Assembly: GCF_963678165.1 (NCBI RefSeq)
Contig: NZ_OY782755.1
Span: forward strand, 992,001 to 1,056,000
DNA: 64,000 nt
Source: an uncultured Acetobacteroides sp.
GTDB taxonomy: Bacteria; Bacteroidota; Bacteroidia; Bacteroidales; ZOR0009
Direction: 5' to 3'
The translations under genes and the position numbers were made by a program. Position 1 is the stretch's first letter. Each line of letters opens with the position of its first letter. The notes under the pieces are model-generated. The model saw only the letters and a program-made list of their open reading frames with translations. It was not told the DNA's origin and searched no databases. Below, piece after piece: positions 1 to 64,000 of the stretch.

Positions 1-730
1 ATCCGATATTAAGCATGCCGTTGAGAACTAGCCCGTCAATTAAAACTTTAACGGCATAAACACCATCGGCTGGAATTATCTTGTGCTTTTCGAGAACCCT
101 AATATTTGCTGTTGGAAAGCCTATCTTGCGGCCTACTTGAAAGCCTTTTTCAACTATTCCAGTTAAAAAATAGTTGTATCCAAGGTATTTCGATGCTTTG
201 CTGACGTCGCCAAGTAAAATAAGGTTTCTAATTTTTGTTGAACTAATGCTTATGCTTTCATGCGTTTGGGCTTCAACTTTCTCGACTTCAACTTCGAACT
301 TGAGTCCCAATCTTTGCATGGTAGTAAAATCGCCTGTGCCATTTTTTCCAATATGGTGGTCGTAGCCAACAATTAGCTTCCTGATCTTTAACCAATCGAC
401 AAAGAACGTTTTAAAAAAATCCTCAGCAGATAAGTTGGAGAGTTCGGTGGTGAATGGTATTACCACGAAGTGCTCAAGTCCATTACGGGCTATAAGGCTG
501 GTCTTTTCATCGAGTGTGTTGATTAGCAGGAGTTCATCATCATTCTTGCCAAGCACTATTCTTGGGTGTGGCCAAAGAGTCAGGACTAGTGGATTTGCAT
601 CTAGTTCTTTTGCATCTGCTTTAACCTTTCGTAGAATAGCTTGATGTCCAATATGTACACCATCGAAAAAGCCTAGAGTAATTACGCCTCGCGTAGGAAC
701 TTCTTTCTCAAATGGTCTATATATCTTCAT
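1..730 (-). CDS. ribF: Bifunctional riboflavin kinase / FAD synthetase (partial, C-terminus outside window)
   Basis: Converts riboflavin to FMN and then to FAD in the cytoplasm. The frame is open from an ATG at 730 to the window edge, giving about 243 of the roughly 310 residues usual for the family. The N-terminal nucleotidyltransferase domain shows GFFDGVHIGHQ at residues 20-30, the FAD-synthetase phosphate-binding motif, and an ISSTKIR motif further on. The riboflavin kinase domain begins near residue 185 with VGRKIGFPTANI, the conserved GxPTAN signature. The last third of the kinase domain is cut off. It is transcribed divergently from the lipoprotein pair to its right, and a TATATTTG -7 box lies 16 bases upstream of the ATG. 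Identification is secure. Confidence 0.93.
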   Translation of the reverse strand, partial: MKIYRPFEKEVPTRGVITLGFFDGVHIGHQAILRKVKADAKELDANPLVLTLWPHPRIVLGKNDDELLLINTLDEKTSLIARNGLEHFVVIPFTTELSNLSAEDFFKTFFVDWLKIRKLIVGYDHHIGKNGTGDFTTMQRLGLKFEVEVEKVEAQTHESISISSTKIRNLILLGDVSKASKYLGYNYFLTGIVEKGFQVGRKIGFPTANIRVLEKHKIIPADGVYAVKVLIDGLVLNGMLNIG

Positions 731-745
731 CCCCAATTTTTTTTG

Positions 746-753
746 CAAATATA
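746..753 (-). promoter_or_regulatory. Bacteroidota-type -7 box for ribF
   Basis: Reads TATATTTG on the minus strand and matches the TAnnTTTG consensus. It lies 16 bases upstream of the ribF ATG, so the leader would be only about 10 bases. No clear TTTG -33 element is visible, so the call rests on the -7 match and its position. Confidence 0.5.
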
Positions 754-845
754 ACTACCTTTTTAATGATTTGTTTGAGCTGTGCAAAACGAGCTCTGGT
801 GCATATTTGTTTTAATTGTTTTTTTTTCGACTTTTATCCTGTTAT

Positions 846-2096
846 ATGAGAAAAGAAATGTACAAGCACATTATATATGTATTTGCAGCTTTGTTGCTAT
901 TCGCTTCATGCAGTAGTAGGAATAAAGCAAATACCATAGTTAGCGGATTAGCAACAGATTACTCTGGCAGAACGATATATATATCGAAAGTTCTGCCTTC
1001 AAAGAGAGTGCTTGTTGACTCTGCGTTGGTTGATACTCTCGGAAACTTTGCGTTTAGGCTCACGCTTGTTAATCCCGATTTCTTTGAGATTTCCGATAAA
1101 CCTAATAAAAGTGGAATTGTTATTATAGCTTCGCCTAGTGAGCGGATTGAGGTAAATTTACCCCGTGGCGCGAGCTGGAATGTTGCCGATGTAAAGGGGG
1201 CAAGTGGATTTAATCAGTTAAAAATCCTTAGCGATTCGCTCTGCAATCTTCGAGGACGTTTGCATTCAATTCAAAAACAGTTTGACACTTTAAAGTATAG
1301 CTATAGATATGATAGTTTGCGTCGAGTGTTAAAGCAATCTTTTAATGGGCATATAGCCAACTATCGTGGCTTTTTGCGAAACTTTGTAGTTCAGAACAAG
1401 GGATCTTTAGTCTCGATTCCTGCACTATACCAGCGTATTGATTCTGCTTCGTACATGCTTAACGAAAAGGCTGATTTGCGCTTCTTCTTATTGACTGATT
1501 CTATTCTTTACCGAAAGTATCCCGAAAGTGCCATGGTAAAGGCATTTCATACTAGGATGCAGTCAGTTCGATACCAATTGAATAATCAGAAACTGAATAA
1601 AGAGTCAATCGCAGAAGGTGCTTTGGCTCACGAGTTTAATCTTAAGTCGCTTAATGGTGATACTGTGTCGCTGACTAAGCTAAAAGGTCGGTATGTTCTT
1701 CTTAGCTTCTGGGCGTCATGGGCAAAGCCTTCGGTGGCTGAAAATGGTAGGCTGGTAGAGATTTATAAGAAGTATAAACCTTACGGTTTTGAGATAGTTC
1801 AGGTATCTCTTGATAGAAATTTGAATGAGTTAAGCAGGGCTATAACGCCCGATATGCGACAGTGGAAGCAATGCTCAGAATTTAGAATGTGGAATTCTTC
1901 CATTGTAAAAAGCTATCGGGTTGCTTGTATCCCTTCAAACTTTATTATTAATAGACAGGGAATTGTTGTTGCTAAAAATGTTCTGGGGAAAAATCTTTTT
2001 GATACCCTTCGCTGGTATTTGGTTAGACCGTACCTTATGAGACGTGATACAACTAAGACCCATGCCTCAACTTTAGAGAATACTTCAGACCAATAA
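846..2096 (+). CDS. Thioredoxin-fold lipoprotein with degenerate active site (DUF4369 / TlpA-like)
   Basis: A 416-residue predicted lipoprotein. The signal peptide ends in the lipobox LLFASC (Cys22 from this start). A beta-rich N-terminal region (about 28-110) resembles DUF4369, followed by a helical middle and a C-terminal AhpC/TlpA-like thioredoxin domain from about residue 255. Where active members have a WCxxC redox motif, this one reads FWASWAKPS near residue 290, so both catalytic cysteines are gone. A TTG 30 bases upstream is also in frame, but the ATG at 846 gives a proper signal peptide. The next gene is a paralogue 14 bases downstream, which suggests co-transcription. The fold is well supported. 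Function is unknown; with no CXXC, ordinary disulfide reductase activity is unlikely. Confidence 0.8.
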   Translation: MRKEMYKHIIYVFAALLLFASCSSRNKANTIVSGLATDYSGRTIYISKVLPSKRVLVDSALVDTLGNFAFRLTLVNPDFFEISDKPNKSGIVIIASPSERIEVNLPRGASWNVADVKGASGFNQLKILSDSLCNLRGRLHSIQKQFDTLKYSYRYDSLRRVLKQSFNGHIANYRGFLRNFVVQNKGSLVSIPALYQRIDSASYMLNEKADLRFFLLTDSILYRKYPESAMVKAFHTRMQSVRYQLNNQKLNKESIAEGALAHEFNLKSLNGDTVSLTKLKGRYVLLSFWASWAKPSVAENGRLVEIYKKYKPYGFEIVQVSLDRNLNELSRAITPDMRQWKQCSEFRMWNSSIVKSYRVACIPSNFIINRQGIVVAKNVLGKNLFDTLRWYLVRPYLMRRDTTKTHASTLENTSDQ

Positions 2097-2110
2097 ACGA
2101 ATATAACTTT

Positions 2111-3244
2111 ATGAGAAAATTAGTTTTACTAATCGTTGCTGTTATTGCACTAACCTCTTGTTCTCGGAATAGCGCTAAAATTAAAGGAGAGTTTACCAAC
2201 TTTGGAGGTAAAACCGTTTACCTCGAAAAACTGGGGGTTGGTACATCGGAGGTTGTCGATTCTGTGGTGGCATCCAAAGATGGATTGTTTAAGTTTAATA
2301 TTAAGTTTGAAAAGGATCAGGAGCCGACCTTTTATCTTGTAAAAGTAGATGGAAATAATTTTGTTACCCTTTTCGTAGAGCGAGGGGAAACGATAAACCT
2401 TACTGGTGATGCTAAACGACTAGAAGGAACATACGCTGTTAAGGGCTCGAAGGCATCTGAAGATATACGGACGCTATCAAATTTATTGAACACAACAATA
2501 ACATCACTTGATTCGTTGAATCAGCTACATGCTAACCCTTCGGATTCTATAGAGTATAAAATGGGTAAGGTATTTGTAACCTGCAAGCGAGAGTTTATAA
2601 AATACTTGATTACCAATCCTAAGAGCATGGCTAGCATTTATGCTATTTACGCACAACTTCCAGGTAGTACCGGCATTTTTGGGTCTCTCGATGATTTGAA
2701 TTACTTTAAATTGCTGTCTGATTCTCTTTCAACCAGCTACCCTAAGTCTCCTTACGTGATATCGCTTAAGAAACACTATAAGCAGATGGAGAACGAGGCG
2801 CTTATTGGAGATATAATGGCTACGAAGAAGGTGGAAACGGTTGGTATCCCTGAGATATCACTTAGGAACCAGTACGGAAAACTAATGAAGCTCTCGTCGC
2901 TTAAGGGAAAGGTTGTTCTTCTTGACTTTTGGGATCCTGCCAATCAGGAATCGTTGGAAGGTAACTTGGGATTGGTTAAGATCTACGAAAAGTATAAATC
3001 AAAAGGATTTGAGATTTATCAGGTTTCGTTGGCTACAAAGGCTCCTTGGGTTGCCGCTGTTCAGCGTCAGAAACTTCAGTGGATTTGTGTTTCGGACTTT
3101 CTTGGGTCGAACTCGCCTGCTGCAACGGTTTACAATGTAAAAGCTATACCCGCGAACTTCCTTATTAATAGGAATGGCGATTTGGTAGGACGTGACATGT
3201 TTGGCAACGATCTCGAATCGCAAATTATCAAAGCGTTAAAATAG
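2111..3244 (+). CDS. Thioredoxin-fold lipoprotein, paralogue of the preceding gene, no CXXC
   Basis: A 377-residue lipoprotein with lipobox ALTSC (Cys17), a DUF4369-like N-terminal domain (GEFTNFGGKTVYLEK) and a C-terminal TlpA-like domain. The expected WCxxC position reads LDFWDPANQES near residue 270-280, so it also lacks both redox cysteines. The following segment (KIYEKYKSKGFEIYQVSL) closely parallels KKYKPYGFEIVQVSL in the upstream gene, so the two are probably a tandem duplication that then diverged. They are likely anchored in the outer or inner membrane facing the periplasm. lpxH begins 3 bases after its stop, so it probably belongs to the same transcript. Biochemical role unknown. 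Confidence 0.8.
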   Translation: MRKLVLLIVAVIALTSCSRNSAKIKGEFTNFGGKTVYLEKLGVGTSEVVDSVVASKDGLFKFNIKFEKDQEPTFYLVKVDGNNFVTLFVERGETINLTGDAKRLEGTYAVKGSKASEDIRTLSNLLNTTITSLDSLNQLHANPSDSIEYKMGKVFVTCKREFIKYLITNPKSMASIYAIYAQLPGSTGIFGSLDDLNYFKLLSDSLSTSYPKSPYVISLKKHYKQMENEALIGDIMATKKVETVGIPEISLRNQYGKLMKLSSLKGKVVLLDFWDPANQESLEGNLGLVKIYEKYKSKGFEIYQVSLATKAPWVAAVQRQKLQWICVSDFLGSNSPAATVYNVKAIPANFLINRNGDLVGRDMFGNDLESQIIKALK

Positions 3245-3247
3245 CGA

Positions 3248-3997
3248 ATGCAAAAAGGCAAAAAGACATACTTTGCCTCCGATGTTCACTTGGGATTACC
3301 AGGAATAGAGCCTCCTATAGAGCGTGAACGACGCTTTATTCGATGGTTGGATATGGCTAAGCAGGATGCTGAGGAGATTATCCTGCTTGGCGATATCTTC
3401 GATTTTTGGTATGAGTACAAAAAGGTCATACCTCGGGGCTTCTCTCGTTTTTTAGGTAAGCTATCGGAAATTACGGATAGCGGAATCACCGTTCGTTTTT
3501 TTACGGGTAACCACGACATCTGGGCATACGACTACCTGCATACCGAGTGTGGCGTTATCCTTCATTCGGAACCGTTTACTTGCGAGTTTGCTGGGAAGCG
3601 TTTCTTTTTGCATCATGGCGATGGATTGGGAAATATGGACTGGAAGTATAAGCTGATGAAGTGGTTTTTTACATGGAAGGTTTCCCAGTTTCTCTTTTCT
3701 ACGTTTGTTCACCCTAATTTGGCTCTTTGGTTGGCGCACAACTGGTCGTACAAGAGCCGTTATTCGAAGGGGATAGCCGAAGTCTACCGCGGCAGAGATG
3801 AGTACATCTACCGTTTTTCGGTGGAGGAAGCCGCGAGCAATCGCTACGACTATATGGTTTTTGGACATCGGCATACGCCTGTTGAGATAGACCTAAACGA
3901 AAGAACCAAGATGTTTATTCTTGGCGATTGGATCGTCTCTAATGTTTATGGCGTTTTCGACGGGGAGTCTATGAAGCTTACTAAGTTTGAAGGGTAA
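3248..3997 (+). CDS. lpxH: UDP-2,3-diacylglucosamine diphosphatase (LpxH-like)
   Basis: Hydrolyses UDP-2,3-diacylglucosamine to lipid X at the cytoplasmic face of the inner membrane, a step in lipid A synthesis. The 249-residue protein has the full calcineurin-like metallophosphoesterase set: SDVHLG near residue 11, GDIFDFW near 48, GNHD near 86, HHGDG near 119 and GHRHTP near 203. Size and motif spacing fit LpxH. Bacteroidota also carry close relatives annotated only as UDP-2,3-diacylglucosamine diphosphatase family, so the substrate is inferred from homology. Its stop overlaps the next ATG by one base (TAATG), pointing to translational coupling. Confidence 0.85.
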   Translation: MQKGKKTYFASDVHLGLPGIEPPIERERRFIRWLDMAKQDAEEIILLGDIFDFWYEYKKVIPRGFSRFLGKLSEITDSGITVRFFTGNHDIWAYDYLHTECGVILHSEPFTCEFAGKRFFLHHGDGLGNMDWKYKLMKWFFTWKVSQFLFSTFVHPNLALWLAHNWSYKSRYSKGIAEVYRGRDEYIYRFSVEEAASNRYDYMVFGHRHTPVEIDLNERTKMFILGDWIVSNVYGVFDGESMKLTKFEG

Positions 3998-4932
3998 TGG
4001 ATTCGCTTTTAAGCAGAATTGCAGCAATCGTAAAAGGCTGCTTTAGGCCATCGCTAAAGTCGGCGGTATGGATACTTCGGCTGATGATACCCATCTCGCT
4101 GGGAGTTGTACTGTTGCAGTATCTAGGTGTCATTGCGGTGATTTCTCATTATACTGCTCCGCTGTTCGAACTGGTTGGCTTGCCCGGTGAGGCGGCTCTT
4201 GTTTACATTACGGCGGCGCTGGTTAATATCTATTCGGCTATCGCCGTCATATCTACCTTTACCTTCGATGCGCATGCGATTACCATGCTGGCGATATCGA
4301 GCCTAATTGCGCACAACTTGATTGTGGAAACGGCGGTACAGCGTAGGACGGGGTCGTCGGCACTGGCAATGGTGGCTACGAGGTTGGGGCTATCCATCCT
4401 ATCGCTAATCGTAATGAATTTGCTTGTGCCAGCAGCTACCCTATCGGTAGAGGCAAGGGGGGCAATGCCCAATCAGGATTTGGGCGACGTTCTGTACGGC
4501 TGGTTGCAGTCCTCGATCTTTCTATCACTAAAAGTTGTTGTGCTAGTTTTTGTCCTGAACCTGCTCCAGCAGGTGCTAAAGGAGCTGGGGGTGATTGAGG
4601 TGCTATCCAAGCTGCTTCGCCCGCTCTTGGCGTTGTTTGGGCTGCCAAGCCGAACCTCGTTTTTGTGGATTGTTGCCAATACGCTTGGGCTGGCGTACGG
4701 ATCGGCGGTGATGATTTCGGAGGTGGAGGCTGGCAATATCTCCAAGGAGGAGGCCAACCTGTTGAACTACCATGTTGCGGTTTCGCACAGCAACCTCGAA
4801 GACCTGCTGCTCTTTGCGGCCATTGGGGCATCCGTGTTTTGGATGCTCTCGCTGAGGCTGGCATTCGCAGCGCTAGTCGTTTGGATTGTAAGATTCTCAT
4901 TGTATCGTAATCATAAGTTTGTAACAGCATGA
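3997..4932 (+). CDS. Nucleoside recognition (Gate) domain membrane protein
   Basis: A 311-residue polytopic membrane protein with about eight hydrophobic segments and two similar halves, the arrangement of the nucleoside-recognition Gate domain (relatives include spore maturation proteins SpmA/SpmB). Gate-like segments lie near residues 60-90 and again around 230-260, where [12 protein letters not shown] and [13 protein letters not shown] are typical of the family. It overlaps lpxH by one base and thyA by four (ATGA), so it sits in a tightly coupled operon. The transported or sensed compound is not known. The thymidylate-cycle genes directly downstream make a nucleotide-related role plausible, but this is only context. 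Confidence 0.78.
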
Positions 4933-5723
4933 AGCAATATCACGATTTGCTAAAGACTATACTTGCGGAGGGCGTTAGGAAGGGCGACCGCACGGGCGTT
5001 GGCACGCAGAGCATATTTGGCTACCAAATGCGCTTTAACCTTGCCGATGGATTCCCGCTGCTCACCACCAAGAAGCTGCACCTGCGCTCCATTATTCACG
5101 AGCTGCTTTGGTTTATTAACGGTGATACCAACATAAAGTACCTTAACGATAACAAGGTGTCCATCTGGGACGAGTGGGCCGATGAGAACGGCGACCTTGG
5201 CCCTATCTACGGCTACCAGTGGCGAAATTGGAGGAACCCAGACGGCACAACCACCGATCAGCTGGCGCAGGTGGTGGAATCCATATGTAATAACCCCGAT
5301 TCGCGCAGGCATATTGTTAGCGCCTGGAACGTTTCGGATATCGACAAGATGAAGCTGCCTCCCTGCCACGTGATGTTTCAGTTCTACGTGGCCGATGGGC
5401 GGCTCTCGTGCCAGCTTTACCAGCGCAGCGCCGATGTTTTCCTTGGCGTTCCGTTCAACATTGCATCGTACGCGCTGCTGACGCTGATGATGGCCCAGGT
5501 GACGGGGCTTAAGCCCGGTACGTTTGTCCACACGCTGGGCGATGCGCACATCTACCTTAACCATATGGAGCAGGTGAACCTGCAGCTGAGCCGCACGCCG
5601 CTGCCGCTGCCTACCATGCGCCTAAACCCTAAGGTGGCATCGATCTTCGACTTCAAGTACGAGGATTTTATGCTCGAGGGGTACAGCTCGCATCCATCCA
5701 TCAAAGCCGATATTGCCGTATGA
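4929..5723 (+). CDS. thyA: Thymidylate synthase
   Basis: Methylates dUMP to dTMP with 5,10-methylene-tetrahydrofolate and releases dihydrofolate. Its 264 residues equal the length of the E. coli enzyme. The catalytic cysteine is in [12 protein letters not shown] near residue 146. The dUMP phosphate-binding region [16 protein letters not shown] follows, with [11 protein letters not shown] and NHMEQ further on and the C-terminus IKADIAV intact. The ATG overlaps the preceding stop (ATGA) and its own stop overlaps the folA start, so synthesis is probably coupled to dihydrofolate reductase, which recycles its product. Identification is certain. Confidence 0.98.
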
Positions 5724-6202
5724 TTGCCATTGTGGTAGCGATGGCGAGCAACAGCGCCATCGGTAAGGATAACCAGCTGCTGTGGCATATCACCGAGGAT
5801 ATGAAGTTCTTTAAGGCGCTTACGCAGGGGGGAACCGTTGTCATGGGGCGGAAGACCTACGAGTCGATTGGGCGCCCGCTGCCCAACCGGCGGAATATTG
5901 TTGTCTCGCGGTCGGTAGATCATCTCGACGATAGGGTTGAGCTCTTCCATTCGCTGGAGGAGGCCATTCGGGCGGCCTCGGCGGACGAGCGGGTGTTTAT
6001 TATCGGCGGCGGCGAGATCTACCACCAGTCGCTCGTTTTGGCCGATACGCTCTATATTACCCTTGTAGGACATTCCTACGAGGCGGACACCTTCTTTCCG
6101 GCCATTAGCGAGGCGGACTGGAACGTTGCGGAGCGGGTTGACCACGAGCGTGGCGCCTCCTTCGAGCATCCATTCTCGTTTATCACCTATAAAAGGCGCT
6201 AG
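5720..6202 (+). CDS. folA: Dihydrofolate reductase
   Basis: Reduces the dihydrofolate made by ThyA to tetrahydrofolate with NADPH. The protein has 160 residues, the usual length. N-terminal [20 protein letters not shown] contains the substrate loop, followed by [10 protein letters not shown] with the active-site acidic residue region. [19 protein letters not shown] is the NADPH-binding motif, and [10 protein letters not shown] matches the second dinucleotide-binding segment. The start overlaps the thyA stop by four bases, the classic thyA-folA pairing. No terminator is evident after it; a lipoprotein gene starts 53 bases on. Confidence 0.97.
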
Positions 6203-6255
6203 CGCACGCTACTTGTGGTATAAAATTTGTTAGTTTTTCGCAAAAAACTGAATAT

Positions 6256-7044
6256 ATGAGAAAACTATTATTTGGAGTTGCAGTGGCTCTTGCAGGGCTT
6301 ACCTCTTGCGACCTAGGAACGACTAAGGTTGATCCTATTCCTGTCGAAATATCGTACTACAGCGAGTATCACTACTGCCAGTATGTGTTTAGTGATGTAG
6401 TTTCGCAGGCGCTTACGCTTGCCAAGCTGGAGCTGGACAATCCTTCGGGAAATGCCGACCCTGATGGGGTGACGATTACCCTGAATGAGGCCCGCACCGA
6501 GCTGACTATTGTGTACAAGGAGTCGATGACCAGCAGGCGCATCGGAAAAATTGTGGTGACCTTTACCGGTACGCCCCTCGCCGAGGGTTCGTCGATGCTG
6601 ATACACCCCGATGGGCTAACCTACTCGGGCGTGAAGGTGATCGGCGATGCTGAGGTTACCATCCTGCCCAAGGGAACCTCAAAGGCAAAGCAGCAGGTGA
6701 TTGTCAGGAACGGTGCTCTTACCGATTCGTACAATGTTTCCGTTGCCTACGCCTGCAACCTTACCCGCGAGCAGAAGGAGGGCGATAGCGATAAGGTAGA
6801 TACCGACGATACGTTTACCTTTACGGGCTCGGCCACCGGAACTCTTGCCAATAAATCTACCTACAACGTAAGCATTATTGATCCACTTGTTATGCCCTAC
6901 GGCTCGTCCTACTTCAAGAGCGGGAAGCTTTCTATGACTCCCCTTACGTATACCGAACCCTTCTACATCACTTTTGGAACAACGGGCTACATCAACCAAA
7001 TACTGTTTGCCTACCAAGGTCTATCTAAGCTGTACACCATCTAG
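6256..7044 (+). CDS. Uncharacterised lipoprotein
   Basis: A 262-residue protein with a lipoprotein signal (lipobox GLTSC, Cys19). The rest is rich in Thr, Ser and beta-branched residues with no membrane segments, and looks like one or two beta-sandwich domains (around 30-140 and 150-255). I recognise no family motif. It follows folA by 53 bases and ends 24 bases before a strong hairpin terminator, so it may be the last gene of the operon or have its own promoter. Surface-exposed or periplasmic location is inferred from the signal only. Confidence 0.7.
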   Translation: MRKLLFGVAVALAGLTSCDLGTTKVDPIPVEISYYSEYHYCQYVFSDVVSQALTLAKLELDNPSGNADPDGVTITLNEARTELTIVYKESMTSRRIGKIVVTFTGTPLAEGSSMLIHPDGLTYSGVKVIGDAEVTILPKGTSKAKQQVIVRNGALTDSYNVSVAYACNLTREQKEGDSDKVDTDDTFTFTGSATGTLANKSTYNVSIIDPLVMPYGSSYFKSGKLSMTPLTYTEPFYITFGTTGYINQILFAYQGLSKLYTI

Positions 7045-7067
7045 AAGCCGTCGCGCTCACACATACG

Positions 7068-7093
7068 AAAGGCAGCCATTGGCTGCCTTTTTG
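7068..7093 (+). terminator. Intrinsic terminator after the folA-lipoprotein group
   Basis: A perfect 10-bp stem AAAGGCAGCC / GGCTGCCTTT with a 3-base loop, followed by a short T run. An almost identical hairpin occurs at 8621. Confidence 0.85.
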
Positions 7094-7199
7094 CATTTGT
7101 TGGGATGAATGGCGGGCTAGGGGGAGTGGAGGATGCCGACGCCATTTCGGAGGCCATGCCTGCCCTCATACTGGTTTTCTGTGGCGATGGCTGGTTTAA

Positions 7200-7580
7200 T
7201 CTGGTGATGCTCTAAGCTGCTACCGCAATCGCAAACCTCGTGCAGGATAGCATGAGGGTGCTCATCACCGTCGGAGCCTTGCCGCAAGTCTGCATGGACC
7301 TGCACTTGGATGCAATTAGGCTCAAGCTATCAGTTTGGAGTGAATTGCAGTCAAAGGAGGCTTTAAGCTGCATTGCATGGACAAACATTTGGCTGCAACA
7401 GCCCTCACGCTGCCAGCTTGGACGCTGTTGCAGCGAAGGAAACTCTTAATCCGAGCTGCATGTAGGAAGAATTAGCTGCAGCAGACATCAAGCTTAGAGC
7501 TTGGCCCGAATTGCAGCGGTTGAAGCCTCCATGCAGGCTGCTTTGAATGGGGCAGCAGGAGTTGGCAGCCTTAGGCAGAT
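7200..7580. repeat. GCTGCA-rich intergenic sequence (weak repeat array)
   Basis: The 730-base gap from 7094 to 7821 holds no convincing gene. Within it the word GCTGCA or its complement recurs many times (for example at 7367, 7392, 7455 and 7475). Spacings include 20-25 bases, but no clean period can be shown by eye. It may be a decayed member of the 21-bp array family seen in the other gaps. ORFs of 62-81 codons here have no family features. Confidence 0.4.
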
Positions 7581-7821
7581 CGTTGGGATGTCGAATTTGC
7601 TAGTCGAGCTGCCCATGCCGATGTACATGCCCCCTCACTCGTCCGAGTCGCTCCTGCTGCGGGGCGGCAAGCCCCCTTCGTCGGCCGTTTTAGCTATGGC
7701 GACTGTGGCTTTAGCCATCTTTTTTATTCAGAAGTCCATGAAGTAGGGGCTTCTCTTACTTAAAAATGGAGAAATAGAGCTAAATTAGCGGTAGTAAAGA
7801 ACCGCTTAACCGAATTCGATC

Positions 7822-8574
7822 ATGACGAAGCTTCGCCTCTCGGGCAACCCCAGCCGTAACTTGGGGAATCTTGACTTCTACCAGTTTGTAACCGATCAGG
7901 CAACCCGCATTCGGGGGCTTGGTGATGCGGTGCTTACCGATGCCGACCTGCGGCAGCTGGTGGTGGTGCTGCTGGCGCTGGCCGCCGACTTCAGCAAGAC
8001 CATCCTACGGGTTCAGAAGAGCCTCAAGACCGAGGAGATCATGCGCAGGAAGCGCGCGCGTGACATCTGCATCGCTGCTCTGAGGAGCGGGGTGCGGAAT
8101 GCCCGCTACGCCATCAATCCGCGCGAGGTCAGTGCCTCCTCCGGGCTCGCCATCCTGCTGGGCACTTACGGCGACATCGCCCATCAGGCCATGGAGAAGG
8201 GGAGCGGTACCATCGACAAGCTGCTCGGCGAGCTCGAAGGGGATACCTATCGGCCCCTGTTCGAAGTGTTGGGGCTCGCAGCCAAGGTGTTTCGTCTCAA
8301 GGACGAGAACGACGCCTTTAAGGCCATCTTCGAGAGCCGCCGCAGCGATGGCCTGGCCAAGGATGGGGTTAGGGCGCTCGACGTACGCCGGCAGTTCAAC
8401 CGCCAGTACCAGCAGCTCTGCGACTACGTGCTCCTACAGGCGAAGATCACGGGCGGGGAACAGTACCTGGAGGCGCTGCAGCTGATTAACGCCATCCGTA
8501 AGGAGTACCTGGAGAAGGTGGCCCGGCACAAGGCGGCCAAGAAGGGTCGCGGTAATCCCGCAGCGGACGAGTAG
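7822..8574 (+). CDS. DUF6261-like protein of unknown function
   Basis: A 250-residue soluble, mostly helical protein rich in Arg, Ala, Leu and Glu, with no signal peptide. The pattern ANDxF-like (ENDAFKAIFESRR near residue 175) followed by helices ending in LINAIRKEYLEKVARHKA fits the Bacteroidota-restricted DUF6261 family, as does the helical layout; this assignment is from memory of the family pattern and is moderate. GC content is clearly higher than in the flanking spacer. It stands alone between the repeat-containing gap and a bidirectional terminator shared with convergent clpX. A second protein of the same kind lies at 41865-42890. Function unknown. Confidence 0.6.
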   Translation: MTKLRLSGNPSRNLGNLDFYQFVTDQATRIRGLGDAVLTDADLRQLVVVLLALAADFSKTILRVQKSLKTEEIMRRKRARDICIAALRSGVRNARYAINPREVSASSGLAILLGTYGDIAHQAMEKGSGTIDKLLGELEGDTYRPLFEVLGLAAKVFRLKDENDAFKAIFESRRSDGLAKDGVRALDVRRQFNRQYQQLCDYVLLQAKITGGEQYLEALQLINAIRKEYLEKVARHKAAKKGRGNPAADE

Positions 8575-8620
8575 TGGGGGAGCCCCCCGATTGGGCTATT
8601 GGCAAACTACATAATGCAGC

Positions 8621-8643
8621 AAAGGCAGCCGTTGGCTGCCTTT
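8621..8643. terminator. Bidirectional terminator between convergent genes
   Basis: Perfect 10-bp stem AAAGGCAGCC / GGCTGCCTTT with a 3-base loop. It serves the DUF6261-like gene on the plus strand and clpX on the minus strand, whose stop is 6 bases away. It nearly duplicates the hairpin at 7068. Confidence 0.8.
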
Positions 8644-8648
8644 GCTCG

Positions 8649-9872
8649 TTATGCCTTTAGCATGTGGGAGTTGATCTTCTCGATCTTCTCCCTCGCGAAT
8701 TCTGCGGTGATTTTAAGGTTGTCGGTTTCCAGCGATGGGAACTCGAACATGGGGTCAATCATGATGGCCTCGCAGATGGAGCGTAGGCCGCGGGCGCCCA
8801 GTTTAAACTCTACGGCCTTATCCACGATGTACTCCAGCGCCTCGGCGTCGAACTCCAGCTTGATGTTGTCCATCTCGAACATCCGCACGTACTGCTTGAT
8901 GATGGAGTTCTTGGGCTCGGTAAGAATCGAGCGCAGCGTCTCCCTATCCAAAGGGCGTAGGTAGGTGAGCACCGGTAGGCGGCCGATGATCTCGGGGATC
9001 AGGCCGAACGCCTTCAGGTCCTGCGGCGCAATGTACTGCAGCAGGTTACCCTTGTTGATGGTCTCCGCCTTCTTCGAAGCGCCGTAGCCCACCACCTTGG
9101 TGTTCATGCGCTGGGCGATCTTCTTCTCGATGCCGTCGAAGGCGCCTCCGCAGATAAAGAGGATGTTCTTGGTGTTTACCTGGATCATCTTCTGTTCGGG
9201 GTGCTTTCTTCCGCCTTGAGGTGGAACGTTAACCACTGCTCCTTCCAGCAACTTCAGCAGCGCCTGCTGAACGCCCTCGCCCGATACGTCGCGGGTGATG
9301 GATGGATTATCGCTCTTGCGGGCAATTTTATCGATCTCGTCGATAAAGACGATGCCCTTCTCGGCCATCTCCACGTTGTAGTCCGCCACCTGAAGCAGGC
9401 GCGAAAGGATGCTCTCCACATCCTCGCCCACGTAGCCCGCTTCGGTAAGCACCGTGGCGTCTACGATGGTAAAGGGCACGTGCAGCAGCTTGGCGATGGT
9501 GCGGGCGAGCAGCGTCTTGCCGGTGCCCGTTTCGCCAACCAGGATGATGTTCGACTTCTCGATCTCCACATCCTCATCGTCGGAGATGGTGGCGTGTTTC
9601 AGCCTCTTGTAGTGGTTGTAAACGGCAACCGAAAGGTATTTCTTGGCTTCGTCTTGGCCTATTACGTACTGGTCGAGGAAGGTCTTAATCTCGTTGGGCT
9701 TGCGGAGCTGCAGCTCCGTAAGGTTGAGCGACCCCTTCTTCTTGAACTCCTCCTTGACGATCTGCGCAGCCTGCTCGATGCAGCTCTCGCAGATGTGGCC
9801 AGAGATACCAGCCAAGAGAAGGCTTACTTCCTTTTCCTCCCTACCGCAAAATGAACATTTTTTACCGGCCAT
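8649..9872 (-). CDS. clpX: ATP-dependent Clp protease ATP-binding subunit ClpX
   Basis: AAA+ unfoldase that feeds substrates to ClpP. The 407-residue protein has the N-terminal zinc-binding domain with cysteines 6, 9, 28 and 31, Walker A GETGTGKT, the pore loop GYVGEDVES, Walker [11 protein letters not shown], and sensor/arginine-finger segments in the C-terminal half ([15 protein letters not shown]). Length is normal. It lies 82 bases downstream of clpP, with a hairpin terminator between, so clpX may be expressed by read-through or from its own promoter. The order tig-clpP-clpX is widespread in bacteria. Confidence 0.98.
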
Positions 9873-9910
9873 TTCTATAATGTTTAGGCGTTACCTCAAT
9901 TTATAAACCA

Positions 9911-9938
9911 AAAGAACCGCAGGGTTGGTGCGGTTCTT
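9911..9938 (-). terminator. Hairpin between clpP and clpX
   Basis: A 9-bp stem AAGAACCGC / GCGGTTCTT with a 9-base loop. On the minus strand it is followed by TTTTGG, so it may terminate or attenuate transcription leaving clpP before clpX. Confidence 0.7.
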
Positions 9939-9954
9939 AGGTATTTGGCTTTTG

Positions 9955-10632
9955 TTACTTACTACTCTTAACAAGCACCTCGTCGATCATCCCGTACTCT
10001 TTGGCCTCGGATGAGTTCATCCAGTGGTCTCTGTCCGAATCATTTTCGATCTTTTCGAGCGGCTGATGGGAGTGGAGTGCGATGATCTCGTACAGCTCCT
10101 TTTTCAGCTTGATGATTTCGCGAGCGGTAATCTCGATATCGGATGCCTGCCCCTCTGCGCCTCCCATTGGCTGGTGGATCATAACGCGCGAGTGGGTGAG
10201 GGCCGAGCGCTTGCCTGCGGCTCCTGCGGTAAGCAGCACAGCACCCATGGATGCTGCCATTCCCGTACAAATCGTAGCAACATCCGAGTTGATGATCTGC
10301 ATGGTGTCGTAGATGCCTAGCCCTGCGTAAACCGATCCGCCGGGAGTGTTCAGGTAGATCTGAACGTCCTTCGTGCTATCGGTCGAGTCGAGGAAAAGCA
10401 GCTGCGCCTGAATGATGTTGGCCACGTCGTCGTTGATGGGCACCCCAAGAAAGATGATGCGATCCATCATCAGTCTCGAAAACACGTCCATCGAGGCAAC
10501 GTTTAGCTGGCGCTCTTCGATAATCGTAGGGTTGATGTAGCCGCTGTAAACGTTGTGCATCCGATTATACTGATGCAGCTTAAGGCTACCAATCCCCATG
10601 TGCTTTGTTGCGTACTTGTTGAATTCGTTCAT
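9955..10632 (-). CDS. clpP: ATP-dependent Clp protease proteolytic subunit
   Basis: Serine peptidase that forms the tetradecameric ClpP chamber. The 225-residue protein contains the nucleophile serine in GMAASMGA, the histidine in RVMIHQP and the Asp in NDSDRDHWMNSSEA; LNTPGGSVYAG is the oxyanion-hole strand. The N-terminus carries about 30 residues ahead of the first conserved segment, consistent with a propeptide or an extended Bacteroidota N-terminus. It starts 39 bases after the tig stop, so the two are probably co-transcribed. Confidence 0.97.
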   Translation of the reverse strand: MNEFNKYATKHMGIGSLKLHQYNRMHNVYSGYINPTIIEERQLNVASMDVFSRLMMDRIIFLGVPINDDVANIIQAQLLFLDSTDSTKDVQIYLNTPGGSVYAGLGIYDTMQIINSDVATICTGMAASMGAVLLTAGAAGKRSALTHSRVMIHQPMGGAEGQASDIEITAREIIKLKKELYEIIALHSHQPLEKIENDSDRDHWMNSSEAKEYGMIDEVLVKSSK

Positions 10633-10671
10633 AAAGCCTCCAACTGTTGAGTGTGATGTTTAAAGATACAA

Positions 10672-12003
10672 CTATTTTTCCAATAGCTTGTCAAATTCTT
10701 TAGTGCTCACCTCTTTGTCTTCAACTTTAACTAGTTCTTTTGCAGCAGCAACTACCTTGTCTTCGAACTTCTTCTCAACAATACGTCTTCTCTCTTCCTT
10801 GTTTTGGAGGATATCGCTAGCGTACTTGGTAACGTACTCCTGTGGTAGATTTCTCATACCGTATTGAGCGAACTGGTATGCAGCGTACTCTTCGGCAGCA
10901 GCCTGAAGCTCTTCTTCGCTAACCTCGATGCTGTTGGTGGTGATGAAGAACTCCTTAACAAGCTGCCACTTCATGTCTTCAGCAAATGTTGGGAATTCTT
11001 TTTCGATGTCTTCTTTTGTGAACTTACCTTCGTTGATGATGTAAATCCATTTCTTAAGGAATTCTTCTGGAAGCTGAAGGTCTGCCTTGTCGATAAGCTT
11101 TTCGCGGAGGTCAAGAAGCAGCTTGTAGTCGCCTTCCTTGGCTAGGTTTACGCGGATTTCCTCGTCAACTTTTGCAACAAACTCTTCGTAGCTCTTCACG
11201 TTACCTTCTCCGAAAGCCTTGTCGTAAAGTTCCTGGTTAACCTCAGCCTTTTCGAAGTTCTTGATTTCGGTGATGGTGAAGCTAAATATTGGATTGATGG
11301 CTCCGAGTTCTTCCTTCTTTACATTAAGAAGAGCAGCTCTGTCGGTTTCGTTTTCGAAGGCTTCGTTTACGTTGAACTCAACGGTGTCGCCATCTTTCTT
11401 GCCTGCGAATTGAGCCTTGATCTCGTCCTTAGCAACCTGGCGAAGCGAGAATGCTGCGTTTTCGATGCTAATGCCATCGGCTTGAGAGAGGTTTCCGCGA
11501 AGGAAGTCTTCCTTGCCTTCTACAACATCCACATCCGACATCTTGCCAAAGCGGCTTTGGTAGCTGGTGATGTAGCTATCGCGCATTTCGTCGTCGATGG
11601 CAATGTTGTAGTAGTGAACCTTATCTCTTTTGGTCAACTTAATATCAACTGCAGGAGCGATGCCTAAGTCGAAGCAGAATTCGAAAGACTTGTCGTTATC
11701 CCAGTCGATAGCCTTTTGAGACTCACTTGGAAGTGGCTCGCCTAAAATCTTGGTGTCGCTTTCTTTTAGGAAGTTCGCGATCGAATCTGAAACAAGCTTG
11801 TTGATCTCGTCAACGAGAGCAGGCTTACGGTACATCTTGTTGATAATCCCAGCAGGTACTTTACCAGGACGGAAGCCGTCGATTCGTGCGTTTCTACGGT
11901 AGTTGGCAAGTGCCTTGTCGAGATTTCCTTCGTAGTCGCTTGGCTCGATGTTAATCTTAAGCACTGCGTTTAGAGTATCAACGTTCTCCTTTGCAATATT
12001 CAT
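10672..12003 (-). CDS. tig: Trigger factor chaperone
   Basis: Ribosome-bound chaperone and peptidyl-prolyl isomerase. The 443-residue protein has the N-terminal ribosome-binding domain with GFRPGKVPAGIINKMY, the trigger-factor signature that contacts the ribosome at the exit tunnel. An FKBP-like middle domain follows, degenerate here as in other Bacteroidota, and then a long helical C-terminal domain (about 260-443). A good TTTG-N20-TACCTTTG promoter sits 124 bases upstream, leaving a leader of more than 100 bases. It heads the tig-clpP-clpX group. Confidence 0.95.
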   Translation of the reverse strand: MNIAKENVDTLNAVLKINIEPSDYEGNLDKALANYRRNARIDGFRPGKVPAGIINKMYRKPALVDEINKLVSDSIANFLKESDTKILGEPLPSESQKAIDWDNDKSFEFCFDLGIAPAVDIKLTKRDKVHYYNIAIDDEMRDSYITSYQSRFGKMSDVDVVEGKEDFLRGNLSQADGISIENAAFSLRQVAKDEIKAQFAGKKDGDTVEFNVNEAFENETDRAALLNVKKEELGAINPIFSFTITEIKNFEKAEVNQELYDKAFGEGNVKSYEEFVAKVDEEIRVNLAKEGDYKLLLDLREKLIDKADLQLPEEFLKKWIYIINEGKFTKEDIEKEFPTFAEDMKWQLVKEFFITTNSIEVSEEELQAAAEEYAAYQFAQYGMRNLPQEYVTKYASDILQNKEERRRIVEKKFEDKVVAAAKELVKVEDKEVSTKEFDKLLEK

Positions 12004-12126
12004 TTGTTGACAGTTTAATGATGAGCAATTTCATTTCCCATTGAGCCTCGGACCAATCAAAAGAATCTGCCAAACAGCTAGAATTTTTTGATTATCAGAA
12101 TGTCTTTTGCGTACTAAATGGGAGCC

Positions 12127-12158
12127 CAAAGGTATGAAAAAGGGGTAATAGTTACAAA
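12127..12158 (-). promoter_or_regulatory. Promoter of tig (TTTG-N20-TACCTTTG)
   Basis: On the minus strand a -33 TTTG (12155-12158) and a -7 TACCTTTG (12127-12134) are separated by 20 bases, the best complete Bacteroidota promoter in the window. Transcription would start near 12120 and give a leader of about 115 bases before the tig ATG. Confidence 0.75.
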
Positions 12159-12196
12159 CTTACTTTTTGAGGATGTTGGGCTAATGGGGGTAAACG

Positions 12197-12222
12197 AAAA
12201 AGCCCCGATTTCTCGGGGCTTT
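12197..12222 (-). terminator. Terminator of the first tRNA-Leu
   Basis: Minus strand: AAAGCCCCGA, GAAA loop region, TCGGGGCTTTTT, ending in a T run. It lies 2 bases from the tRNA 3' end. Confidence 0.85.
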
Positions 12223-12224
12223 AG

Positions 12225-12306
12225 TGCGGATGAAGGGACTCGAACCCCCACGCCTCACGGCACTAGATCCTAAGTCTAGCGCGGCTACCAATTACGCCAC
12301 ATCCGC
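12225..12306 (-). tRNA. tRNA-Leu (anticodon UAG), copy 1
   Basis: Eighty-two bases including the discriminator A. The acceptor stem GCGGATG pairs with CATCCGC. The anticodon stem CTAGA/TCTAG encloses CTTAGGA with anticodon TAG, reading CUA-type leucine codons. A long variable arm (type II tRNA) and a normal GGTTCGAGTCC T-arm are present. The CCA end is not encoded. It is identical to the second copy at 12516. Confidence 0.95.
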
Positions 12307-12342
12307 ATTGTGCTACCGTGTTCGTTTTTTGGTTTAGCGATG

Positions 12343-12350
12343 CAAAGGTA
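12343..12350 (-). promoter_or_regulatory. -7 box of the first tRNA-Leu
   Basis: TACCTTTG on the minus strand, 36 bases before the tRNA 5' end. The same box is present in the second cassette. Confidence 0.65.
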
Positions 12351-12487
12351 AACCAAATTTTCATATCTGCAATACTATTGAGGGGGTGTAGACGGAAAAA
12401 AGTGCAGGAGATGCTGCCTGTAGGTTTTACGAAGTTGTGCGAAACTTATTCGTATTGGAAATAAATAGGGGGGAGGGCTGTAAATGA

Positions 12488-12513
12488 AAAAAGCCCCGAT
12501 TTCTCGGGGCTTT
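12488..12513 (-). terminator. Terminator of the second tRNA-Leu
   Basis: Same hairpin as at 12197, with one extra A/T in the tract. Confidence 0.85.
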
Positions 12514-12515
12514 AG

Positions 12516-12597
12516 TGCGGATGAAGGGACTCGAACCCCCACGCCTCACGGCACTAGATCCTAAGTCTAGCGCGGCTACCAATTACGCCACATCCGC
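12516..12597 (-). tRNA. tRNA-Leu (anticodon UAG), copy 2
   Basis: Base-for-base the same as the copy at 12225-12306, with its own promoter box and terminator. Two identical genes with independent signals suggest gene dosage for this isoacceptor rather than a tandem transcript. Confidence 0.95.
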
Positions 12598-12633
12598 ATT
12601 GTGCTACCGTGTTCGTTTTTTGGTTTAGCGATG

Positions 12634-12641
12634 CAAAGGTA
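12634..12641 (-). promoter_or_regulatory. -7 box of the second tRNA-Leu
   Basis: TACCTTTG on the minus strand, same position relative to the tRNA as in copy 1. Confidence 0.65.
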
Positions 12642-12715
12642 AACCAAAAAATGTTTTCTACAATAGCTGTATTGGGATTCTAGGTGGATTCCTGCAATTT
12701 TTTTAGGTCGTATAG

Positions 12716-13441
12716 CTACTTGCGAAGCTCGAAGTTTTGTCCGAGATATAGCCTTCTAACGGTCTCGTCGTTTGCAAGGACCTCTGCTGTTCCGCTTCTA
12801 AGTATTTCGCCGTCATATAGAAGGTAGGCTCTGTCGGTAATCGAAAGGGTTTCGTGAACGTTGTGGTCGGTTATGATTATGCCGATGTTTTTATCCACCA
12901 ACTTTTTTACGATGCCCTGAATATCTTCAACGGCAATGGGGTCTACGCCTGCGAATGGCTCATCTAGTAGAATGAACTTTGGGTCGATGGCTAGACAGCG
13001 GGCAATTTCGGTACGGCGCCGCTCGCCGCCCGATAGCTGAATGCCGAGGCTCTTGCGAATTTTCTGAAGGCTAAACTCGCTGATGAGCGACTCGAGCTTA
13101 TCTTTTTGCTCGGCAGCGCTTAGTTTCGTTAGTTCTAGCACGGTTTTGATGTTGTCCTCTACGCTCAGGGTGCGGAATACCGATGCTTCTTGGGCTAGGT
13201 ATCCGATGCCTTTTTGGGCGCGCATGTACATGGGCATGTTGGTAATATTCTCGTCATCGAGAAAGATTTCCCCTTCGTTGGGCCGAATCAGGCCAACAAT
13301 CATGTAAAAGCTGGTTGTCTTGCCTGCTCCATTAGGGCCAAGTAGTCCAACTATTTCGCCTTGGTTTACCTCGATGGACACCCCTTTTACAACCGTGCGT
13401 GCCTTATATCTTTTTACTAAGTTATTGCTGTGTAATTTCAT
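12716..13441 (-). CDS. lptB: LPS export ABC transporter ATP-binding protein
   Basis: Powers extraction of lipopolysaccharide from the inner membrane together with LptF/G. The 241-residue protein contains Walker [10 protein letters not shown] near residue 35, Q-loop region GYLAQE, signature LSGGERRR, Walker [13 protein letters not shown] and the H-loop TDHNVHETL. These match LptB more closely than branched-chain amino acid ATPases (the [18 protein letters not shown] segment is typical). It follows the DUF5686 gene by 26 bases on the same strand, so both are probably co-transcribed. An outer-membrane role for the partner would be consistent. Confidence 0.93.
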
Positions 13442-13467
13442 TATCTACGGTTTTGCAACGTGCAAAT

Positions 13468-15933
13468 TTAGAAAATAATCTGAAGACCTGCTCTTATCCC
13501 GAATTTATCGATGTTAGGATTGTCGAGGTAGCTGAGCCTCCATATCGCATCAATACGAATGATCTTAAATATATTCTCGACTCCCACACCTACTTCATAG
13601 TATGGCTTCCTGACATCTGACAACCCGTCGGGGAATGCGAATTCTCCAGACTTGTTGGCGTTGGAAAGCGAGCCTATGAGCCCTTTCCCGTAGGCTACCT
13701 CTCGCCATTTGAGCTTCCTCATTAAAGGAATATGGTTTAAAAAGAATCCGTTGAAGTGATGCTCTAGCGTAAGGCTTACCCACTGATCGCTGGCAAATTC
13801 GTAGTAGTTCATCATGTTAAACGAAAACTTGTTGAGGGCGTAGGTCTCATTTCCTTCGTGTAGCTTAAGTAGGGGGTAGGGGACTGTTCCGAATATTTTA
13901 CCACCTTCTATTATATAGCGGAGGTAGCCAAAAGGGTTAAGCGGCACCTTATGGACGTAGTTGGCGTCTAGCATCGTGTAGCTGTACTTTGAGCCGAGTA
14001 CGTTTTTGAGCCCAAACGTGGCGTTTACATTTATAATAGGGTTGTCGCTGCCTAGCGATATGCGCTCGAATTCGCCAGCAACAAATCGCTCTCCCTTACC
14101 AATGCGAGTACTTAAAACGACGTTTGTAACGGGCATGTGGGTGCTGCTTGTGCCATCTGCGCGTTTCATGGTTACAAAATCGGAGGCGTTAATGTCCTTG
14201 TGGTTTACCTCGATGCCGCTTGAGATGCCGGGGCTCCATTCGTAATCGAACTTGAGCTTGGTTTGCTCGATTAGGTTGAGCTTGTAGTTGGGGTTGCGGC
14301 GGAGCACCGAGGTTAGGATGTTGTCTTCAGCAAGCGAGAATGGGCTTAGCCCCATCTGATCCATATCTTTTTTGTACGATGCGTATCCGGTTACACGGGG
14401 CTCCTTGCTGAACATGTAAAGTACATCGCCGCCGTACTTAAACTTTTCGTCTTTAAATCCGTAGGCGGCAAATCCTCCAACCATGACATTCTTGGAGAAC
14501 TTGTTGGAGGTTCGGCCTCCAAGCTTAATTCGATCTCCTTCAATCCGGTTGTTGCTGTAGGTTTGGTAGTAGGGCCCGTACTCGAAGTAGCCTATGGGGT
14601 AGTAGTAGTTGATAAGCAGGTTGGTGATGTTGGTGGCTGTTTTAAAGAGGGGGACCTCCTTAACCCGGTCTACCATTGTATAGATCCCCTTTTCCTGGGT
14701 GGTGAGCTCGACGGGCCGATTTTGCGCCCAGTAGCTGGTGTCCTTTTTTATGGCTTCGTCGCTAAGGATTACGCTGGGGGCATTCTTCTTCGTGGAGTCG
14801 GGGAACTCGGCGTTGAGGTTCACGTTGGAGATCACGCTGGTGTTGCGCCCGAAGAAGCCTACCGTTCCTTTGGTAATCTTGAAGTCGATAAACAAGCTGC
14901 TGCTTTTGGGGAACCACACCGAATCGTTTACGGGTTGAAAAACCTGCTCGGCAGCCATGGCGTTAACCCAGTTGATGTTGGCCCCCTTGTTGAGCTGCAG
15001 CACCACCTTTACAACGGCATAGGTGGTGTCGTGTACCCACATTTCGCCGGTAAAGGTGGGCTCCTGCTTCCGTTTGGGCACGAAGTTCATCCTTATGCAC
15101 TGCTTGCCGTCGATGTAGGCCGTGTCTTGGAGGTAGTACTTGTAGTACGAGAGCCCGTTGCTGTTGAGCGGGCTAATCAGCCCTTGGTCAAAGAAGTCTA
15201 TGAAGTTGTCGTAGATGTTGATGTTTTGGTACATCCGCCCCGTAAACTGGGCGATGCTTTTGTTGTCGATCCCCGAGGTCTTGCTCGCTTTTATGACCTC
15301 CTTCTCCTTTTGGGGCGAGCTCGAGTGGTAGTAGTCGGACAGCGATTCGGAGATTAAGATGGGGATGTAGGTCTTTCCGGTCATCTTGTTCGTGTCGAGG
15401 TAGTCGAATATGAACTTGAACTGCTTGAGCAGCTTCTTATCCTTAAGCTCGTTTTTGATGTTGTTGACATCAATCTGCATCTTGGTGTAGGCGTTGTAGC
15501 TGTACGAGGGGATGCTGGCGATGTTGTTGCGGTCTTTATTGGCTATGATTTTCTTGAAAAAGGCGTGCGCAGGATTTTCGCCGGGTCTTACCACAACCTC
15601 CTGCAGGGTGTAGTTGATGGGGGTTAACTCTATGGTGAAGGTGTTGATGGTGTGCTTGGTTACGGGAACCGATTTGCGGTTGTACCCCACGTACTGCGCC
15701 GAGATCGAGTCCGTTGCCATCTTCGCATCTATCGAGAATACCCCATTTTGGTCGGTTATGGTTCCTACCGTTGATTTTATGAATGATACGTTGCAAAAAG
15801 GAAGCGCCTCCTTGGTGTTGGCATCGATAACTTTACCCTTCACCCTTGTAATTTGGGCGGAGGAGAGGAGTGGCGCTGTATAAATAAGTATAAGGATGAA
15901 ATGTTTTAAAAGCGTAGAAAACCGATTTCGCAT
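13468..15933 (-). CDS. DUF5686 / carboxypeptidase-like regulatory domain outer-membrane protein
   Basis: An 821-residue secreted protein. After a signal peptide (about residues 1-27, ending SSAQ) comes a carboxypeptidase-regulatory-like beta domain (VKGKVIDANTKEALPFCNV, about 30-110) of the kind found at the N-terminus of TonB-dependent receptors. The remainder matches the DUF5686 layout, with many alternating beta strands up to a C-terminal strand ending in GLQIIF, consistent with an outer-membrane barrel. The start was set at MRNRFST rather than the upstream in-frame ATG because only the former gives a clean signal peptide. lptB follows. Exact function unknown. Confidence 0.8.
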   Translation of the reverse strand: MRNRFSTLLKHFILILIYTAPLLSSAQITRVKGKVIDANTKEALPFCNVSFIKSTVGTITDQNGVFSIDAKMATDSISAQYVGYNRKSVPVTKHTINTFTIELTPINYTLQEVVVRPGENPAHAFFKKIIANKDRNNIASIPSYSYNAYTKMQIDVNNIKNELKDKKLLKQFKFIFDYLDTNKMTGKTYIPILISESLSDYYHSSSPQKEKEVIKASKTSGIDNKSIAQFTGRMYQNINIYDNFIDFFDQGLISPLNSNGLSYYKYYLQDTAYIDGKQCIRMNFVPKRKQEPTFTGEMWVHDTTYAVVKVVLQLNKGANINWVNAMAAEQVFQPVNDSVWFPKSSSLFIDFKITKGTVGFFGRNTSVISNVNLNAEFPDSTKKNAPSVILSDEAIKKDTSYWAQNRPVELTTQEKGIYTMVDRVKEVPLFKTATNITNLLINYYYPIGYFEYGPYYQTYSNNRIEGDRIKLGGRTSNKFSKNVMVGGFAAYGFKDEKFKYGGDVLYMFSKEPRVTGYASYKKDMDQMGLSPFSLAEDNILTSVLRRNPNYKLNLIEQTKLKFDYEWSPGISSGIEVNHKDINASDFVTMKRADGTSSTHMPVTNVVLSTRIGKGERFVAGEFERISLGSDNPIINVNATFGLKNVLGSKYSYTMLDANYVHKVPLNPFGYLRYIIEGGKIFGTVPYPLLKLHEGNETYALNKFSFNMMNYYEFASDQWVSLTLEHHFNGFFLNHIPLMRKLKWREVAYGKGLIGSLSNANKSGEFAFPDGLSDVRKPYYEVGVGVENIFKIIRIDAIWRLSYLDNPNIDKFGIRAGLQIIF

Positions 15934-15953
15934 ATTCTTTTTATTTAGAAATA

Positions 15954-15961
15954 TAAAGGTA
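15954..15961 (-). promoter_or_regulatory. Possible -7 box for the DUF5686-lptB operon
   Basis: TACCTTTA on the minus strand, one mismatch to TAnnTTTG, 20 bases before the ATG. No convincing -33 box. Confidence 0.3.
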
Positions 15962-16126
15962 GTGGACAATGTCGTACAGTGGAGCAAAGGAGTGTTAATA
16001 GAGCCTAAGGCAACACGATGTTTGTTACATCTTTACCCGGGGAAAGTAAAGGAGGATCTTTGGATTGAGCGAATAAGGGTGTTTGAAAGGGTAAACTTCG
16101 GGTGGCGTGGTGCTTTCTTTCCTCTT

Positions 16127-16372
16127 CTGATGCGATTTTTAGGCGATGGTCGTGTGCCATCCCTAAACTTCGGAAACCATTTGGTGGAGCGGTTGTGCCA
16201 TGCGTAAGCTTCGGAAGTCATTTGGGGAAGCAGTTGTGCCATTCGTAAACTTCGGAAACCATTTTGGGAAGCGGTTGCGTCATTCGTAAACTTCGAAAGT
16301 CATTTGGTGGAGCGGTTGTGTCATCCGTAAGCTTCGGAAATTACTCGGTGGAGTGTTCAGCGCAGACTCTTC
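16127..16372. repeat. 41-bp degenerate tandem repeat array
   Basis: The gap between kdsD and the DUF5686 gene contains units aligned on CTTCGGAA at 16168, 16209, 16250, 16291 and 16332, each exactly 41 bases apart, with a more divergent unit starting at 16127. The word GTGCCATnCGTAA recurs in each. Units differ at roughly 10-25% of positions. It lies 3' of kdsD and 5' of the DUF5686 gene. No credible ORF. 15962-16126 shows nothing recognisable. Confidence 0.85.
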
Positions 16373-16391
16373 AGGCTGGTAAATCTCAAAT

Positions 16392-16440
16392 CCATCCTCA
16401 GCAGCCGCTACGCCTACGGGAGGTCTGCTGCTGAGGGTGG
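16392..16440. other. Long inverted repeat (14-bp stem) downstream of kdsD
   Basis: CCATCCTCAGCAGC and GCTGCTGAGGGTGG form a near-perfect 14-bp stem around a 21-base loop. Neither strand has a T run after it, so it is not a typical terminator; it could be a 3' stability hairpin or a transcription-stop of another type. Confidence 0.6.
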
Positions 16441-16492
16441 TTGATAGTATGCTTATAGGTGCTGGAGGCGGTTGCCGCAACTGTTCGTTGGG

Positions 16493-17458
16493 CTAGGCGA
16501 TACCTTCGCGAAGGATGTCGTGGATATGAACCATCCCGGCGTACCTCCCGTCTTGGATGACAACCAACTGCGTTATCTTATTCTTTTCCATCTTGTCGAA
16601 CGCATTAATGGCAAGCTCGTTGATGTCGATCGTCTTGGGGTTAACGGTCATGATATCTTTGGCGAGCAGGTTGTCTACGCTCACCCCCTTTTCCAGCATT
16701 CGCCTTAGGTCGCCATCGGTAATAATCCCGGCAAGCGATTGGTCGTCGTTGACAACGGCGGTTGCGCCAAGCCTTTTCGACGATATCTCTACAATAATTG
16801 GTCGGATGGTCTCGCTGAGCAAAACCTTAGGAACCTCCGCCGAAATCACGTCGGCAACGCGCATGTACAGCTTTTTCCCTAGCGAGCCGCCAGGGTGGAA
16901 GCGGGCAAAATCGCTTGAGGTGAATCCTCGAAGCTTAATGAGCGTCATGGCTAGCGCATCGCCCAGCACCAGTTGTGCGGTAGTCGACGAGGTAGGCGCC
17001 AGGTTGATGGGGCATGCCTCCTTCTCAACCGTAGCCTTTAGCACGTAGTCGGAGTTGAGGGCAAGGTATGAGTCGGTGCTCGACACCATCGCTACGATTT
17101 TGTTGCCAAGGTTGCGAATCAGTGGTACCAGAACTTTTATCTCTGGCGTGTTCCCGCTTTTCGAAAGGATAATGATGATGTCGTTAGGCTGGATAAGACC
17201 AAGGTCGCCATGGATGGCATCGGCTGCATGCATAAAGATGGATGGCGTTCCGGTTGAATTCATGGTTGCCACAATCTTGCTGGCGATGATGGCGCTTTTC
17301 CCAATTCCAGAAACGATGACTCTCCCTTTACAGCTGTATAAAAGCATGGCAATTTCGGCAAACTCATCGTCGATGTAGCTGGCTATTTTTTCAACAGCTC
17401 TAGCTTCTTCGAGGATGGTATCTGCTGCAAATGCTTTTATGTCGAAGTTATTCCCCAT
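16493..17458 (-). CDS. kdsD: D-arabinose-5-phosphate isomerase (KdsD/KpsF/GutQ family)
   Basis: Makes D-arabinose 5-phosphate, the precursor of Kdo for lipopolysaccharide. The 321 residues comprise an N-terminal SIS sugar-isomerase domain (about 35-180, with GIGKSAIIASK, NSTGTPS and LSKSGNTPE) followed by paired CBS domains (about 210-321) containing GIITDGDLRRML. Length and domain order are canonical. It is transcribed divergently from recQ and has a TAACTTTG -7 box 42 bases upstream. The 3' side is followed by the long inverted repeat and the 41-bp array. Confidence 0.93.
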   Translation of the reverse strand: MGNNFDIKAFAADTILEEARAVEKIASYIDDEFAEIAMLLYSCKGRVIVSGIGKSAIIASKIVATMNSTGTPSIFMHAADAIHGDLGLIQPNDIIIILSKSGNTPEIKVLVPLIRNLGNKIVAMVSSTDSYLALNSDYVLKATVEKEACPINLAPTSSTTAQLVLGDALAMTLIKLRGFTSSDFARFHPGGSLGKKLYMRVADVISAEVPKVLLSETIRPIIVEISSKRLGATAVVNDDQSLAGIITDGDLRRMLEKGVSVDNLLAKDIMTVNPKTIDINELAINAFDKMEKNKITQLVVIQDGRYAGMVHIHDILREGIA

Positions 17459-17499
17459 TACTCTTGTTTTTTATTTTTCTCTTGAGTACTTTAGAAATG

Positions 17500-17507
17500 C
17501 AAAGTTA
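17500..17507 (-). promoter_or_regulatory. -7 box of kdsD
   Basis: TAACTTTG on the minus strand, 42 bases before the ATG. The -33 element is not clear. Confidence 0.55.
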
Positions 17508-17610
17508 TTGCTTTTTGACGATAACTTGGCATCTGTTGGAGGCTGATTCTTATGTGTGTTAACTTTTGCAAACCTAGGAGCCGTTGATTGTTATATGAGA
17601 TTTGTTTGGT

Positions 17611-17618
17611 TAACTTTG
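17611..17618 (+). promoter_or_regulatory. -7 box of recQ
   Basis: TAACTTTG, 66 bases before the chosen recQ ATG, with ATTG 20 bases upstream as a possible -33 element. Confidence 0.6.
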
Positions 17619-17683
17619 TTATGTCAGTGTGCAGAAAAGGTACATTTAAATCAAAAAATGCAGTATTAAGAGGGGTAAAAATT

Positions 17684-19882
17684 ATGGCCGAAGAGGTTCG
17701 TGCATCATTAACGGAGTACTTAAAAAAGTACTTTGGTTTTTCTGGGTTCAAAGGAAACCAAGAAGCAATCATTCAAAATGTGCTGGATGGGAAAGACACA
17801 TTTGTGCTTATGCCCACAGGAGGAGGGAAATCGTTATGCTATCAGCTTCCTGCTCTTAAAATGGACGGAACGGCAATCGTAATTTCGCCCCTAATAGCAT
17901 TGATGAAGAATCAGGTTGACGCTATGCGCGCCTTTATGGAAGGTGCCGGGATTGCTCATTTCCTCAATTCTTCGTTGTCGAAAACCGCTATTGCCAAGGT
18001 TAAGGAAGATGTTGTTGCAGGGCGCACAAAACTCTTGTACGTTGCTCCAGAATCGCTCACAAAGGAGGAAAACATACAATTCCTTAAGCAGATAAAGATC
18101 TCGTTTTATGCAATTGATGAGGCACACTGTATCTCGGAATGGGGGCATGATTTTCGGCCAGAGTATAGAAGAATACGTCCAATTATAACAGAAATAGGTA
18201 AAGCCCCTTTGATTGCACTTACTGCAACTGCTACGCCAAAGGTTCAACACGATATTCAGAAGAATCTTGGAATGCTTGATGCAACGGTCTTCAAATCATC
18301 GTTCAACAGGCCAAACCTCTACTACGAGGTACGTCCTAAGCAGGATGCAACTAAGGAGATTATCAAGTTTATTAAAGCCAACAGCGGCAAATCGGGTATC
18401 ATTTACTGCCTAAGCCGGAAAAAGGTGGAAGAACTTGCAGATATACTTAAGGTAAATGGCATAAATGCTGTTCCTTATCATGCAGGGCTTGATTCGAATT
18501 CTCGTTCTGAAAATCAGGATAAGTTTTTGATGGAAGAAACCGATGTGGTGGTGGCCACCATTGCATTTGGCATGGGGATCGACAAGCCCGATGTTCGCTA
18601 TGTAATTCACTACGATATTCCCAAGAGTTTGGAAGGATACTACCAGGAGACTGGTCGTGCTGGCCGCGATGGGGGCGAAGGGAAGTGCATTACTTTTTAC
18701 AGCTACAAGGATATCCAGAAATTGGAGAAGTTTATGCATGGCAAGCCGATTGCCGAGCAGGAAATTGGGAAGCAGCTGCTTCAGGATACGGTTTCCTATG
18801 CAGAATCGTCGGTGTGCCGCAGAAAGATGCTGCTGCTCTATTTCGGTGAAGATTATACGCAGGAGAACTGTGGCTGCTGCGATAACTGCCTTAATCCGAA
18901 GGAACTGTTTGATGGAAAAGATGCCATTCTGAAGGCACTAGAGGTAATCGAAGAGCTGCAGGAGAAGTTTAAGTCCGACCATGTCGTAAACTTTTTGGTG
19001 GGCAACGCAACGGCGGGCATAAAAACCTACAAGCATAACACTAACGAACTTTTTGGGATTGGCAAAGACCGGGATGAAAAGTATTGGAATGGCATTCTTC
19101 GTCAAATGCTCATCAACCATTTGCTAACAAAGGATATTGAGAATTATGGTCTTCTAAAGATATCTCCAAAGGGACGTAAGTACATGGATGAACCATTCTC
19201 TATAATGATGGCAAAGGACCACGATTACGGAGAAGTTGATGACGATGACGTTGCAGGATCAGCCGCTGGCAAAGGTGGTGGTGCTGCCGACGAGGCGCTG
19301 TTTTCCCTTCTGAAGGATCTGCGTAAGTCGATGTCGAAGAAGCTGGGGCTGCCTCCTTTTGTGCTATTCCAAGATCCATCCCTCGAAGATATGTCCATCC
19401 AGTACCCTATCACGATGGAGGAACTTCAGAACATTACGGGGGTAGGGGTTGGAAAGGCCAAAAAGTATGGCAAGGAGTTTATCGAACTCATCAAAAAGTA
19501 CGTTGACGAAAATGAGATTGAGCGACCTCAGGATATGGTCGTAAAGTCGGTGGTCAACAAATCGGGGAATAAGGTTTTCATCATCCAAAGCATCGATAAG
19601 CGGATGGACTTGGGAGATATCGCCAATGCGAAGGGGATGGACATGAAGGATCTGTTGTCTGAAATGGAGGCAATCGTTAATTCCGGCACCCGAATAAATC
19701 TCGATTACTATATCAACGAAAATGTGGACGAGGATAAGCTCGAAGAGGTTTTCGACTACTTTAAGAACGAGGCGAAGACGGAGTCTATTCAGGAAGCGCT
19801 AGACTTTCTTGGAGAGGAGGATTATTCCGAGGAGGAGGTTCGGCTTATTCGGCTGAAGTTTATCTCTGAAATGGGCAACTAG
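17684..19882 (+). CDS. recQ: ATP-dependent DNA helicase RecQ
   Basis: 3'-5' helicase of recombination and fork repair. The 732-residue protein contains Walker A MPTGGGKSLCYQLPAL, DEAHCISEWGHDFRPEY, TATAT, the helicase C motif QETGRAGRDG, and the zinc-binding cysteines CRRKMLLLYFGE...CGCCDNC. An RQC winged helix and an HRDC domain (around residues 545-620) follow. A tail of about 110 residues after the HRDC domain is a Bacteroidota feature. The reading frame extends 96 bases further upstream, but the ATG at 17684 is preceded by AAGAGGGG and begins right at the conserved protein, while the -7 box lies inside the extension. Confidence 0.95.
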   Translation: MAEEVRASLTEYLKKYFGFSGFKGNQEAIIQNVLDGKDTFVLMPTGGGKSLCYQLPALKMDGTAIVISPLIALMKNQVDAMRAFMEGAGIAHFLNSSLSKTAIAKVKEDVVAGRTKLLYVAPESLTKEENIQFLKQIKISFYAIDEAHCISEWGHDFRPEYRRIRPIITEIGKAPLIALTATATPKVQHDIQKNLGMLDATVFKSSFNRPNLYYEVRPKQDATKEIIKFIKANSGKSGIIYCLSRKKVEELADILKVNGINAVPYHAGLDSNSRSENQDKFLMEETDVVVATIAFGMGIDKPDVRYVIHYDIPKSLEGYYQETGRAGRDGGEGKCITFYSYKDIQKLEKFMHGKPIAEQEIGKQLLQDTVSYAESSVCRRKMLLLYFGEDYTQENCGCCDNCLNPKELFDGKDAILKALEVIEELQEKFKSDHVVNFLVGNATAGIKTYKHNTNELFGIGKDRDEKYWNGILRQMLINHLLTKDIENYGLLKISPKGRKYMDEPFSIMMAKDHDYGEVDDDDVAGSAAGKGGGAADEALFSLLKDLRKSMSKKLGLPPFVLFQDPSLEDMSIQYPITMEELQNITGVGVGKAKKYGKEFIELIKKYVDENEIERPQDMVVKSVVNKSGNKVFIIQSIDKRMDLGDIANAKGMDMKDLLSEMEAIVNSGTRINLDYYINENVDEDKLEEVFDYFKNEAKTESIQEALDFLGEEDYSEEEVRLIRLKFISEMGN

Positions 19883-19904
19883 ATCATTTGTTGAATAAAA
19901 ATAT

Positions 19905-19938
19905 GCAACCCCGAACTTTTGGTTCGGGGTTGTTTTTT
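19905..19938. terminator. Bidirectional terminator between recQ and the permease gene
   Basis: Stem AACCCCGAAC / GTTCGGGGTT with a 5-base loop, T run on the plus side and A-rich flank on the other, between converging genes. Confidence 0.85.
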
Positions 19939-19969
19939 GTTATGCGATGCTTACTTCGCTTTCTGTAGG

Positions 19970-21208
19970 CTACTTTTTGTCGGTGTTCCCCTTGCTTACA
20001 TCGAATGCCTCGCGGAGGCCATCTCCTAAGAGGGTAAACGCAAGTACCATGAGCATGATGGCGGTTCCGGGGATGAAGGCGAGGTACGAGGCATCGAGTA
20101 TGATGTAGGCGTAGCTCTCCTTTAGCATGGCTCCCCACGATGGCATTGGCGGTTGGATGCCGACGCCAAGAAAGCTTAACCCCGACTCGATGAGGATGGC
20201 CGAGGCAAAGTTGGCGGCGGAGATGACAATGATGGGCCCCATGACGTTGGGGAGTATGTGGCGGATGATAATCCTCCAATCGCCAAATCCTAGGGCGCGG
20301 GCGGCATCTACGTACTCCTTCTCCCGGATGCTGAGCACCTGGCCGCGAACAATTCGGGCTACCTCTACCCACATGGTAAGCCCAACGGCAATGAAGATCT
20401 GCCAGAATCCTTTCCCCAAAACTAGCGTTACCGCAATTACCATTAGAAGGGTGGGGACGCTCCAAATTACGTTGATGAACCACATGGTTACGTTGTCGAC
20501 CCATCCCCTGAAGTAGCCGGCAACGGCGCCTAGGGTTATTCCGATAAGCAGCGATATGGCTACGGCAATGATGCCTACCGATAGCGATACCCTTGCCCCG
20601 ATAAGCATGCGGCTGAGCAAATCGCGCCCATACCGGTCGGTTCCGAGGAGGTACGACCGCTTAACGATCTGTGATTCCTGTACGGTTTTGGCAAGGGTGC
20701 TGTTGTCGATGGCGAGCCTTGTTCCATCAATGGTGGTAAAGTATGATTTGCCGTTGCGGATGGCTACGGTGCTGGGGTTGTCGATGGGGTACGCCATTTC
20801 GGCAAGCGTATAGCGGTGCTCGAGGGGTTGCTCGTTCGGGTAGGCCGTAAACTCTTTGGCGTAGATGTATCCGCCGCGGATGGTATAGGCGTTTATGGCG
20901 AGTTCCTTGTAGGCCGATTCCTTCCCGTTGGTCAGCTTGGCGAAGAGGCCGACTTCTTTTGGAACCGCTGCTTTGGGAAGGCGAAGAACTAGGGTGCTGA
21001 ACCCCGGCTTCTGTACGGCAATTTCGAGATGCTGGCTGTTGGAGTTGGGGCTAGAGTCTGGCGCAATTAAGTATCCTAGCAGGGCTAGGGTGCTTACGAT
21101 GATGATAAACCAGAGGGAGATCATTGCCCATCTGTCGCGCTTTAGCTTTCTCCATGATTGTGCCCAGGGTGACTGGCTTTCGGATCGTTGTATCTCCTCT
21201 CTTTCCAT
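19970..21208 (-). CDS. Oligopeptide/dipeptide ABC transporter permease (OppC/DppC type)
   Basis: Inner-membrane permease of a peptide-type ABC importer, 412 residues. The N-terminal SPWAQSWRKLKRDRWAM segment and first helix are typical of OppC. A periplasmic insert of about 150 residues follows, then LGTDRYGRDLLSRMLIGAR and five helices, with the EAA-type loop ARALGFGDWRIIIRHILPN and the family signature ESGLSFLGVGIQPPMPSWG. The start was placed at MEREEIQ because the OppC-type N-terminus begins there; it overlaps the upstream gene by 67 bases. No OppB, OppA or ATPase partner is in the window, so the transporter's other parts lie elsewhere. Confidence 0.88.
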   Translation of the reverse strand: MEREEIQRSESQSPWAQSWRKLKRDRWAMISLWFIIIVSTLALLGYLIAPDSSPNSNSQHLEIAVQKPGFSTLVLRLPKAAVPKEVGLFAKLTNGKESAYKELAINAYTIRGGYIYAKEFTAYPNEQPLEHRYTLAEMAYPIDNPSTVAIRNGKSYFTTIDGTRLAIDNSTLAKTVQESQIVKRSYLLGTDRYGRDLLSRMLIGARVSLSVGIIAVAISLLIGITLGAVAGYFRGWVDNVTMWFINVIWSVPTLLMVIAVTLVLGKGFWQIFIAVGLTMWVEVARIVRGQVLSIREKEYVDAARALGFGDWRIIIRHILPNVMGPIIVISAANFASAILIESGLSFLGVGIQPPMPSWGAMLKESYAYIILDASYLAFIPGTAIMLMVLAFTLLGDGLREAFDVSKGNTDKK

Positions 21209-22281
21209 GTAAATCTTGATGTCGTGCTGCCAATGGCCGTAAAGGTAATGTAGATTGGGTAAAGAGCCGCGCAAAGCAGAAAATATTTAGCCCACTTTTT
21301 TATGCCATTCGCTCGGAAATGAGCCGCTAGTAAGCCGTAGTCGAGCATCATTTTGGATGCCCATAGGGTAATTGCCAGCGTCGAGTGGGCGTGGTTGATT
21401 GTTGCCGCGATGGCGCACGAAAGGAGGGCGGCGTTGGCTAGGAAGACAAGGATGGCTACGGCCTTAGCGCTCCGGTCGCTGTAGTACTTTGTTTTAGAGC
21501 CCCAGCGCCTGCGGCGGTTGATGAAGTCTTTTAGGTTTTTGTCGGCATTGGTGGTTACGAGGTTGTCGCGCCCTGCAGTGAACCGAATCGTTCTGTGGTG
21601 CTGTTTGGCGTAGTGGAGCAGGAAAACGTCGTCGCCCGATGGCGTTTGTTCCGGGTTGAGGTTGGCCTCCATAAATATCTCCTTGCGAAAGGCCATGTTG
21701 GCGGCATTGCAGAAGATGGGCATGCCGATTCCGGCGGCACCAATTCCCGATGCGCTTAAGCTGGCGAACTCAACGGCGGCTAAACGTTCGAAAAAGGTGG
21801 TGGGATGGTAGGCAACCGGCCCGCATACGATGTCGGCTTTTGCGCCAATGAGGTTGTTGATGTTCGCGAGCCAGTACTTGGGCAGGCGGCAGTCGGCATC
21901 GGTGATGGCGATGATGCTGCTGCGGGCCGCCGATACGCCGGCCGAGAGGGCGGCCTTTTTTCCCTCCGATTCGTGGGGTAGGTTTACGACGCGAAGATTG
22001 CGGTGCTGCTGGCATTGGTGGTCGAGCTCGCGCTCGGTGCTGTCGGTGGAGTGGTCGTTTACGGCAACCACCTCGAAGTAGCTTGTTGGATAGTCTAGCG
22101 CTCGGATTGATTCGAAGAGGTGGGCGATGTTTTGCTCCTCGTTGCGGAGGCAGATGACGATGGTGATGAAGTAGCGGTGCTGGCTGGGGATAGGCTTATG
22201 CTCCCGAATACGGCTGTACCCGGCCGTAAATGCGGCAACCATCACCAAGTAGAGCGCCATTACGGCAATAAGTAGCACCAT
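21142..22281 (-). CDS. Family 2 glycosyltransferase, membrane-anchored
   Basis: A 379-residue processive-type GT2 enzyme. One N-terminal helix (MVLLIAVMALYLVMVAA) precedes the GT-A domain with ITIVICLRNEEQNI, VVAVNDHSTDST, the metal-binding TDADCRLP, SGDDVFLLHYAKQ and the acceptor-site NRRRRWGSK (QxxRW-like). Two or three C-terminal helices follow. An in-frame ATG at 22392 would add 37 residues, but that stretch runs into the 21-bp repeat array and looks non-coding, so the ATG at 22281 was chosen. The 3' end overlaps the permease gene by 67 bases. Sugar substrate unknown. Confidence 0.85.
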   Translation of the reverse strand: MVLLIAVMALYLVMVAAFTAGYSRIREHKPIPSQHRYFITIVICLRNEEQNIAHLFESIRALDYPTSYFEVVAVNDHSTDSTERELDHQCQQHRNLRVVNLPHESEGKKAALSAGVSAARSSIIAITDADCRLPKYWLANINNLIGAKADIVCGPVAYHPTTFFERLAAVEFASLSASGIGAAGIGMPIFCNAANMAFRKEIFMEANLNPEQTPSGDDVFLLHYAKQHHRTIRFTAGRDNLVTTNADKNLKDFINRRRRWGSKTKYYSDRSAKAVAILVFLANAALLSCAIAATINHAHSTLAITLWASKMMLDYGLLAAHFRANGIKKWAKYFLLCAALYPIYITFTAIGSTTSRFTWKERRYNDPKASHPGHNHGES

Positions 22282-22399
22282 ATCCCCAAAAAATTTTCGA
22301 AAGTTAACAAATAATGGGGAACTGCTGCTCCTGCTCCGAGGATTCATCCCTCCTTGGCGGTGCTCCACTGGCCTTGCGGGGTGCTGCGCCACCTGGTAT

Positions 22400-22785
22400 C
22401 GGCTCGGAGGCCCGAGGTTCGGGTTCTGGAATGGTTCGGATAGGTTCAGCGGCGCGCCTTTGGGGTGTTTGATCCCGGGTGATAGTTCCGGCGGCGCGTC
22501 CGTCCGCCCATTTGACGACCCGTTTAGGTCTTTTATCGCACCGTTTAGGTTTCGAGGCCCGAGGTTTCGGTTCCGGAATGATCCGTTTAGGTCTTTTAAT
22601 GGTCCGTTTAGGTTCGGAATCGAAAAATATCGTCGATTTATCCCAACCGACCGTCGATTAACCTAAAGGCTTCGTCGATCAACCTAAACGCATCGTCAAT
22701 TCACCCAAAAGCATCGATGTTGAACGTATTCGTTTAGGTCCTGGACGTATTCGTTTAGGTTCTGAACCTAAACGAAGGGCTGTAC
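22400..22785. repeat. 21-bp degenerate tandem repeat array with TTTAGGT words in both orientations
   Basis: Between aat and the glycosyltransferase. CGTTTAGGT occurs at 22521, 22542, 22584, 22605, 22731 and 22752, mostly 21 or 42 bases apart. CGTCGATTA-type units follow at 22631, 22652, 22673 and 22694, also 21 apart, carrying AACCTAAA, the reverse complement of the first word. GGCCCGAGG at 22409 and 22556 is separated by 147 = 7 x 21 bases. The array therefore switches orientation in its middle while broadly keeping the 21-base spacing, apart from a phase slip of a few bases. No gene here. Confidence 0.85.
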
Positions 22786-22802
22786 AGGGGGATGGTTGGC
22801 TT

Positions 22803-22829
22803 TTGGGGGCTGCGGCTCCTGCCCCCAAG
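22803..22829 (-). other. Hairpin immediately after aat
   Basis: TTGGGGGC / GCCCCCAA stem around an 11-base loop, ending 3 bases from the aat stop. It lacks a following T run, so its role as a terminator is uncertain. Confidence 0.5.
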
Positions 22830-22831
22830 GC

Positions 22832-23548
22832 CTAGAACTCGAAGTCGGTACGGAACCGGTTGGTCCAATCCTCCTTCTTCACCTCATCAATGTTGGCCTT
22901 GAGCTGCTCCATGAAGCGCGGACGGGGGATTTCCTCGGCGCCGAGCGAAAGGAGGTGGTCGGAGTATATCTGGCAGTCGACCAGCTGAAACCCTTGCTCC
23001 TGCAGGTTCTTCACCAGCATGATGAAGCCGAACTTGGAGGCGTTGCTGGCCTTGGCGAACATCGACTCGCCGAAGAAGCATCGCCCTAGAACGCCTCCGT
23101 AGAGGCCACCCACAAGCGCTCCATCCTGGTCCCACACCTCCACCGAGTGCATGAAGCCGAGCTGGTGCAGCGCGTGGCACGAGGCCATCATCTCATCCGA
23201 AATCCACGTGTTGTAGGGGTCCTCCTGGCCTTCGCGGGCAATGGTGCCGCAGCTGCGCACCACCTCGTCGAAGCAGGTGTCGAACGTTACGGTGTACTTC
23301 TTCGCCCGAAGCAGCTGGCGCATGCTCTTCGACACCTTAAGCCGGTGCGGGTAGAGCACAAAGCGGGGGTTGGGGCAGTACCAAACGGGGATATCGGCCG
23401 GATCGTACCAGGGGAAAATGCCCTCGGAGTAGGCCACCAGCATCCGCTCGGGCGTAATATCGCCCCCTACGGCAATCATTCCATCGTCCTCGGCGTCTTC
23501 CACCGGGGGAAAGTTGAGGTATTCGGTATTGAGGATGTAAACAGGCAT
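22832..23548 (-). CDS. aat: Leucyl/phenylalanyl-tRNA--protein transferase
   Basis: Adds Leu or Phe to N-terminal Arg or Lys of proteins, marking them for ClpS-dependent degradation by the Clp system. The 238-residue protein shows the family landmarks FPPVEDA, GDITPERMLVAYSEGIFPWY, the RFVLYPHRLKVSKS segment, WISDEMMASCHALHQLGFMHSVEVW and GGLYGGVLGRCFFGESMF. It starts 2 bases after the EamA stop and ends a three-gene group (lipid kinase, EamA, aat). No clpS is in the window. Confidence 0.94.
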   Translation of the reverse strand: MPVYILNTEYLNFPPVEDAEDDGMIAVGGDITPERMLVAYSEGIFPWYDPADIPVWYCPNPRFVLYPHRLKVSKSMRQLLRAKKYTVTFDTCFDEVVRSCGTIAREGQEDPYNTWISDEMMASCHALHQLGFMHSVEVWDQDGALVGGLYGGVLGRCFFGESMFAKASNASKFGFIMLVKNLQEQGFQLVDCQIYSDHLLSLGAEEIPRPRFMEQLKANIDEVKKEDWTNRFRTDFEF

Positions 23549-23550
23549 GG

Positions 23551-24450
23551 CTAGCGTTTTACGATAGGCGCCCTTCGGGCATTTAGGGTTACCTGCGAGA
23601 CGTACAGCCCCGCTAGCGTCACGGCAATCCCAACGAGGTTGATGGCGTTGAACCGATCGCCCTGCATGAAGTAGGCCGCAATCGCCGTAAATACGGGGAT
23701 CAGGTTGAGGAAGACGTTTATCTTGGCAATCGAAAAGTGCTTCAGCGAGTACGCGTAAAGCAGAAAGGCGATGATCGAGGCAAATGTGGTAAGCTTGAGG
23801 ATGGGGACCAGCGCCTCGCTCGTAAACATCGACGCGCTGAGCCTGTCGGTTGCCAGAAATACCGGGAGCATGAGCAGCGCGGCAATAATGCTCTGGTAGG
23901 TGACGATGCTGAACGAGTTGTACCGCAGGGTTAGCTTCTTTAGGCTAATAACGTAGCCAATGGCGGCAACCACGGCCCCGAACATCAGCGCGATTCCCAG
24001 AAGCGATCCCTTGGTCTGGCTGCCCGACTGGTAGGCAACAAGCACTACGCCTACTACGGACAGGAGTATGCCGATGGCGTTTTGTAGGCTGATTCTTTCC
24101 CTGAAGAAGAGGAACGCCCCAAGCGGCGTGAAGAGCGGAATGGTTGCCACAATAACCGCGGCCAGCGTCGACGATACCATGGTTAGCCCGTTGGCCTCGC
24201 AAAGGCTGTAGATGAATGGCTCGAAGAAGGCCATGGTCAGGAATAGCCTCAGGTCCTTAGCCTGGAGCCGCTGCACCTGCCGGAGCAGCAGCCCAACTAC
24301 CAGCAGCGCTACCGATGCCAAGGTGAGGCGAAAGGTAATTATCCCCGTAGGGGTAAAGTAGAGCAGCGCCGTTTTATACCACACAAAGGATAGGCTCCAG
24401 AATAGTATGGCTAGGATTACGGCGGTGTAAACCAGTAGGCTGTTTTTCAT
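23551..24450 (-). CDS. EamA/DMT family transporter
   Basis: A 299-residue inner-membrane protein with ten hydrophobic helices in two EamA repeats (about 8-140 and 155-290), the layout of the drug/metabolite transporter superfamily. The first helix WSLSFVWYKTAL and the second-repeat start GIALMFGAVVAAIGYVI fit. The substrate cannot be inferred. It sits 18 bases after the lipid kinase and 2 bases before aat, so the three form one transcript. Confidence 0.88.
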   Translation of the reverse strand: MKNSLLVYTAVILAILFWSLSFVWYKTALLYFTPTGIITFRLTLASVALLVVGLLLRQVQRLQAKDLRLFLTMAFFEPFIYSLCEANGLTMVSSTLAAVIVATIPLFTPLGAFLFFRERISLQNAIGILLSVVGVVLVAYQSGSQTKGSLLGIALMFGAVVAAIGYVISLKKLTLRYNSFSIVTYQSIIAALLMLPVFLATDRLSASMFTSEALVPILKLTTFASIIAFLLYAYSLKHFSIAKINVFLNLIPVFTAIAAYFMQGDRFNAINLVGIAVTLAGLYVSQVTLNARRAPIVKR

Positions 24451-24468
24451 GATGCTGCCTTTTTACTG

Positions 24469-25335
24469 CTAGAATACCACCTTTAGGCTCGATGGCTGTA
24501 CGGATATCTCCAGCGTTTTCCCCATTCGTCCAGGCTCGCCGTCGAAGTGGATGTAGTCCTCCTCCTCGCGTTCGATGGTGATGTTTCGCCCCCTGATGAT
24601 CTCTACGTATTGGCTGGATTCAATTTTTTTCAGAAACATCTTAGCCGCAAAGGCAGGACCCGAAATGAGCGGCAGCTTGGTAACTACCACAACATCCAGA
24701 ATTCCATCCTGAAGATCGGCTTGCGGAGCGATGTAGGCGTTGTTGCCATACTGCGATGCGTTGGCTACGGTTATCAGGAAGGCGCTGCGCGAGTACCTCT
24801 GCCCATCTACCGTGATGGTGTATGCCTTGGGCTTATAGCCGAAAAACTCCTTGATCGCCACCTTGGCGTAGGTGGTCAGGCCGCGCGATCCAGCCTCCGC
24901 AAATCGGTTTCCGATGAGCGCATCGAAGCCAACGCCAGCCGTACAGAAAAAGGCTACCCCGTTGATGTACGCCGCGTCTACTCGCTGCGATGGGTGTAGA
25001 AGAGCCACCTCCACCGCCTTGGGGGCGGTAAGCGGGATGCCCAGGTGGCGTGCCAGCCCATTTCCCGACCCTTGCGGAATAATGGCAAGCTCAGCATCCT
25101 TGCCCACCAGCTCGCGTGCCACCTCGTTGATGGTTCCATCGCCACCCACAGCCACAATTCTGCTGTACCCATCAGCCATAAGCTCGCGAGCTAGCTCGGC
25201 AGCATGGTTGGCACGGGCGGTATATACGATATCGGCTTGGATATGGTTGTTTGAGGCAGTATTGTTGATTATCTCAGGGAGCTTCGCCTTGTCCTTACCT
25301 CCAGATATGGGGTTTATGATGAATGCAACTTTCAT
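24469..25335 (-). CDS. Diacylglycerol/lipid kinase family protein (YegS/BmrU type)
   Basis: ATP-dependent kinase that acts on a lipid or sphingoid hydroxyl. The 288-residue protein has NPISGGKDK near residue 8, the nucleotide-binding VAVGGDGTINEVA near 62, PQGSGNGLARHLG near 86 and a C-terminal beta domain with the FDGEPGR segment near 265. Related bacterial enzymes phosphorylate diacylglycerol, phosphatidylglycerol or undecaprenol; the substrate here is open. A paralogue lies at 30000-30947. A TATATTTG -7 box lies 29 bases upstream. Confidence 0.88.
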   Translation of the reverse strand: MKVAFIINPISGGKDKAKLPEIINNTASNNHIQADIVYTARANHAAELARELMADGYSRIVAVGGDGTINEVARELVGKDAELAIIPQGSGNGLARHLGIPLTAPKAVEVALLHPSQRVDAAYINGVAFFCTAGVGFDALIGNRFAEAGSRGLTTYAKVAIKEFFGYKPKAYTITVDGQRYSRSAFLITVANASQYGNNAYIAPQADLQDGILDVVVVTKLPLISGPAFAAKMFLKKIESSQYVEIIRGRNITIEREEEDYIHFDGEPGRMGKTLEISVQPSSLKVVF

Positions 25336-25364
25336 GTTTACGCTTCTGCTTATTAAAACGGCAG

Positions 25365-25372
25365 CAAATATA
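25365..25372 (-). promoter_or_regulatory. -7 box of the lipid kinase-EamA-aat operon
   Basis: TATATTTG on the minus strand, matching TAnnTTTG, 29 bases before the kinase ATG. -33 element unclear. Confidence 0.55.
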
Positions 25373-25404
25373 GCAGGTCTATTTAGAGTTTGCTTTGATA
25401 TTGA

Positions 25405-25431
25405 AAATAAAAAAAGCGGGGATTCCCGCTT
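25405..25431 (-). terminator. Terminator of the parAB-DUF5683-MltD operon
   Basis: Minus strand AAGCGGG, 4-base loop, CCCGCTTTTTTTATTTT. The first stem base overlaps the last codon's TAA, so termination follows directly on the stop. Confidence 0.85.
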
Positions 25432-27064
25432 AATCTATTGTGATTTTGAGTACTTGTCCTGCTTTTAGATCTCTCGGCGAACGTAGGTTGTTTGCCTTCT
25501 GAATATCCTTTGGGGTAACACCCTTATACTTTTGAGCGATAGTCCAAAGATTGTCGTTCTTCCTTACGGTGTAGCGTATTACAGAGCCTTTCTCTACCTG
25601 CTCCTTAGCAACGTAAGGTTTTGCGGGCTCGTTTGCGCTTACGTTTATTGCTTGTACCGTTTCAACCTTAATAGAATCGGATGCCGCAGCCTTATTCTTG
25701 TTCTCAGATTCGTTTTTAATGGTCTTCTTCTCCACCTTTTGGGCTAGCAGAGGAGCTGCCTCGTATATGGCTAACCGTTGTCCCTTCTTTAGCTTGCCCT
25801 TCTTCGACGAGATCTTGTTCCATTCCTTAAGAGCCGAAACCTCAATGTCGTATTTCTTTGCAATGGAGGCAAGGGTCTCTCCCTTTCGTACTTTATGGTA
25901 GATCTTCTTTGTTCCTAAATCCGCGGCTTGGCTTGGAGAACCAGAAGAAGCCATTAGCGTTGGAAAGTTGTTTTGTACAAAGTAGATTGAGTCCTTTGCG
26001 TAAATATCTTTTTCTTTAGCAATAAAGGCGGTTGATATACCTGTAGGAAGTACAAGCGTATATGGCTTTTCTATTCCAGGAATGATGTCCTTCTTATACT
26101 GAGGATTTAGCTCGCGGAGCTCATCAACAGAAATGCCGAGCACATCGGATACCTGCTGGAAGTGAAGCATGCGGTTTACCTGAATTGAATCCGTATTTCG
26201 AGGCAACGGCATGGTACGGGGGATGAGCTTGTGCTCTTTGTAGAACTTTACGAGGTAGGCTGCTGCAATAAAGTTTGGAACGTATCCTCTGGTTTCCTTT
26301 GGAAGGAAGTTGTAGATCTCCCAGTAGTTTTTGCTGCCTCCAGCCCTTCTAATTGCCTTGTTCACGTTACGAGGACCGCAGTTGTAGGCTGCAATAACCA
26401 GCGTCCAGTCGTGGTATATCTTGTAAAGGTCTTTTAGAAACTTTGCCGCAGCTTCACTCGCTGCTACAGGGTCGCGTCGCTCGTCAACAAAAGAGGAAAT
26501 GTTAAGCTTATACTGCTTTCCAGTGCCATACATAAACTGCCAAAGCCCTGTCGCGCCAACTTTTGATACGGCAATAGGGTTGAGTGCCGACTCAATTATT
26601 GGGAGATAGCGAAGCTCCAATGGGAGATCGTACTTGTCTAGTGTCTGCTCTATTATTGGGAAGTAGTATTCTCTAAGTCCTAAGATTTTCTCCGAAACGT
26701 TTTTCTTGCGGATGATATACCATAAGATTGATGCACGAACAACGTTGTTGTAAGGCAAATCAATTAGTGATGGTACCTTAGCAAGTCGCTTCATGAATAC
26801 AGAGTCGGGAATGTCAGATTTAACCATTTCCTCATTGCTTAGAAAATCAGCGGCAAGGTTGGTTGTATCCAATACTTGCCATTCTGTTCTTGCTAGGAGA
26901 AGGCTGTCAATTCCCTTTTCGAATTGTCTTAGTTTTCCCTCATCTATTGCTAAATGCTTATCATCTCTGGTAGCAATCGATTTTGCATTGCATTGGTTTG
27001 CTGTCAAGCATCCTATTAGGATAATCGTAGCGAAGAAAAAAATAGCGCTCTTAGTGCTTGGCAT
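25430..27064 (-). CDS. Membrane-bound lytic murein transglycosylase D-like protein with two LysM domains
   Basis: Cleaves the MurNAc-GlcNAc bond of peptidoglycan. The 544-residue protein has a signal sequence with a plausible lipobox (LIGC). Its SLT domain spans about 130-290, with the catalytic glutamate in LPIIESALNP, followed by GATGLWQFM, AYNCGPRNV and ETRGYVP, all typical of MltD. Two LysM peptidoglycan-binding repeats lie near 388-432 (YHKVRKGETLASIAKKYD) and 500-543 (RYTVRKNDNLWTIAQKY). It is the last gene of the parA-parB-DUF5683 group, a conserved neighbourhood in Bacteroidota. Confidence 0.92.
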   Translation of the reverse strand: MPSTKSAIFFFATIILIGCLTANQCNAKSIATRDDKHLAIDEGKLRQFEKGIDSLLLARTEWQVLDTTNLAADFLSNEEMVKSDIPDSVFMKRLAKVPSLIDLPYNNVVRASILWYIIRKKNVSEKILGLREYYFPIIEQTLDKYDLPLELRYLPIIESALNPIAVSKVGATGLWQFMYGTGKQYKLNISSFVDERRDPVAASEAAAKFLKDLYKIYHDWTLVIAAYNCGPRNVNKAIRRAGGSKNYWEIYNFLPKETRGYVPNFIAAAYLVKFYKEHKLIPRTMPLPRNTDSIQVNRMLHFQQVSDVLGISVDELRELNPQYKKDIIPGIEKPYTLVLPTGISTAFIAKEKDIYAKDSIYFVQNNFPTLMASSGSPSQAADLGTKKIYHKVRKGETLASIAKKYDIEVSALKEWNKISSKKGKLKKGQRLAIYEAAPLLAQKVEKKTIKNESENKNKAAASDSIKVETVQAINVSANEPAKPYVAKEQVEKGSVIRYTVRKNDNLWTIAQKYKGVTPKDIQKANNLRSPRDLKAGQVLKITID

Positions 27065-27090
27065 AGGGGCTAATGTTAGTTTGGGTTAGG

Positions 27091-28041
27091 TTAAAAGTTC
27101 AGCGACATTGTTAATCCAGGGGCAAAAGGACTGCCTTTTTGGGCAACTAGGTAGTTCTCGTTTAGTATGGTAGGAACAACCCTAAGCGACAGGTTGTCAT
27201 CTACCTCATAGTCGTATAGGGTAGCATCTACGTTTGCGTCAATGATGTTAAGGGCGTATAGTAGGACGGTTCCTAAAATCGCATAATCGCGATTCCTTCG
27301 GTAGTAATCGCGGGCTGACTTTAGCTCATCGGCTGATCTTTTACCCTCAAATTCATCAATGGTTTCTGGATTCTTGTCGGTAACCAAGTTGTATGCTAGC
27401 TTGTAACGTTGATACTCCTTGCCCTGAAAAGATATTGCGTAGCCTAATGCTGCAAATCCTCCGTAAAGAATAGGAACCTTCCAATACTTTTTGTTGTAAA
27501 CCTGACCTAAGCCAGGGAATACCGCCGAAAGTATGGTTGCCTTTTGTGGGGAATGTTCCTGGTGGTCGTTGTAGTTTACAACAGCATCGGCTATGCTTAG
27601 CAGATAAACCGCAGTGGCTGCCATGTAGCAAACATTACGGTACTGCTTAAATCGGGTATAATCGTTCTCGATACCTACGAGGTTGTTTCTGTAAAGAGCC
27701 TTTTTCGAGATGGTGTTAAAACTTCCATCTATGGAGAAATCTTTAGATAACTCGACTGAAGCAATCCTATACTTATTGTATGATTCGTGATACAGAAGGT
27801 TGCTTTTGTAGCCAATGTATCCTAACCCGGCAATACCACCGTAGAATACAGGTATCTTATAGTACTGCTTGTTGATTACTTGACCAGACCCTGGCAAAAT
27901 AGTCGCTAGTCCCCATACCTTGACAATGGATAGGGAATCTTTTTTCTGCGGTTGCTCAACCTTTATTTTTTTTTGCGAAAGCCCTACAAGGGGGAGCAAA
28001 AAAACTACAAAGCCAACAAGTAGTAGAGCACTTTTTTTCAA
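27091..28041 (-). CDS. DUF5683 domain protein with internal duplication
   Basis: A 316-residue protein with a signal peptide and several hydrophobic segments. The DUF5683 hallmark appears twice: LPGSGQVINKQYYKIPVFYG near residue 53 and FPGLGQVYNKKYWKVPILYG near 177, each followed by GYIGY/GYAIS, so the protein consists of two homologous halves. It lies between parB and the lytic transglycosylase on the same strand (17 and 26 base gaps). Role unknown; the company suggests a cell-envelope function linked to the division or segregation locus. Confidence 0.88.
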   Translation of the reverse strand: MKKSALLLVGFVVFLLPLVGLSQKKIKVEQPQKKDSLSIVKVWGLATILPGSGQVINKQYYKIPVFYGGIAGLGYIGYKSNLLYHESYNKYRIASVELSKDFSIDGSFNTISKKALYRNNLVGIENDYTRFKQYRNVCYMAATAVYLLSIADAVVNYNDHQEHSPQKATILSAVFPGLGQVYNKKYWKVPILYGGFAALGYAISFQGKEYQRYKLAYNLVTDKNPETIDEFEGKRSADELKSARDYYRRNRDYAILGTVLLYALNIIDANVDATLYDYEVDDNLSLRVVPTILNENYLVAQKGSPFAPGLTMSLNF

Positions 28042-28058
28042 TGTACGCGTTTTAAACC

Positions 28059-28973
28059 TTAAAGCAAACCTTCGAGTTGCTCAAATTTAGACAGTATAGA
28101 GTTGATCTCTTTGTCGGATTTGAAGCCAATGATAATTTTGCCGTTGCCTTTTGCCGTTCTTTTGATGTTGATATCCGACGAAAACATCTTTTCGAGGTGC
28201 TCAACAAGTTTAAAGTATGGCTCTGGCATATCTTGTTCTTGATCTTTTTTATCTTCTAGAGCGTTGCCTTCTGCCAGCTTCTTAACAAGCTGTTCAACTT
28301 GGCGAACTGAGAGATCTTCCTCAATTATTTTGCGAAGGATTTCAAGTTGTAAATCTTGGTCATCGATGTTTACCAATGCTCTTGCATGGCCCATCGATAG
28401 CAAGCGGCGTCGAATAGCCAGCTGAAGTTCAGCAGGAAGCCTTAGCAAACGGAGGTAGTTGGTTACGGTACTACGTTTTTTGCCTACACGTTCGCCGAGC
28501 ATCTCTTGGGTAAGTGAGCATTCGTCAACAAGGCGCTGGTAGCTTATTGCTACTTCGATAGCATCAAGATCTTCACGTTGGATGTTTTCGACCAATGCCA
28601 TTTCGAGCATTCCTTGGTCATCGGCAGTACGAACGTAGGCAGGAATGCTCTTTAGCCCTGCCAACTTTGACGCTCTAAAGCGGCGTTCTCCGCTGATGAT
28701 CTGGTACTGGTCGTTTTCAACTTTGCGTACGGTAATTGGCTGGATAATGCCAAGTTCTTTGATGGAGGCGGCTAACTCGGCAAGTGCTTCCTCGTCAAAG
28801 TGTGTACGTGGCTGTAGCGGATTGGGAACGATTCTTTCGATCTCAATCTCGTTGATAAGTTCAGATTTTGGTAAAACGCTTTCGGTCGGAGTTGGCGAAG
28901 GTGCGTTGCTCGTTGTTGACGCCTCTTCAATAAGCGCACCTAGACCTCGGCCTAACGCCATTTTTTTACTCAT
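28059..28973 (-). CDS. parB: Chromosome partitioning protein ParB (CTP-binding clamp)
   Basis: Loads on parS sites near the origin and partners ParA in chromosome segregation. The 304-residue protein begins MSKKMALGRGLGALI, contains the CTP-binding boxes NPLQPRTHFD and GERRFRASKLAG, followed by MALVENIQREDLDAIE and the helix-turn-helix with GKKRSTVTNYLRLLRLP, and ends in a C-terminal dimerisation helix. A parS-like palindrome is not evident in the window, though I checked only by eye. Gap of 23 bases to parA. Confidence 0.97.
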   Translation of the reverse strand: MSKKMALGRGLGALIEEASTTSNAPSPTPTESVLPKSELINEIEIERIVPNPLQPRTHFDEEALAELAASIKELGIIQPITVRKVENDQYQIISGERRFRASKLAGLKSIPAYVRTADDQGMLEMALVENIQREDLDAIEVAISYQRLVDECSLTQEMLGERVGKKRSTVTNYLRLLRLPAELQLAIRRRLLSMGHARALVNIDDQDLQLEILRKIIEEDLSVRQVEQLVKKLAEGNALEDKKDQEQDMPEPYFKLVEHLEKMFSSDINIKRTAKGNGKIIIGFKSDKEINSILSKFEQLEGLL

Positions 28974-28996
28974 GCTATCGTAGTGGATATTGTGTT

Positions 28997-29794
28997 TTAT
29001 ACAGTTTCTTTTTCGTGCGCTTCTTTTACGGCTTCATTCTTTTGAAGAAGTTCCTTGGCAAGGTTCAGGTAGTTGGTTGTTCCTGTCGATGAAGCATCGT
29101 AGAGCAGAACTGGCTTGCCGTAACTGGGGGCTTCGCTTAGCTTGATGTTGCGCTGAATGATGGTGTCGAATACCATTTGTTGGAAGTGCTTTTTAACCTC
29201 ATCAACTACCTGGTTCGAGAGCCTCAAGCGGGCATCGTACATGGTTAGGAGGAATCCTTCGATGGCAAGCTGTGGGTTAAGCCTGCTTTGGATAATCTTG
29301 ATGGTGTTCAGAAGTTTTCCGAGACCTTCGAGCGCGAAGTACTCGCACTGAACGGGGATGATTACCGAGTCGGCGGCACTTAGCGCGTTAACGGTGATAA
29401 GCCCAAGCGAAGGAGAACAGTCTATAAGGATATAGTCGTATTGGTCACGGATTTTCTCAATAACCGACTTGAGCATCTTTTCCCTATTAGGAAGGTTGAG
29501 CATTTCGATTTCGGCACCAACTAAATCAATGTGAGAAGGAATAAGGTCTAACCCGTTGATCTCGCAGTGAAGAATGATGTCTTTTGCGTCCACTTCATCA
29601 ACCAAGCATTCGTAAATACTGGTTTTAATGGTACGTAAGTCGAAGCCGTTTCCTGAGGTGGCATTTGCCTGAGGATCTGCATCGATCAGCAAGACCTTTT
29701 TCTCAAGTACAGCAAGGCTCGCTGCGAGGTTAATCGCAGAGGTTGTTTTACCAACCCCACCTTTTTGATTTGCTAACGCAATTACTTTAGCCAT
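28997..29794 (-). CDS. parA: Chromosome partitioning ATPase ParA/Soj
   Basis: Deviant Walker-type ATPase that drives segregation of ParB-parS complexes. The 265 residues include ALANQKGGVGKTTSAINLAA (deviant Walker A with signature lysine), LLIDADPQANAT, YILIDCSPSLG and IIPVQCEYFALEGL. It heads the operon parA-parB-DUF5683-MltD. A TACCTTTG box lies about 100 bases upstream in the region shared with the divergent lipid kinase. Presence of parAB often means the replication origin is not far, but no oriC features are seen here. Confidence 0.97.
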   Translation of the reverse strand: MAKVIALANQKGGVGKTTSAINLAASLAVLEKKVLLIDADPQANATSGNGFDLRTIKTSIYECLVDEVDAKDIILHCEINGLDLIPSHIDLVGAEIEMLNLPNREKMLKSVIEKIRDQYDYILIDCSPSLGLITVNALSAADSVIIPVQCEYFALEGLGKLLNTIKIIQSRLNPQLAIEGFLLTMYDARLRLSNQVVDEVKKHFQQMVFDTIIQRNIKLSEAPSYGKPVLLYDASSTGTTNYLNLAKELLQKNEAVKEAHEKETV

Positions 29795-29896
29795 TCCCTA
29801 ATAGTTTTTTATTATTGACTGCAATAATAGCAATAAAACTGTAATATATGTATGTGGCATATATCGATTGCTATTTTCGAACTCGAAGTCCGCCTG

Positions 29897-29904
29897 CAAA
29901 GGTA
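29897..29904 (-). promoter_or_regulatory. -7 box of parA
   Basis: TACCTTTG on the minus strand, 102 bases before the parA ATG; -33 element unclear. Confidence 0.55.
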
Positions 29905-29942
29905 TTACTTTTTTTCACCCTTTAATCAGGTGTCGATTTTGT

Positions 29943-29971
29943 GTTGACAACTCATCTTTTTTTTAACTTTG
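29943..29971 (+). promoter_or_regulatory. Promoter of the second lipid kinase gene
   Basis: TTG (29943) and TAACTTTG (29964-29971) are separated by 18 bases, 28 bases before the ATG at 30000. Confidence 0.6.
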
Positions 29972-29999
29972 TTCGATTAGTTTTAAAGATATTTTGAGA

Positions 30000-30947
30000 A
30001 TGGCGAATGGTAAATGGTTTGCAATCGTAAATCCTAAGGCAGGCAAGGGGCGTGCAGTTGTCGATTGGCCACGAATCTCGTGGATGCTAACCGATGCGGG
30101 CGTTGAGTTTGACCACGTGTTCACCCAAAAGAAGTACCATGCTGTAGAACTGACGGTGCGGGCTATACGAAGTGGCTACCGAAAGATCATCTCCGTGGGG
30201 GGCGATGGCACGCTAAACGAGATTGTAAACGGCATTTTCATTCAGAAGGAGGTGGCAACCACCGATGTGCTGTTGGCCATGATGCCGCTTGGTATCGGCA
30301 ACGACTGGATTAGGATGTACGGCATTCCCCGCACGTATGCCGATGCCATTGATGCCATAAAGTTTGGGCGCTCGTTTCTGCAGGATGTCGGGCTGGTAAA
30401 GTTCTACGAGGCGAAGGTGCATCACGAGCGCTATTTCGCGAATGCGGTTGGTATCGGGTTTGATGGCTATGTGGCTATCGGCTTTAATCGGCTGAAGGAG
30501 GCAGGTAAAAAGAGCAAGTGGCTGTACGTTATCAGTATGATAAAGTCGGTGCTTACCTACAAGGCGTCTAAGGTTGCGATGCGCATCGACGGCGATCCGA
30601 TTTCCGACGAGATCTATAGCATAACGCTTGGAGTAGGTAAGTATAATGGTGGGGGTATGATTCAGATGCCTAATGCTATTGCCAATGACGGGTTGCTCGA
30701 TGTCACCATTATTCGAAAGATTAGCGGCTTAAACGTGCTGTGGAATATGCCAATACTTTACAATGGGCATATTCATCGGCACTCTCGCATAACTGGCCAC
30801 CGGGGAAGTGATATCGCCATTCATTCAATACCCCAAATCCCCATCGAGGTTGATGGCGAGAGTGTAGGCTATTCGCCGTTTGACATCTCCGTTGTTGCCA
30901 AGGGAATTAACGTTATCGTTGGGAGGGACTTCAACGAGATGGAGTAG
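30000..30947 (+). CDS. Second diacylglycerol/lipid kinase family protein
   Basis: A 315-residue paralogue of the kinase at 24469. It shows NPKAGKGR near residue 12, ISVGGDGTLNEI near 67, MPLGIGNDWIRM near 95 and the C-terminal beta domain ending with EVDGESVGYSPF. The substrate-binding GxGND motif reads IGNDW here against SGNGL in the other copy, so the two probably act on different lipids. An in-frame TTG lies 6 bases upstream; the ATG at 30000 is preferred. It converges with the YbhN-like gene, whose stop is 2 bases beyond its own. Confidence 0.88.
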   Translation: MANGKWFAIVNPKAGKGRAVVDWPRISWMLTDAGVEFDHVFTQKKYHAVELTVRAIRSGYRKIISVGGDGTLNEIVNGIFIQKEVATTDVLLAMMPLGIGNDWIRMYGIPRTYADAIDAIKFGRSFLQDVGLVKFYEAKVHHERYFANAVGIGFDGYVAIGFNRLKEAGKKSKWLYVISMIKSVLTYKASKVAMRIDGDPISDEIYSITLGVGKYNGGGMIQMPNAIANDGLLDVTIIRKISGLNVLWNMPILYNGHIHRHSRITGHRGSDIAIHSIPQIPIEVDGESVGYSPFDISVVAKGINVIVGRDFNEME

Positions 30948-30949
30948 GC

Positions 30950-31927
30950 TTAGCGCTCGGCCTCTTCGCCTTTGGGCATTACTTTTTCTATGGCTTCCTT
31001 CTTGAATATCCGCAGGTCGCTTAGCGATACCCCATGGGCGGAAAGGTACAGTATGCCCGGGAGCGAGGGGATGGCCACGTTGACCACCCAGAGCAGCACG
31101 GTTGACATCACGGCGATGCTCGCATCGATCCCAAATATTGGAAAAAACACGGATGCGCCTGCGGCTCGAACGCCTAGTTCGGTGAACGAGAATGAGGGAA
31201 TTGCCGAGTTGGCCAGAAAGGTTAGGGCTATGGCGAAGAACATGGGCTCGAAGCGTACCTCGCGCGAGAATACCAGGAATATCAGCCATAACTCGGTGCA
31301 AAATACGAAGTAGCGCATCAACGAAATGGCGACCGAGAGCAGCGCCTTGGAAATGCGGATCTTGCCGATGCGATTTTCGAAGAAGCGCATGGCCACCCAG
31401 ATCAGCACCACCACCAGGAATACCAGAATGAGCTGGGTGATGGCCAGCTTGGGCATCCCGGGGAGCGACTTCCAACTCATGTTGATGAGCGCAATGGAGC
31501 CAAATATGGCGGTGGCCAGTAGCTGCGAGAAGCTGCAAAACGTTGCGGGAAGCAGCCCCCGAACGCGAAATTTTTTGGGGAGTAAGAAGCTCCTTATTAT
31601 AGGGTCGCCAATCCGATTCGGCGAAACAATACCTCCAGCCATTCCTCCGAGCACCTGCTTGAGCGCGCTAAAGTACGAAACGCCAAAGGGGGCCACGAAC
31701 AGGTGCCACTTGTAGGTTTCGAGCGAAAGGTTTACGCCTAAAAGGAGGGTGATGGCGGCCAGTAGGAGGGCTAGGGCCAGCGGGTTGGTGTGCTGGATTT
31801 GCGCGAGGGCGGTTGCCACGTTCGCCGCGCTGATTTTTACGGCTAGGAGGTAGATGCACAAAACGGCGATGCCTACTTTAAGGGATATCCCCACTAGCCG
31901 TTTTTTTTTGATAAATCTGTCGAGCAT
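30950..31927 (-). CDS. Lysylphosphatidylglycerol synthase transmembrane (YbhN/UPF0104) family protein
   Basis: A 325-residue inner-membrane protein with about eight to nine helices and the family pattern near residue 75-105 (SYFSALKQVLGGMAGGIVSP then NRIGDP), typical of the flippase-like membrane domain of the MprF group without its catalytic domain. Such stand-alone proteins are widespread and mostly uncharacterised; some are thought to move lipid-linked sugars. It converges tail-to-tail with the lipid kinase (2-base gap) and is divergent from rsmA. Function beyond the family is not inferred. Confidence 0.8.
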   Translation of the reverse strand: MLDRFIKKKRLVGISLKVGIAVLCIYLLAVKISAANVATALAQIQHTNPLALALLLAAITLLLGVNLSLETYKWHLFVAPFGVSYFSALKQVLGGMAGGIVSPNRIGDPIIRSFLLPKKFRVRGLLPATFCSFSQLLATAIFGSIALINMSWKSLPGMPKLAITQLILVFLVVVLIWVAMRFFENRIGKIRISKALLSVAISLMRYFVFCTELWLIFLVFSREVRFEPMFFAIALTFLANSAIPSFSFTELGVRAAGASVFFPIFGIDASIAVMSTVLLWVVNVAIPSLPGILYLSAHGVSLSDLRIFKKEAIEKVMPKGEEAER

Positions 31928-31986
31928 GTGCCTTGCGTGTTCTTTAATTGCCGTATTTTGTGCCTAAATTAAGTAAAAGAATTCAG

Positions 31987-32775
31987 ATGAACTATGTGCG
32001 CCCCAAAAAGAACCTCGGTCAGCATTTCCTGAAAGACCTTGGCATTGCCCAGGAAATTGTTAACGGCCTGAAGGTCGCCTCGTACAAAAAGGTGCTGGAG
32101 ATAGGCCCTGGAATGGGGGTTTTAACCGACATTCTTATAAAAAGGGACGACCTAGAGCTCTTTGCCGCCGAGGTTGATGGCGAGTCCGTGGAGTACCTAA
32201 CGGCCAAGTATCCGGAGTTCGCCAAGGAGCACCTAATCTTCGGCGATTTCCTGAAGATGAAGCTCGACGGCATCTTCCCCGAAAAGTTTGGGGTGATCGG
32301 GAACTTCCCCTACAACATCTCCTCGCAGATCTTCTTTAAGATCTTGGAGCATAAGGACCTGGTTGACGAAGTGGTGTGCATGCTGCAAAAGGAGGTTGCC
32401 GAGCGCTTGGCCGAGCCGCCTGGAACCAAAACTTACGGCATCCTGAGCGTTCTGCTTCAGGCCTACTACGACATCGAGTACCTGTTTACGGTGCACGAGC
32501 ACGTCTTCAACCCGCCACCCAAGGTAAAAAGCGCGGTGATACGCCTTACCCGCAACTCGGTAGCGCACCTCGATTGCGACGAAAAACTGTTTAAGCAGGT
32601 GGTCAAGGCCACCTTCAACCATCGACGGAAGACCATTCGCAACACGGTGAAGCCGCTTGTTGCCAGCGATTGCCCCGAGCATCCGCTCTACGGCGAGCGC
32701 CCCGAGCGGCTGTCGGTGGCCCAGTTTGTCGACCTAACCAACCACGTCGGCCAGCATCTGGTTCAGGGGCAGTAG
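31987..32775 (+). CDS. rsmA: 16S rRNA (adenine1518/1519-N6)-dimethyltransferase
   Basis: Also called KsgA; dimethylates two adenines in helix 45 of 16S rRNA during small-subunit assembly. The 262 residues start MNYVRPKKNLGQHFLKD, with SAM-binding VLEIGPGMGVLTD, the catalytic GNFPYNISSQIFFKI (NLPY-type motif with Phe) and the C-terminal NPPPKVKSAVIRL and FNHRRKTIRNT segments. The frame continues 39 bases upstream, but the ATG at 31987 starts at the conserved N-terminus. A 20-unit 21-bp repeat array begins right after its stop. Confidence 0.96.
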   Translation: MNYVRPKKNLGQHFLKDLGIAQEIVNGLKVASYKKVLEIGPGMGVLTDILIKRDDLELFAAEVDGESVEYLTAKYPEFAKEHLIFGDFLKMKLDGIFPEKFGVIGNFPYNISSQIFFKILEHKDLVDEVVCMLQKEVAERLAEPPGTKTYGILSVLLQAYYDIEYLFTVHEHVFNPPPKVKSAVIRLTRNSVAHLDCDEKLFKQVVKATFNHRRKTIRNTVKPLVASDCPEHPLYGERPERLSVAQFVDLTNHVGQHLVQGQ

Positions 32776-32779
32776 CCCT

Positions 32780-33212
32780 TGGACCAAGGCCGATTTCCTT
32801 CCCCCTGCCCCCAATTTCGTTGGCAGCACATCCTGTTTCGGGAGCGGCAAGGCCAATCTCTTTGCCGTAAAGCTCGATTTCGGCATCGTCCCATGCCATT
32901 GCGTTAGCGTTACATTCGGTTTCGCTGCCGTTACGATCAATTTCGGATGCATTACATGGCATTGCGTCGGTGTTAAGTCCGATTGCGGCACCTTCACATG
33001 CCATTGCGTCATCGTCAATGCCGATTTCGTTGCCGCTAATGCTGATTTCGGAACCTCCCCGTGTCATTGCGCCATCTTTACGAGACATTGCGTCAGTGTT
33101 AGGGGTAATTTCATTGCCGTTAAAGCGGATTGCGTTAGCGTCGCATGTCATTGCGTTAGCGTCACATGTCATTGTGTCAGCGGCAGGGTCGATTCCGAGG
33201 TCGCCACATGCC
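32780..33212. repeat. 21-bp degenerate tandem repeat array, about 20 units
   Basis: The word ATTGCG or ATTTCG (occasionally one base changed) occurs at 32793 and then every 21 bases, with hardly a break, through 33192 (for example 32877, 32898, 32940, 32961, 32982, 33003, 33024, 33045, 33066, 33087, 33129, 33150, 33171). The other 15 positions vary but often read TTAGCGTCACATGCC-like. No indel disturbs the phase over 400 bases. It fills the gap from the rsmA stop to the terminator at 33251. One frame on each strand is open only because 21 is a multiple of three. Confidence 0.92.
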
Positions 33213-33250
33213 GCTGCGGAAGGGGATGGAGCGGGGACGCCCTAAACAGC

Positions 33251-33276
33251 AGGAGCCCCGTTGTACAGGGGCTCCT
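33251..33276. terminator. Terminator hairpin between rsmA array and the converging permease gene
   Basis: Perfect 9-bp stem AGGAGCCCC / GGGGCTCCT with an 8-base loop, followed by TTGTTGCTATTTT on the plus strand. It is only 5 bases from the stop of the minus-strand gene. Confidence 0.75.
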
Positions 33277-33281
33277 TGTTG

Positions 33282-34553
33282 CTATTTTGTGTTGATGGCC
33301 ACAACCGGGTCGAGGTTTGCGGCTCGGATGGCGGGGAGCAACCCCGACAGAAACCCAATCACCCCCGAAATCAGCAGCCCCCTGATGATGTTGAATAGGG
33401 AGAGCTTGATGGGGAAGTCGGGGAAGATGTGGTTGAACACAAACGTCCCCGAGAATACTATCAGCAGCCCAATGGCCCCGCCAATAACGGCCAGCAGCAC
33501 CGACTCGTAAACGAATTGCAGGAGGATGAACACCTTCTTGGCGCCGAGCGCTTTCTGTATGCCAATGATGTTGGTGCGCTCGCGAACCGACACGAACATG
33601 ATGTTGGCAATGCCGAAGCCCCCCACAATTATGGATAGGCCGCCAATAACCATCCCCGCCAGGTTGATGGTGGAGAATATCCCCTCGGTCGATTGGGTGA
33701 TCGTTGCCATCTCGTTTATGGCAAAGTCGTCTTTTTTGGTAGGGGGAATCTTGCGAATCTTCCGGAGGAGCATTCTCGTTTCGTCCTTCAGCTCGGTAAG
33801 GGCGATGTTCGGCTTCCCCTTTACGATGATGTACACCCCCCCCTCGTAGCTTTTCAAGTTAACCAGCTTCTGGGCGAAAGCCACCGGCACAATAATTTCA
33901 TCGTCGATGGATGATTCGCTCATGGGCGTCTTCCCTTCGCGCTTAAACACGCCGATAACGGTGGCCTTAAGCGGGCCAATCTTCAGGGACTCTCCAATGG
34001 GGGAGGCTCCGTCGAATAGTTCCTTAACGATGTTGGTTCCAATTATGGCGGTGCCGTTCCCATTTCGGGTTTCCATCTCCGTAAAGTACCTGCCGTCCTG
34101 GATGTCGAATGCCCTTACCTTATTGTAGGGGAAGGTAACCCCCGTAATCTGGGCCTTGCTTGTCGATTTCGAACCGCGCTTCACCGTAAACGTTAGTCCA
34201 GCCGAATAGGCAACGGCCTCGGCCGTTTGCGACAGTTCCTCGATCTTCTTCGCCTCCTCGAACTTGGGCTGAGGCCGCTTCATGTACTCCCACCAGGGGT
34301 AGTTCATGCCGCCAACCCAATCCCACTTGTCGATGTAGAGCGTGTTTTCGCCCAGCGATGCGATAGACTTCTTTACGTTGGACTCCAGCGCATCGATTAC
34401 CGTGTACACCGAAATGATGGCAAAAATGCCAATGGTAATGCCAAAAAGGGACAGAAACGTGCGGAGCTTATTTACAGAAACCGAAGAAATGGCAAAAAGA
34501 AAGCTCTCTTTTATCAGATTTAACTGCTTGTTTAGTATAGATTTAATTGGCAT
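33282..34553 (-). CDS. MacB/FtsX-type ABC transporter permease
   Basis: A 423-residue permease with one N-terminal helix (KLRTFLSLFGITIGIFAII), a periplasmic MacB-core domain of about 220 residues, and three C-terminal helices with IMFVSVRERTNIIGIQKALGAKK, the FtsX-domain signature, and LPAIRAANLDPVVAI at the end. Members work with an ATPase and often an adaptor in export of lipoproteins, peptides or siderophores; neither partner is adjacent here. The ATG at 34553 was chosen over an upstream TTG. It converges with rsmA across the repeat array. Confidence 0.88.
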   Translation of the reverse strand: MPIKSILNKQLNLIKESFLFAISSVSVNKLRTFLSLFGITIGIFAIISVYTVIDALESNVKKSIASLGENTLYIDKWDWVGGMNYPWWEYMKRPQPKFEEAKKIEELSQTAEAVAYSAGLTFTVKRGSKSTSKAQITGVTFPYNKVRAFDIQDGRYFTEMETRNGNGTAIIGTNIVKELFDGASPIGESLKIGPLKATVIGVFKREGKTPMSESSIDDEIIVPVAFAQKLVNLKSYEGGVYIIVKGKPNIALTELKDETRMLLRKIRKIPPTKKDDFAINEMATITQSTEGIFSTINLAGMVIGGLSIIVGGFGIANIMFVSVRERTNIIGIQKALGAKKVFILLQFVYESVLLAVIGGAIGLLIVFSGTFVFNHIFPDFPIKLSLFNIIRGLLISGVIGFLSGLLPAIRAANLDPVVAINTK

Positions 34554-34731
34554 AAAACGCAAGTTGTAAATTACCCTTCCAATTTAGCGTAAAAGTTTTA
34601 ATAATTAGCGACCTATACCGATTTATTAGGGAGTGTCTGAGCCAGCCAAATTTCCCCTATAAAAGTTTGAATTACATGGTAAAAATTATGAAAAAAGCTT
34701 ATTCAATTTCGTTTAGAAATATTCATATCAT

Positions 34732-34739
34732 TATCTTTG
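34732..34739 (+). promoter_or_regulatory. -7 box of purH, overlapping a false TTG start
   Basis: TATCTTTG fits TAnnTTTG exactly. Its last three bases are the TTG that a gene finder would take as start. If it is the -7 box, transcription begins near 34746 and the leader to the GTG at 34758 is only about 12 bases. Confidence 0.55.
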
Positions 34740-34757
34740 CCGAAAAATAGCATAGTC

Positions 34758-36278
34758 GTGGAACCTAAGAAAATCCGAAGCGCTCTCATATCCGTTTACT
34801 ATAAGGATAATCTCGACAAAGTTGTAAAAGAACTCTCGAAGTTAGGTGTTAAGATTTACTCAACCGGAGGCACCCTCTCTTTTATTAACGAGTTAGGTGT
34901 CGAAGCACATTCCGTAGAGTCGTTAACTACGTACCCTTCAATTCTTGGAGGAAGGGTGAAAACCCTGCATCCAAAAGTGTTTGGCGGAATTCTTGCCCGA
35001 CGTGAAAATCCGAATGACTTGGAGCAACTAAACGAGTATCAGATTCCTGAAATCGATCTTGTTATTGTTGATCTTTATCCGTTCGAGGAAACCGTAGCAT
35101 CTGGTGCTCCCGATCAGGATATCATCGAAAAGATTGACATAGGAGGCATATCCCTTATCCGAGCTGCCGCAAAGAACCACAAAGATGTGGTGATTGTTGC
35201 CTCACGCGCTCAGTACGATGATTTGTACGAAGTGCTGGTAAATGGAGGCGAAACAACCTACGAGCAACGCCGTAAGTTTGCTGCAATGGCTTTTAACGTG
35301 TCATCTCACTACGATACGGCAATTTTCTCCTACTTCAATGGCGAATCTGGGGTGTCAGTGTTTAATCAGAGCCTAGAATCAGGAAAGCCTCTCCGTTATG
35401 GTGAGAATCCACATCAAAAGGCGTCCTTCTTTGGCGATATCTCTAAGATGTTTGAGCAGCTTAACGGCAAAGAAGTTTCGTACAACAACATGCTTGACAT
35501 TGATGCTGCAATAGGGCTGATTAACGAGTTTACGGAGCCAACATTTGCTATTTTGAAGCATAATAATGCATGTGGATTGGCAACTCGCGATTCTATTGAG
35601 AAAGCTTACGTAGATGCCTTTGCCTGCGATCCTGTTTCAGCATACGGTGGCGTGCTAATCGCCAATAAAAATATCACGGCGGCTTGTGCCGAGGAGGTCA
35701 ATAAACTTTTCTTTGAGGTGATAATTGCACCAAACTACGATCCCGATGCGCTTGCTCTTCTGAAGTCAAAGAAAAACAGAATAATTCTTGTTGCTAAGTC
35801 GTTTGGCTTGCCAGAACTTCAATATCGTTCATTGCTGAATGGTGTTGTGGCTCAGGAGCGCGATACTGCAATTGAAGAAATGGACGACATGAAGGTTGTA
35901 ACCCATGTTGCGCCACCTAAAAAGGATATTGACGACCTCATTTTTGCGAATAAGGCAGTTAAGCACTCAAAGTCGAATGCTATTGTGCTGGCAAAAGATG
36001 GACAGCTGCTCGCCTCTGGAGTAGGTCAAACATCACGTGTTGATGCCCTAAAGCAAGCCGTAGAAAAAGCTAAAACATTTGGTTTTTCGTTGGAAGGTGC
36101 CGTACTTGCATCGGATGCGTTCTTCCCCTTTGCCGATTGTGTAGAAATTGCACACAAGGAGGGCATACGATCGATCATCCAACCAGGCGGTTCTGTACGC
36201 GATAAAGATTCTATCGAGTACTGCGATGCAAATGGATTGGCAATGGTATTTACGGGGGTACGCCATTTTAAACATTAA
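34758..36278 (+). CDS. purH: Bifunctional AICAR transformylase / IMP cyclohydrolase
   Basis: Carries out the last two steps of IMP synthesis. The 506-residue protein has the cyclohydrolase domain (MGS-like, RSALISVYYKDN then STGGTLSFINE and GGRVKTLHPKVFGGILARR) and the transformylase domain from about 200 with RYGENPHQKASF, the catalytic KHNNACG and DPVSAYGG. The C-terminal GSVRDKDSIEYCDANGLAMV and FTGVRHFKH are intact. The GTG at 34758 is chosen because the family protein starts with the KKIRSALISVY segment and because the upstream TTG coincides with a -7 box. mreB follows after 26 bases. Confidence 0.95.
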   Translation: MEPKKIRSALISVYYKDNLDKVVKELSKLGVKIYSTGGTLSFINELGVEAHSVESLTTYPSILGGRVKTLHPKVFGGILARRENPNDLEQLNEYQIPEIDLVIVDLYPFEETVASGAPDQDIIEKIDIGGISLIRAAAKNHKDVVIVASRAQYDDLYEVLVNGGETTYEQRRKFAAMAFNVSSHYDTAIFSYFNGESGVSVFNQSLESGKPLRYGENPHQKASFFGDISKMFEQLNGKEVSYNNMLDIDAAIGLINEFTEPTFAILKHNNACGLATRDSIEKAYVDAFACDPVSAYGGVLIANKNITAACAEEVNKLFFEVIIAPNYDPDALALLKSKKNRIILVAKSFGLPELQYRSLLNGVVAQERDTAIEEMDDMKVVTHVAPPKKDIDDLIFANKAVKHSKSNAIVLAKDGQLLASGVGQTSRVDALKQAVEKAKTFGFSLEGAVLASDAFFPFADCVEIAHKEGIRSIIQPGGSVRDKDSIEYCDANGLAMVFTGVRHFKH

Positions 36279-36304
36279 TTTGTACAAAATAAAGAGAGTA
36301 TAAT

Positions 36305-37327
36305 ATGGGATTGTTTTCATTCCTAACACCTGAAATCGCTATAGATCTTGGTACCGCAAATACCATTATCTACTATAACGATAAGATTGTGGTGGACGAG
36401 CCTTCGATTGTTGCCATCGACCAAAATACAGGTCGCTTGGTGGGTATCGGCGAATCAGCTCGTCAGATGCATGGTAAGACCCACGAGAACATCAAGACAA
36501 TTCGTCCTCTTCGCGATGGCGTAATTGCAGACTTTAAGGCTGCCGAAATGATGATTCGTGGAATGATCAAGATGATAAACCATCGTAGCCGATTATTCCC
36601 AAACAACCTTCGCATCGTAGTTTGTATTCCTTCAGGATCTACCGAAGTTGAGGTTCGTGCAGTGCGCGACTCTGCTGAGCATGCTGGGGGGCGTGATGTT
36701 TACATGATTTACGAGCCAATGGCTGCCGCTATCGGTATTGGGCTCGATGTTGAAGCACCAAACGGCTGCATGGTTGTTGACATAGGAGGTGGTACTACTG
36801 AGATCGCTGTTATTGCGCTAGGTGGTATTGTTTGCAACAAGAGTATTCGTGTTGCAGGTGATGGTTTTACCTCCGATATTCAAGCGTACATGCGCTACCA
36901 GCATAACATTAAGGTGGGCGAGCGTACAGCAGAAGATATCAAGATTGCTGTTGGATCGGCTCTTCCTGAACTCGAGAATGCTCCCGAAGATTTTATCGTT
37001 CGTGGACCAAATATCATGACGGCTCTTCCTATTGAGGTTCCAGTTTCGTATCAAGAAATTGCCCACTGTCTGGATAAGTCGATTATGAAGATAGAGACCG
37101 CAGTTCTTGAAGTGCTAGAAAAGACTCCTCCAGAACTTTATGCTGATATTGTAAACCGTGGAATTTACCTAGCTGGTGGTGGTGCACTTCTTAAGGGATT
37201 GGATAAGCGTCTTACCGATAAGATAAATATTCCGTTCCATGTTGCTGAAGATCCACTTCACGCAGTTGCAAGAGGCACCAGTGTTGCACTAAAGAACGTT
37301 ACTAGGTTCTCATTCTTGATGAGATAG
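36305..37327 (+). CDS. mreB: Rod shape-determining protein MreB
   Basis: Bacterial actin that guides lateral wall synthesis. The 340-residue protein has the phosphate-1 motif IAIDLGTANT, phosphate-2 VVDIGGGTTEIAVI, LAGGGALLKGLDK adenosine motif and the amphipathic N-terminal MGLFSFL membrane anchor. It begins the elongation operon mreB-mreC-mreD-mrdA-rodA, placed directly after purH as in many Bacteroidota. The C-terminus VTRFSFLMR is normal. Confidence 0.97.
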   Translation: MGLFSFLTPEIAIDLGTANTIIYYNDKIVVDEPSIVAIDQNTGRLVGIGESARQMHGKTHENIKTIRPLRDGVIADFKAAEMMIRGMIKMINHRSRLFPNNLRIVVCIPSGSTEVEVRAVRDSAEHAGGRDVYMIYEPMAAAIGIGLDVEAPNGCMVVDIGGGTTEIAVIALGGIVCNKSIRVAGDGFTSDIQAYMRYQHNIKVGERTAEDIKIAVGSALPELENAPEDFIVRGPNIMTALPIEVPVSYQEIAHCLDKSIMKIETAVLEVLEKTPPELYADIVNRGIYLAGGGALLKGLDKRLTDKINIPFHVAEDPLHAVARGTSVALKNVTRFSFLMR

Positions 37328-37342
37328 ATCTTCAACTAAGCT

Positions 37343-38173
37343 ATGGGTAACTTACTGAGGTTCTTAATAAAGTATCAGGTAATTTTTCTTTTTTTGCTAT
37401 TTGAGACTTTATCTCTTGCCTTGCTGGTGAATAGTACCTATTTCCAAAGAGCAAAAGTAGTAAGCTATACAAGTGATATGACCAATGTTATCAATGGTCA
37501 TATCACTAGTTTTTTGCAGTACCTTCATCTTAAGGAGATAAATACCTCGTTAGCGGAGGAGAATGCACGGCTAAAGAACCAACTCGATTGGTATCTGGCT
37601 AAAGATACTCTGATAAAGCGAACCAGCATCGACTCTACTCGTGGGCTTAGGTATAGCTACATAATGGCAGATGTTGTAAATAACTCTACCAGCAAGCAGC
37701 ATAACTACATCACCCTTAACCGAGGAACGGCCCAAGGAGTTCGTTCTGAAATGGGGGTTATGTCGAGCGATGGCATTGTGGGGGTTATTCTCTCCACTTC
37801 TAAAAACTATGCCACCGTTGTATCGCTACTCAATTTGAACTTTAAGGTTAGTGCGCGGCTAAAGCGTACCGGGTATTTCGGATCTCTATCATGGGATGGC
37901 AAGGATGCTCGGTTTATGAACCTTTCGGATATCCCTCAGCAGGCCAAAATAAAGATCGGCGATACGATTGAGACAACGGGATACTCAACGATTTTTCCAG
38001 AAGGTGTTTTCGTAGGGATTGTTGACTCGTACAAGGTGCAGGGGGGAAACTTCTTTCAACTGAAGGTGCGCTTGAAGTGCGACTTCAAAAAGTTGCGCTA
38101 TGTGCAGGTGATATCCGATTTTAGAAAAAGAGAAAAAGAAACGTTAGAAAGCGCGGTGGCAAATGAAGAATAA
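37343..38173 (+). CDS. mreC: Rod shape-determining protein MreC
   Basis: Periplasmic scaffold linking MreB to PBP2. A 276-residue protein with one N-terminal helix (about 8-30), a coiled coil (about 60-85, LKEINTSLAEENARLKNQLD) and two beta domains with the conserved VVNNSTSKQHNYITLNRG and DGIVGVILSTSKNYATVVS segments. It starts 15 bases after mreB and overlaps mreD by 11. Confidence 0.94.
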   Translation: MGNLLRFLIKYQVIFLFLLFETLSLALLVNSTYFQRAKVVSYTSDMTNVINGHITSFLQYLHLKEINTSLAEENARLKNQLDWYLAKDTLIKRTSIDSTRGLRYSYIMADVVNNSTSKQHNYITLNRGTAQGVRSEMGVMSSDGIVGVILSTSKNYATVVSLLNLNFKVSARLKRTGYFGSLSWDGKDARFMNLSDIPQQAKIKIGDTIETTGYSTIFPEGVFVGIVDSYKVQGGNFFQLKVRLKCDFKKLRYVQVISDFRKREKETLESAVANEE

Positions 38174-38672
38174 CCTCTTAAAATATACAATTATATTTAT
38201 TGCGCTTGTTCTTGTGCAGCAGTTCGTGTTTAATAATATCGAGCTCAACACCTACATGAACCCCTACGTTTACATCCTCTTTATTCTGGTTCTACCCTTC
38301 AATCTTAATCGATCGTTGCTGCTGTTGCTGTCGTTTGTTTTGGGATTAACGATCGACCTGCTATCGGGAACGCTGGGGCTGCATGCGGCATCGTGTACTT
38401 TAATTGGCTACTTACGGCCCTACCTTCTTTCGATTTTTACCTCGCGCGAGGATTTTGAGCAGGAGCTGGTTCCGACTATAGCGACCTATGGGCTGGCTTG
38501 GTTTGTGCGCTATTCTGCAATTCTAATCGTGATCCATCATTGGGTGTTGTTTACGCTGGAGGCCTTTACCTTTGCCAACTACGCTGCAACCATGGTTAGG
38601 ATTTTGCTCAGCTCTGTGCTAACCCTGTTCTTTGTGATACTTACCGAATACGCATTTTCTAAACAGAAATAG
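38163..38672 (+). CDS. mreD: Rod shape-determining protein MreD
   Basis: A 169-residue inner-membrane protein with five to six helices and the FVLGLTIDLLSGTLGLHA motif characteristic of MreD. It overlaps mreC by 11 bases and ends 14 bases before mrdA, consistent with a translationally coupled operon. Sequence conservation in MreD is low, so recognition rests partly on position. Confidence 0.9.
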   Translation: MKNNLLKYTIIFIALVLVQQFVFNNIELNTYMNPYVYILFILVLPFNLNRSLLLLLSFVLGLTIDLLSGTLGLHAASCTLIGYLRPYLLSIFTSREDFEQELVPTIATYGLAWFVRYSAILIVIHHWVLFTLEAFTFANYAATMVRILLSSVLTLFFVILTEYAFSKQK

Positions 38673-38686
38673 GAGTCTTTTAAGTA

Positions 38687-40702
38687 ATGATTATAGGTGG
38701 CTTCAACAGGAAGTACGTACTAGCAATCATGATTGCTGTAGTGTCGGTTGTGATTATTCTCCGTCTTTTTTACATCCAGGTTTTAGATCCATCCTATAAG
38801 GTTACCGCATCCAACAACGTGCTGCGCTACATTACACAGTACCCTTCGCGTGGGCTTATCTACGACCGAAATGGGGAGCTGCTGGTTTGTAACGAGGCGG
38901 CATACGACTTGATGGTAATCTATCAGCAGCTAAAGCCTTTCGATACCGCTGAGTTCTCCGCCATCCTGAGTATCCCTATTGAGCAAATTCGGAAAACATT
39001 GGAGGAGGCTAAGGTCAGATCCTACTACCGTCCGTATGTGTTTGCCAAGCAAATTTCAGCGTTCACCTACGCAACGCTTCAGGAGCGGCTTTATAAATTT
39101 ACCGGCTTTTACGTTCAACCGCGTACCTTGCGCACCTATCCCCTGAAAATTGCGGGGAACTTGCTGGGGTATGTTGGTGAGGTAAACGATAAAACCATAG
39201 AGGAGGAGCCCTACTATAAAATGGGCGACTACATTGGCATCTCGGGCCTAGAGAAGGCCTACGAGGGGGTGCTGAGAGGCCGTAAGGGGGTTGCCATTTC
39301 GCTGGTTGACGTGCATAACCGCATCAAAGGGTCGTACCAGAATGGGCGTTTCGACACCTTGGCCATCCTCGGAAAAAATATTGTAGCGACGATTGACGCC
39401 AAGTTGCAGGCGTATGGCGAGAAGTTGATGACGAATAAGGTGGGCAGTATTGTGGCCATCGAACCTTCTACCGGAGAAATTCTGGCCATGGTAACTGGGC
39501 CCGACTACGACCCAACGGATCTAACCGGGCGTAACCGACGAAAGAACTGGGCAAGGCTGGCGCTAGATCCGCTTAACCCCATGTTCAACCGTGCAACGCA
39601 GGCCATGTATCCTCCCGGATCGACCTTTAAGCTGGTGAATGCGCTAATTGGCCTACAGGAGGGCATTATTGATGAGCACACGGCTTATGGCTGTGGTGGC
39701 GGTTTCGCCTACGGTGGGCGCGTGCTAAAGTGCCACCCCCACGCATCGCCGCTTAACGTTTACGGCGCAATTCAGGTTTCGTGTAATGCCTTTTTTGCCC
39801 GTGAGTACGTAAACTTTATTAATAGCCCAAAGTATGGCTCATCGCATAAGGCCTACCAGGTATGGAAGGATTACGTGAATAGGCTCGGCTTTGGAAGGCA
39901 TCTGAATACCGACCTGAACTACGAAAAAACAGGTATCGTAAAAAAGCCCGAGTACTTCGACAAGATCCATAACGGGCGCTGGAACGGCTATACGATTGTT
40001 TCGATGGGTATCGGGCAGGGCGAACTGGGAACTACGCCGATTCAGATCGCCAACATGGTTTCCACCATTGCCAATAGGGGCTACTACATAACTCCCCATG
40101 CGGTTAAGGACATTGAGGGGCAGCAAATCGACAGGCGCTTTAGGACGAAGAACTACGTAGGAATCAACCCTGCGTACTTTAACATGGTTGTTGAGGGCAT
40201 GCGGATGTCGGTTACGGGAGGTACCTCCTACATTGCCAACATCCCCGGTGTCGAGGTGTGCGGTAAGACCGGTACGGCCCAGAACCCTACGGGAACCAAG
40301 AAGGACCACTCCGTATTTGTGGCCTTTGCACCCAAGGATAATCCCAAAATTGCCATTGCTGTTTACGTCGAAAATGCAGGTTTTGGTGCAACCTACGCGG
40401 CTCCTATTGCGAGCCTGATGATGGAGAAGTACCTAAAAGATACCGTTTCGCGAAAGCCTCTTGAAGATCGTATCGTGAATATGGACCTTACCACCGAGCT
40501 GAAGTACGTATTTGCCGCGCAAAGGGCCGCCAAGGAGGCCAAGGCTAGGGCCAAGAAGGCGCGTGCCGACTCGCTTAAGGGTGCCTCCACGAAAGCCAAG
40601 CTGCCCGCTGGCGTGCGTAAAAAGGCCACGGATGCGCCTGCCCGCAAGGGAAGCTCTTCCGAGCAATCGTCAACTATAAAGAAGGAAAACCGTGAGAAAT
40701 AG
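38687..40702 (+). CDS. mrdA: Penicillin-binding protein 2 (elongation transpeptidase)
   Basis: Class B PBP that crosslinks lateral-wall peptidoglycan with RodA. The 671-residue protein has an N-terminal helix (about 9-28), a dimerisation/pedestal domain with YPSRGLIYDRNGELLVCNE, and the transpeptidase domain with catalytic PPGSTFKLVNA (SxxK), VSCNAFF (SxN) and VCGKTGTAQNP (KTG). A Lys/Ala-rich tail of about 60 residues (KEAKARAKKARADS, then Ser-rich) follows the catalytic domain and is unlike most PBP2s. It overlaps rodA by 11 bases. Confidence 0.96.
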   Translation: MIIGGFNRKYVLAIMIAVVSVVIILRLFYIQVLDPSYKVTASNNVLRYITQYPSRGLIYDRNGELLVCNEAAYDLMVIYQQLKPFDTAEFSAILSIPIEQIRKTLEEAKVRSYYRPYVFAKQISAFTYATLQERLYKFTGFYVQPRTLRTYPLKIAGNLLGYVGEVNDKTIEEEPYYKMGDYIGISGLEKAYEGVLRGRKGVAISLVDVHNRIKGSYQNGRFDTLAILGKNIVATIDAKLQAYGEKLMTNKVGSIVAIEPSTGEILAMVTGPDYDPTDLTGRNRRKNWARLALDPLNPMFNRATQAMYPPGSTFKLVNALIGLQEGIIDEHTAYGCGGGFAYGGRVLKCHPHASPLNVYGAIQVSCNAFFAREYVNFINSPKYGSSHKAYQVWKDYVNRLGFGRHLNTDLNYEKTGIVKKPEYFDKIHNGRWNGYTIVSMGIGQGELGTTPIQIANMVSTIANRGYYITPHAVKDIEGQQIDRRFRTKNYVGINPAYFNMVVEGMRMSVTGGTSYIANIPGVEVCGKTGTAQNPTGTKKDHSVFVAFAPKDNPKIAIAVYVENAGFGATYAAPIASLMMEKYLKDTVSRKPLEDRIVNMDLTTELKYVFAAQRAAKEAKARAKKARADSLKGASTKAKLPAGVRKKATDAPARKGSSSEQSSTIKKENREK

Positions 40703-42116
40703 CAGTACCGCCAATACAACTACTGGCAAGCTCGACTGGACTACCATCCTGATCTACCTGTTCCTCGTTTTCTTTGGGTGGCTCAACATCTATGCTGCGG
40801 TTTACAACGAGGCGCATGCGAATATTTTCGACATATCGCAGCGGTATGGGATGCAGATGATTTGGATAGTGGCGGCCTTTACGATTGCCGCGGTCATCAT
40901 GCTGCTGGATACGCGCCTGTTCTACGCCTTCTCCGAGATTTTTTACGGCATTACCATAGTGCTGCTGCTGCTGGTGCTGGTGGCGGGTAAGGAGGTGAAC
41001 GGGCAGCGCTGCTGGTTCGAGCTGGGCGGCCTTCGCATTCAGCCCGCCGAGTTCGCCAAGGTATCCACGGTGCTGCTACTGGCGCGCGTGATGAGCTCCT
41101 ACAATTTTGTGCTCAACTCGCTTCGAGGCTACCTCCTTGTGGCGGCGGTGCTGCTGCCCCCGCTGGTGCTCATCAAGCTGCAGCCCGATGCCGGCTCGAT
41201 GCTTGTGTATGGCTCGCTGCTCTTTCTACTGTATAAGGAGGGGATGCCCGGCTGGGTGCTTTCGGTTACCCTGTCGGCCGTCGCGCTCTTCATCTTCTCG
41301 CTCCTCTTCGATAAGCTTTACATGGTGATGGCCATTGCCGTGATGGCGCTTGCCGTTGCGGGGTACGCCTACCGCCGTACCAAAACGTCGGTTTTCCTTG
41401 GGGTGCTCATCGCCGGACTTTCGGGGGGGGGGTACTACCTGACGCGCCTGCTTGGCGCCGAGGTGGAGCTCTACTACTTCGTTGCTGGTGCTACGGTTTT
41501 GGTGGCGCTGGTGATGCTGGTGGTTAGCTTCGCCAAGCACATCAAGCGGCTGTGGATGGTAATCGTGATTTTGGTTGCCTCCATCGGCATTAACTACTCC
41601 GTGGACTACGTCTTCCATAAGGTGCTGGCCCTCCACCAGCAGAAGCGTATCAACGATTTGCTGGGAATCGAAAGCGATCCGCTGGGCTGGGGCTACAACG
41701 TCAACCAGAGCAAGATTGCCATTGGTTCGGGCGGCCTGGTGGGGAAGGGATTCCTGCAGGGCACGCAAACCAAGTACAACTTCGTGCCCGAGCAAAGCAC
41801 CGACTTTATCTTTTGTACGATAGGCGAGGAGTGGGGCTTTGTGGGCTCGGTGGTTATCGTGGGGCTATTCACGCTGCTCCTCTTCCGGATCATGCTGATT
41901 GCCGACCGCCAGCGCGAGGCCTTCGCCCGCATATTCGGCTACGGGGTGCTCTCCATCTTCTTCTTCCACTTCGCCATTAACATCGGCATGACCATCGGGC
42001 TGGCGCCTGTGGTGGGCATTCCGCTGCCCTTCATCAGCTACGGGGGGTCGTCGCTCTGGTCCTTCACCATGCTGCTCTTCATCCTGCTGAAGTTCGACGC
42101 CTCGCGCTTCGAGTAG
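40692..42116 (+). CDS. rodA: Peptidoglycan glycosyltransferase RodA (SEDS family)
   Basis: Polymerises lipid II in the elongasome with PBP2. A 474-residue polytopic protein with ten helices. Conserved SEDS features include GKEVNGQRCWFELGGLRIQPAEFAK near residue 98-120 and the C-terminal EQSTDFIFCTIGEEWGF and GIPLPFISYGGSSLW segments. It is longer than the E. coli protein (370 residues) because of extra helices around residues 185-300, a Bacteroidota trait. The last 252 bases are overlapped antisense by the DUF6261-like gene. Confidence 0.95.
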   Translation: MRNSSTANTTTGKLDWTTILIYLFLVFFGWLNIYAAVYNEAHANIFDISQRYGMQMIWIVAAFTIAAVIMLLDTRLFYAFSEIFYGITIVLLLLVLVAGKEVNGQRCWFELGGLRIQPAEFAKVSTVLLLARVMSSYNFVLNSLRGYLLVAAVLLPPLVLIKLQPDAGSMLVYGSLLFLLYKEGMPGWVLSVTLSAVALFIFSLLFDKLYMVMAIAVMALAVAGYAYRRTKTSVFLGVLIAGLSGGGYYLTRLLGAEVELYYFVAGATVLVALVMLVVSFAKHIKRLWMVIVILVASIGINYSVDYVFHKVLALHQQKRINDLLGIESDPLGWGYNVNQSKIAIGSGGLVGKGFLQGTQTKYNFVPEQSTDFIFCTIGEEWGFVGSVVIVGLFTLLLFRIMLIADRQREAFARIFGYGVLSIFFFHFAINIGMTIGLAPVVGIPLPFISYGGSSLWSFTMLLFILLKFDASRFE

Positions 42117-42890
42117 CGGCACCAGGCTGGTGGCTGGCTCTTCCTGGGCGGCCGCCTCGTTGGTGGCGCTCTCGGGCTGCTTCTTCTTCTTGGCGTTGGT
42201 GGCGCGCGCCTTAATCTTGGCGACCAGCGGCGCAATCCAAAGGTTTATTTTTTCGATCGCTTCGGCCACCTCCGGGTAGGCCGATACCGCGTTCAGGTAG
42301 CCGAACGTGCGGGCCAGCACCCCGCAGAGCGCCCGCTGCGCCTCTCGGCTGCGGATGCCCCCCTGCTCGAGTTGCTGCTGACGGCGCTGCGCCTGGCTCT
42401 CCTCGAACCGCAGGTTGGCGGCCTCGAGCAGCGCCAGCGGCTCGTCGCACCAGAGCGTCGTAGCGTCCGCCTGCAGCACGGGTGAGCCTTTGATGTCGGC
42501 CAGCAGCAGCCTGATGGCGTTGCTCCTAGCGGAAGCGCCGCCCCGGTGCAGGTTCCACCCCCTTTTGCGCAGCGCGTCGGTCAGGTGCTGCGCCGCCACC
42601 CGCTGCTGGGCGGAGCCGTATCTCCCCATCTGCAGGGCCCCCTTGATGGCCATGAGGTGCTCGCGCCGCTCGCGGTCGAGCTGTTGGCTGCGCTGCGTGC
42701 CCGACTTGTCGGCCTTGCGCCCAATGCCCCCCTGGTAGCGCGTGATGGCCCTGCCGAGTTCGCCGACCAGCGGCTCGGGCATGCGCCCCGCTGCCTGGAG
42801 CTCCGCGGCAATCTCCAATACCCTTCCCGAAAAGGTGCCCAGCTCGTCGATGTGCACCCGCCTAAGACCTATCTTGCTGATCTTCTTCAT
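41865..42890 (-). CDS. DUF6261-like protein whose frame runs antisense into rodA
   Basis: A 341-codon frame; the first 255 or so residues form an Arg/Ala/Leu/Gln-rich helical protein resembling DUF6261 (start KKISKIGLRRVHIDELGTFS, and LALLEAANLRFEES near residue 165). From about residue 258 the frame enters the complementary strand of rodA, and the final 84 residues are a low-complexity Glu/Gly/His-rich run with no family character. Either a frameshift removed the original stop or the family tail is simply lost. GC content is high. The other DUF6261-like protein is at 7822. Function unknown; the C-terminal end is doubtful. Confidence 0.6.
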   Translation of the reverse strand: MKKISKIGLRRVHIDELGTFSGRVLEIAAELQAAGRMPEPLVGELGRAITRYQGGIGRKADKSGTQRSQQLDRERREHLMAIKGALQMGRYGSAQQRVAAQHLTDALRKRGWNLHRGGASARSNAIRLLLADIKGSPVLQADATTLWCDEPLALLEAANLRFEESQAQRRQQQLEQGGIRSREAQRALCGVLARTFGYLNAVSAYPEVAEAIEKINLWIAPLVAKIKARATNAKKKKQPESATNEAAAQEEPATSLVPLLEARGVELQQDEEQHGEGPERRPPVADEGQRNAHHRRQPDGHADVNGEVEEEDGEHPVAEYAGEGLALAVGNQHDPEEEQRE

Positions 42891-43030
42891 GCCTGCTTCC
42901 TTTTAGGAGCGCGGCTGCTCGCATCGAACCGCACCCAAAGTTTACGATAGTTTAAAGATATAAGCTTACGTTAATAAATTCAATAGCCAAAGCTAACGGG
43001 GCTGATATTTTTTTGAAATGCTATAGCATG

Positions 43031-43380
43031 GCCCATGGGTGGACCATGCCGTAACCATTCGGACAATGGCTTGCCCATTGATGGACCAATGCGTAATCAT
43101 AGTGTTTTGATTAAGTCCAACGATGGGATAGCACGTAACAGTTCTGTTATATGAAAGACCAGCGATGGACTTTCCTATAGCAGGATCATTTTATAATGAT
43201 CCACTAACGGGCAATCATATATCAAATGTGATAAGCCATGGTCCACCCATGGACAAATATTTAGCAGTATGTGTGTAAGTACGCCCATCGATGGACCACT
43301 ACTGAAAAAGTTGTTTGGGTGATGGTCCACCTATGGGCAATGCTGCTGCGGTGCTGTTTGGGATAGGTCCGATGGCTGGT
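43031..43380. repeat. 42-bp tandem repeat array built on a GTCCA-N4-TGGAC palindrome
   Basis: Palindromic cores such as GCCCATGGGTGGACC (43031), GCCCATTGATGGACC (43073), GTCCAACGATGGG (43115), GACCAGCGATGGAC (43157), GATCCACTAACGGGC (43198), GTCCACCCATGGAC (43241), GCCCATCGATGGACC (43283) and GGTCCACCTATGGGC (43324) recur every 41-43 bases. Between cores a GTAA-N-CAT word recurs at 43051, 43093 and 43135, so each 42-bp unit has two 21-bp halves. It fills the 700-base region between the divergent DUF6261-like and cDPGS-like genes; the remainder (42891-43030, 43381-43560) shows nothing clear. Confidence 0.85.
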
Positions 43381-43569
43381 TTCATCGAATCGGTGAGTGG
43401 GCGAGGAATGGGGAGGGCTAGCGGGGCTGCTGGGGCCATAATACGGGCGAATCGTACCTTGCCGCACGATCATCAAAAAAAAAAGGCACCTCCGAAAACA
43501 AAAAAATAGCTATGGATGTTACTGTATCGTTAAAGATCGTTGAATTTAAGCTTTAATCAAAAATCCATC

Positions 43570-43582
43570 ATTAAGGAGGTTT
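43570..43582 (+). promoter_or_regulatory. Strong Shine-Dalgarno sequence of the cDPGS-like gene
   Basis: TTAAGGAGGTTTTAAC precedes the ATG; AAGGAGGT is a full anti-SD match. Most genes in the window have no recognisable SD, as is normal for this phylum, so this one stands out. Confidence 0.8.
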
Positions 43583-43586
43583 TAAC

Positions 43587-44942
43587 ATGAACAAACGAAA
43601 CGTAATTATTATCGGCGCTGCTGGTAGAGACTTTCACAACTTCAACACGTTCTTTCGGGAAAATGAGCAGTACAATGTTGTTGCCATTACGGCTGCCCAA
43701 ATTCCAGATATCGATGGCAGAATGTATCCTGCCGAATTGGCAGGTAGGCTCTATCCTGCCGGAATTCCTATTCACCAGGAGCAAGATCTGCCAAAGCTCA
43801 TTAAGGATTTAAAGGTTGACGATTGTGTTTTCGCGTATAGCGATGTTCCCTATGCACGGGTGATGGCCATGAGCGCGCTGGTTAACGCCAATGGAGCCAA
43901 CTTTATGCTCCTTGGTCCAAAGGATACGATGATTAAGAGCACCAAGCCGGTTATTGCCGTTGTGGCTACGCGTACGGGCTGCGGCAAGTCGCAAACCTCG
44001 CGCAAGGTGGTCGAGTACCTAATGGCTAAGGGGCTAAAGGTGGTGGCCGTTCGTCACCCCATGCCCTACGGAAACCTGGTGGAGCAAAAGGTGCAGCGCT
44101 TTGCCAAGGTCGAAGACCTGAAGAAGCACAAGTGCACCGTCGAGGAGATGGAGGAGTACGAGCCACACGTGGTGCGCGGCAACGTCATCTACGCTGGGGT
44201 CGACTACGAGGCCATTCTTCGTGCGGCCGAAAACGATCCCGATGGCTGCGATGTAATCCTATGGGATGGCGGCAATAACGACTTCTCGTTCTACAAGCCC
44301 GACCTTACCATTACGGTTGCCGACCCGCACCGCCCGGGCAACGAGCTTAGCTACTACCCCGGCGAGGTGAATCTCCGCATGGCAAATGTTGTTGTTATTA
44401 ACAAGATGGATTCGGCATCGCCCGAGGGCATTCAAACCGTGCGCGAGAGCATCCGCAAGGTAAACCCCAATGCGGTGGTTGTTGATGCTGCCTCCCCAAT
44501 TCAGGTGGATAGGCCCGAGCTGATACGCGGCAAGCGCTGCCTTATTGTGGAAGATGGCCCAACCCTCACCCACGGCGAGATGAAGATTGGGGCAGGCACC
44601 GTTGCAGCCCGTAAGTTTGGCGCTTCGCAGGAGGTTGATGCGCGTCCGTACCTTGTTGGCAAGCTTAAGGAAACCTACGCAATCTATCCAAACATCGGTT
44701 GTGTGCTTCCTGCAATGGGCTACGGCGAGCAGCAGCTGCACGACCTGGAGATGACCATCAACAGCACCGACTGCGATACCGTTATCATTGGCACGCCCAT
44801 CGATCTTCAGCGCATCATCGACATTAAGAAGCCTTGCGCCCGCGTGTTCTACGATTTGGCCGAGATCGGCAAGCCCGACCTAAAGGGGCTGCTCGACGAG
44901 TTTGTGCTCGTTAAGGTGATAAAGAAAATGGCTAGCGCTTAG
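43587..44942 (+). CDS. Cyclic 2,3-diphosphoglycerate synthase-like GTPase (COG2403 type)
   Basis: A 451-residue cytoplasmic P-loop protein. The N-terminus IIIGAAGRDFHNFNTFFREN resembles a Rossmann-like domain. ATRTGCGKSQTSRKV near residue 130-144 is the P-loop, ILWDGGNNDFSFYKPDLTI near 225 is the family hallmark, and VVVINKMDSASPEGI near 270 is an NKxD-type guanine-recognition motif. Archaeal relatives make the osmolyte/thermoprotectant cyclic 2,3-diphosphoglycerate; the role of bacterial members is not established, so the activity is only homology-based. The gene stands alone, with an unusually strong SD and its own terminator. Confidence 0.8.
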   Translation: MNKRNVIIIGAAGRDFHNFNTFFRENEQYNVVAITAAQIPDIDGRMYPAELAGRLYPAGIPIHQEQDLPKLIKDLKVDDCVFAYSDVPYARVMAMSALVNANGANFMLLGPKDTMIKSTKPVIAVVATRTGCGKSQTSRKVVEYLMAKGLKVVAVRHPMPYGNLVEQKVQRFAKVEDLKKHKCTVEEMEEYEPHVVRGNVIYAGVDYEAILRAAENDPDGCDVILWDGGNNDFSFYKPDLTITVADPHRPGNELSYYPGEVNLRMANVVVINKMDSASPEGIQTVRESIRKVNPNAVVVDAASPIQVDRPELIRGKRCLIVEDGPTLTHGEMKIGAGTVAARKFGASQEVDARPYLVGKLKETYAIYPNIGCVLPAMGYGEQQLHDLEMTINSTDCDTVIIGTPIDLQRIIDIKKPCARVFYDLAEIGKPDLKGLLDEFVLVKVIKKMASA

Positions 44943-44966
44943 CCGATACTGTGGTTTATATTTGGA

Positions 44967-44994
44967 GGAGTGGTCGAATGGCCGCTCCTTTTTT
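44967..44994 (+). terminator. Terminator of the cDPGS-like gene
   Basis: Stem GGAGTGGTC / GGCCGCTCC (two wobble pairs), loop GAAT, then six T. Confidence 0.85.
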
Positions 44995-45048
44995 GCGAAA
45001 TGGAATGTATTTCTCTAATATTTTCTATTTTTATGCAAAATTCTTAGT

Positions 45049-45618
45049 ATGAACAGCCCAGTACGTATGTTGTTTTTAGCGCTCCTTTTGTTTACCAGCC
45101 CGCTGCTTAAAGGGCAGGACTCAATGCGGGTGGATATTCCGAAGAAGCTTGATGCCGATTTGATAACAACGGTTATGGGCGACACTCTTAAGGGAAAAGT
45201 CCGTAAGGTGGAGGCGGAGTATGTGACCTTCTACATGCTAGGCGAGCGCCTGAAGCAGAAGGTTCAGAAGAACAGCATAACCTCAATTCTCTATAAGGAT
45301 GGGCGCGTAGAGCGCTTCTCGAACCCGCTTATTCTGAAAAAGGAGAGCGAGGGCGCCTCCAAGATTAAGGTCACCTACTCCGAGGAGGATGTTCAGGTTT
45401 ACCGTAAGATTGGAGTTGTAGAGGGGTACTATACGGGATCGATTCGGTACGCCTACTCCAACGGCTTCCTCGAAAAAATGGCGATTATGGATGCCAAGGA
45501 GCGTGCCTTCAAAAACGATCCACGGGTAAAGATACTCCTCATAAAGAATTGTAACATTACCCGTGGCTATGGAGATGATCCTTCGGCAGTAATTACAGCC
45601 GAGGTTTACTACAGGTAG
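45049..45618 (+). CDS. Secreted protein of unknown function
   Basis: A 189-residue protein with a type I signal peptide (MNSPVRMLFLALLLFTSPLLKGQ). The mature part has an N-terminal small beta region (DLITTVMGDTLKGKVRKVEAEYVTF) resembling the short beta-barrel found in several Bacteroidota secreted proteins, and a C-terminal half with NPLILKKE and YTGSIRYAYSNGF. I do not recognise a named family. It converges with the cyd operon: the 44-codon ORF on the other strand ends 5 bases beyond its stop. Confidence 0.65.
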   Translation: MNSPVRMLFLALLLFTSPLLKGQDSMRVDIPKKLDADLITTVMGDTLKGKVRKVEAEYVTFYMLGERLKQKVQKNSITSILYKDGRVERFSNPLILKKESEGASKIKVTYSEEDVQVYRKIGVVEGYYTGSIRYAYSNGFLEKMAIMDAKERAFKNDPRVKILLIKNCNITRGYGDDPSAVITAEVYYR

Positions 45619-45622
45619 GGCG

Positions 45623-45757
45623 TTAAGGCCTGTCGGTCTCTTTTCTTTTCTCCTCCACTTTTCTGTACCTGTTGATGGCTACCTCGCTGATCTTGTAGCA
45701 AAAGTAGATGAGTATCGGCCAGCTCACCAGCCATAGTATTTCGCTTAAGTATTTCAT
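45623..45757 (-). CDS. Small membrane protein at the end of the cyd operon (CydX-like by position)
   Basis: A 44-residue ORF 16 bases after the cydB stop. The product starts MKYLSEILWLVSWPILIYF, a single hydrophobic helix of about 15-18 residues, followed by a charged tail (RYRKVEEKRKETDRP). One helix, tiny size and position after cydB are the defining features of CydX/CydS-type subunits that stabilise cytochrome bd haem sites. Sequence similarity to known CydX proteins is not obvious to me, so the assignment is by context. It is too short for most gene finders. Confidence 0.6.
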   Translation of the reverse strand: MKYLSEILWLVSWPILIYFCYKISEVAINRYRKVEEKRKETDRP

Positions 45758-45773
45758 TTCTTCAAGGGTTGGG

Positions 45774-46925
45774 TTAGTAGGTGTGCGATTCCTCTTTTAT
45801 CTCCTGGGCCGAAACCTTCTTTCGGTTCATGCTTCGCCAAGCGTACCAGATGTAGGCTAGCACAAACGGTATTAGTATCGATACGATGCTCATGGCCCTT
45901 AGCGTGTACGCGCTCGACGAACTGTTGACAATGGTTAGCGAGCTCTGAAGATCGGCTAGCGATGGGTAGTAGGCCGTGTTGTTGTACCCGATGCTGAGCA
46001 GCAACGCCAGCACGGTAAGTACGGTTCCCAGTCCGGCAAACCAAATTCCCTTTGTACTCTTCTTGCATACCAATACCGAGAGTATTCCCCAAAGAACAAG
46101 GCAAACACCTGCAGCAAGCAGCACAAGTAGCATGGGTAGCTCTATGAAGTTGGTGAGGTACTTGTACGGCTGCATGTACACCTCGCTTGTTGCAGGGTTA
46201 ACCGCGAATCCGTTGCTTAAAAGTATCGATGCAAGAAATCCAACGAAGGTAAGCAGGAACGGAACGGCATTGTATAGGACCTGCTTCTTGGCGCGTTGTA
46301 CAATGGCCTCATGCTCGATGCTGTTAACGAGGTATAGGGCGCCAAGAACCCGCGCCAGAAAGAAGACGGCGAGCCCAAGCAGAATGTTTCGGTAGTCGGC
46401 AATCGCCTCCAGCCCATGCCAGGTACTTGCCCAACTCGATATGGTAGGGTTACCTATCGAAGCAAGATTCATCTTATTTACAAAGAAATTTCCCCCGGTA
46501 AAGAGCGTGGCAACTGCTGTTCCCAGTAGGATTGTTCCAAAGAATCCGTTGAGGAATAGCATCACCTCGTAGGTTTTTGCGCCTAAAAAGTTTCCGGGCT
46601 TCTTCCTGTACTCGTACGATACCGCCTGAATAACGAAGAAGAAGAGTATGGCCATCCAAACCCAGTAGGCCCCGCCAAAGCTGGTGGAGTAGAATAGGGG
46701 AAACGAGGCAAAGAATGCGCCGCCAAACGTAACGAGGGTGGTGAAGGTGAACTCCCACTTTCTTCCCAGCGAGTTTACGATTATTGTCTTCTCTTCGTCG
46801 GTTTTTCCGATGGCGAACAGGAGCGTTTGTCCTCCCTGAACAAACAGTAGGAACACGAGCAAACTGCCCAATAGCGAAACAATGAACCACCAGTATTCCT
46901 GTAGTAGTGTAGGTGTATATTCCAT
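45774..46925 (-). CDS. cydB: Cytochrome bd ubiquinol oxidase subunit II
   Basis: Second subunit of the high-affinity quinol oxidase. The 383-residue protein has nine or more helices and begins with LLQEYWWFIVSLLGSLLVFLLF; GGQTLLFAIGKTDEEKTIIVNSLGRKWEFTFTTL is close to the Bacteroidota CydB pattern, where the N-terminus differs from the E. coli form. It starts 3 bases after cydA and is followed by the 44-residue ORF. The complex lets Bacteroidales respire traces of oxygen. Confidence 0.94.
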   Translation of the reverse strand: MEYTPTLLQEYWWFIVSLLGSLLVFLLFVQGGQTLLFAIGKTDEEKTIIVNSLGRKWEFTFTTLVTFGGAFFASFPLFYSTSFGGAYWVWMAILFFFVIQAVSYEYRKKPGNFLGAKTYEVMLFLNGFFGTILLGTAVATLFTGGNFFVNKMNLASIGNPTISSWASTWHGLEAIADYRNILLGLAVFFLARVLGALYLVNSIEHEAIVQRAKKQVLYNAVPFLLTFVGFLASILLSNGFAVNPATSEVYMQPYKYLTNFIELPMLLVLLAAGVCLVLWGILSVLVCKKSTKGIWFAGLGTVLTVLALLLSIGYNNTAYYPSLADLQSSLTIVNSSSSAYTLRAMSIVSILIPFVLAYIWYAWRSMNRKKVSAQEIKEESHTY

Positions 46926-46928
46926 GGC

Positions 46929-48488
46929 TTAAAGTCCTCCTTCTGGTCCTTTTTTAATTTGTTTTAGCATGATCTGTACCTCTGCAATAAGCAGGATGGT
47001 GAACGTTATGGCGAATATGGCAAAGGTTACCATAACGGAGCTGCTGCCAATTTTTGATACCGCCGCTACTGCTGGCATTATATCCTGAATAACCCAAGGC
47101 TGTCGGCCAACCTCGGCAACCACCCACCCGGCTTGCCCTGCAATGTACACCAGCGGAATACTCCAGAGCGAAAGGTGTAGGAACCATCTATTCTTGTTCA
47201 GACTATCCTTAAATACCAATATGAGCGATGTCACAAAAAGAGCGATAAAGAAAAAGCCAAGAGTCGCCATTACGTGAAACCCGTAAAAGGTTAGCGGCAC
47301 GTTGGGAACTGTTTCGGCGGGATGCTTTAGGTAGCCGTAGCCGAAGCTCTTAAAATTATCCTCCAGTGTTTTTAGGCTGGCGGCTGCTTCAGTGCGATTA
47401 CCTGCCTGAATTGACTTTCGGTAGCTGCCAAATGCGGCGATTGCTTTTTCTCCGTTTGCGATTCGTGATGCAATAGGTTGGGCAATCTCGCTTTTACCAT
47501 CGGTGTTGGTGTACATGTAGCCTCCGGTAAGGATATCGTTTATGCCCGGCACGTAGGCGTTGGCGCTTCCGAAGCTAAGGATGGAGAGCGCACATGGCAT
47601 TTCAACCTTAAAAAGGAACGACGGCTTCTTATCTCCATAGGTTTTTTCGGGATTAAGGATGCCAAACAGAACAAGACCAGCATTGGTTTTGCCATCGTAA
47701 AGCCCCTCCATTGCCGCCAGTTTCATTGGCTGCTTTTCGGCAACCTCCTTTGCCGACCCATCTCCAGTTATTCCTACCAGTAACGACGATATTAATCCAA
47801 AAACCGATGCCACAACAATGCTGCGCTTGGCAAAGAGCACCTCGCGCCGCTTAAGCAAGTACCAGCAGCTTACCCCTAAAACAAAAACTGCCGCTGTAAC
47901 GTAGCCCGAAGCTACCGTATGCAGGAATTTGTTGATGGCAACCGGCGAAAAAAGAACATCCCAGAAGTTGACCATCTCGTTGCGCGCGGTATCTGGATTG
48001 AAGTGCATTCCTGCGGGGTATTGCATCCAGGCGTTGGCCACCAAGATCCACAGCGCCGAAAGGTTTGCGCCAAAGGCGGTAAGCCAGCTGGCGGCAAGGT
48101 GCGTCTTTTTGCCCACCTTGTTCCATCCAAAAAACATGATGGCAATAAAGGTCGACTCAATAAAGAAGGCCATTATGCCCTCGATGGCTAACGGCGCTCC
48201 AAAAATATCGCCAACAAACCAGGAGTAATTAGACCAGTTGGTGCCAAACTCGAACTCCAGGATGATGCCTGTGGCAACCCCAATGGCAAAGTTGATTCCG
48301 AAGAGGGTCATCCAAAACTTGGTGGTCTTTTTCCAGAATTCGTCGCCAGTTTTAACGTAAAAGGTCTCCATGATGGCAACCAGAAATGCCAAACCAAGGG
48401 TTAACGGCACAAAGATCCAGTGGTACATTGCAGTTAGCGCAAACTGTGCCCGCGACCAGTCAACAAGAGATAAGTCCATTTGCTCCAT
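46929..48488 (-). CDS. cydA: Cytochrome bd ubiquinol oxidase subunit I
   Basis: Haem-carrying subunit that oxidises quinol and reduces oxygen to water in the inner membrane. In the 519 residues, haem d ligand His is in ALTAMYHWIFVPLTLG, haem b558 ligands are His in KFLHTVASGY and Met in FYGFHVMATLGF, the GRQPW motif is present, and the quinol-binding Q-loop has GDGSAKEVAEKQPMKLAAMEG. Several hydrophobic segments match the nine-helix topology. An alternative ATG three codons in is equally possible. DUF4492 precedes it by 7 bases. Confidence 0.97.
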   Translation of the reverse strand: MEQMDLSLVDWSRAQFALTAMYHWIFVPLTLGLAFLVAIMETFYVKTGDEFWKKTTKFWMTLFGINFAIGVATGIILEFEFGTNWSNYSWFVGDIFGAPLAIEGIMAFFIESTFIAIMFFGWNKVGKKTHLAASWLTAFGANLSALWILVANAWMQYPAGMHFNPDTARNEMVNFWDVLFSPVAINKFLHTVASGYVTAAVFVLGVSCWYLLKRREVLFAKRSIVVASVFGLISSLLVGITGDGSAKEVAEKQPMKLAAMEGLYDGKTNAGLVLFGILNPEKTYGDKKPSFLFKVEMPCALSILSFGSANAYVPGINDILTGGYMYTNTDGKSEIAQPIASRIANGEKAIAAFGSYRKSIQAGNRTEAAASLKTLEDNFKSFGYGYLKHPAETVPNVPLTFYGFHVMATLGFFFIALFVTSLILVFKDSLNKNRWFLHLSLWSIPLVYIAGQAGWVVAEVGRQPWVIQDIMPAVAAVSKIGSSSVMVTFAIFAITFTILLIAEVQIMLKQIKKGPEGGL

Positions 48489-48495
48489 GGCTATT

Positions 48496-48720
48496 TTACT
48501 TTTTAGGTGTGGTTAGCTGTTCTATTACGTACTCGCTTCGCTCGCTGTCGGTGCCGAAATTCTTTTTTAGGATGTTCGGGAAGAAGAATACTTTGAGGAC
48601 AGCGAATATTACGAATAACTTAACTAGAATTATTACCCAGAGCGTACGACCGACATCCATCCCTTTAAAACCTTCGTAGTAAAAGGTGAAGACTTTTGAT
48701 AGAATGTTTCGGTTTGGCAT
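48496..48720 (-). CDS. DUF4492 small membrane protein of the cyd operon
   Basis: A 74-residue protein with one helix (LWVIILVKLFVIFAVLKVFFF) and the DUF4492 pattern FYYEGFKGMDVGRTLW ahead of it. This family is typically found next to cydA in Bacteroidota and Campylobacterota, and it is the first gene here, 7 bases before cydA. Its role in assembling or stabilising the oxidase is inferred from this constant association. The upstream region is the 21-bp array of 48955-49290, and I find no TAnnTTTG promoter in the near upstream. Confidence 0.88.
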   Translation of the reverse strand: MPNRNILSKVFTFYYEGFKGMDVGRTLWVIILVKLFVIFAVLKVFFFPNILKKNFGTDSERSEYVIEQLTTPKK

Positions 48721-48954
48721 GCCGCTCCTTTTATGGTGTTAATTTCTGTTAGGCTAAATATAGCACTACTGAAGCATTTTTCTGGTAGGTTGGCTGCAAT
48801 ATTTGCAGCAAAATGTTGGGGCATGTGAAGGTTTTTCCTCATGGCACTTCTGCTTACGGTTAATGTTGGCTTGTGGCAGCCTCTGATTCCCGGAAATGGG
48901 TGGCTTTCTTTTGCGGTGCAAATGGCATTTGGGCATAGGGTGCCTGTTTCTACG

Positions 48955-49290
48955 GCAGAAAGAGGATAGTTTGTGGCAAACACTCCTCTTTTTGGCGCAG
49001 AAAGAATTCTTTTTGGTGAAAACCAATCTTATTCTAGCGTAGAAATGGTTCTTTTTATTGTGGAAAGAACCTGTTCTTGCTCAGAAAGCATCTCTTTTAG
49101 TGTGGAAAGAGATCATTTTTTTGAAAACCAATCTCACAACAGCGTAGAAACGGTTCATTTTGTTGCAAAAGGAACAGTTTCTGGTCGAGATGAAGTTCTT
49201 CCTTCGCTAGAAGGAATTCTTTCTAATGTAAATTCAAGTGTGTTTTGCTCGGATGCATTTGTGTTCGATGCTATTTACGCTCTTTCTACG
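48955..49290. repeat. 21-bp degenerate tandem repeat array with a 105-bp higher-order period
   Basis: Units beginning GnAGAAAG or similar occur exactly every 21 bases at 48955, 48976, 48997, 49018 and so on to 49270 (16 units), with no indel. The unit GAAAACCAATCT at 49018 recurs at 49123, 105 bases (5 units) later, with similar neighbours (GTAGAAAnGGTTC follows both), which shows a higher-order duplication. More degenerate units continue leftwards to about 48790. The array fills the gap between the ogt 3' end and the cyd operon. A 106-codon frame on the plus strand is open throughout but follows the repeat phase. Confidence 0.9.
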
Positions 49291-49467
49291 TGAATTTATC
49301 CACTGGGCGGCAGGACGTAAAGGCATAGTCGAAGCGGGGTCGTGCTTTCGTTCCGAATTTAGGCAGGTTTTCTTTCGCCATAGGTGGCAAAATGTGCGCT
49401 GCTATGGCGAGGCGTGGGAAATTCTCCTTATAGGCTGCCAGAAACTGCTGTTTAATCGTGGTAAATG

Positions 49468-49998
49468 CTAGAAAAGCTGGAGCTGGCTTGTGCCTTTTGA
49501 ATCCTCCAAGCGTAGCAGCGCCCTTTTTGCGTCGATGCCTCCCGCATACCCAACCAGTTCTCCTTTTGCGCCAACTACCCTATGGCATGGAATAATGATG
49601 GATAGCGCATTTGCACCGTTGGCGGCGGCGACAGCCCTAACGGCTTTCTCGTTGCCCATTCTTTTAGCAAGGTCTAAGTAGGTTTCTGTTGAGCCGTGGG
49701 GAATTTGGAGCAGCGATCTCCATACGCTTTTCTGAAAGTCGGTTCCAACCAGTAGGAGAGGGATGCTGAATTCCTCCCTTTGCTTGCTGAAGTATTCATT
49801 TAGCTGGGCTTTGGTATTGGCAATAACCTCCGATTCGGTGATGGCATAGCTTGCGCCTAAGCCTTTGGCTATCCTATCGTCTATTTGCTTTCGCTGTCTT
49901 CTATACCTCCAGTCGCAAAGGCAAAGCCGATTGTTGAACGAGCCAATAATGAGCTCCCCAACATCTGTTTGAAAGTACTGGATCTCGATAAATGGCAT
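49468..49998 (-). CDS. ogt: Methylated-DNA--protein-cysteine methyltransferase
   Basis: Suicide repair enzyme that removes the methyl group from O6-methylguanine. A 176-residue protein; the active cysteine is in IIPCHRVVGAKGELVGYAGG near residue 140, preceded by FQKSVWRSLLQIPHGSTETYLDLA, the DNA-binding helix region. There is no AraC-type or endonuclease fusion. It follows the macro-domain gene by about 50 bases on the same strand, so both may share a transcript. Ogt and Ada-C type enzymes cannot be told apart by sequence alone. Confidence 0.92.
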   Translation of the reverse strand: MPFIEIQYFQTDVGELIIGSFNNRLCLCDWRYRRQRKQIDDRIAKGLGASYAITESEVIANTKAQLNEYFSKQREEFSIPLLLVGTDFQKSVWRSLLQIPHGSTETYLDLAKRMGNEKAVRAVAAANGANALSIIIPCHRVVGAKGELVGYAGGIDAKRALLRLEDSKGTSQLQLF

Positions 49999-50049
49999 CG
50001 GTTGAAGGATTGATTGGAGGAATGCGAAGTGGGATGTGCTTGCTTTACG

Positions 50050-50589
50050 CTACATAGTGCCAAGGATGCGGTCGTATATCCTTTTGCTTTCCTCATCGAA
50101 GCAGACGAAGATCACTTGCTCTATGCTTTTGTTGTTGGAAAGATGCTTTGCTACCTCGTGTACCGCAATGATGGCTGCCTTTTCCTTTGGGTAGCCATAA
50201 ATGCCTGTGCTAATGTTTGGGAAGGCTATGGTTTTGCAGCTATGCGCTACGGCAAGGTCCAACGAACTCTTGTAGCAACTGGCAAGTTTTAGAGGTTCGT
50301 CTTTAGAACCTCCGTTCCATACAGGTCCAACCGTGTGGATTACATACTTGGAGGGTAATCTTCCTCCAGTAGTGATTACGGCTTCTCCCGTTTTGCAGGA
50401 ACCTTGCTCTGCAACAATTGCCCGGCATTCTTCGAGAATCGAGGGGCCTCCGTCACGATGTATCGCCCCATCGACCCCACCACCACCTAAAAGCGACGAG
50501 TTTGCCGCATTAACAATGGCATCTACCGCTATTTTGGTGATGTCTCCAAGAATAACCAGGATTCGTCCGTTGGCAAGATTCTTTTCCAT
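50050..50589 (-). CDS. Macro domain protein (O-acetyl-ADP-ribose deacetylase type)
   Basis: Binds ADP-ribose derivatives and probably hydrolyses O-acetyl-ADP-ribose or ADP-ribosyl groups. The 179 residues show [33 protein letters not shown] and [14 protein letters not shown], the three loops around the ligand site in YmdB-like macro proteins; the Asn-Ala-Ala-Asn and Gly-Val-Asp residues are present. It is placed between a small lipoprotein and ogt on one strand. Confidence 0.93.
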
Positions 50590-50602
50590 GGAAGAGGTTA
50601 TA

Positions 50603-50947
50603 CTACTTCTTGCTTAGAACGTAGAAAAAACCATCCTGGTTTAAGGTCTTATCCTTATTCTTGATGATGTAGGAGTACATGCCATCGGCAACAGCGTTTC
50701 CGTCCGATGTTTTTCCATCCCAGGCATACTTCTTTCCAGTAAAGTCTGTTGAAAAAACAGGGCTGCCACTCTTGCTGAAGATCTTAAGCTCAAAATCGGT
50801 ATTGGTGAGGTTGAGTGCAGAAAGATCAAAAGTGTACAGCTGGGTTGTAGCATCCCTTGATACGGTAATGCTTAGATCTGTTTCTTTCTCCTTCGAACAG
50901 GCAAAGAGAATCACGCTGAGTAGTAGGGCGAGAAATGTCTTTTTCAT
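50603..50947 (-). CDS. Small lipoprotein with a gliding-motility/CHU_C-like beta domain
   Basis: A 114-residue protein with lipobox LFACS-type (Cys17) followed by a single beta-sandwich. The segment [23 protein letters not shown] matches the WDG...GxYxY pattern of CHU_C / gliding-motility C-terminal domains, which are the type B secretion signals of the type IX system. Here the domain stands alone on a lipoprotein, so a secretion-signal role is unlikely. It overlaps no neighbour; AI-2E lies 18 bases upstream. Function unknown. Confidence 0.65.
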
Positions 50948-50965
50948 AAATCCCTTATTTCGGTT

Positions 50966-52066
50966 TTAAATGTTTTCGGTAAGCTTTTGAACGACTCTAA
51001 AGTTATTGAAAAATTCTTTAGCAAATACGCGGAGCACGGTATAAGTTGGAATGGCGAGCAGCATGCCCAATATTCCGGCAAGGCTTCCTGCAATCAGGAT
51101 CACTAAAAATATTTCCAGCGGATGCGCGTTTACGCTATTGGAGTAGATCAGCGGTTGGAAGACAATGTTGTCTATCAGGTGAACAACCCCGAAAACAATG
51201 ATAATGTAAATAATCAGATGAACAATTTGTGACATGGTAAGGATGTCGATATTGGTGGTTATGGTGAGAAATACCCCAACGAAGGTCCCAACAAGAGGGC
51301 CAATGTAGGGCACCACATTTAAAACACCGGCAATAAGGCCAATTACCAACCCCTGGCTAAAGGGAATACCAATTATGCGAAGACCCAAGGTCAGCATTAT
51401 CATTATCAGCAGCGATTCTGACAAAATACCGATAAAGTAGCGCATTAGCAGCTTCGTAATCTCGTCGAGGGCGCGGGTGACATTCTCTTCGTACCGCGTC
51501 GGGAATACCAGTATCACCGCCTCAAAGAATAGATTTTCGTCCTTCAAGAAGAAGAAGGTGATAAAGGAGATGGAGAACGCTGCGATAAAAAGGTTTCCGA
51601 TGAATTCAGTAAACCGGCTAAAGATGCTCGATATGGAGCTGATGCTGACAACCGACTTTACCTGGCTGGTTAGCGATTGCTCTAGGTTGAGGTTCTTCGC
51701 TTCGGGTAAATATTTTGACAATCCCTCCTCAAAGCTCGATAGGGTAGGCGAAAACTCGTTTACCAGCGAGGTGACGTTGACGTTTGCCAGTTTGTTGGCC
51801 TCATTTACGACAAGGGGAATGAATGTTTTAAAGAAAATAAAGACTAGCAACCAGATAAGGATAAGGGTAGTTCCGGCGCAGAGCCATTTGGGAACCCTGA
51901 ATTTCCCTATTTTTATCCGCATTTGCAGCTTAACCAGCGGCTTCCCGATGATTGATAGAACCGCCGAGATAAGAATGTAGGCAACTATCGATTTAAAGTA
52001 CCAAAGTAGAAATATAATAATTGAGGCAACGGCTACAACTAGAATATATCTGGCAAGCTTGTTCAT
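50966..52066 (-). CDS. AI-2E family transporter (PerM-like)
   Basis: A 366-residue inner-membrane permease with seven to eight helices: two N-terminal pairs (about 5-40), one near 65-85, and four C-terminal ones, with GLVIGLIAGVLNVVPYIGPLVG near 237-258 and HPLEIFLVILIAGSLAGILGMLLAIP near 315-340, both hallmarks of the family. Members are reported to export quorum-sensing AI-2 or to act as Na+/H+ or other exporters; the substrate here is unknown. It is probably the first gene of the run AI-2E-lipoprotein-macro-ogt. Confidence 0.88.
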   Translation of the reverse strand: MNKLARYILVVAVASIIIFLLWYFKSIVAYILISAVLSIIGKPLVKLQMRIKIGKFRVPKWLCAGTTLILIWLLVFIFFKTFIPLVVNEANKLANVNVTSLVNEFSPTLSSFEEGLSKYLPEAKNLNLEQSLTSQVKSVVSISSISSIFSRFTEFIGNLFIAAFSISFITFFFLKDENLFFEAVILVFPTRYEENVTRALDEITKLLMRYFIGILSESLLIMIMLTLGLRIIGIPFSQGLVIGLIAGVLNVVPYIGPLVGTFVGVFLTITTNIDILTMSQIVHLIIYIIIVFGVVHLIDNIVFQPLIYSNSVNAHPLEIFLVILIAGSLAGILGMLLAIPTYTVLRVFAKEFFNNFRVVQKLTENI

Positions 52067-52131
52067 CTATAATAATTTTAGGCGAATATACGAATTAACC
52101 CCTGTAGTTTCGATAGGTGAGCGTAAACATA

Positions 52132-52158
52132 AAAGAGGGGAGTGCTGCTCCCCTCTTT
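52132..52158 (-). terminator. Terminator of psd
   Basis: Stem AAAGAGGGGAG / CTCCCCTCTTT with a 5-base loop, followed on the minus strand by TTTATGTTT, 21 bases past the psd stop. Confidence 0.8.
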
Positions 52159-52178
52159 GCCATATTTTTTTGGTAATG

Positions 52179-52829
52179 CTACTTTAGTCGTGCAATAACC
52201 GTTTGACCACCAGTTGTCTTTTGGTTGAGGTCAACCTCAATTTTAGTCCCTACAGGAAGAAGAATGTCAACGCGCGAACCAAACTTGATGAATCCCATTT
52301 GCTGATTCTGCGCTACGCTTTCGCCTTCTTTGGCGTAGCATACAATACGGCGAGCCAGCAAACCTGCAATTTGGCGAACTAGAATTTTATCTGTTCCGTT
52401 GTTAAGTACAACGGTGGTGCGCTCATTCTCTGTTGACGACTTTGGATGCCAGGCAACCATAAACTTTCCGTGGTGATGCCTGAAGTATTCAACCACTCCC
52501 TTCATTGGATACCAGTTGATATGCACATTCCACACCGACATGAAGATAGAAACCTGAATTCTTTCATCCTTAAAGTACTCTGCTTCGTGCGTCTTTTCTA
52601 TAACAACAACCGTTCCATCTGCTGGTGCATAAAGAACGCCATCGTCCGTAAGCTGTGGGCGACTGGGGAACCGGAAAAACCGAAGAAGAAAGATGTAAAG
52701 TAAGCCGAAGACTACAATACTAGGTCCGTAAATGTAGGAAGGGGTTAAAACAATTAGTAATGCCAAGGCTGCTACTATCAGCAGTAGCGTCTTAATTAGC
52801 ATCGAATGTCCTTCTTTGTGAATGCGCAT
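52179..52829 (-). CDS. psd: Phosphatidylserine decarboxylase proenzyme (short form)
   Basis: Converts phosphatidylserine to phosphatidylethanolamine at the membrane. The 216 residues include an N-terminal hydrophobic segment (LIKTLLLIVAALALLIVL), a beta-rich catalytic region with YAPADGTVVVIEK, NVHINWYP, and the self-cleavage site FGSRVDILLP near residue 188, at which Ser becomes the pyruvoyl group. An in-frame ATG at 52856 would overlap cdsA; MRIHKEGH at 52829 is the more usual N-terminus. It follows cdsA by 19 bases. Confidence 0.93.
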   Translation of the reverse strand: MRIHKEGHSMLIKTLLLIVAALALLIVLTPSYIYGPSIVVFGLLYIFLLRFFRFPSRPQLTDDGVLYAPADGTVVVIEKTHEAEYFKDERIQVSIFMSVWNVHINWYPMKGVVEYFRHHHGKFMVAWHPKSSTENERTTVVLNNGTDKILVRQIAGLLARRIVCYAKEGESVAQNQQMGFIKFGSRVDILLPVGTKIEVDLNQKTTGGQTVIARLK

Positions 52830-52848
52830 GTAAGTGCCTGTAATATGA

Positions 52849-53721
52849 TTAAACAATAATAAACATCAAGTAAACAAATGCCGCTGGGGCAGCCAGTAGT
52901 ATGGCGTCAAAACGGTCGAGCATACCTCCGTGTCCGGGGATAATGTTACCAGAATCCTTAATGCCGAGACTACGCTTAAGCATCGATTCTACCAAATCGC
53001 CAAGGTCTGCAAATATAGAAACAACTATCGCAAGTCCGATCCATTCTGGACGGGTCAAACCCGAGAAGCCTAATTTTCCAAGAGGTGCAATATGTGGGTA
53101 AGCATAGTAAAGAGCTATGCTCATTAGGCAGGTAAATACTACTCCGCCAATTATTCCTTCCCAGGTCTTCTTTGGGGAGATCCTTTCGAAGAACTTGTGC
53201 TTTCCTATTGCCATTCCTGTTAGGTAGGCGAAGGTGTCGTTCGTCCATACTAGAATAAATAGGGCAAGGATATAGTACCAGTCGAAAATCACACCGTCAA
53301 GATTCGAGAACTGGAGAAATACCAAAAAGTTAAGGATGGCGAAGGGTATTGCGATGTAAAATACCCCCAGAAGCGTCATTGCAACATTCATAAAGGGGTT
53401 TGGCTTATCCCTAAACAATTCGGAAATAAATATCCCGATGTAAATGAGCAATGGAAATGCTAGGTAAACGACATCCTGATATCCTCCAAATGCAAATACA
53501 AAAAAGGAGATGAAGGTGCCGAGCCCGGCAATTAGCCCAAACGAAAAGTTGGGTGCAATCCCTGCCTTTTTTATGTTGATGTAAAACTCGTTTAGGGTTA
53601 GCCCGATAATAATGAGCATTAAGAGCAAGAAGGTCTCGTACCCAATAATAATTCCCGATACTAAAATTGCAACAAAGATAGCACCGCTTAGGGCTCTGGT
53701 TGTAAAATTGTTAATTTTCAA
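52849..53721 (-). CDS. cdsA: Phosphatidate cytidylyltransferase
   Basis: Makes CDP-diacylglycerol, the precursor for phosphatidylserine used by Psd's pathway. The 290-residue protein has about eight helices. The signature around residue 245-275 reads SMLKRSLGIKDSGNIIPGHG then GGMLDRFD, with SPKKTWEGIIGG near 183. It has its own -7 box inside the end of ftsH and is followed by psd after 19 bases, in the conserved order ftsH-cdsA-psd. Confidence 0.96.
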   Translation of the reverse strand: MKINNFTTRALSGAIFVAILVSGIIIGYETFLLLMLIIIGLTLNEFYINIKKAGIAPNFSFGLIAGLGTFISFFVFAFGGYQDVVYLAFPLLIYIGIFISELFRDKPNPFMNVAMTLLGVFYIAIPFAILNFLVFLQFSNLDGVIFDWYYILALFILVWTNDTFAYLTGMAIGKHKFFERISPKKTWEGIIGGVVFTCLMSIALYYAYPHIAPLGKLGFSGLTRPEWIGLAIVVSIFADLGDLVESMLKRSLGIKDSGNIIPGHGGMLDRFDAILLAAPAAFVYLMFIIV

Positions 53722-53792
53722 AACGTTTGGCTGTTTTCTTTGCTTGTTTTACATATTCCTTATGGCATATCGCTCTGTAGCAATAATTGCAA

Positions 53793-53800
53793 CAAAGGTA
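53793..53800 (-). promoter_or_regulatory. -7 box of cdsA-psd
   Basis: TACCTTTG on the minus strand, 71 bases before the cdsA ATG, 4 bases past the ftsH stop. Confidence 0.55.
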
Positions 53801-53803
53801 TGC

Positions 53804-55951
53804 TTACTCGTTTGAATTTTCCTTTTGAGATTCGCTGTCGGCTTCTGCACTGTTCTCTTCAGGTGCTGCTTCTCCAAGAGATTTTGCTTCTTCAACGGGT
53901 TTTACGCTTAGAAGTTCTTCTTTTGCGCCCTTCCTTTTGCCAAAAATTGCCTCTAAGTCTTCGCTGAAGATTACTTCTTTTTCAAGGAGTAGTTCAGAAA
54001 GCTTATTAAGCCCTTCTCGATTTTCATTTAGGGTGCTTTTAGCACGTAGGTAGGCTTCCTCAATAATACTCTTTACCTCAGAGTCGATAGTTTCGGCAGT
54101 CTTTTCGCTATATGGCTTGCCAAACATGTATTCGTTTTGACCTGTTGAGTCGTAGAAACTGAGGTTTCCAAGTTCCTTGTTCATGCCGTAGTACGATACC
54201 ATGGCATAGGCTTGCTTGGTTACTCTCTCGAGATCGTTAAGTGCGCCAGTTGAGATTTTTCCAAATACAATTTCCTCGGAGGCACGTCCGCCCAATGTTG
54301 CTGCTAACTCGTCCATTAACTGTTCGCGGGTGGTTATTTGTCTTTCTTCGGGGAGATACCATGCTGCGCCAAGTGCTCGTCCACGAGGAACGATGGTTAC
54401 TTTAAGAAGCGGATTGGCATATTCAAGTAACCACGAAACGGTAGCGTGTCCGCCCTCGTGGTAGGCTATGGTTTTCTTTTCGTCGAGAGATATTATCTTG
54501 TTTTTCTTTTCAAGGCCTCCAATGATACGGTCTATGGCATCAAGGAAATCCTGTCTCTCTACCTGTTTCTTATCCTTGCGGGCTGCAACAAGGGCTGCTT
54601 CGTTACATACGTTGGCAATGTCGGCACCCGAGAACCCTGGGGTTTGCTTGGCAAGGAAACTTGTTTCGAGTTCTGGGGCTAACTTTAGTGGACGGAGGTG
54701 AACCTTGAATATTTCAGCACGTCCGTTTAGGTCGGGGAGCTCAACGTAGATTTGTCGGTCAAAACGTCCGGCGCGAAGTAGTGCCCGGTCGAGAATATCG
54801 GCACGGTTGGTTGCTGCGAGGATGATTACTCCTACGTTGGTGCCAAAGCCATCCATCTCGGTTAGCAGCTGGTTGAGGGTGTTCTCGCGTTCGTCGTTGC
54901 CCGAGAAGTTGGCGTTTTTGCCTCTGGCACGGCCAATCGCATCGATCTCATCAATAAATACGATACATGGTGCTTTTTCCTTTGCCTGCTTGAAGAGGTC
55001 GCGTACGCGCGATGCGCCTACGCCGACAAACATCTCTACAAAGTCAGATCCCGAGAGGGAGAAAAAGGGAACGTTGGCTTCGCCAGCAACTGCCTTTGCG
55101 AGCAATGTTTTTCCGGTTCCTGGAGGGCCTACGAGGAGAGCTCCTTTGGGTATTTTACCTCCTAGTTCGGTGTATTTTTGTGGGTTCTTTAGGAAATCAA
55201 CAATCTCCATTACTTCAACTTTGGCCTCGTCGAGTCCAGCAACGTCGTTGAAGTTAACCCTTACGTGGTTTTCCTTATCGAACAGCTGCGCCTTAGACTT
55301 GCCAACGTTAAAGATGTTGCCGCCGCCTCCGCCGCCTGCTCCTTTAGACATGCGTCGGATGATGAATACCCAAAATCCAATGATTAGTGCGGTATACAGT
55401 AGGAAGGTGAATATGTCGCCAGTCCAATCCTTCTTGTTGTTAAAGGTAATGGTGGCTTGACTTCCTGCTGGAAGTGTTCTCTGGTAATCTTCGATGTTTT
55501 TTTGGAACTCGTCGGGCGATCCGATGGAGAAGTAGAACTGAGGACCATTCTTTGATGGCGAGCTGAAACTGTTCTCAAAGTCTTTCTTGTAGTTTTTAAC
55601 CCTATCCTTTTTTATGTAAACGTCTACGCGCCTATCGTTGCTAACGATATCTAAGCGTTCAACGTCTCCTTTGGGGAGCATTTGGGTTTTTACTTTTTGC
55701 AGGTTTGTCTCAACTGGCGATCCGCCGCTGTAGAAAAAGTTTAGGCCTATGATGGCAAGGGCCACGATAGCATAAATCCAGTATATGCTAAATTTAGGTT
55801 GAGGAAACTTGCTGCCCCCTCCTTGTTTGTTATTGTTGTCCATGTCGTTTTTTCCGTCGATATTGAAAAAGGCCTTTATGCGGCTACTGATGGGTAGCAA
55901 AACCTTCGCTATGCTTTTGTTCGTGTATGGTGTTTTTTTCTGTCTATCCAT
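53804..55951 (-). CDS. ftsH: ATP-dependent zinc metalloprotease FtsH
   Basis: Membrane-anchored AAA+ protease for damaged or short-lived membrane and cytosolic proteins. The 715 residues contain two N-terminal helices, Walker [19 protein letters not shown], Walker [17 protein letters not shown], second-region-of-homology [20 protein letters not shown], and zinc-binding HEGGH in the peptidase part. The ATG at 55951 overlaps the rsfS stop (ATGGATAG), but MDNNNKQGG at 55843 is an alternative that looks more like the usual Bacteroidota N-terminus; the first 36 residues may not be translated. Confidence 0.96.
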
Positions 55952-56315
55952 GTTTTACTCTTTTTGCATCGGCCCAAAGATCTTCCAACTTGTAAAAGTC
56001 CCTTTGTTCGGTTTGAAATACGTGCAGCACGACATCTCCGTAGTCGAGTAATACCCAAAGGCAATTATCGTACCCTTCGCTGTGCCATGGTTTTTCGCCT
56101 GTTTTTTCCAGCACTTTGTCATGCACACCGTCGGCAATGGCTCCTACCTGTGTGGTAGAGTTGGCGTTGCATACTATGAAATATTGGCAGACGGCATTAT
56201 CGAGCTTCCTTAAATCGAGGCTTACGATGTTTTCTCCCTTCTTATCGTCAGCGGCCTCTACTATAGCAGTAACTAGTTCTTGGGTATGATCTTTGACGCT
56301 GGTTTGCTTTGCCAT
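55944..56315 (-). CDS. rsfS: Ribosome silencing factor RsfS
   Basis: Binds L14 of the 50S subunit and blocks subunit joining in starvation. The 123 residues show LRKLDNAVCQYFIVCNANSTTQV near 35-58, PWHSEGYDNCLWVLLDYGDVVLHVF near 78-102 and the C-terminal FYKLEDLWADA; the aspartate-rich domain of the RsfS/Iojap family is complete. It lies upstream of ftsH (8-base overlap), a standard Bacteroidota pairing, and is divergent from birA. Confidence 0.94.
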   Translation of the reverse strand: MAKQTSVKDHTQELVTAIVEAADDKKGENIVSLDLRKLDNAVCQYFIVCNANSTTQVGAIADGVHDKVLEKTGEKPWHSEGYDNCLWVLLDYGDVVLHVFQTEQRDFYKLEDLWADAKRVKHG

Positions 56316-56345
56316 TAAGCTGCTGTTCTAAATAATGTTTGCGTG

Positions 56346-56353
56346 CAAATGTA
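56346..56353 (-). promoter_or_regulatory. -7 box of rsfS-ftsH
   Basis: TACATTTG on the minus strand, 30 bases before the rsfS ATG; -33 element unclear. Confidence 0.55.
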
Positions 56354-56442
56354 CTTGTTTGTACCAATATTAAGCGCAATAAATCCAATCTAAATCCCGC
56401 TTTAATGGGCAAAGTAACAAAAAAAAACAAAATAAAGTTTAA

Positions 56443-56450
56443 TACTTTTG
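56443..56450 (+). promoter_or_regulatory. -7 box of birA
   Basis: TACTTTTG, matching TAnnTTTG, 18 bases before the birA ATG. Confidence 0.55.
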
Positions 56451-56468
56451 CCCCTCAAACGGTAATGT

Positions 56469-57236
56469 ATGAGTAAAACTTTCACGAATCGTATTGGTGG
56501 TGTTATCGGGTCGAATGTCGTGTACGAGCCTGTTGCGGAGTCGACAAATACGGAGGCCACCTTGGCGCTTGCCCGAAAGGAGCCGGAGGGGGCTACTTAT
56601 ATTGTAGACTTTCAAACCAAAGGACGGGGGCAGCGGGGAAACTTCTGGGAAAGCGAGGAGGGAAAGAACCTTACCTTCTCGATTCTTACGTACCCGGGCT
56701 TTGTGGAGGTGTACGACCACTTCTACCTCTCGAAGGTGGTGGCCAACGGGGTGGTGCAGGCTTTGGAGCAGCTTGGCGTTCGAGCAAAGATTAAGTGGCC
56801 AAACGATATCTACGTGGGCGACCTGAAGGTGGCCGGCATTCTTATCGAAAATGGCCTGATGGGGAATTGCCTCTCGCATAGCATCTGGGGCATTGGGCTT
56901 AACGTTAACCAGCAGGCTTTTGCCAGCGATGCGCCAAATCCAACGTCGATGGCGCTGATTCTGGGTCGCGAGCTGGGCCGCAACGAGGTGCTGCAGGCCG
57001 TGCTGGGCGCTATCGATGGCTGGTACGCGAAGCTGAGGAATGGCGAAAAGGCCGATATCGATGCCTACTACTTTAATGCACTATACCGAAGTCAGGGTGT
57101 GTACTGGTTTATGGCCGATGGCGAGCGCTTCAGGGCCTCTATAAAGGAGATTCAGCATACCGGCGAGCTGGTGCTGGAGGATGAGAGGGGGGCGCTTCGC
57201 TCGTTTGCATTTAAGGAGGTGGCGTTTATTATCTAG
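56469..57236 (+). CDS. birA: Biotin--[acetyl-CoA-carboxylase] ligase
   Basis: Transfers biotin to the carboxyl-carrier protein of acetyl-CoA carboxylase. The 255 residues cover the catalytic domain only, without the DNA-binding N-terminus of E. coli BirA, so it is not a repressor. Motifs: TKGRGQRGNFWESEEGKNL near residue 50-70 (the GRGRRG biotinyl-AMP loop) and KIKWPNDIYVGDLKVAGILIE (here AKIKWPNDI) near 120. It is divergent from rsfS and followed at once by a 21-bp repeat array that starts at its stop codon. Confidence 0.94.
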   Translation: MSKTFTNRIGGVIGSNVVYEPVAESTNTEATLALARKEPEGATYIVDFQTKGRGQRGNFWESEEGKNLTFSILTYPGFVEVYDHFYLSKVVANGVVQALEQLGVRAKIKWPNDIYVGDLKVAGILIENGLMGNCLSHSIWGIGLNVNQQAFASDAPNPTSMALILGRELGRNEVLQAVLGAIDGWYAKLRNGEKADIDAYYFNALYRSQGVYWFMADGERFRASIKEIQHTGELVLEDERGALRSFAFKEVAFII

Positions 57237-57465
57237 CGACATCGGTAGAATTGCTAGCGACATTGGTAGAATTGGTAGCAACATCGGTAGAATCGGTAGC
57301 GACATCGGTAGAATGGCTAGCAACATTGGTAGAATGACCAGCAACATGGGTAGAATTGCCAGCGACATCGGTAGAATAGGTGGCAACATGGGTAAAATAG
57401 CTGGCGACATTGGTAGAATTACCAGCGACATTGGTAGAATTACCAGCGACATCGGTAGAATTGAT
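57235..57465. repeat. Near-perfect 21-bp tandem repeat array, 11 units
   Basis: AGCGACATCGGTAGAATTGC-type units start at 57235, 57256, 57277 and then every 21 bases to 57445, the most regular array in the window. Variation is limited: C/T at the ninth base, G/A in GCGAC/GCAAC, and variable last four bases. The first unit overlaps the birA TAG stop. A bidirectional terminator follows at 57489. Reading frames through it give 7-residue repeats such as SDIGRIA or NSTDVAS, which are a consequence of the period. Confidence 0.95.
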
Positions 57466-57488
57466 GGCGTACTCGAATAGGATATGCG

Positions 57489-57523
57489 AAAAAGGAGGCA
57501 ACCGTCTGATTGCCTCCTTTTTT
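57489..57523. terminator. Bidirectional terminator between birA and the SRPBCC gene
   Basis: Stem AAAAAGGAGGCAA / TTGCCTCCTTTTT with an 8-base loop and T runs on both strands; it closes the 21-bp array. Confidence 0.9.
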
Positions 57524-57561
57524 ATGCTAGCATATGGTGCTGTGCTCGACCTACATCAGCG

Positions 57562-57975
57562 CTACCGGCTGAAGGCCTTGGCGATTTGGTCGGCCATCTG
57601 GTCGATGCCGCCTTGGAGCTTGCCCTTGAGCATCATCTTCATCATCATGTTGAGGTCGGCATGGAGGGTTAGCTTCATGCGAACGTCGTAGGGGGCTACC
57701 TCCTTGAGCTGTATCCAGAATAAAAACTCGAAGGGGATTTTGCCGTCGCCGGTAAGCTTGAGGGTTTTGTGGGGTTCCTTGTCGACGAACTTGAGGCCGA
57801 TGTCGAAGCCTTTTACCTTAAAGTGGCAGGTGTTTTCGTCGGCCTGCCAGTCGGTGAGCTGCCCGTCGGGCACCATGTTTACCATCCCGTTGAAGTTGCG
57901 GAAATCCGAGAGCGCGGTGAACACGGACTCGGCGCTGTTGCGGATGGCGACTACTTTGCTTTCTATTTCTGTCAT
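57562..57975 (-). CDS. SRPBCC (START-like) family protein
   Basis: A 137-residue protein with the SRPBCC/START fold pattern: N-terminal strand (MTEIESKVVAIRNSAESVFTALSDF), a small helix, six or so strands and a long C-terminal helix (QGGIDQMADQIAKAF). These cup-shaped domains bind hydrophobic ligands; the ligand is unknown. It lies 6 bases after pyrE on the same strand and is probably co-transcribed with it. Confidence 0.82.
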   Translation of the reverse strand: MTEIESKVVAIRNSAESVFTALSDFRNFNGMVNMVPDGQLTDWQADENTCHFKVKGFDIGLKFVDKEPHKTLKLTGDGKIPFEFLFWIQLKEVAPYDVRMKLTLHADLNMMMKMMLKGKLQGGIDQMADQIAKAFSR

Positions 57976-57981
57976 GATTCT

Positions 57982-58614
57982 CTACTTTCTCCACTTGTCG
58001 GGGGCGATGCGCCACTCCTTTAAATCGTTCAGCTGATCTTCCTTTACGTAGCCCGACTCGAGGGCCGACTCGATGAGCGCGTTGTAGCTGCTAAGCGTAT
58101 CGATCTTTACGCTGGCGTTGGCGAAGTTGTCTTCGGCGGTCTTAAAGCCGTAGGTGAAGATGGCCACCATGCCGAGCACCTCTACGCCTGCCTGGCGAAG
58201 CGCCTCGACAGCGCTAAGGCTGCTGCCGCCGGTGGAGATGAGGTCTTCGACCACCACCACCTTTTGGCCTTTGGCGTACTGGCCCTCAATCTGGTTGCCC
58301 AGCCCGTGCCCCTTTGGCGCCGAGCGCACGTAGATGAACGGCTTCTGCATCTCCTCGGCTACCAGCACGCCGTGGGCGATGGCTCCGGTGGCCACGCCGG
58401 CAATCAGCTCGGCTTCGGGATACTTTTCGGCGATAAGCTGAGCAAAAGATTGGTAAATTTGTCGGCGGATTTCGGGGTACGAAAGGGTTACCCGGTTGTC
58501 GCAGTAGATGGGCGAGTGCCAGCCCGATGCCCAGGTGAAGGGCTCGCTGGGGCTCAGCTTAACGGCCTTAATCTTGAGCAAGCTTTGTGCTATTGCTTTT
58601 TCAACGCTAGTCAT
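57982..58614 (-). CDS. pyrE: Orotate phosphoribosyltransferase
   Basis: Joins orotate to PRPP to give OMP in pyrimidine synthesis. The 210-residue protein has FTWASGWHSPIYCDNR near residue 23-38, LIAGVATGAIAHG, YVRSAPKGHGLGNQIEG and the PRPP-binding loop VVVVEDLISTGGSS near 115-130. Its ATG is one base from the NUDIX gene's ATG on the other strand, so promoters of both genes must lie inside the opposite reading frame. Confidence 0.96.
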   Translation of the reverse strand: MTSVEKAIAQSLLKIKAVKLSPSEPFTWASGWHSPIYCDNRVTLSYPEIRRQIYQSFAQLIAEKYPEAELIAGVATGAIAHGVLVAEEMQKPFIYVRSAPKGHGLGNQIEGQYAKGQKVVVVEDLISTGGSSLSAVEALRQAGVEVLGMVAIFTYGFKTAEDNFANASVKIDTLSSYNALIESALESGYVKEDQLNDLKEWRIAPDKWRK

Positions 58615-58615
58615 T

Positions 58616-59233
58616 ATGAAGAAAATTTATTTTAACGATCGGTTTATCGGGGTTGCCGGATTGAACCATGACGTTAGCACCGCTGAGGGGATGGAGCAAA
58701 TCCTTGTAACCGACTGCAAAGATATTCCAAATCTTGTAAAATACTTTGATGATACGCCTTCCATCGCGGGGCTAATCCTGAAGGGGGCGGATAAGAAGGC
58801 GATCTTTAAGGCGGTGCGCGCCTGCTTTTCCGCCATCGAGGCGGCGGGTGGCCTGGTGGAAAATCCGCGCGGCGAGGTGCTGATGATCTACCGCTTCGAT
58901 AGGTGGGATTTGCCCAAGGGTAAGGTGGAGCGCGGCGAGGAGGTTGAGGAGGCCGCCGTTCGCGAGGTGGAGGAGGAGTGTGGCATTGCCGATCTTACGG
59001 TTGACGCGAGGCTGTGCAAGACGTACCACGTTTACACGATGTACGGCAAGCGCATGTTTAAAACTACGCACTGGTACCGGATGCGCCACGATGGCAGTGG
59101 CGCGCTAACCCCCCAAACCGAGGAGGCAATTACTGACGCCCGCTGGGTGGCGCCTGCCGATTTGGCAGCATGCCTCGAAAATACCTACCAAACGATACGG
59201 GAGGTTTTCCGTAGCGCTGAGGAAGGGTTTTAG
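58616..59233 (+). CDS. NUDIX hydrolase
   Basis: A 205-residue hydrolase of nucleoside-diphosphate-linked substrates. The NUDIX box is GKVERGEEVEEAAV then REVEEECGI near residue 98-120, with the complete catalytic Glu set. The N-terminal 70 residues form a separate unit (IYFNDRFIGVAGL) not typical of short MutT proteins. C-terminal WVAPADLAACL is usual for the fold. The start at 58616 is used because an upstream in-frame codon would fall inside pyrE. Substrate unknown. Confidence 0.88.
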   Translation: MKKIYFNDRFIGVAGLNHDVSTAEGMEQILVTDCKDIPNLVKYFDDTPSIAGLILKGADKKAIFKAVRACFSAIEAAGGLVENPRGEVLMIYRFDRWDLPKGKVERGEEVEEAAVREVEEECGIADLTVDARLCKTYHVYTMYGKRMFKTTHWYRMRHDGSGALTPQTEEAITDARWVAPADLAACLENTYQTIREVFRSAEEGF

Positions 59234-59251
59234 AGCGAAATGATGGAATAA

Positions 59252-59286
59252 AAGAAAAGCGCAGGCACTCCGCCTGCGCTTTTCTT
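59252..59286. terminator. Bidirectional terminator between the NUDIX and TlpA-like genes
   Basis: Stem AAGAAAAGCGCAGGC / GCCTGCGCTTTTCTT around a short loop, with A/T-rich flanks on both strands. Confidence 0.85.
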
Positions 59287-59304
59287 ATTCGTTTAGCTCC
59301 TTTC

Positions 59305-60711
59305 CTACATCATGTCCCAGCCCCGCAGCTGGTTGAAGAGCGTAACCTCCAGTTTCTCGTGAGGGTTTGGCGCTGGCGAGAGCTCCATGGTTCCCTTGGG
59401 GTTAATCAGGAAGTAGGTGGGGTAGGCCCTAACGTCGTACTGTTTGATGATGTTGGGCTCCTTTCCGTAGTGGAGAAAGGTCCACTTGTAGGGCTTCTTC
59501 GACAGGAAGTGCCGTAGGTCCTGGATGTCGGAGTCGGTGGATATGGATACGATCTCCACCTTCGAGCCGTACTTCTTGTAGATCTGCTCGAGCAGGGCAA
59601 AGTCTTGCAGGCAGGTGTAGCTGTTTACCGAGCAGAAGTTGAGGTAGACGAACTTTCCCCTAAATTGCTCGAGCGTTACCAGGTTGCCCTTGATGTCGTA
59701 TAGCTTAATTTCGGGAGGGAAGTAGCCGGGGAGCAGCCGGATTACTTTTTCTCTTATGTTGGTGGCAATTGCCTTATGCTCGGGGATGGCCGTGGTGAAG
59801 TAGAGCGAGTCGAGCAGCACCAGCAGGCTTTTCCGGGAGAAGTTGTCCTCGTAGAAGCCGTCGTAGATGCCCTTGAGCATGACCAGCTCCAGTAGCTGGT
59901 CGTTCTTGAGTACGCTATCCTTCGAGAGCACCTTTTTTAGCCTCGAAAGGCTTGCCGCACCAATGCTGGCACCGACGTTGTCGCCTTTTGATGGGCCGTT
60001 GTGGAAGAGGAAGAACCGATCGTAGATCTGGTTGAAGAGCTCCATGTACGAAGGGTTGTTGTAGAGTATCGGCTGGTTCATGAAGTACTTATCCGAAATT
60101 CCCTTCGACTTATAAACCATGGTCAGGTGGTTCAGGAGCCCCATCCTGTACTTTTTGTATGCCTCGAAGTAGGCGTTGTGCTGCTTACCCCCAATGGTGT
60201 CGAGCCGGTACACCGATGTGTCGATCTTTACCTTCCCCTTGTTCTTAAAGGATTCCTCAGCAATGGCGTTAAACTTTTCGTTGAAGCTCTCGTCAAAGGC
60301 GCTGATCAGGTAGTTGAGGTCGGTTGGGGGGCAGCCGCTGATTCCAACCTGGAAGGTCTCCTCCTTGAAGAAGGGATTCAGCCGTTCCTCCTCGGTTTTT
60401 GGAACCTTTGGCGGGAGCATAAGGGTGTACTCCTTGCCCGGTTCGGCAAAAAAGTAGCCCTTTTGGGCGCCGAGGACTACGAATACAAAGGTGGGCTCAA
60501 CAACCCTTAGCGCGCCCTTGAAATTTCCGTTCTTATCAACCCGTACCCCTTCGAGGTACTCCTCGTTGTAGGTAATAAGGTCGCTGTAGGTTTGAAAAGT
60601 TAGGCTATCGCCGGCGTACGATGGGGCGTTACCTTTTATGTGCGCCACTTGGCTGTAGCCAACATGGGCAGCTAGCAGGATTAACGATAGCAGCAGAACT
60701 TTTTTTGCCAT
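59305..60711 (-). CDS. Thioredoxin-fold secreted protein with altered active site
   Basis: A 468-residue protein with a signal peptide (LLLSLILLAAHVGYSQ), a long N-terminal region of about 300 residues, and a C-terminal TlpA/AhpC-like domain with LEQFRGKFVYLNFCSVNSYTC and KKYGSKVEIVSIS near 350-400. The canonical FWAxWCxxC is replaced by NFCSVNSYTC: the first redox cysteine aligns with Ser and the second is kept, so a classic CXXC is absent. It starts one base inside the coaD stop (TAATG), so it is co-translated with coaD. Related in layout to the two lipoproteins at 846 and 2111. Confidence 0.82.
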   Translation of the reverse strand: MAKKVLLLSLILLAAHVGYSQVAHIKGNAPSYAGDSLTFQTYSDLITYNEEYLEGVRVDKNGNFKGALRVVEPTFVFVVLGAQKGYFFAEPGKEYTLMLPPKVPKTEEERLNPFFKEETFQVGISGCPPTDLNYLISAFDESFNEKFNAIAEESFKNKGKVKIDTSVYRLDTIGGKQHNAYFEAYKKYRMGLLNHLTMVYKSKGISDKYFMNQPILYNNPSYMELFNQIYDRFFLFHNGPSKGDNVGASIGAASLSRLKKVLSKDSVLKNDQLLELVMLKGIYDGFYEDNFSRKSLLVLLDSLYFTTAIPEHKAIATNIREKVIRLLPGYFPPEIKLYDIKGNLVTLEQFRGKFVYLNFCSVNSYTCLQDFALLEQIYKKYGSKVEIVSISTDSDIQDLRHFLSKKPYKWTFLHYGKEPNIIKQYDVRAYPTYFLINPKGTMELSPAPNPHEKLEVTLFNQLRGWDMM

Positions 60712-61190
60712 TACTCTTTAAGGTATTTCTGGATATCCAACGATTTCGGAATGAATGGGGTTACATCGCCGCTATTCTGAATGATTTCCCTAACGATACT
60801 CGAGTTGATGGGCGTGTGACTGGTCGAGGTCAGCAGGAATACGGTTTCGATGTTGTCGTTCATCATCTTGTTCATCTGCCCTATGGCACGCTCGAACTCG
60901 AAATCGGCAGATGTTCTTAGCCCTCTAAGGATAAACGTTGCGTTGATAGAGCGGCAAAAGTCAACGGTTAGCCCTTCGAAGGCAGCAACCTCTACGCGGG
61001 GCTCATTGGCGAAAATCTCCTGCACCATGCGGATGCGCTGCTCTACGCTAAAGCGGTTGTGCTTGGTGGTGTTCTGGCCAATGGCAACAATAATCCGGTC
61101 GAATAGGTCTAATCCACGTAGTACAATAGACTCGTGGCCCACGGTAAAGGGGTCGAACGAACCCGGGAAAACGGCAATTCTTTCCATCAT
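60711..61190 (-). CDS. coaD: Phosphopantetheine adenylyltransferase
   Basis: Fourth step of coenzyme A synthesis: 4'-phosphopantetheine to dephospho-CoA. The 159 residues include the nucleotidyltransferase motif FPGSFDPFTVGHESI near residue 8-22, RGLRTSADFEFE near 86-97 and NSSIVREI near 128. It is the first gene of a two-gene unit with the thioredoxin-fold protein. Its -7 box is next to the lon terminator's T tract. Confidence 0.96.
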   Translation of the reverse strand: MMERIAVFPGSFDPFTVGHESIVLRGLDLFDRIIVAIGQNTTKHNRFSVEQRIRMVQEIFANEPRVEVAAFEGLTVDFCRSINATFILRGLRTSADFEFERAIGQMNKMMNDNIETVFLLTSTSHTPINSSIVREIIQNSGDVTPFIPKSLDIQKYLKE

Positions 61191-61212
61191 TAGGATAACG
61201 GTGAGTGAGGTG

Positions 61213-61220
61213 CAAATGTA
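61213..61220 (-). promoter_or_regulatory. -7 box of coaD, abutting the lon terminator
   Basis: TACATTTG on the minus strand, 22 bases before the coaD ATG, directly after the T run of the lon hairpin and itself part of the outer stem. Confidence 0.6.
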
Positions 61221-61255
61221 AAAAGTTCGAAGGATTTCTTCGAACTTTTACATTT
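61214..61255 (-). terminator. Terminator of lon
   Basis: A long imperfect stem of about 18 bp with one bulged base; core GTTCGAAG / CTTCGAAC with a 5-base loop, then TTTTT on the minus strand. Confidence 0.8.
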
Positions 61256-61277
61256 TTATCTTCTTTGCTATGGCAGG

Positions 61278-63734
61278 TTATACGAGCTTCTTGGGCTTTT
61301 TTACCTTTTCGTCGAGGAGCGCGAAGGCTAGCGCCTCGTCGATGGTTTCCACAAAGTGGAACGTTAGCCCCTTGATGTAGTCATCCTTTATCTCTTCGAT
61401 GTCCTTTCGGTTTTCGGACGATAGCATGATGTCGGTAATTCCGGCACGCTTAGCGGCAAGAATTTTTTCCTTGATGCCACCTACCGCAATAACCTTTCCC
61501 CTAAGGGTGATTTCGCCCGTCATGGCGGTAGACTTGCGAACCTTTTGCTGGGTGAATGCAGATGTAAGGGCAACAGTCATGGTAATGCCTGCCGATGGAC
61601 CATCTTTAGGTATTGCACCTTCGGGCACGTGGATGTGTACGTTCCACTTCTCGAAGATTTCGGGGTTGACGTTTAGCTCATCGCTGTGCGACTTGATGTA
61701 CTCCATGGCAATTACGGCAGATTCCTTCATCACATCGCCAAGGTTTCCGGTAAGGGTAAGGTTTCCTTTGCCGGGGCTAAGGCTGGTTTCGATGAAGAGA
61801 ATCTCACCGCCAACTTCGGTCCACGCAAGGCCTGTAACCACGCCCGCAAACTCGTTACCTTGGTAGAGGTCCTTAACAAACCTAGGTGCACCAAGTATCT
61901 TGCGGATGTCCTCCACCGAAAGGGTAGGAGTGTACTCCTCCTCGAAGGCGATGTGCTTGGCAACATTGCGAACTACCTTGGCTATAACTTTGTCGAGGGT
62001 TCGAACTCCCGATTCGCGGGTGTACTCGTCGATGATGAGTTCCAAAACCTTCTTGGGAAATTTGGCTTGCGCCTTATCCACGCCATGCGCTTCCAGCTGT
62101 CGGGGAACAAGGTGCTGCTTGGCAATCTCGTACTTTTCCTCGGCAAGGTAGCCGCTAACCTCAATCATCTCCATTCTGTCGCGTAGCGCAGGGGCAATGG
62201 TGCCGATGTTGTTGGCTGTAGTTATAAACAGCACCTTAGACAGGTCAAAGTCGAGGTCTAGGTAGTTGTCGTGGAAGGCAAAGTTTTGTTCCGGATCGAG
62301 CACCTCCAGAAGCGCCGATGCGGGGTCTCCCTGAAAGTCTTTGCCAATTTTGTCAATTTCATCGAGGATGATGACAGGATTGGCATACTTCGACTTCTTT
62401 ATGGTTTGGATGATGCGTCCGGGCATTGCCCCAATGTAGGTCTTGCGGTGTCCGCGGATCTCTGCCTCATCGTGCAGGCCGCCAAGCGAGATGCGTCCGT
62501 ATTCGCGGCCAAGTGCTTTGGCAATAGATTTACCCAGCGATGTTTTTCCAACTCCGGGAGGGCCGTAAAGGCATAGTATCGGCGATTTTAGATCTTTCTT
62601 TAGCTTCAAAACGGCAAGGTGCTCTAAGATGCGTTCCTTTACCTGATCAAGACCAAAGTGATCTTCATCGAGTATCTTTTTTGCTCTTTTAAGATCGAAA
62701 TTGTCTTTCGAGAATTCGTTCCATGGAAGTTCGAGCAACAGCTGTAGGTAGTTCAGTTGAATGGAATACTCAGCAACGGCAGGATTCATTCTTTCGAGTT
62801 TAGAAAGCTCCTTTTCGAAGAATGCTTGCGTGTCGTTGTTCCACTTCTTTTCAGACGCAGCTGCCCTTAATTCCTCAATTTCCTGCTCGTTTGGATTGCC
62901 ACCAAGCTCATCTTGGATGGTTTTCATCTGCTGATGAAGGTAGTACTCTCGCTGTTGTTGGTCGAGGTCGAACTTTACCTTTGCCTGGATATCGTTCTTA
63001 AGTTCGATTAACTTCATCTCCTTCGTGAGATACTGAAGCAAAGCAAGCGCACGCTCCTTTAGCGAAAAGATGTCAAGCAACTTCTGCTTCTCGTCGTTTG
63101 TGATGTCGGAGTTGGAGCAGATAAAGTTGACAAGGAACGTTGGGTTGTCGATATTCCTGATGGCAAACGAAGCCTCGTTTGGAATGTTCGGCGATAGTTT
63201 GATGATCTTTAGCGCAAGATCTTTTACCGAACTTACAATCGCATCGTAGTCGTGATGTGGCTCCAGCGGAGTTGCATCTTCAAGTTCCGTTATTTGACCT
63301 TTTAGGTAAGGATCCGTTTCTACAATTTGGTTTAGTTCGAATCTTTTAATTCCTTGAAGAATAACGGTAGTACTACCGTCCGGCATTTCCAGAATCTTCA
63401 GAATTTGACCGATTGTGCCTATCTTGTATAGGTCCTCTTGGCTTGGATCTTCAATCTTCGAATCGATTTGAGAAACGGCGCCAATAATTTTGTCCTTAGC
63501 ATGTTGTTCGCGAACTAGCTTAAGCGATTTCTCGCGACCTACGCTGATAGGAATAACTACGCCTGGGAATAGCACGGCATTCCTTAGCGCTAGAATTGGT
63601 AGCGGGTCTGGAATCTCGGAACTGTCTATCTGCATTTCGCTATCGTTGGCGATAAATGGGATAAACTCGTTGTTGTCCTCTGATGCGCTCGAAATTAAAA
63701 TATTTTGGAGCGATATATCTGATTTGTTACTCAT
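61278..63734 (-). CDS. lon: Endopeptidase La (Lon protease)
   Basis: ATP-dependent cytoplasmic protease for misfolded and regulatory proteins. The 818 residues have the N-terminal LAN domain ([19 protein letters not shown] near 43), Walker [16 protein letters not shown] near 385, Walker [12 protein letters not shown], and the catalytic Ser/Lys dyad in [11 protein letters not shown] and [14 protein letters not shown]. Length and order match LonA. The gene is alone on its transcript with a terminator behind; the upstream 90 bases are AT-rich without a clear TAnnTTTG box. Confidence 0.97.
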
Positions 63735-63826
63735 ACAAATTTTATTCGGCTACCGACAATTTGTCAGCGGGTTGCTTTCTTGTTCTTTTATACGGATTAT
63801 GGCAATAGGTGTGCCACAATTTTATG

Positions 63827-64000
63827 CTAGAAGGAGCGCTCTTTTTCGGTTTGCTCAAAAATAGCAGCGAGAATTTCCTTGTCAATTTCGCTAAACTCAC
63901 GACAACGCCTTGCTAAGGTAGCGGTTATGGCAGTGGTGTAGTTGCAACTCTTGTAGGTTATATACCCTTGTGTTCCTCCCCAAGCAAATGAAGGAATAAT
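63827..64000 (-). CDS. C-terminal fragment of an unidentified protein (partial, 5' end outside window)
   Basis: The frame is open from the window edge to a TAG at 63827, giving the last 57 residues: it begins IIPSFAWGGTQGYITYKSCN and ends EQTEKERSF. Codon usage looks like the neighbours and it is the only long open frame there. I do not recognise the family from this piece. It is followed by lon, 92 bases further on in the same direction. Confidence 0.6.
   Translation of the reverse strand: MIPSFAWGGTQGYITYKSCNYTTAITATLARRCREFSEIDKEILAAIFEQTEKERSF

What the first reader, a model, noticed from the sequence alone, without database searches (positions are those of the whole stretch)
16127..57470. 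A family of intergenic arrays that share a 21-bp period but not a sequence
Every protein-gene-free gap longer than 300 bases that has no RNA gene (seven gaps) holds tandem repeats, six of them clear: 16127-16372, 22400-22785, 32780-33212, 43031-43380, 48955-49290 and 57235-57465. The repeated words are unrelated (CTTCGGAA, TTTAGGT, ATTGCG, TGGAC palindromes, GnAGAAAG, AGCGACATCGG), yet the period is 21 in four and 41-42 in two. Five of the six clear arrays lie directly 3' of a gene, and two sit between a stop codon and a hairpin terminator. 21 bp is two helical turns, so a repeated word would face one side of the helix. A single process or function that fixes the period but not the sequence would explain this. 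What it is, I cannot say; no repeat-specific protein gene is in the window.
Basis: partly seen in the sequence, partly recalled or inferred. Interest (0 to 1): 0.85.

Follow-up and report, generated by a model that had tools for sequence, protein, structure and literature searches.

The report
Genes carrying private helix-phased repeat arrays
A Bacteroidota bacterium carries many short repeat arrays whose sequences differ but whose spacing is almost always about two or four turns of DNA, and many of them sit just in front of two gene families, as if each such protein had its own private row of DNA docking sites.

Summary
Stretches from 20 order relatives gave 5 noncoding arrays, none in the band. 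Inside units, conservation oscillates at 10.5 bp (42-bp arrays z=10.1, n=40; Pedobacter z=4.8, n=7) without codon signal: one DNA face is kept. DUF6261 (38 copies here, rare elsewhere) has a 40-43 bp (or double) array upstream in 64 of 70 genes checked in nine genomes; an HTH_26 (Cro/C1-type) family has a 21n array upstream in 25 of 26; other genes 32 of 459. Words recur at remote satellites: 8 of 55 match one specific DUF6261 home; Pedobacter's only strong HTH_26 member shares its word with one of seven arrays. Best explanation (inferred): each protein binds its own phased operator row, plus satellites. Binding is untested; an RNA role for DUF6261 arrays stays open; most satellites have no known home.

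The parts
7240..7582 (+).
7822..8574 (+). DUF6261 (PF19775) gene, 250 aa
   Evidence: genome search (G000:1000029-1000490, E 6.4e-26)
41865..42890 (-). DUF6261 (PF19775) gene, 341 aa, with a long C-terminal extension; gene and array are both absent from the orthologous ~0.4-kb gap of G002
43005..43346 (-). Home array of the DUF6261 gene at 41865-42890; 8 units of 42 bp, TGGTCCA..TGGACCA dyads; an array with the same word lies at L093:8084
16116..16378 (.). Array A, 41-bp units; no array in the orthologous G002 gap; no home gene identified
22398..22775 (.). Array B, 21-bp units, GTTTAGGT in both orientations; G002 has a gap of ~55 bp here
32790..33220 (.). Array C, 21-bp units, ATTKCG core, between the ksgA stop and a terminator-like hairpin; word shared with L099:3755 (upstream of a family-B gene), L103 and L104; no array here in G002 or G001
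48953..49276 (.). Array E, 21-bp units, TTTCT/AGAAA half-sites; orthologous array with the same word in G002
57233..57463 (.). Array F, 11 x 21 bp, AGCGACATCGGTAGAAT, between the lipoate/biotin-ligase stop and a terminator-like hairpin; same word at G000:2366029 and in the orthologous G002 gap
33252..33275 (.). Terminator-like hairpin after array C
   Evidence: sequence
57494..57517 (.). Terminator-like hairpin after array F, followed by a T run
   Evidence: sequence

Best explanation
The arrays are rows of DNA docking sites (operators) phased to the double helix. Conserved patches recur about every 10.5 bp on one face and tend to alternate in orientation, so one dimer site takes ~21 bp and a pair of sites ~42 bp. 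The row directly upstream of a DUF6261 or HTH_26 gene is that protein's private 'home' array, probably used for autoregulation. Rows with the same word elsewhere in the genome are satellites bound by the same protein. Rows expand and decay by copying whole units; only expansions that keep an integral number of helical turns keep the sites on one face, so the period is conserved while each protein's word drifts. Shown here: the period, the 10.5-bp conservation, the gene association, home-satellite word sharing for some satellites, and word conservation between most orthologues. Inferred: DNA binding, autoregulation, one protein per word. For the majority of satellites, which match no known home, the cognate protein is unknown.
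For: Period band 68 of 72, shuffles 0. Conservation power at 10.5 bp: P=42 z=10.1 (n=40), P=21 z=5.0 (n=15), still z 4.8-6.0 against contiguity-matched nulls; Pedobacter z=4.8 (n=7, three of one word family). By class: DUF6261 homes P=41 z=8.9 at 10.25 bp (n=18), P=42 z=3.9 (n=26); HTH_26 homes P=21 z=3.3 (n=14); arrays near neither family P=42 z=8.2 (n=26), P=21 z=3.8 (n=12). Neighbouring conserved patches resemble each other's reverse complement (3.02+-0.09 matches of 7; troughs 2.43+-0.07; letters permuted 2.71+-0.08; direct 2.29+-0.07), with no row covariation at those axes (z -0.10+-0.09, 160 axes). Gene association, DUF6261: 37/38 in G000; G031 6/7, G004 1/1, G039 1/1, G042 4/4; G002 7/7 and G001 5/7 of those fetched; G056 2/3, G114 1/2: 64 of 70. 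HTH_26: 25 of 26 fetched strong members. Base rate 32/459 upstream, 57/459 downstream. HTH_26 is a Cro/C1-type DNA-binding domain. Eight of 55 arrays away from DUF6261 genes match single homes at 0.82-0.97 against null 99% 0.67. Pedobacter home vs L239 0.93. HTH_26 pairs of >=60% identity between G000 and G002: 10 pairs, mean word similarity 0.65, against 0.36 for 80 other pairs. GT 266 vs AC 301 in home stems: no RNA-wobble excess.
Against: DUF6261 has no recognised DNA-binding domain; its best PDB matches are designed helical repeat proteins at E 0.0015; its structure job had not finished. Words do not track protein similarity across paralogues (Mantel r 0.012, p 0.34), and one HTH_26 orthologue pair at 89% identity scores only 0.45. 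39 of 55 arrays away from DUF6261 are not over the 95% null for any home. In the 924-kb sample only 14 of 72 arrays lie beside either family. HTH_26 homes with P=41 or 42 (n=4 each) show no 10.5-bp peak; G001 arrays neither (n=3, z 1.8). In DUF6261 homes the strongest harmonic is the whole unit (z 10.7 and 10.3), not 10.5 bp. The inverted-patch excess over letter-permuted patches is modest (3.02 vs 2.71). Pedobacter has one strong HTH_26 member and no DUF6261 but several other words. Signs of pairing exist: column-permuted folds average z -0.53 and -0.64 over 53 arrays; best-centre covariation p<=0.05 in 10 of 74; home stems above shuffles with covariation z 0.67+-0.15.
Confidence: 0.55

Rival explanations
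1. RNA module: the home array is transcribed as a chain of small hairpins that binds the downstream protein, as in type III toxin-antitoxin systems; satellites are dispersed RNA decoys or relics.
For: The array lies directly upstream of the gene, as in ToxIN (passages of PMC8860590). DUF6261 home arrays have consensus stems above shuffles on average (5.90 vs 4.50, n=49, though only 7 exceed the 95% level singly), two dyad centres 20-21.5 bp apart in 24 of 49, and slight covariation z 0.67+-0.15. Pooled arrays fold slightly better than column-permuted ones (mean z -0.53 and -0.64, n=53). Window array 43005-43346 folds with z -8.9.
Against: GT pairs do not exceed AC mismatches in the gene-sense strand (266 vs 301). 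Arrays of 41-43 bp away from DUF6261 have no stem excess (4.45 vs 4.50, n=40). No covariation at patch axes. The second family is an HTH DNA-binding protein. No Rfam family fits the arrays searched. Array 7240-7582 folds with z only -1.9.
Confidence: 0.2
2. Selfish modules: gene plus array is a mobile unit and satellites are its non-autonomous offspring, comparable in logic to RAYT/REP, with the periodicity serving the mobilising protein.
For: The DUF6261 gene and array D are both absent from the orthologous ~0.4-kb G002 gap. Arrays A, B and C have no array in the orthologous G002 gaps. Some satellites share words with single homes. Copy number is high in one genus (38/33/18) and the family is rare elsewhere (2 of 197 other phylum genomes).
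Against: No transposase or nuclease domain seen in the members scanned. Y1 transposases do not explain it: G001 has none and still has arrays, and RAYT neighbourhoods carry other repeats. Boundaries and target-site duplications were not analysed; loss in G002 was not excluded.
Confidence: 0.15
3. Neutral minisatellites whose slippage is biased to integral helical turns.
For: Near-identical and degenerate arrays coexist; the G002 array at site E is more homogeneous than the G000 one.
Against: Does not predict 64/70 and 25/26 gene association, contiguous conserved cores, orthologue word conservation or home-satellite sharing.
Confidence: 0.05
4. Coding heptad repeats (21 bp = 7 codons; 10.5 bp = 3.5 residues of an amphipathic helix).
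For: Period and 10.5-bp harmonic would fit a coiled coil; 59 of 91 arrays have at least one stop-free frame.
Against: No 3-bp conservation signal (z 0.9 and -1.4); 41- and 43-bp units exist; 32 of 91 arrays are closed in all six frames; codon scores inside arrays are mostly negative.
Confidence: 0.03

Closest known systems
Plasmid iterons (recalled)
   Same: Direct repeats of about 21-22 bp in helical phase bound cooperatively on one face
   Different: Chromosomal, tens of different words, upstream of HTH_26/DUF6261 genes, no replication role shown
Autoregulated Cro/C1-type repressor operators (recalled)
   Same: HTH homodimer geometry, half-sites about one turn apart, operator beside the gene
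   Different: 7-19 consecutive units in the fourteen 21-bp HTH_26 rows, many private words, remote satellites
Type III toxin-antitoxin loci (ToxIN; passages of PMC8860590)
   Same: Tandem repeats directly upstream of a single gene
   Different: About 3-5.6 RNA pseudoknot repeats in the clusters described there; here mostly more units, helix-phased, no wobble signal, no ToxN-like domain, second family is HTH
REP/BIME elements with RAYT (PMC3733652 passages; BIME recalled)
   Same: Intergenic, partly palindromic repeats, one protein family tied to repeats
   Different: No Y1 transposase needed; fixed helical period; array sits 5' of its gene

Membership tests
REP/RAYT | Y1 (RAYT) gene present with its repeats beside it | tested here: not met
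   G001 has 0 Y1_Tnp matches but has arrays; the sampled RAYT neighbourhoods in G000 carry other repeats
REP/RAYT | GTAG-type foot on the repeat | tested here: inconclusive
   GTAG/CTAC in 17 of 53 consensus units vs 9.7 expected; GGAG not enriched
Type III toxin-antitoxin | Tandem repeats directly upstream of the gene | tested here: met
Type III toxin-antitoxin | Array acts as structured RNA | tested here: inconclusive
   Stems in DUF6261 homes, but GT about equal to AC and little covariation; no Rfam match on the arrays searched
Type III toxin-antitoxin | ToxN-like endoribonuclease | tested here: not met
   Pfam gives only DUF6261 or HTH_26 in members scanned; PADLOC and NCBIfam give nothing
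CRISPR | Near-identical repeats with unique spacers | tested here: not met
   Whole units repeat in most printed arrays; a few (window 43047, L203:11950) alternate conserved and variable halves; cas genes not searched
Autoregulated HTH operator | HTH domain in the adjacent gene | tested here: met
   HTH_26 in 5 of 5 cluster members scanned, 4 above the cut-off; not met for DUF6261
Autoregulated HTH operator | Protein binds the site and regulates the gene | not testable with these tools
   needs footprinting or reporter assays
Plasmid iterons | Replication initiator bound at an origin | tested here: not met
   Genes beside home arrays are HTH_26 or DUF6261; about 7.8 noncoding arrays per 100 kb of sampled chromosome

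The most novel reading that the evidence does not exclude
A new class of modules in Bacteroidota: at least two unrelated protein families (DUF6261 and an HTH_26 family, perhaps a third with a CarboxypepD_reg-like C-terminus) have multiplied within one genus, each paralogue pairing with its own private, helix-phased docking array and seeding satellites with the same word around the chromosome: a self-diversifying protein-array code that may organise the nucleoid or silence genes.
Probability: 0.45. Interest if true: 0.93.

Novelty: categorically new. Interest (0 to 1): 0.85.

Why it matters
It turns an odd periodicity into a testable gene-array system. It assigns a genomic context to DUF6261, a family named in only one paper of the held library, by its title on another subject (listing). 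And it offers a natural set of many protein-DNA word pairs diverging side by side, good for studying how DNA recognition evolves and whether arrays shape bacterial chromosomes.

Tried and rejected
Hairpin chain as the common feature: local stems of pooled 42-bp arrays do not exceed random intergenic 42-mers (0.660 vs 0.657), although cyclic dyads do (z 5.1, 11 of 47 above the 95% control level; 42 of 77 arrays p<=0.05 against column permutation) and DUF6261 homes have stems. DNA bending: A/T content has no clear 10.5-bp signal (z 1.6; the 7-bp harmonic deviates more, z 5.2). Coding heptads: rejected. RAYT/REP: rejected. HTH_3 expansion: G000 has 8, the range over 13 genomes being 1-24. Protein-word Mantel test: no correlation. 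Family B (CarboxypepD_reg-like): 4 of 6 sampled genes have an upstream array, left as a lead; hhalign shows no relation to DUF6261. One window DUF6261 protein found no relative in viral contigs. Literature: ten searches; no title or abstract in the lists shown describes such arrays, but the lists were capped (20 of 201, 10 of 981, 6 of 15); two papers were read by passages only.

Error corrected: one search took genome-search loci as oriented to the match, which they are not; one search repeats it with orientation. Uneven thresholds: the gene-association counts use z>=5.0 (4.8; L361/L362: 4.5), the base rate uses arrays at z>=6; at z>=6 the G000 DUF6261 count is 36 of 38. Dropped rows: from the HTH_26 count six weak matches (L335-L339, L349) and all members not fetched (G000 10 of 17 and G002 9 of 15 fetched); from the DUF6261 count the members not fetched (26 of 33 in G002, 11 of 18 in G001); from the base rate genes within 1.5 kb of a DUF6261 or HTH_26 gene, within 0.9 kb of a locus end, or overlapped by an array. 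Crude spots: 'coding' calls by ORF score (L091:11875 and L103:6151 counted as coding although they look intergenic); L204:7708 and 8170 may be one array counted twice; the 55 'arrays away from DUF6261' still include HTH_26 home arrays.
Full report
WHAT WAS CHECKED. The window is G000:C1:992001-1056000 of a 4.30-Mb single-contig genome. The relatives of its KsgA are Bacteroidota. All seven arrays are there. I scanned the window plus 43 stretches of 20 kb from the same genome (924 kb; 8 of the 43 stretches were placed round earlier hits). The scan found 82 arrays, 72 of them noncoding by an ORF test, and 68 of the 72 have a best lag in a band round 21n (15% of the tested lags); the exceptions have lags 54, 78, 22 and 22. 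Dinucleotide shuffles give no array. G002 (same genus, 220 kb) has 12 of 14 in the band and G001 (120 kb) 3 of 5. One stretch from each of 20 order relatives gave 5 noncoding arrays, 0 in band. Eighty named Bacteroidota KsgA loci (1.36 Mb) gave 15 noncoding arrays, 4 in band. One of those four led to Pedobacter planticolens, where 20 stretches (four placed on matches, two of these being array matches) held six noncoding arrays with fundamental 21 bp, besides the one first seen in L043 (this scan used z>=5.5, and a seventh, glycine-codon-rich one in L238 is probably coding).

ONE FACE OF THE HELIX. I measured how conserved each column of the unit is. Conserved columns cluster (lag-1 z 7.0) and recur with the helical repeat. 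The strongest harmonic for 42-bp arrays is 10.5 bp (z 10.1, n=40; 42 bp 3.0, 21 bp 3.6, 14 bp -0.2, 8.4 bp -2.8), and it stays at z 4.8-6.0 against nulls matched for contiguity; 21-bp arrays give z 5.0 (n=15), 43-bp arrays peak at 10.75 bp (z 5.1, n=3), 41-bp arrays reach z 2.3 at 10.25 bp (n=4). Pedobacter replicates it (z 4.8, n=7, 0 of 2000 permutations); G002 alone gives z 2.6 (n=7) and G001 1.8 (n=3, stronger at 21 bp). There is no 3-bp codon signal, and 32 of 91 arrays are closed in all six frames. Adjacent conserved patches look like inverted half-sites: 3.02 matches of 7 against 2.43 for troughs, 2.71 for letter-permuted patches and 2.29 direct. Row-by-row covariation at those axes is nil (z -0.10+-0.09). 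That points to recognition of sequence by a protein rather than to pairing, though some tests show weak pairing signals.

ARRAYS BELONG TO GENES. Flanking genes of shared-word arrays repeatedly hit DUF6261. The family has 38 matches in G000, 33 in G002 and 18 in G001, and none in 35 of 38 other order relatives (G031 7, G004 1, G039 1). A phylum draw found it in 2 of 197 other genomes. An array of 40-43 (or 83-84) bp lies upstream of 37 of 38 G000 genes, its near edge 9-345 bp from the start codon taken; nine genes have any array signal within 1.5 kb downstream, only one or two of them of this period. Outside the genus: G031 6 of 7, G004 1/1, G039 1/1, G042 4/4. Of the copies fetched: G002 7 of 7, G001 5 of 7. 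As a prediction test, G056 2 of 3 and G114 1 of 2 (the G114 array ends about 0.5 kb before the domain match). Total 64 of 70. A second family came out of an all-against-all comparison of 238 proteins flanking other arrays: ~116-aa HTH_26 (Cro/C1-type) proteins, with 17 matches in G000, 15 in G002, 4 in G001, 2 in G035, and one strong match each in Pedobacter and G042. An upstream 21n array is present in 10/10, 9/9, 3/3 and 1/2 of the strong members fetched, in Pedobacter (z 13.4) and weakly in G042 (z 5.3): 25 of 26. Other called genes: 32 of 459 upstream, 57 of 459 downstream, counted with arrays at z>=6. Family B (~320 aa, CarboxypepD_reg-like end) has one upstream in 4 of 6 sampled genes.

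HOMES AND SATELLITES. Of 55 arrays away from DUF6261 genes, 16 exceed the 95% null for similarity to some DUF6261 home (2.8 expected) and 8 exceed the 99% null; those 8 score 0.82-0.97 (null 99% 0.67) and point to seven different homes, one of them the window's own array at 43005-43346, matched by L093:8084. Against HTH_26 homes, 5 of 45 exceed the 95% null and 2 the 99% null, so satellite matching is weak for that family in G000. In Pedobacter the home array of the only strong HTH_26 member matches L239 at 0.93 (largest of 300 permutations 0.53) and none of six others (at most 0.37). Most orthologous genes keep their word: HTH_26, 10 pairs of >=60% identity mean 0.65 vs 0.36 for 80 others (range 0.34-0.87); DUF6261, 5 pairs 0.72 vs 0.46 for 254 others (maximum 0.72). 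Across paralogues words do not track proteins. Arrays come and go: A, B, C and D have no counterpart in G002, and for D the DUF6261 gene is missing too; E and F are shared with the same words.

READING. The simplest account is a set of DNA-binding proteins, each with a phased operator row in front of its own gene and further rows elsewhere. The helix fixes the period; each protein's specificity fixes the word. HTH_26 makes this natural for the 21-bp rows. For DUF6261, DNA binding is inferred only: no known domain, home rows with hairpin stems, and an RNA role as in type III toxin-antitoxin loci stays open. The absence of a GT-over-AC excess (266 vs 301) and the lack of stem excess in other 41-43-bp arrays argue against RNA. 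No binding or expression data were available.

LIMITS. About 30% of the own genome was read. Some 330 arrays genome-wide is an extrapolation from a partly targeted sample (72 in 924 kb). Most satellites have no identified home. The structure prediction did not finish.

Noticed in passing
L099:2968-3651, L200:8860-9840, L199:17227-18192, L191:11489-12421: Third gene family (helical-looking N-terminus, CarboxypepD_reg-like C-terminus in most) with an upstream 21n array in 4 of 6 sampled G000 genes; the L099 array shares the word of window array C.
   Followed up: partly
L196:10314-11009 and 11091-11798, L148:3710-4483, L093:1692-2450: Further ~230-257 aa family, four proteins beside three arrays, the array lying on the 3' side; almost no Pfam signal.
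   Followed up: no
L193:9703-10080, L191:6448-6991: Neighbourhoods of Y1 (RAYT-type) transposase genes carry their own repeats (CCCTTCGGGG; ~104-105 bp spacing), distinct from the 21-bp arrays.
   Followed up: partly
window 12224-12306 and 12515-12597: Two tRNA-Leu (tag anticodon) genes in tandem with equal Rfam scores.
   Followed up: no
L361:343-484: Flavo-1 sRNA (RF01705, minus strand) lies at the far edge of the Pedobacter HTH_26 home array.
   Followed up: no
window 41865-42116: The DUF6261 gene at 41865-42890 has a long C-terminal extension (only the paralogue at G000:800981 has another) and overlaps the end of the gene 40692-42116 on the other strand.
   Followed up: no
L203:11950-12201 and window 43047-43340: Some 42-bp arrays alternate a conserved ~21-bp palindrome with a variable ~21-bp half, superficially CRISPR-like.
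   Followed up: no
L321 (G031:C9:44001-57000): 66-bp tandem repeats between two DUF6261 genes in G031.
   Followed up: no
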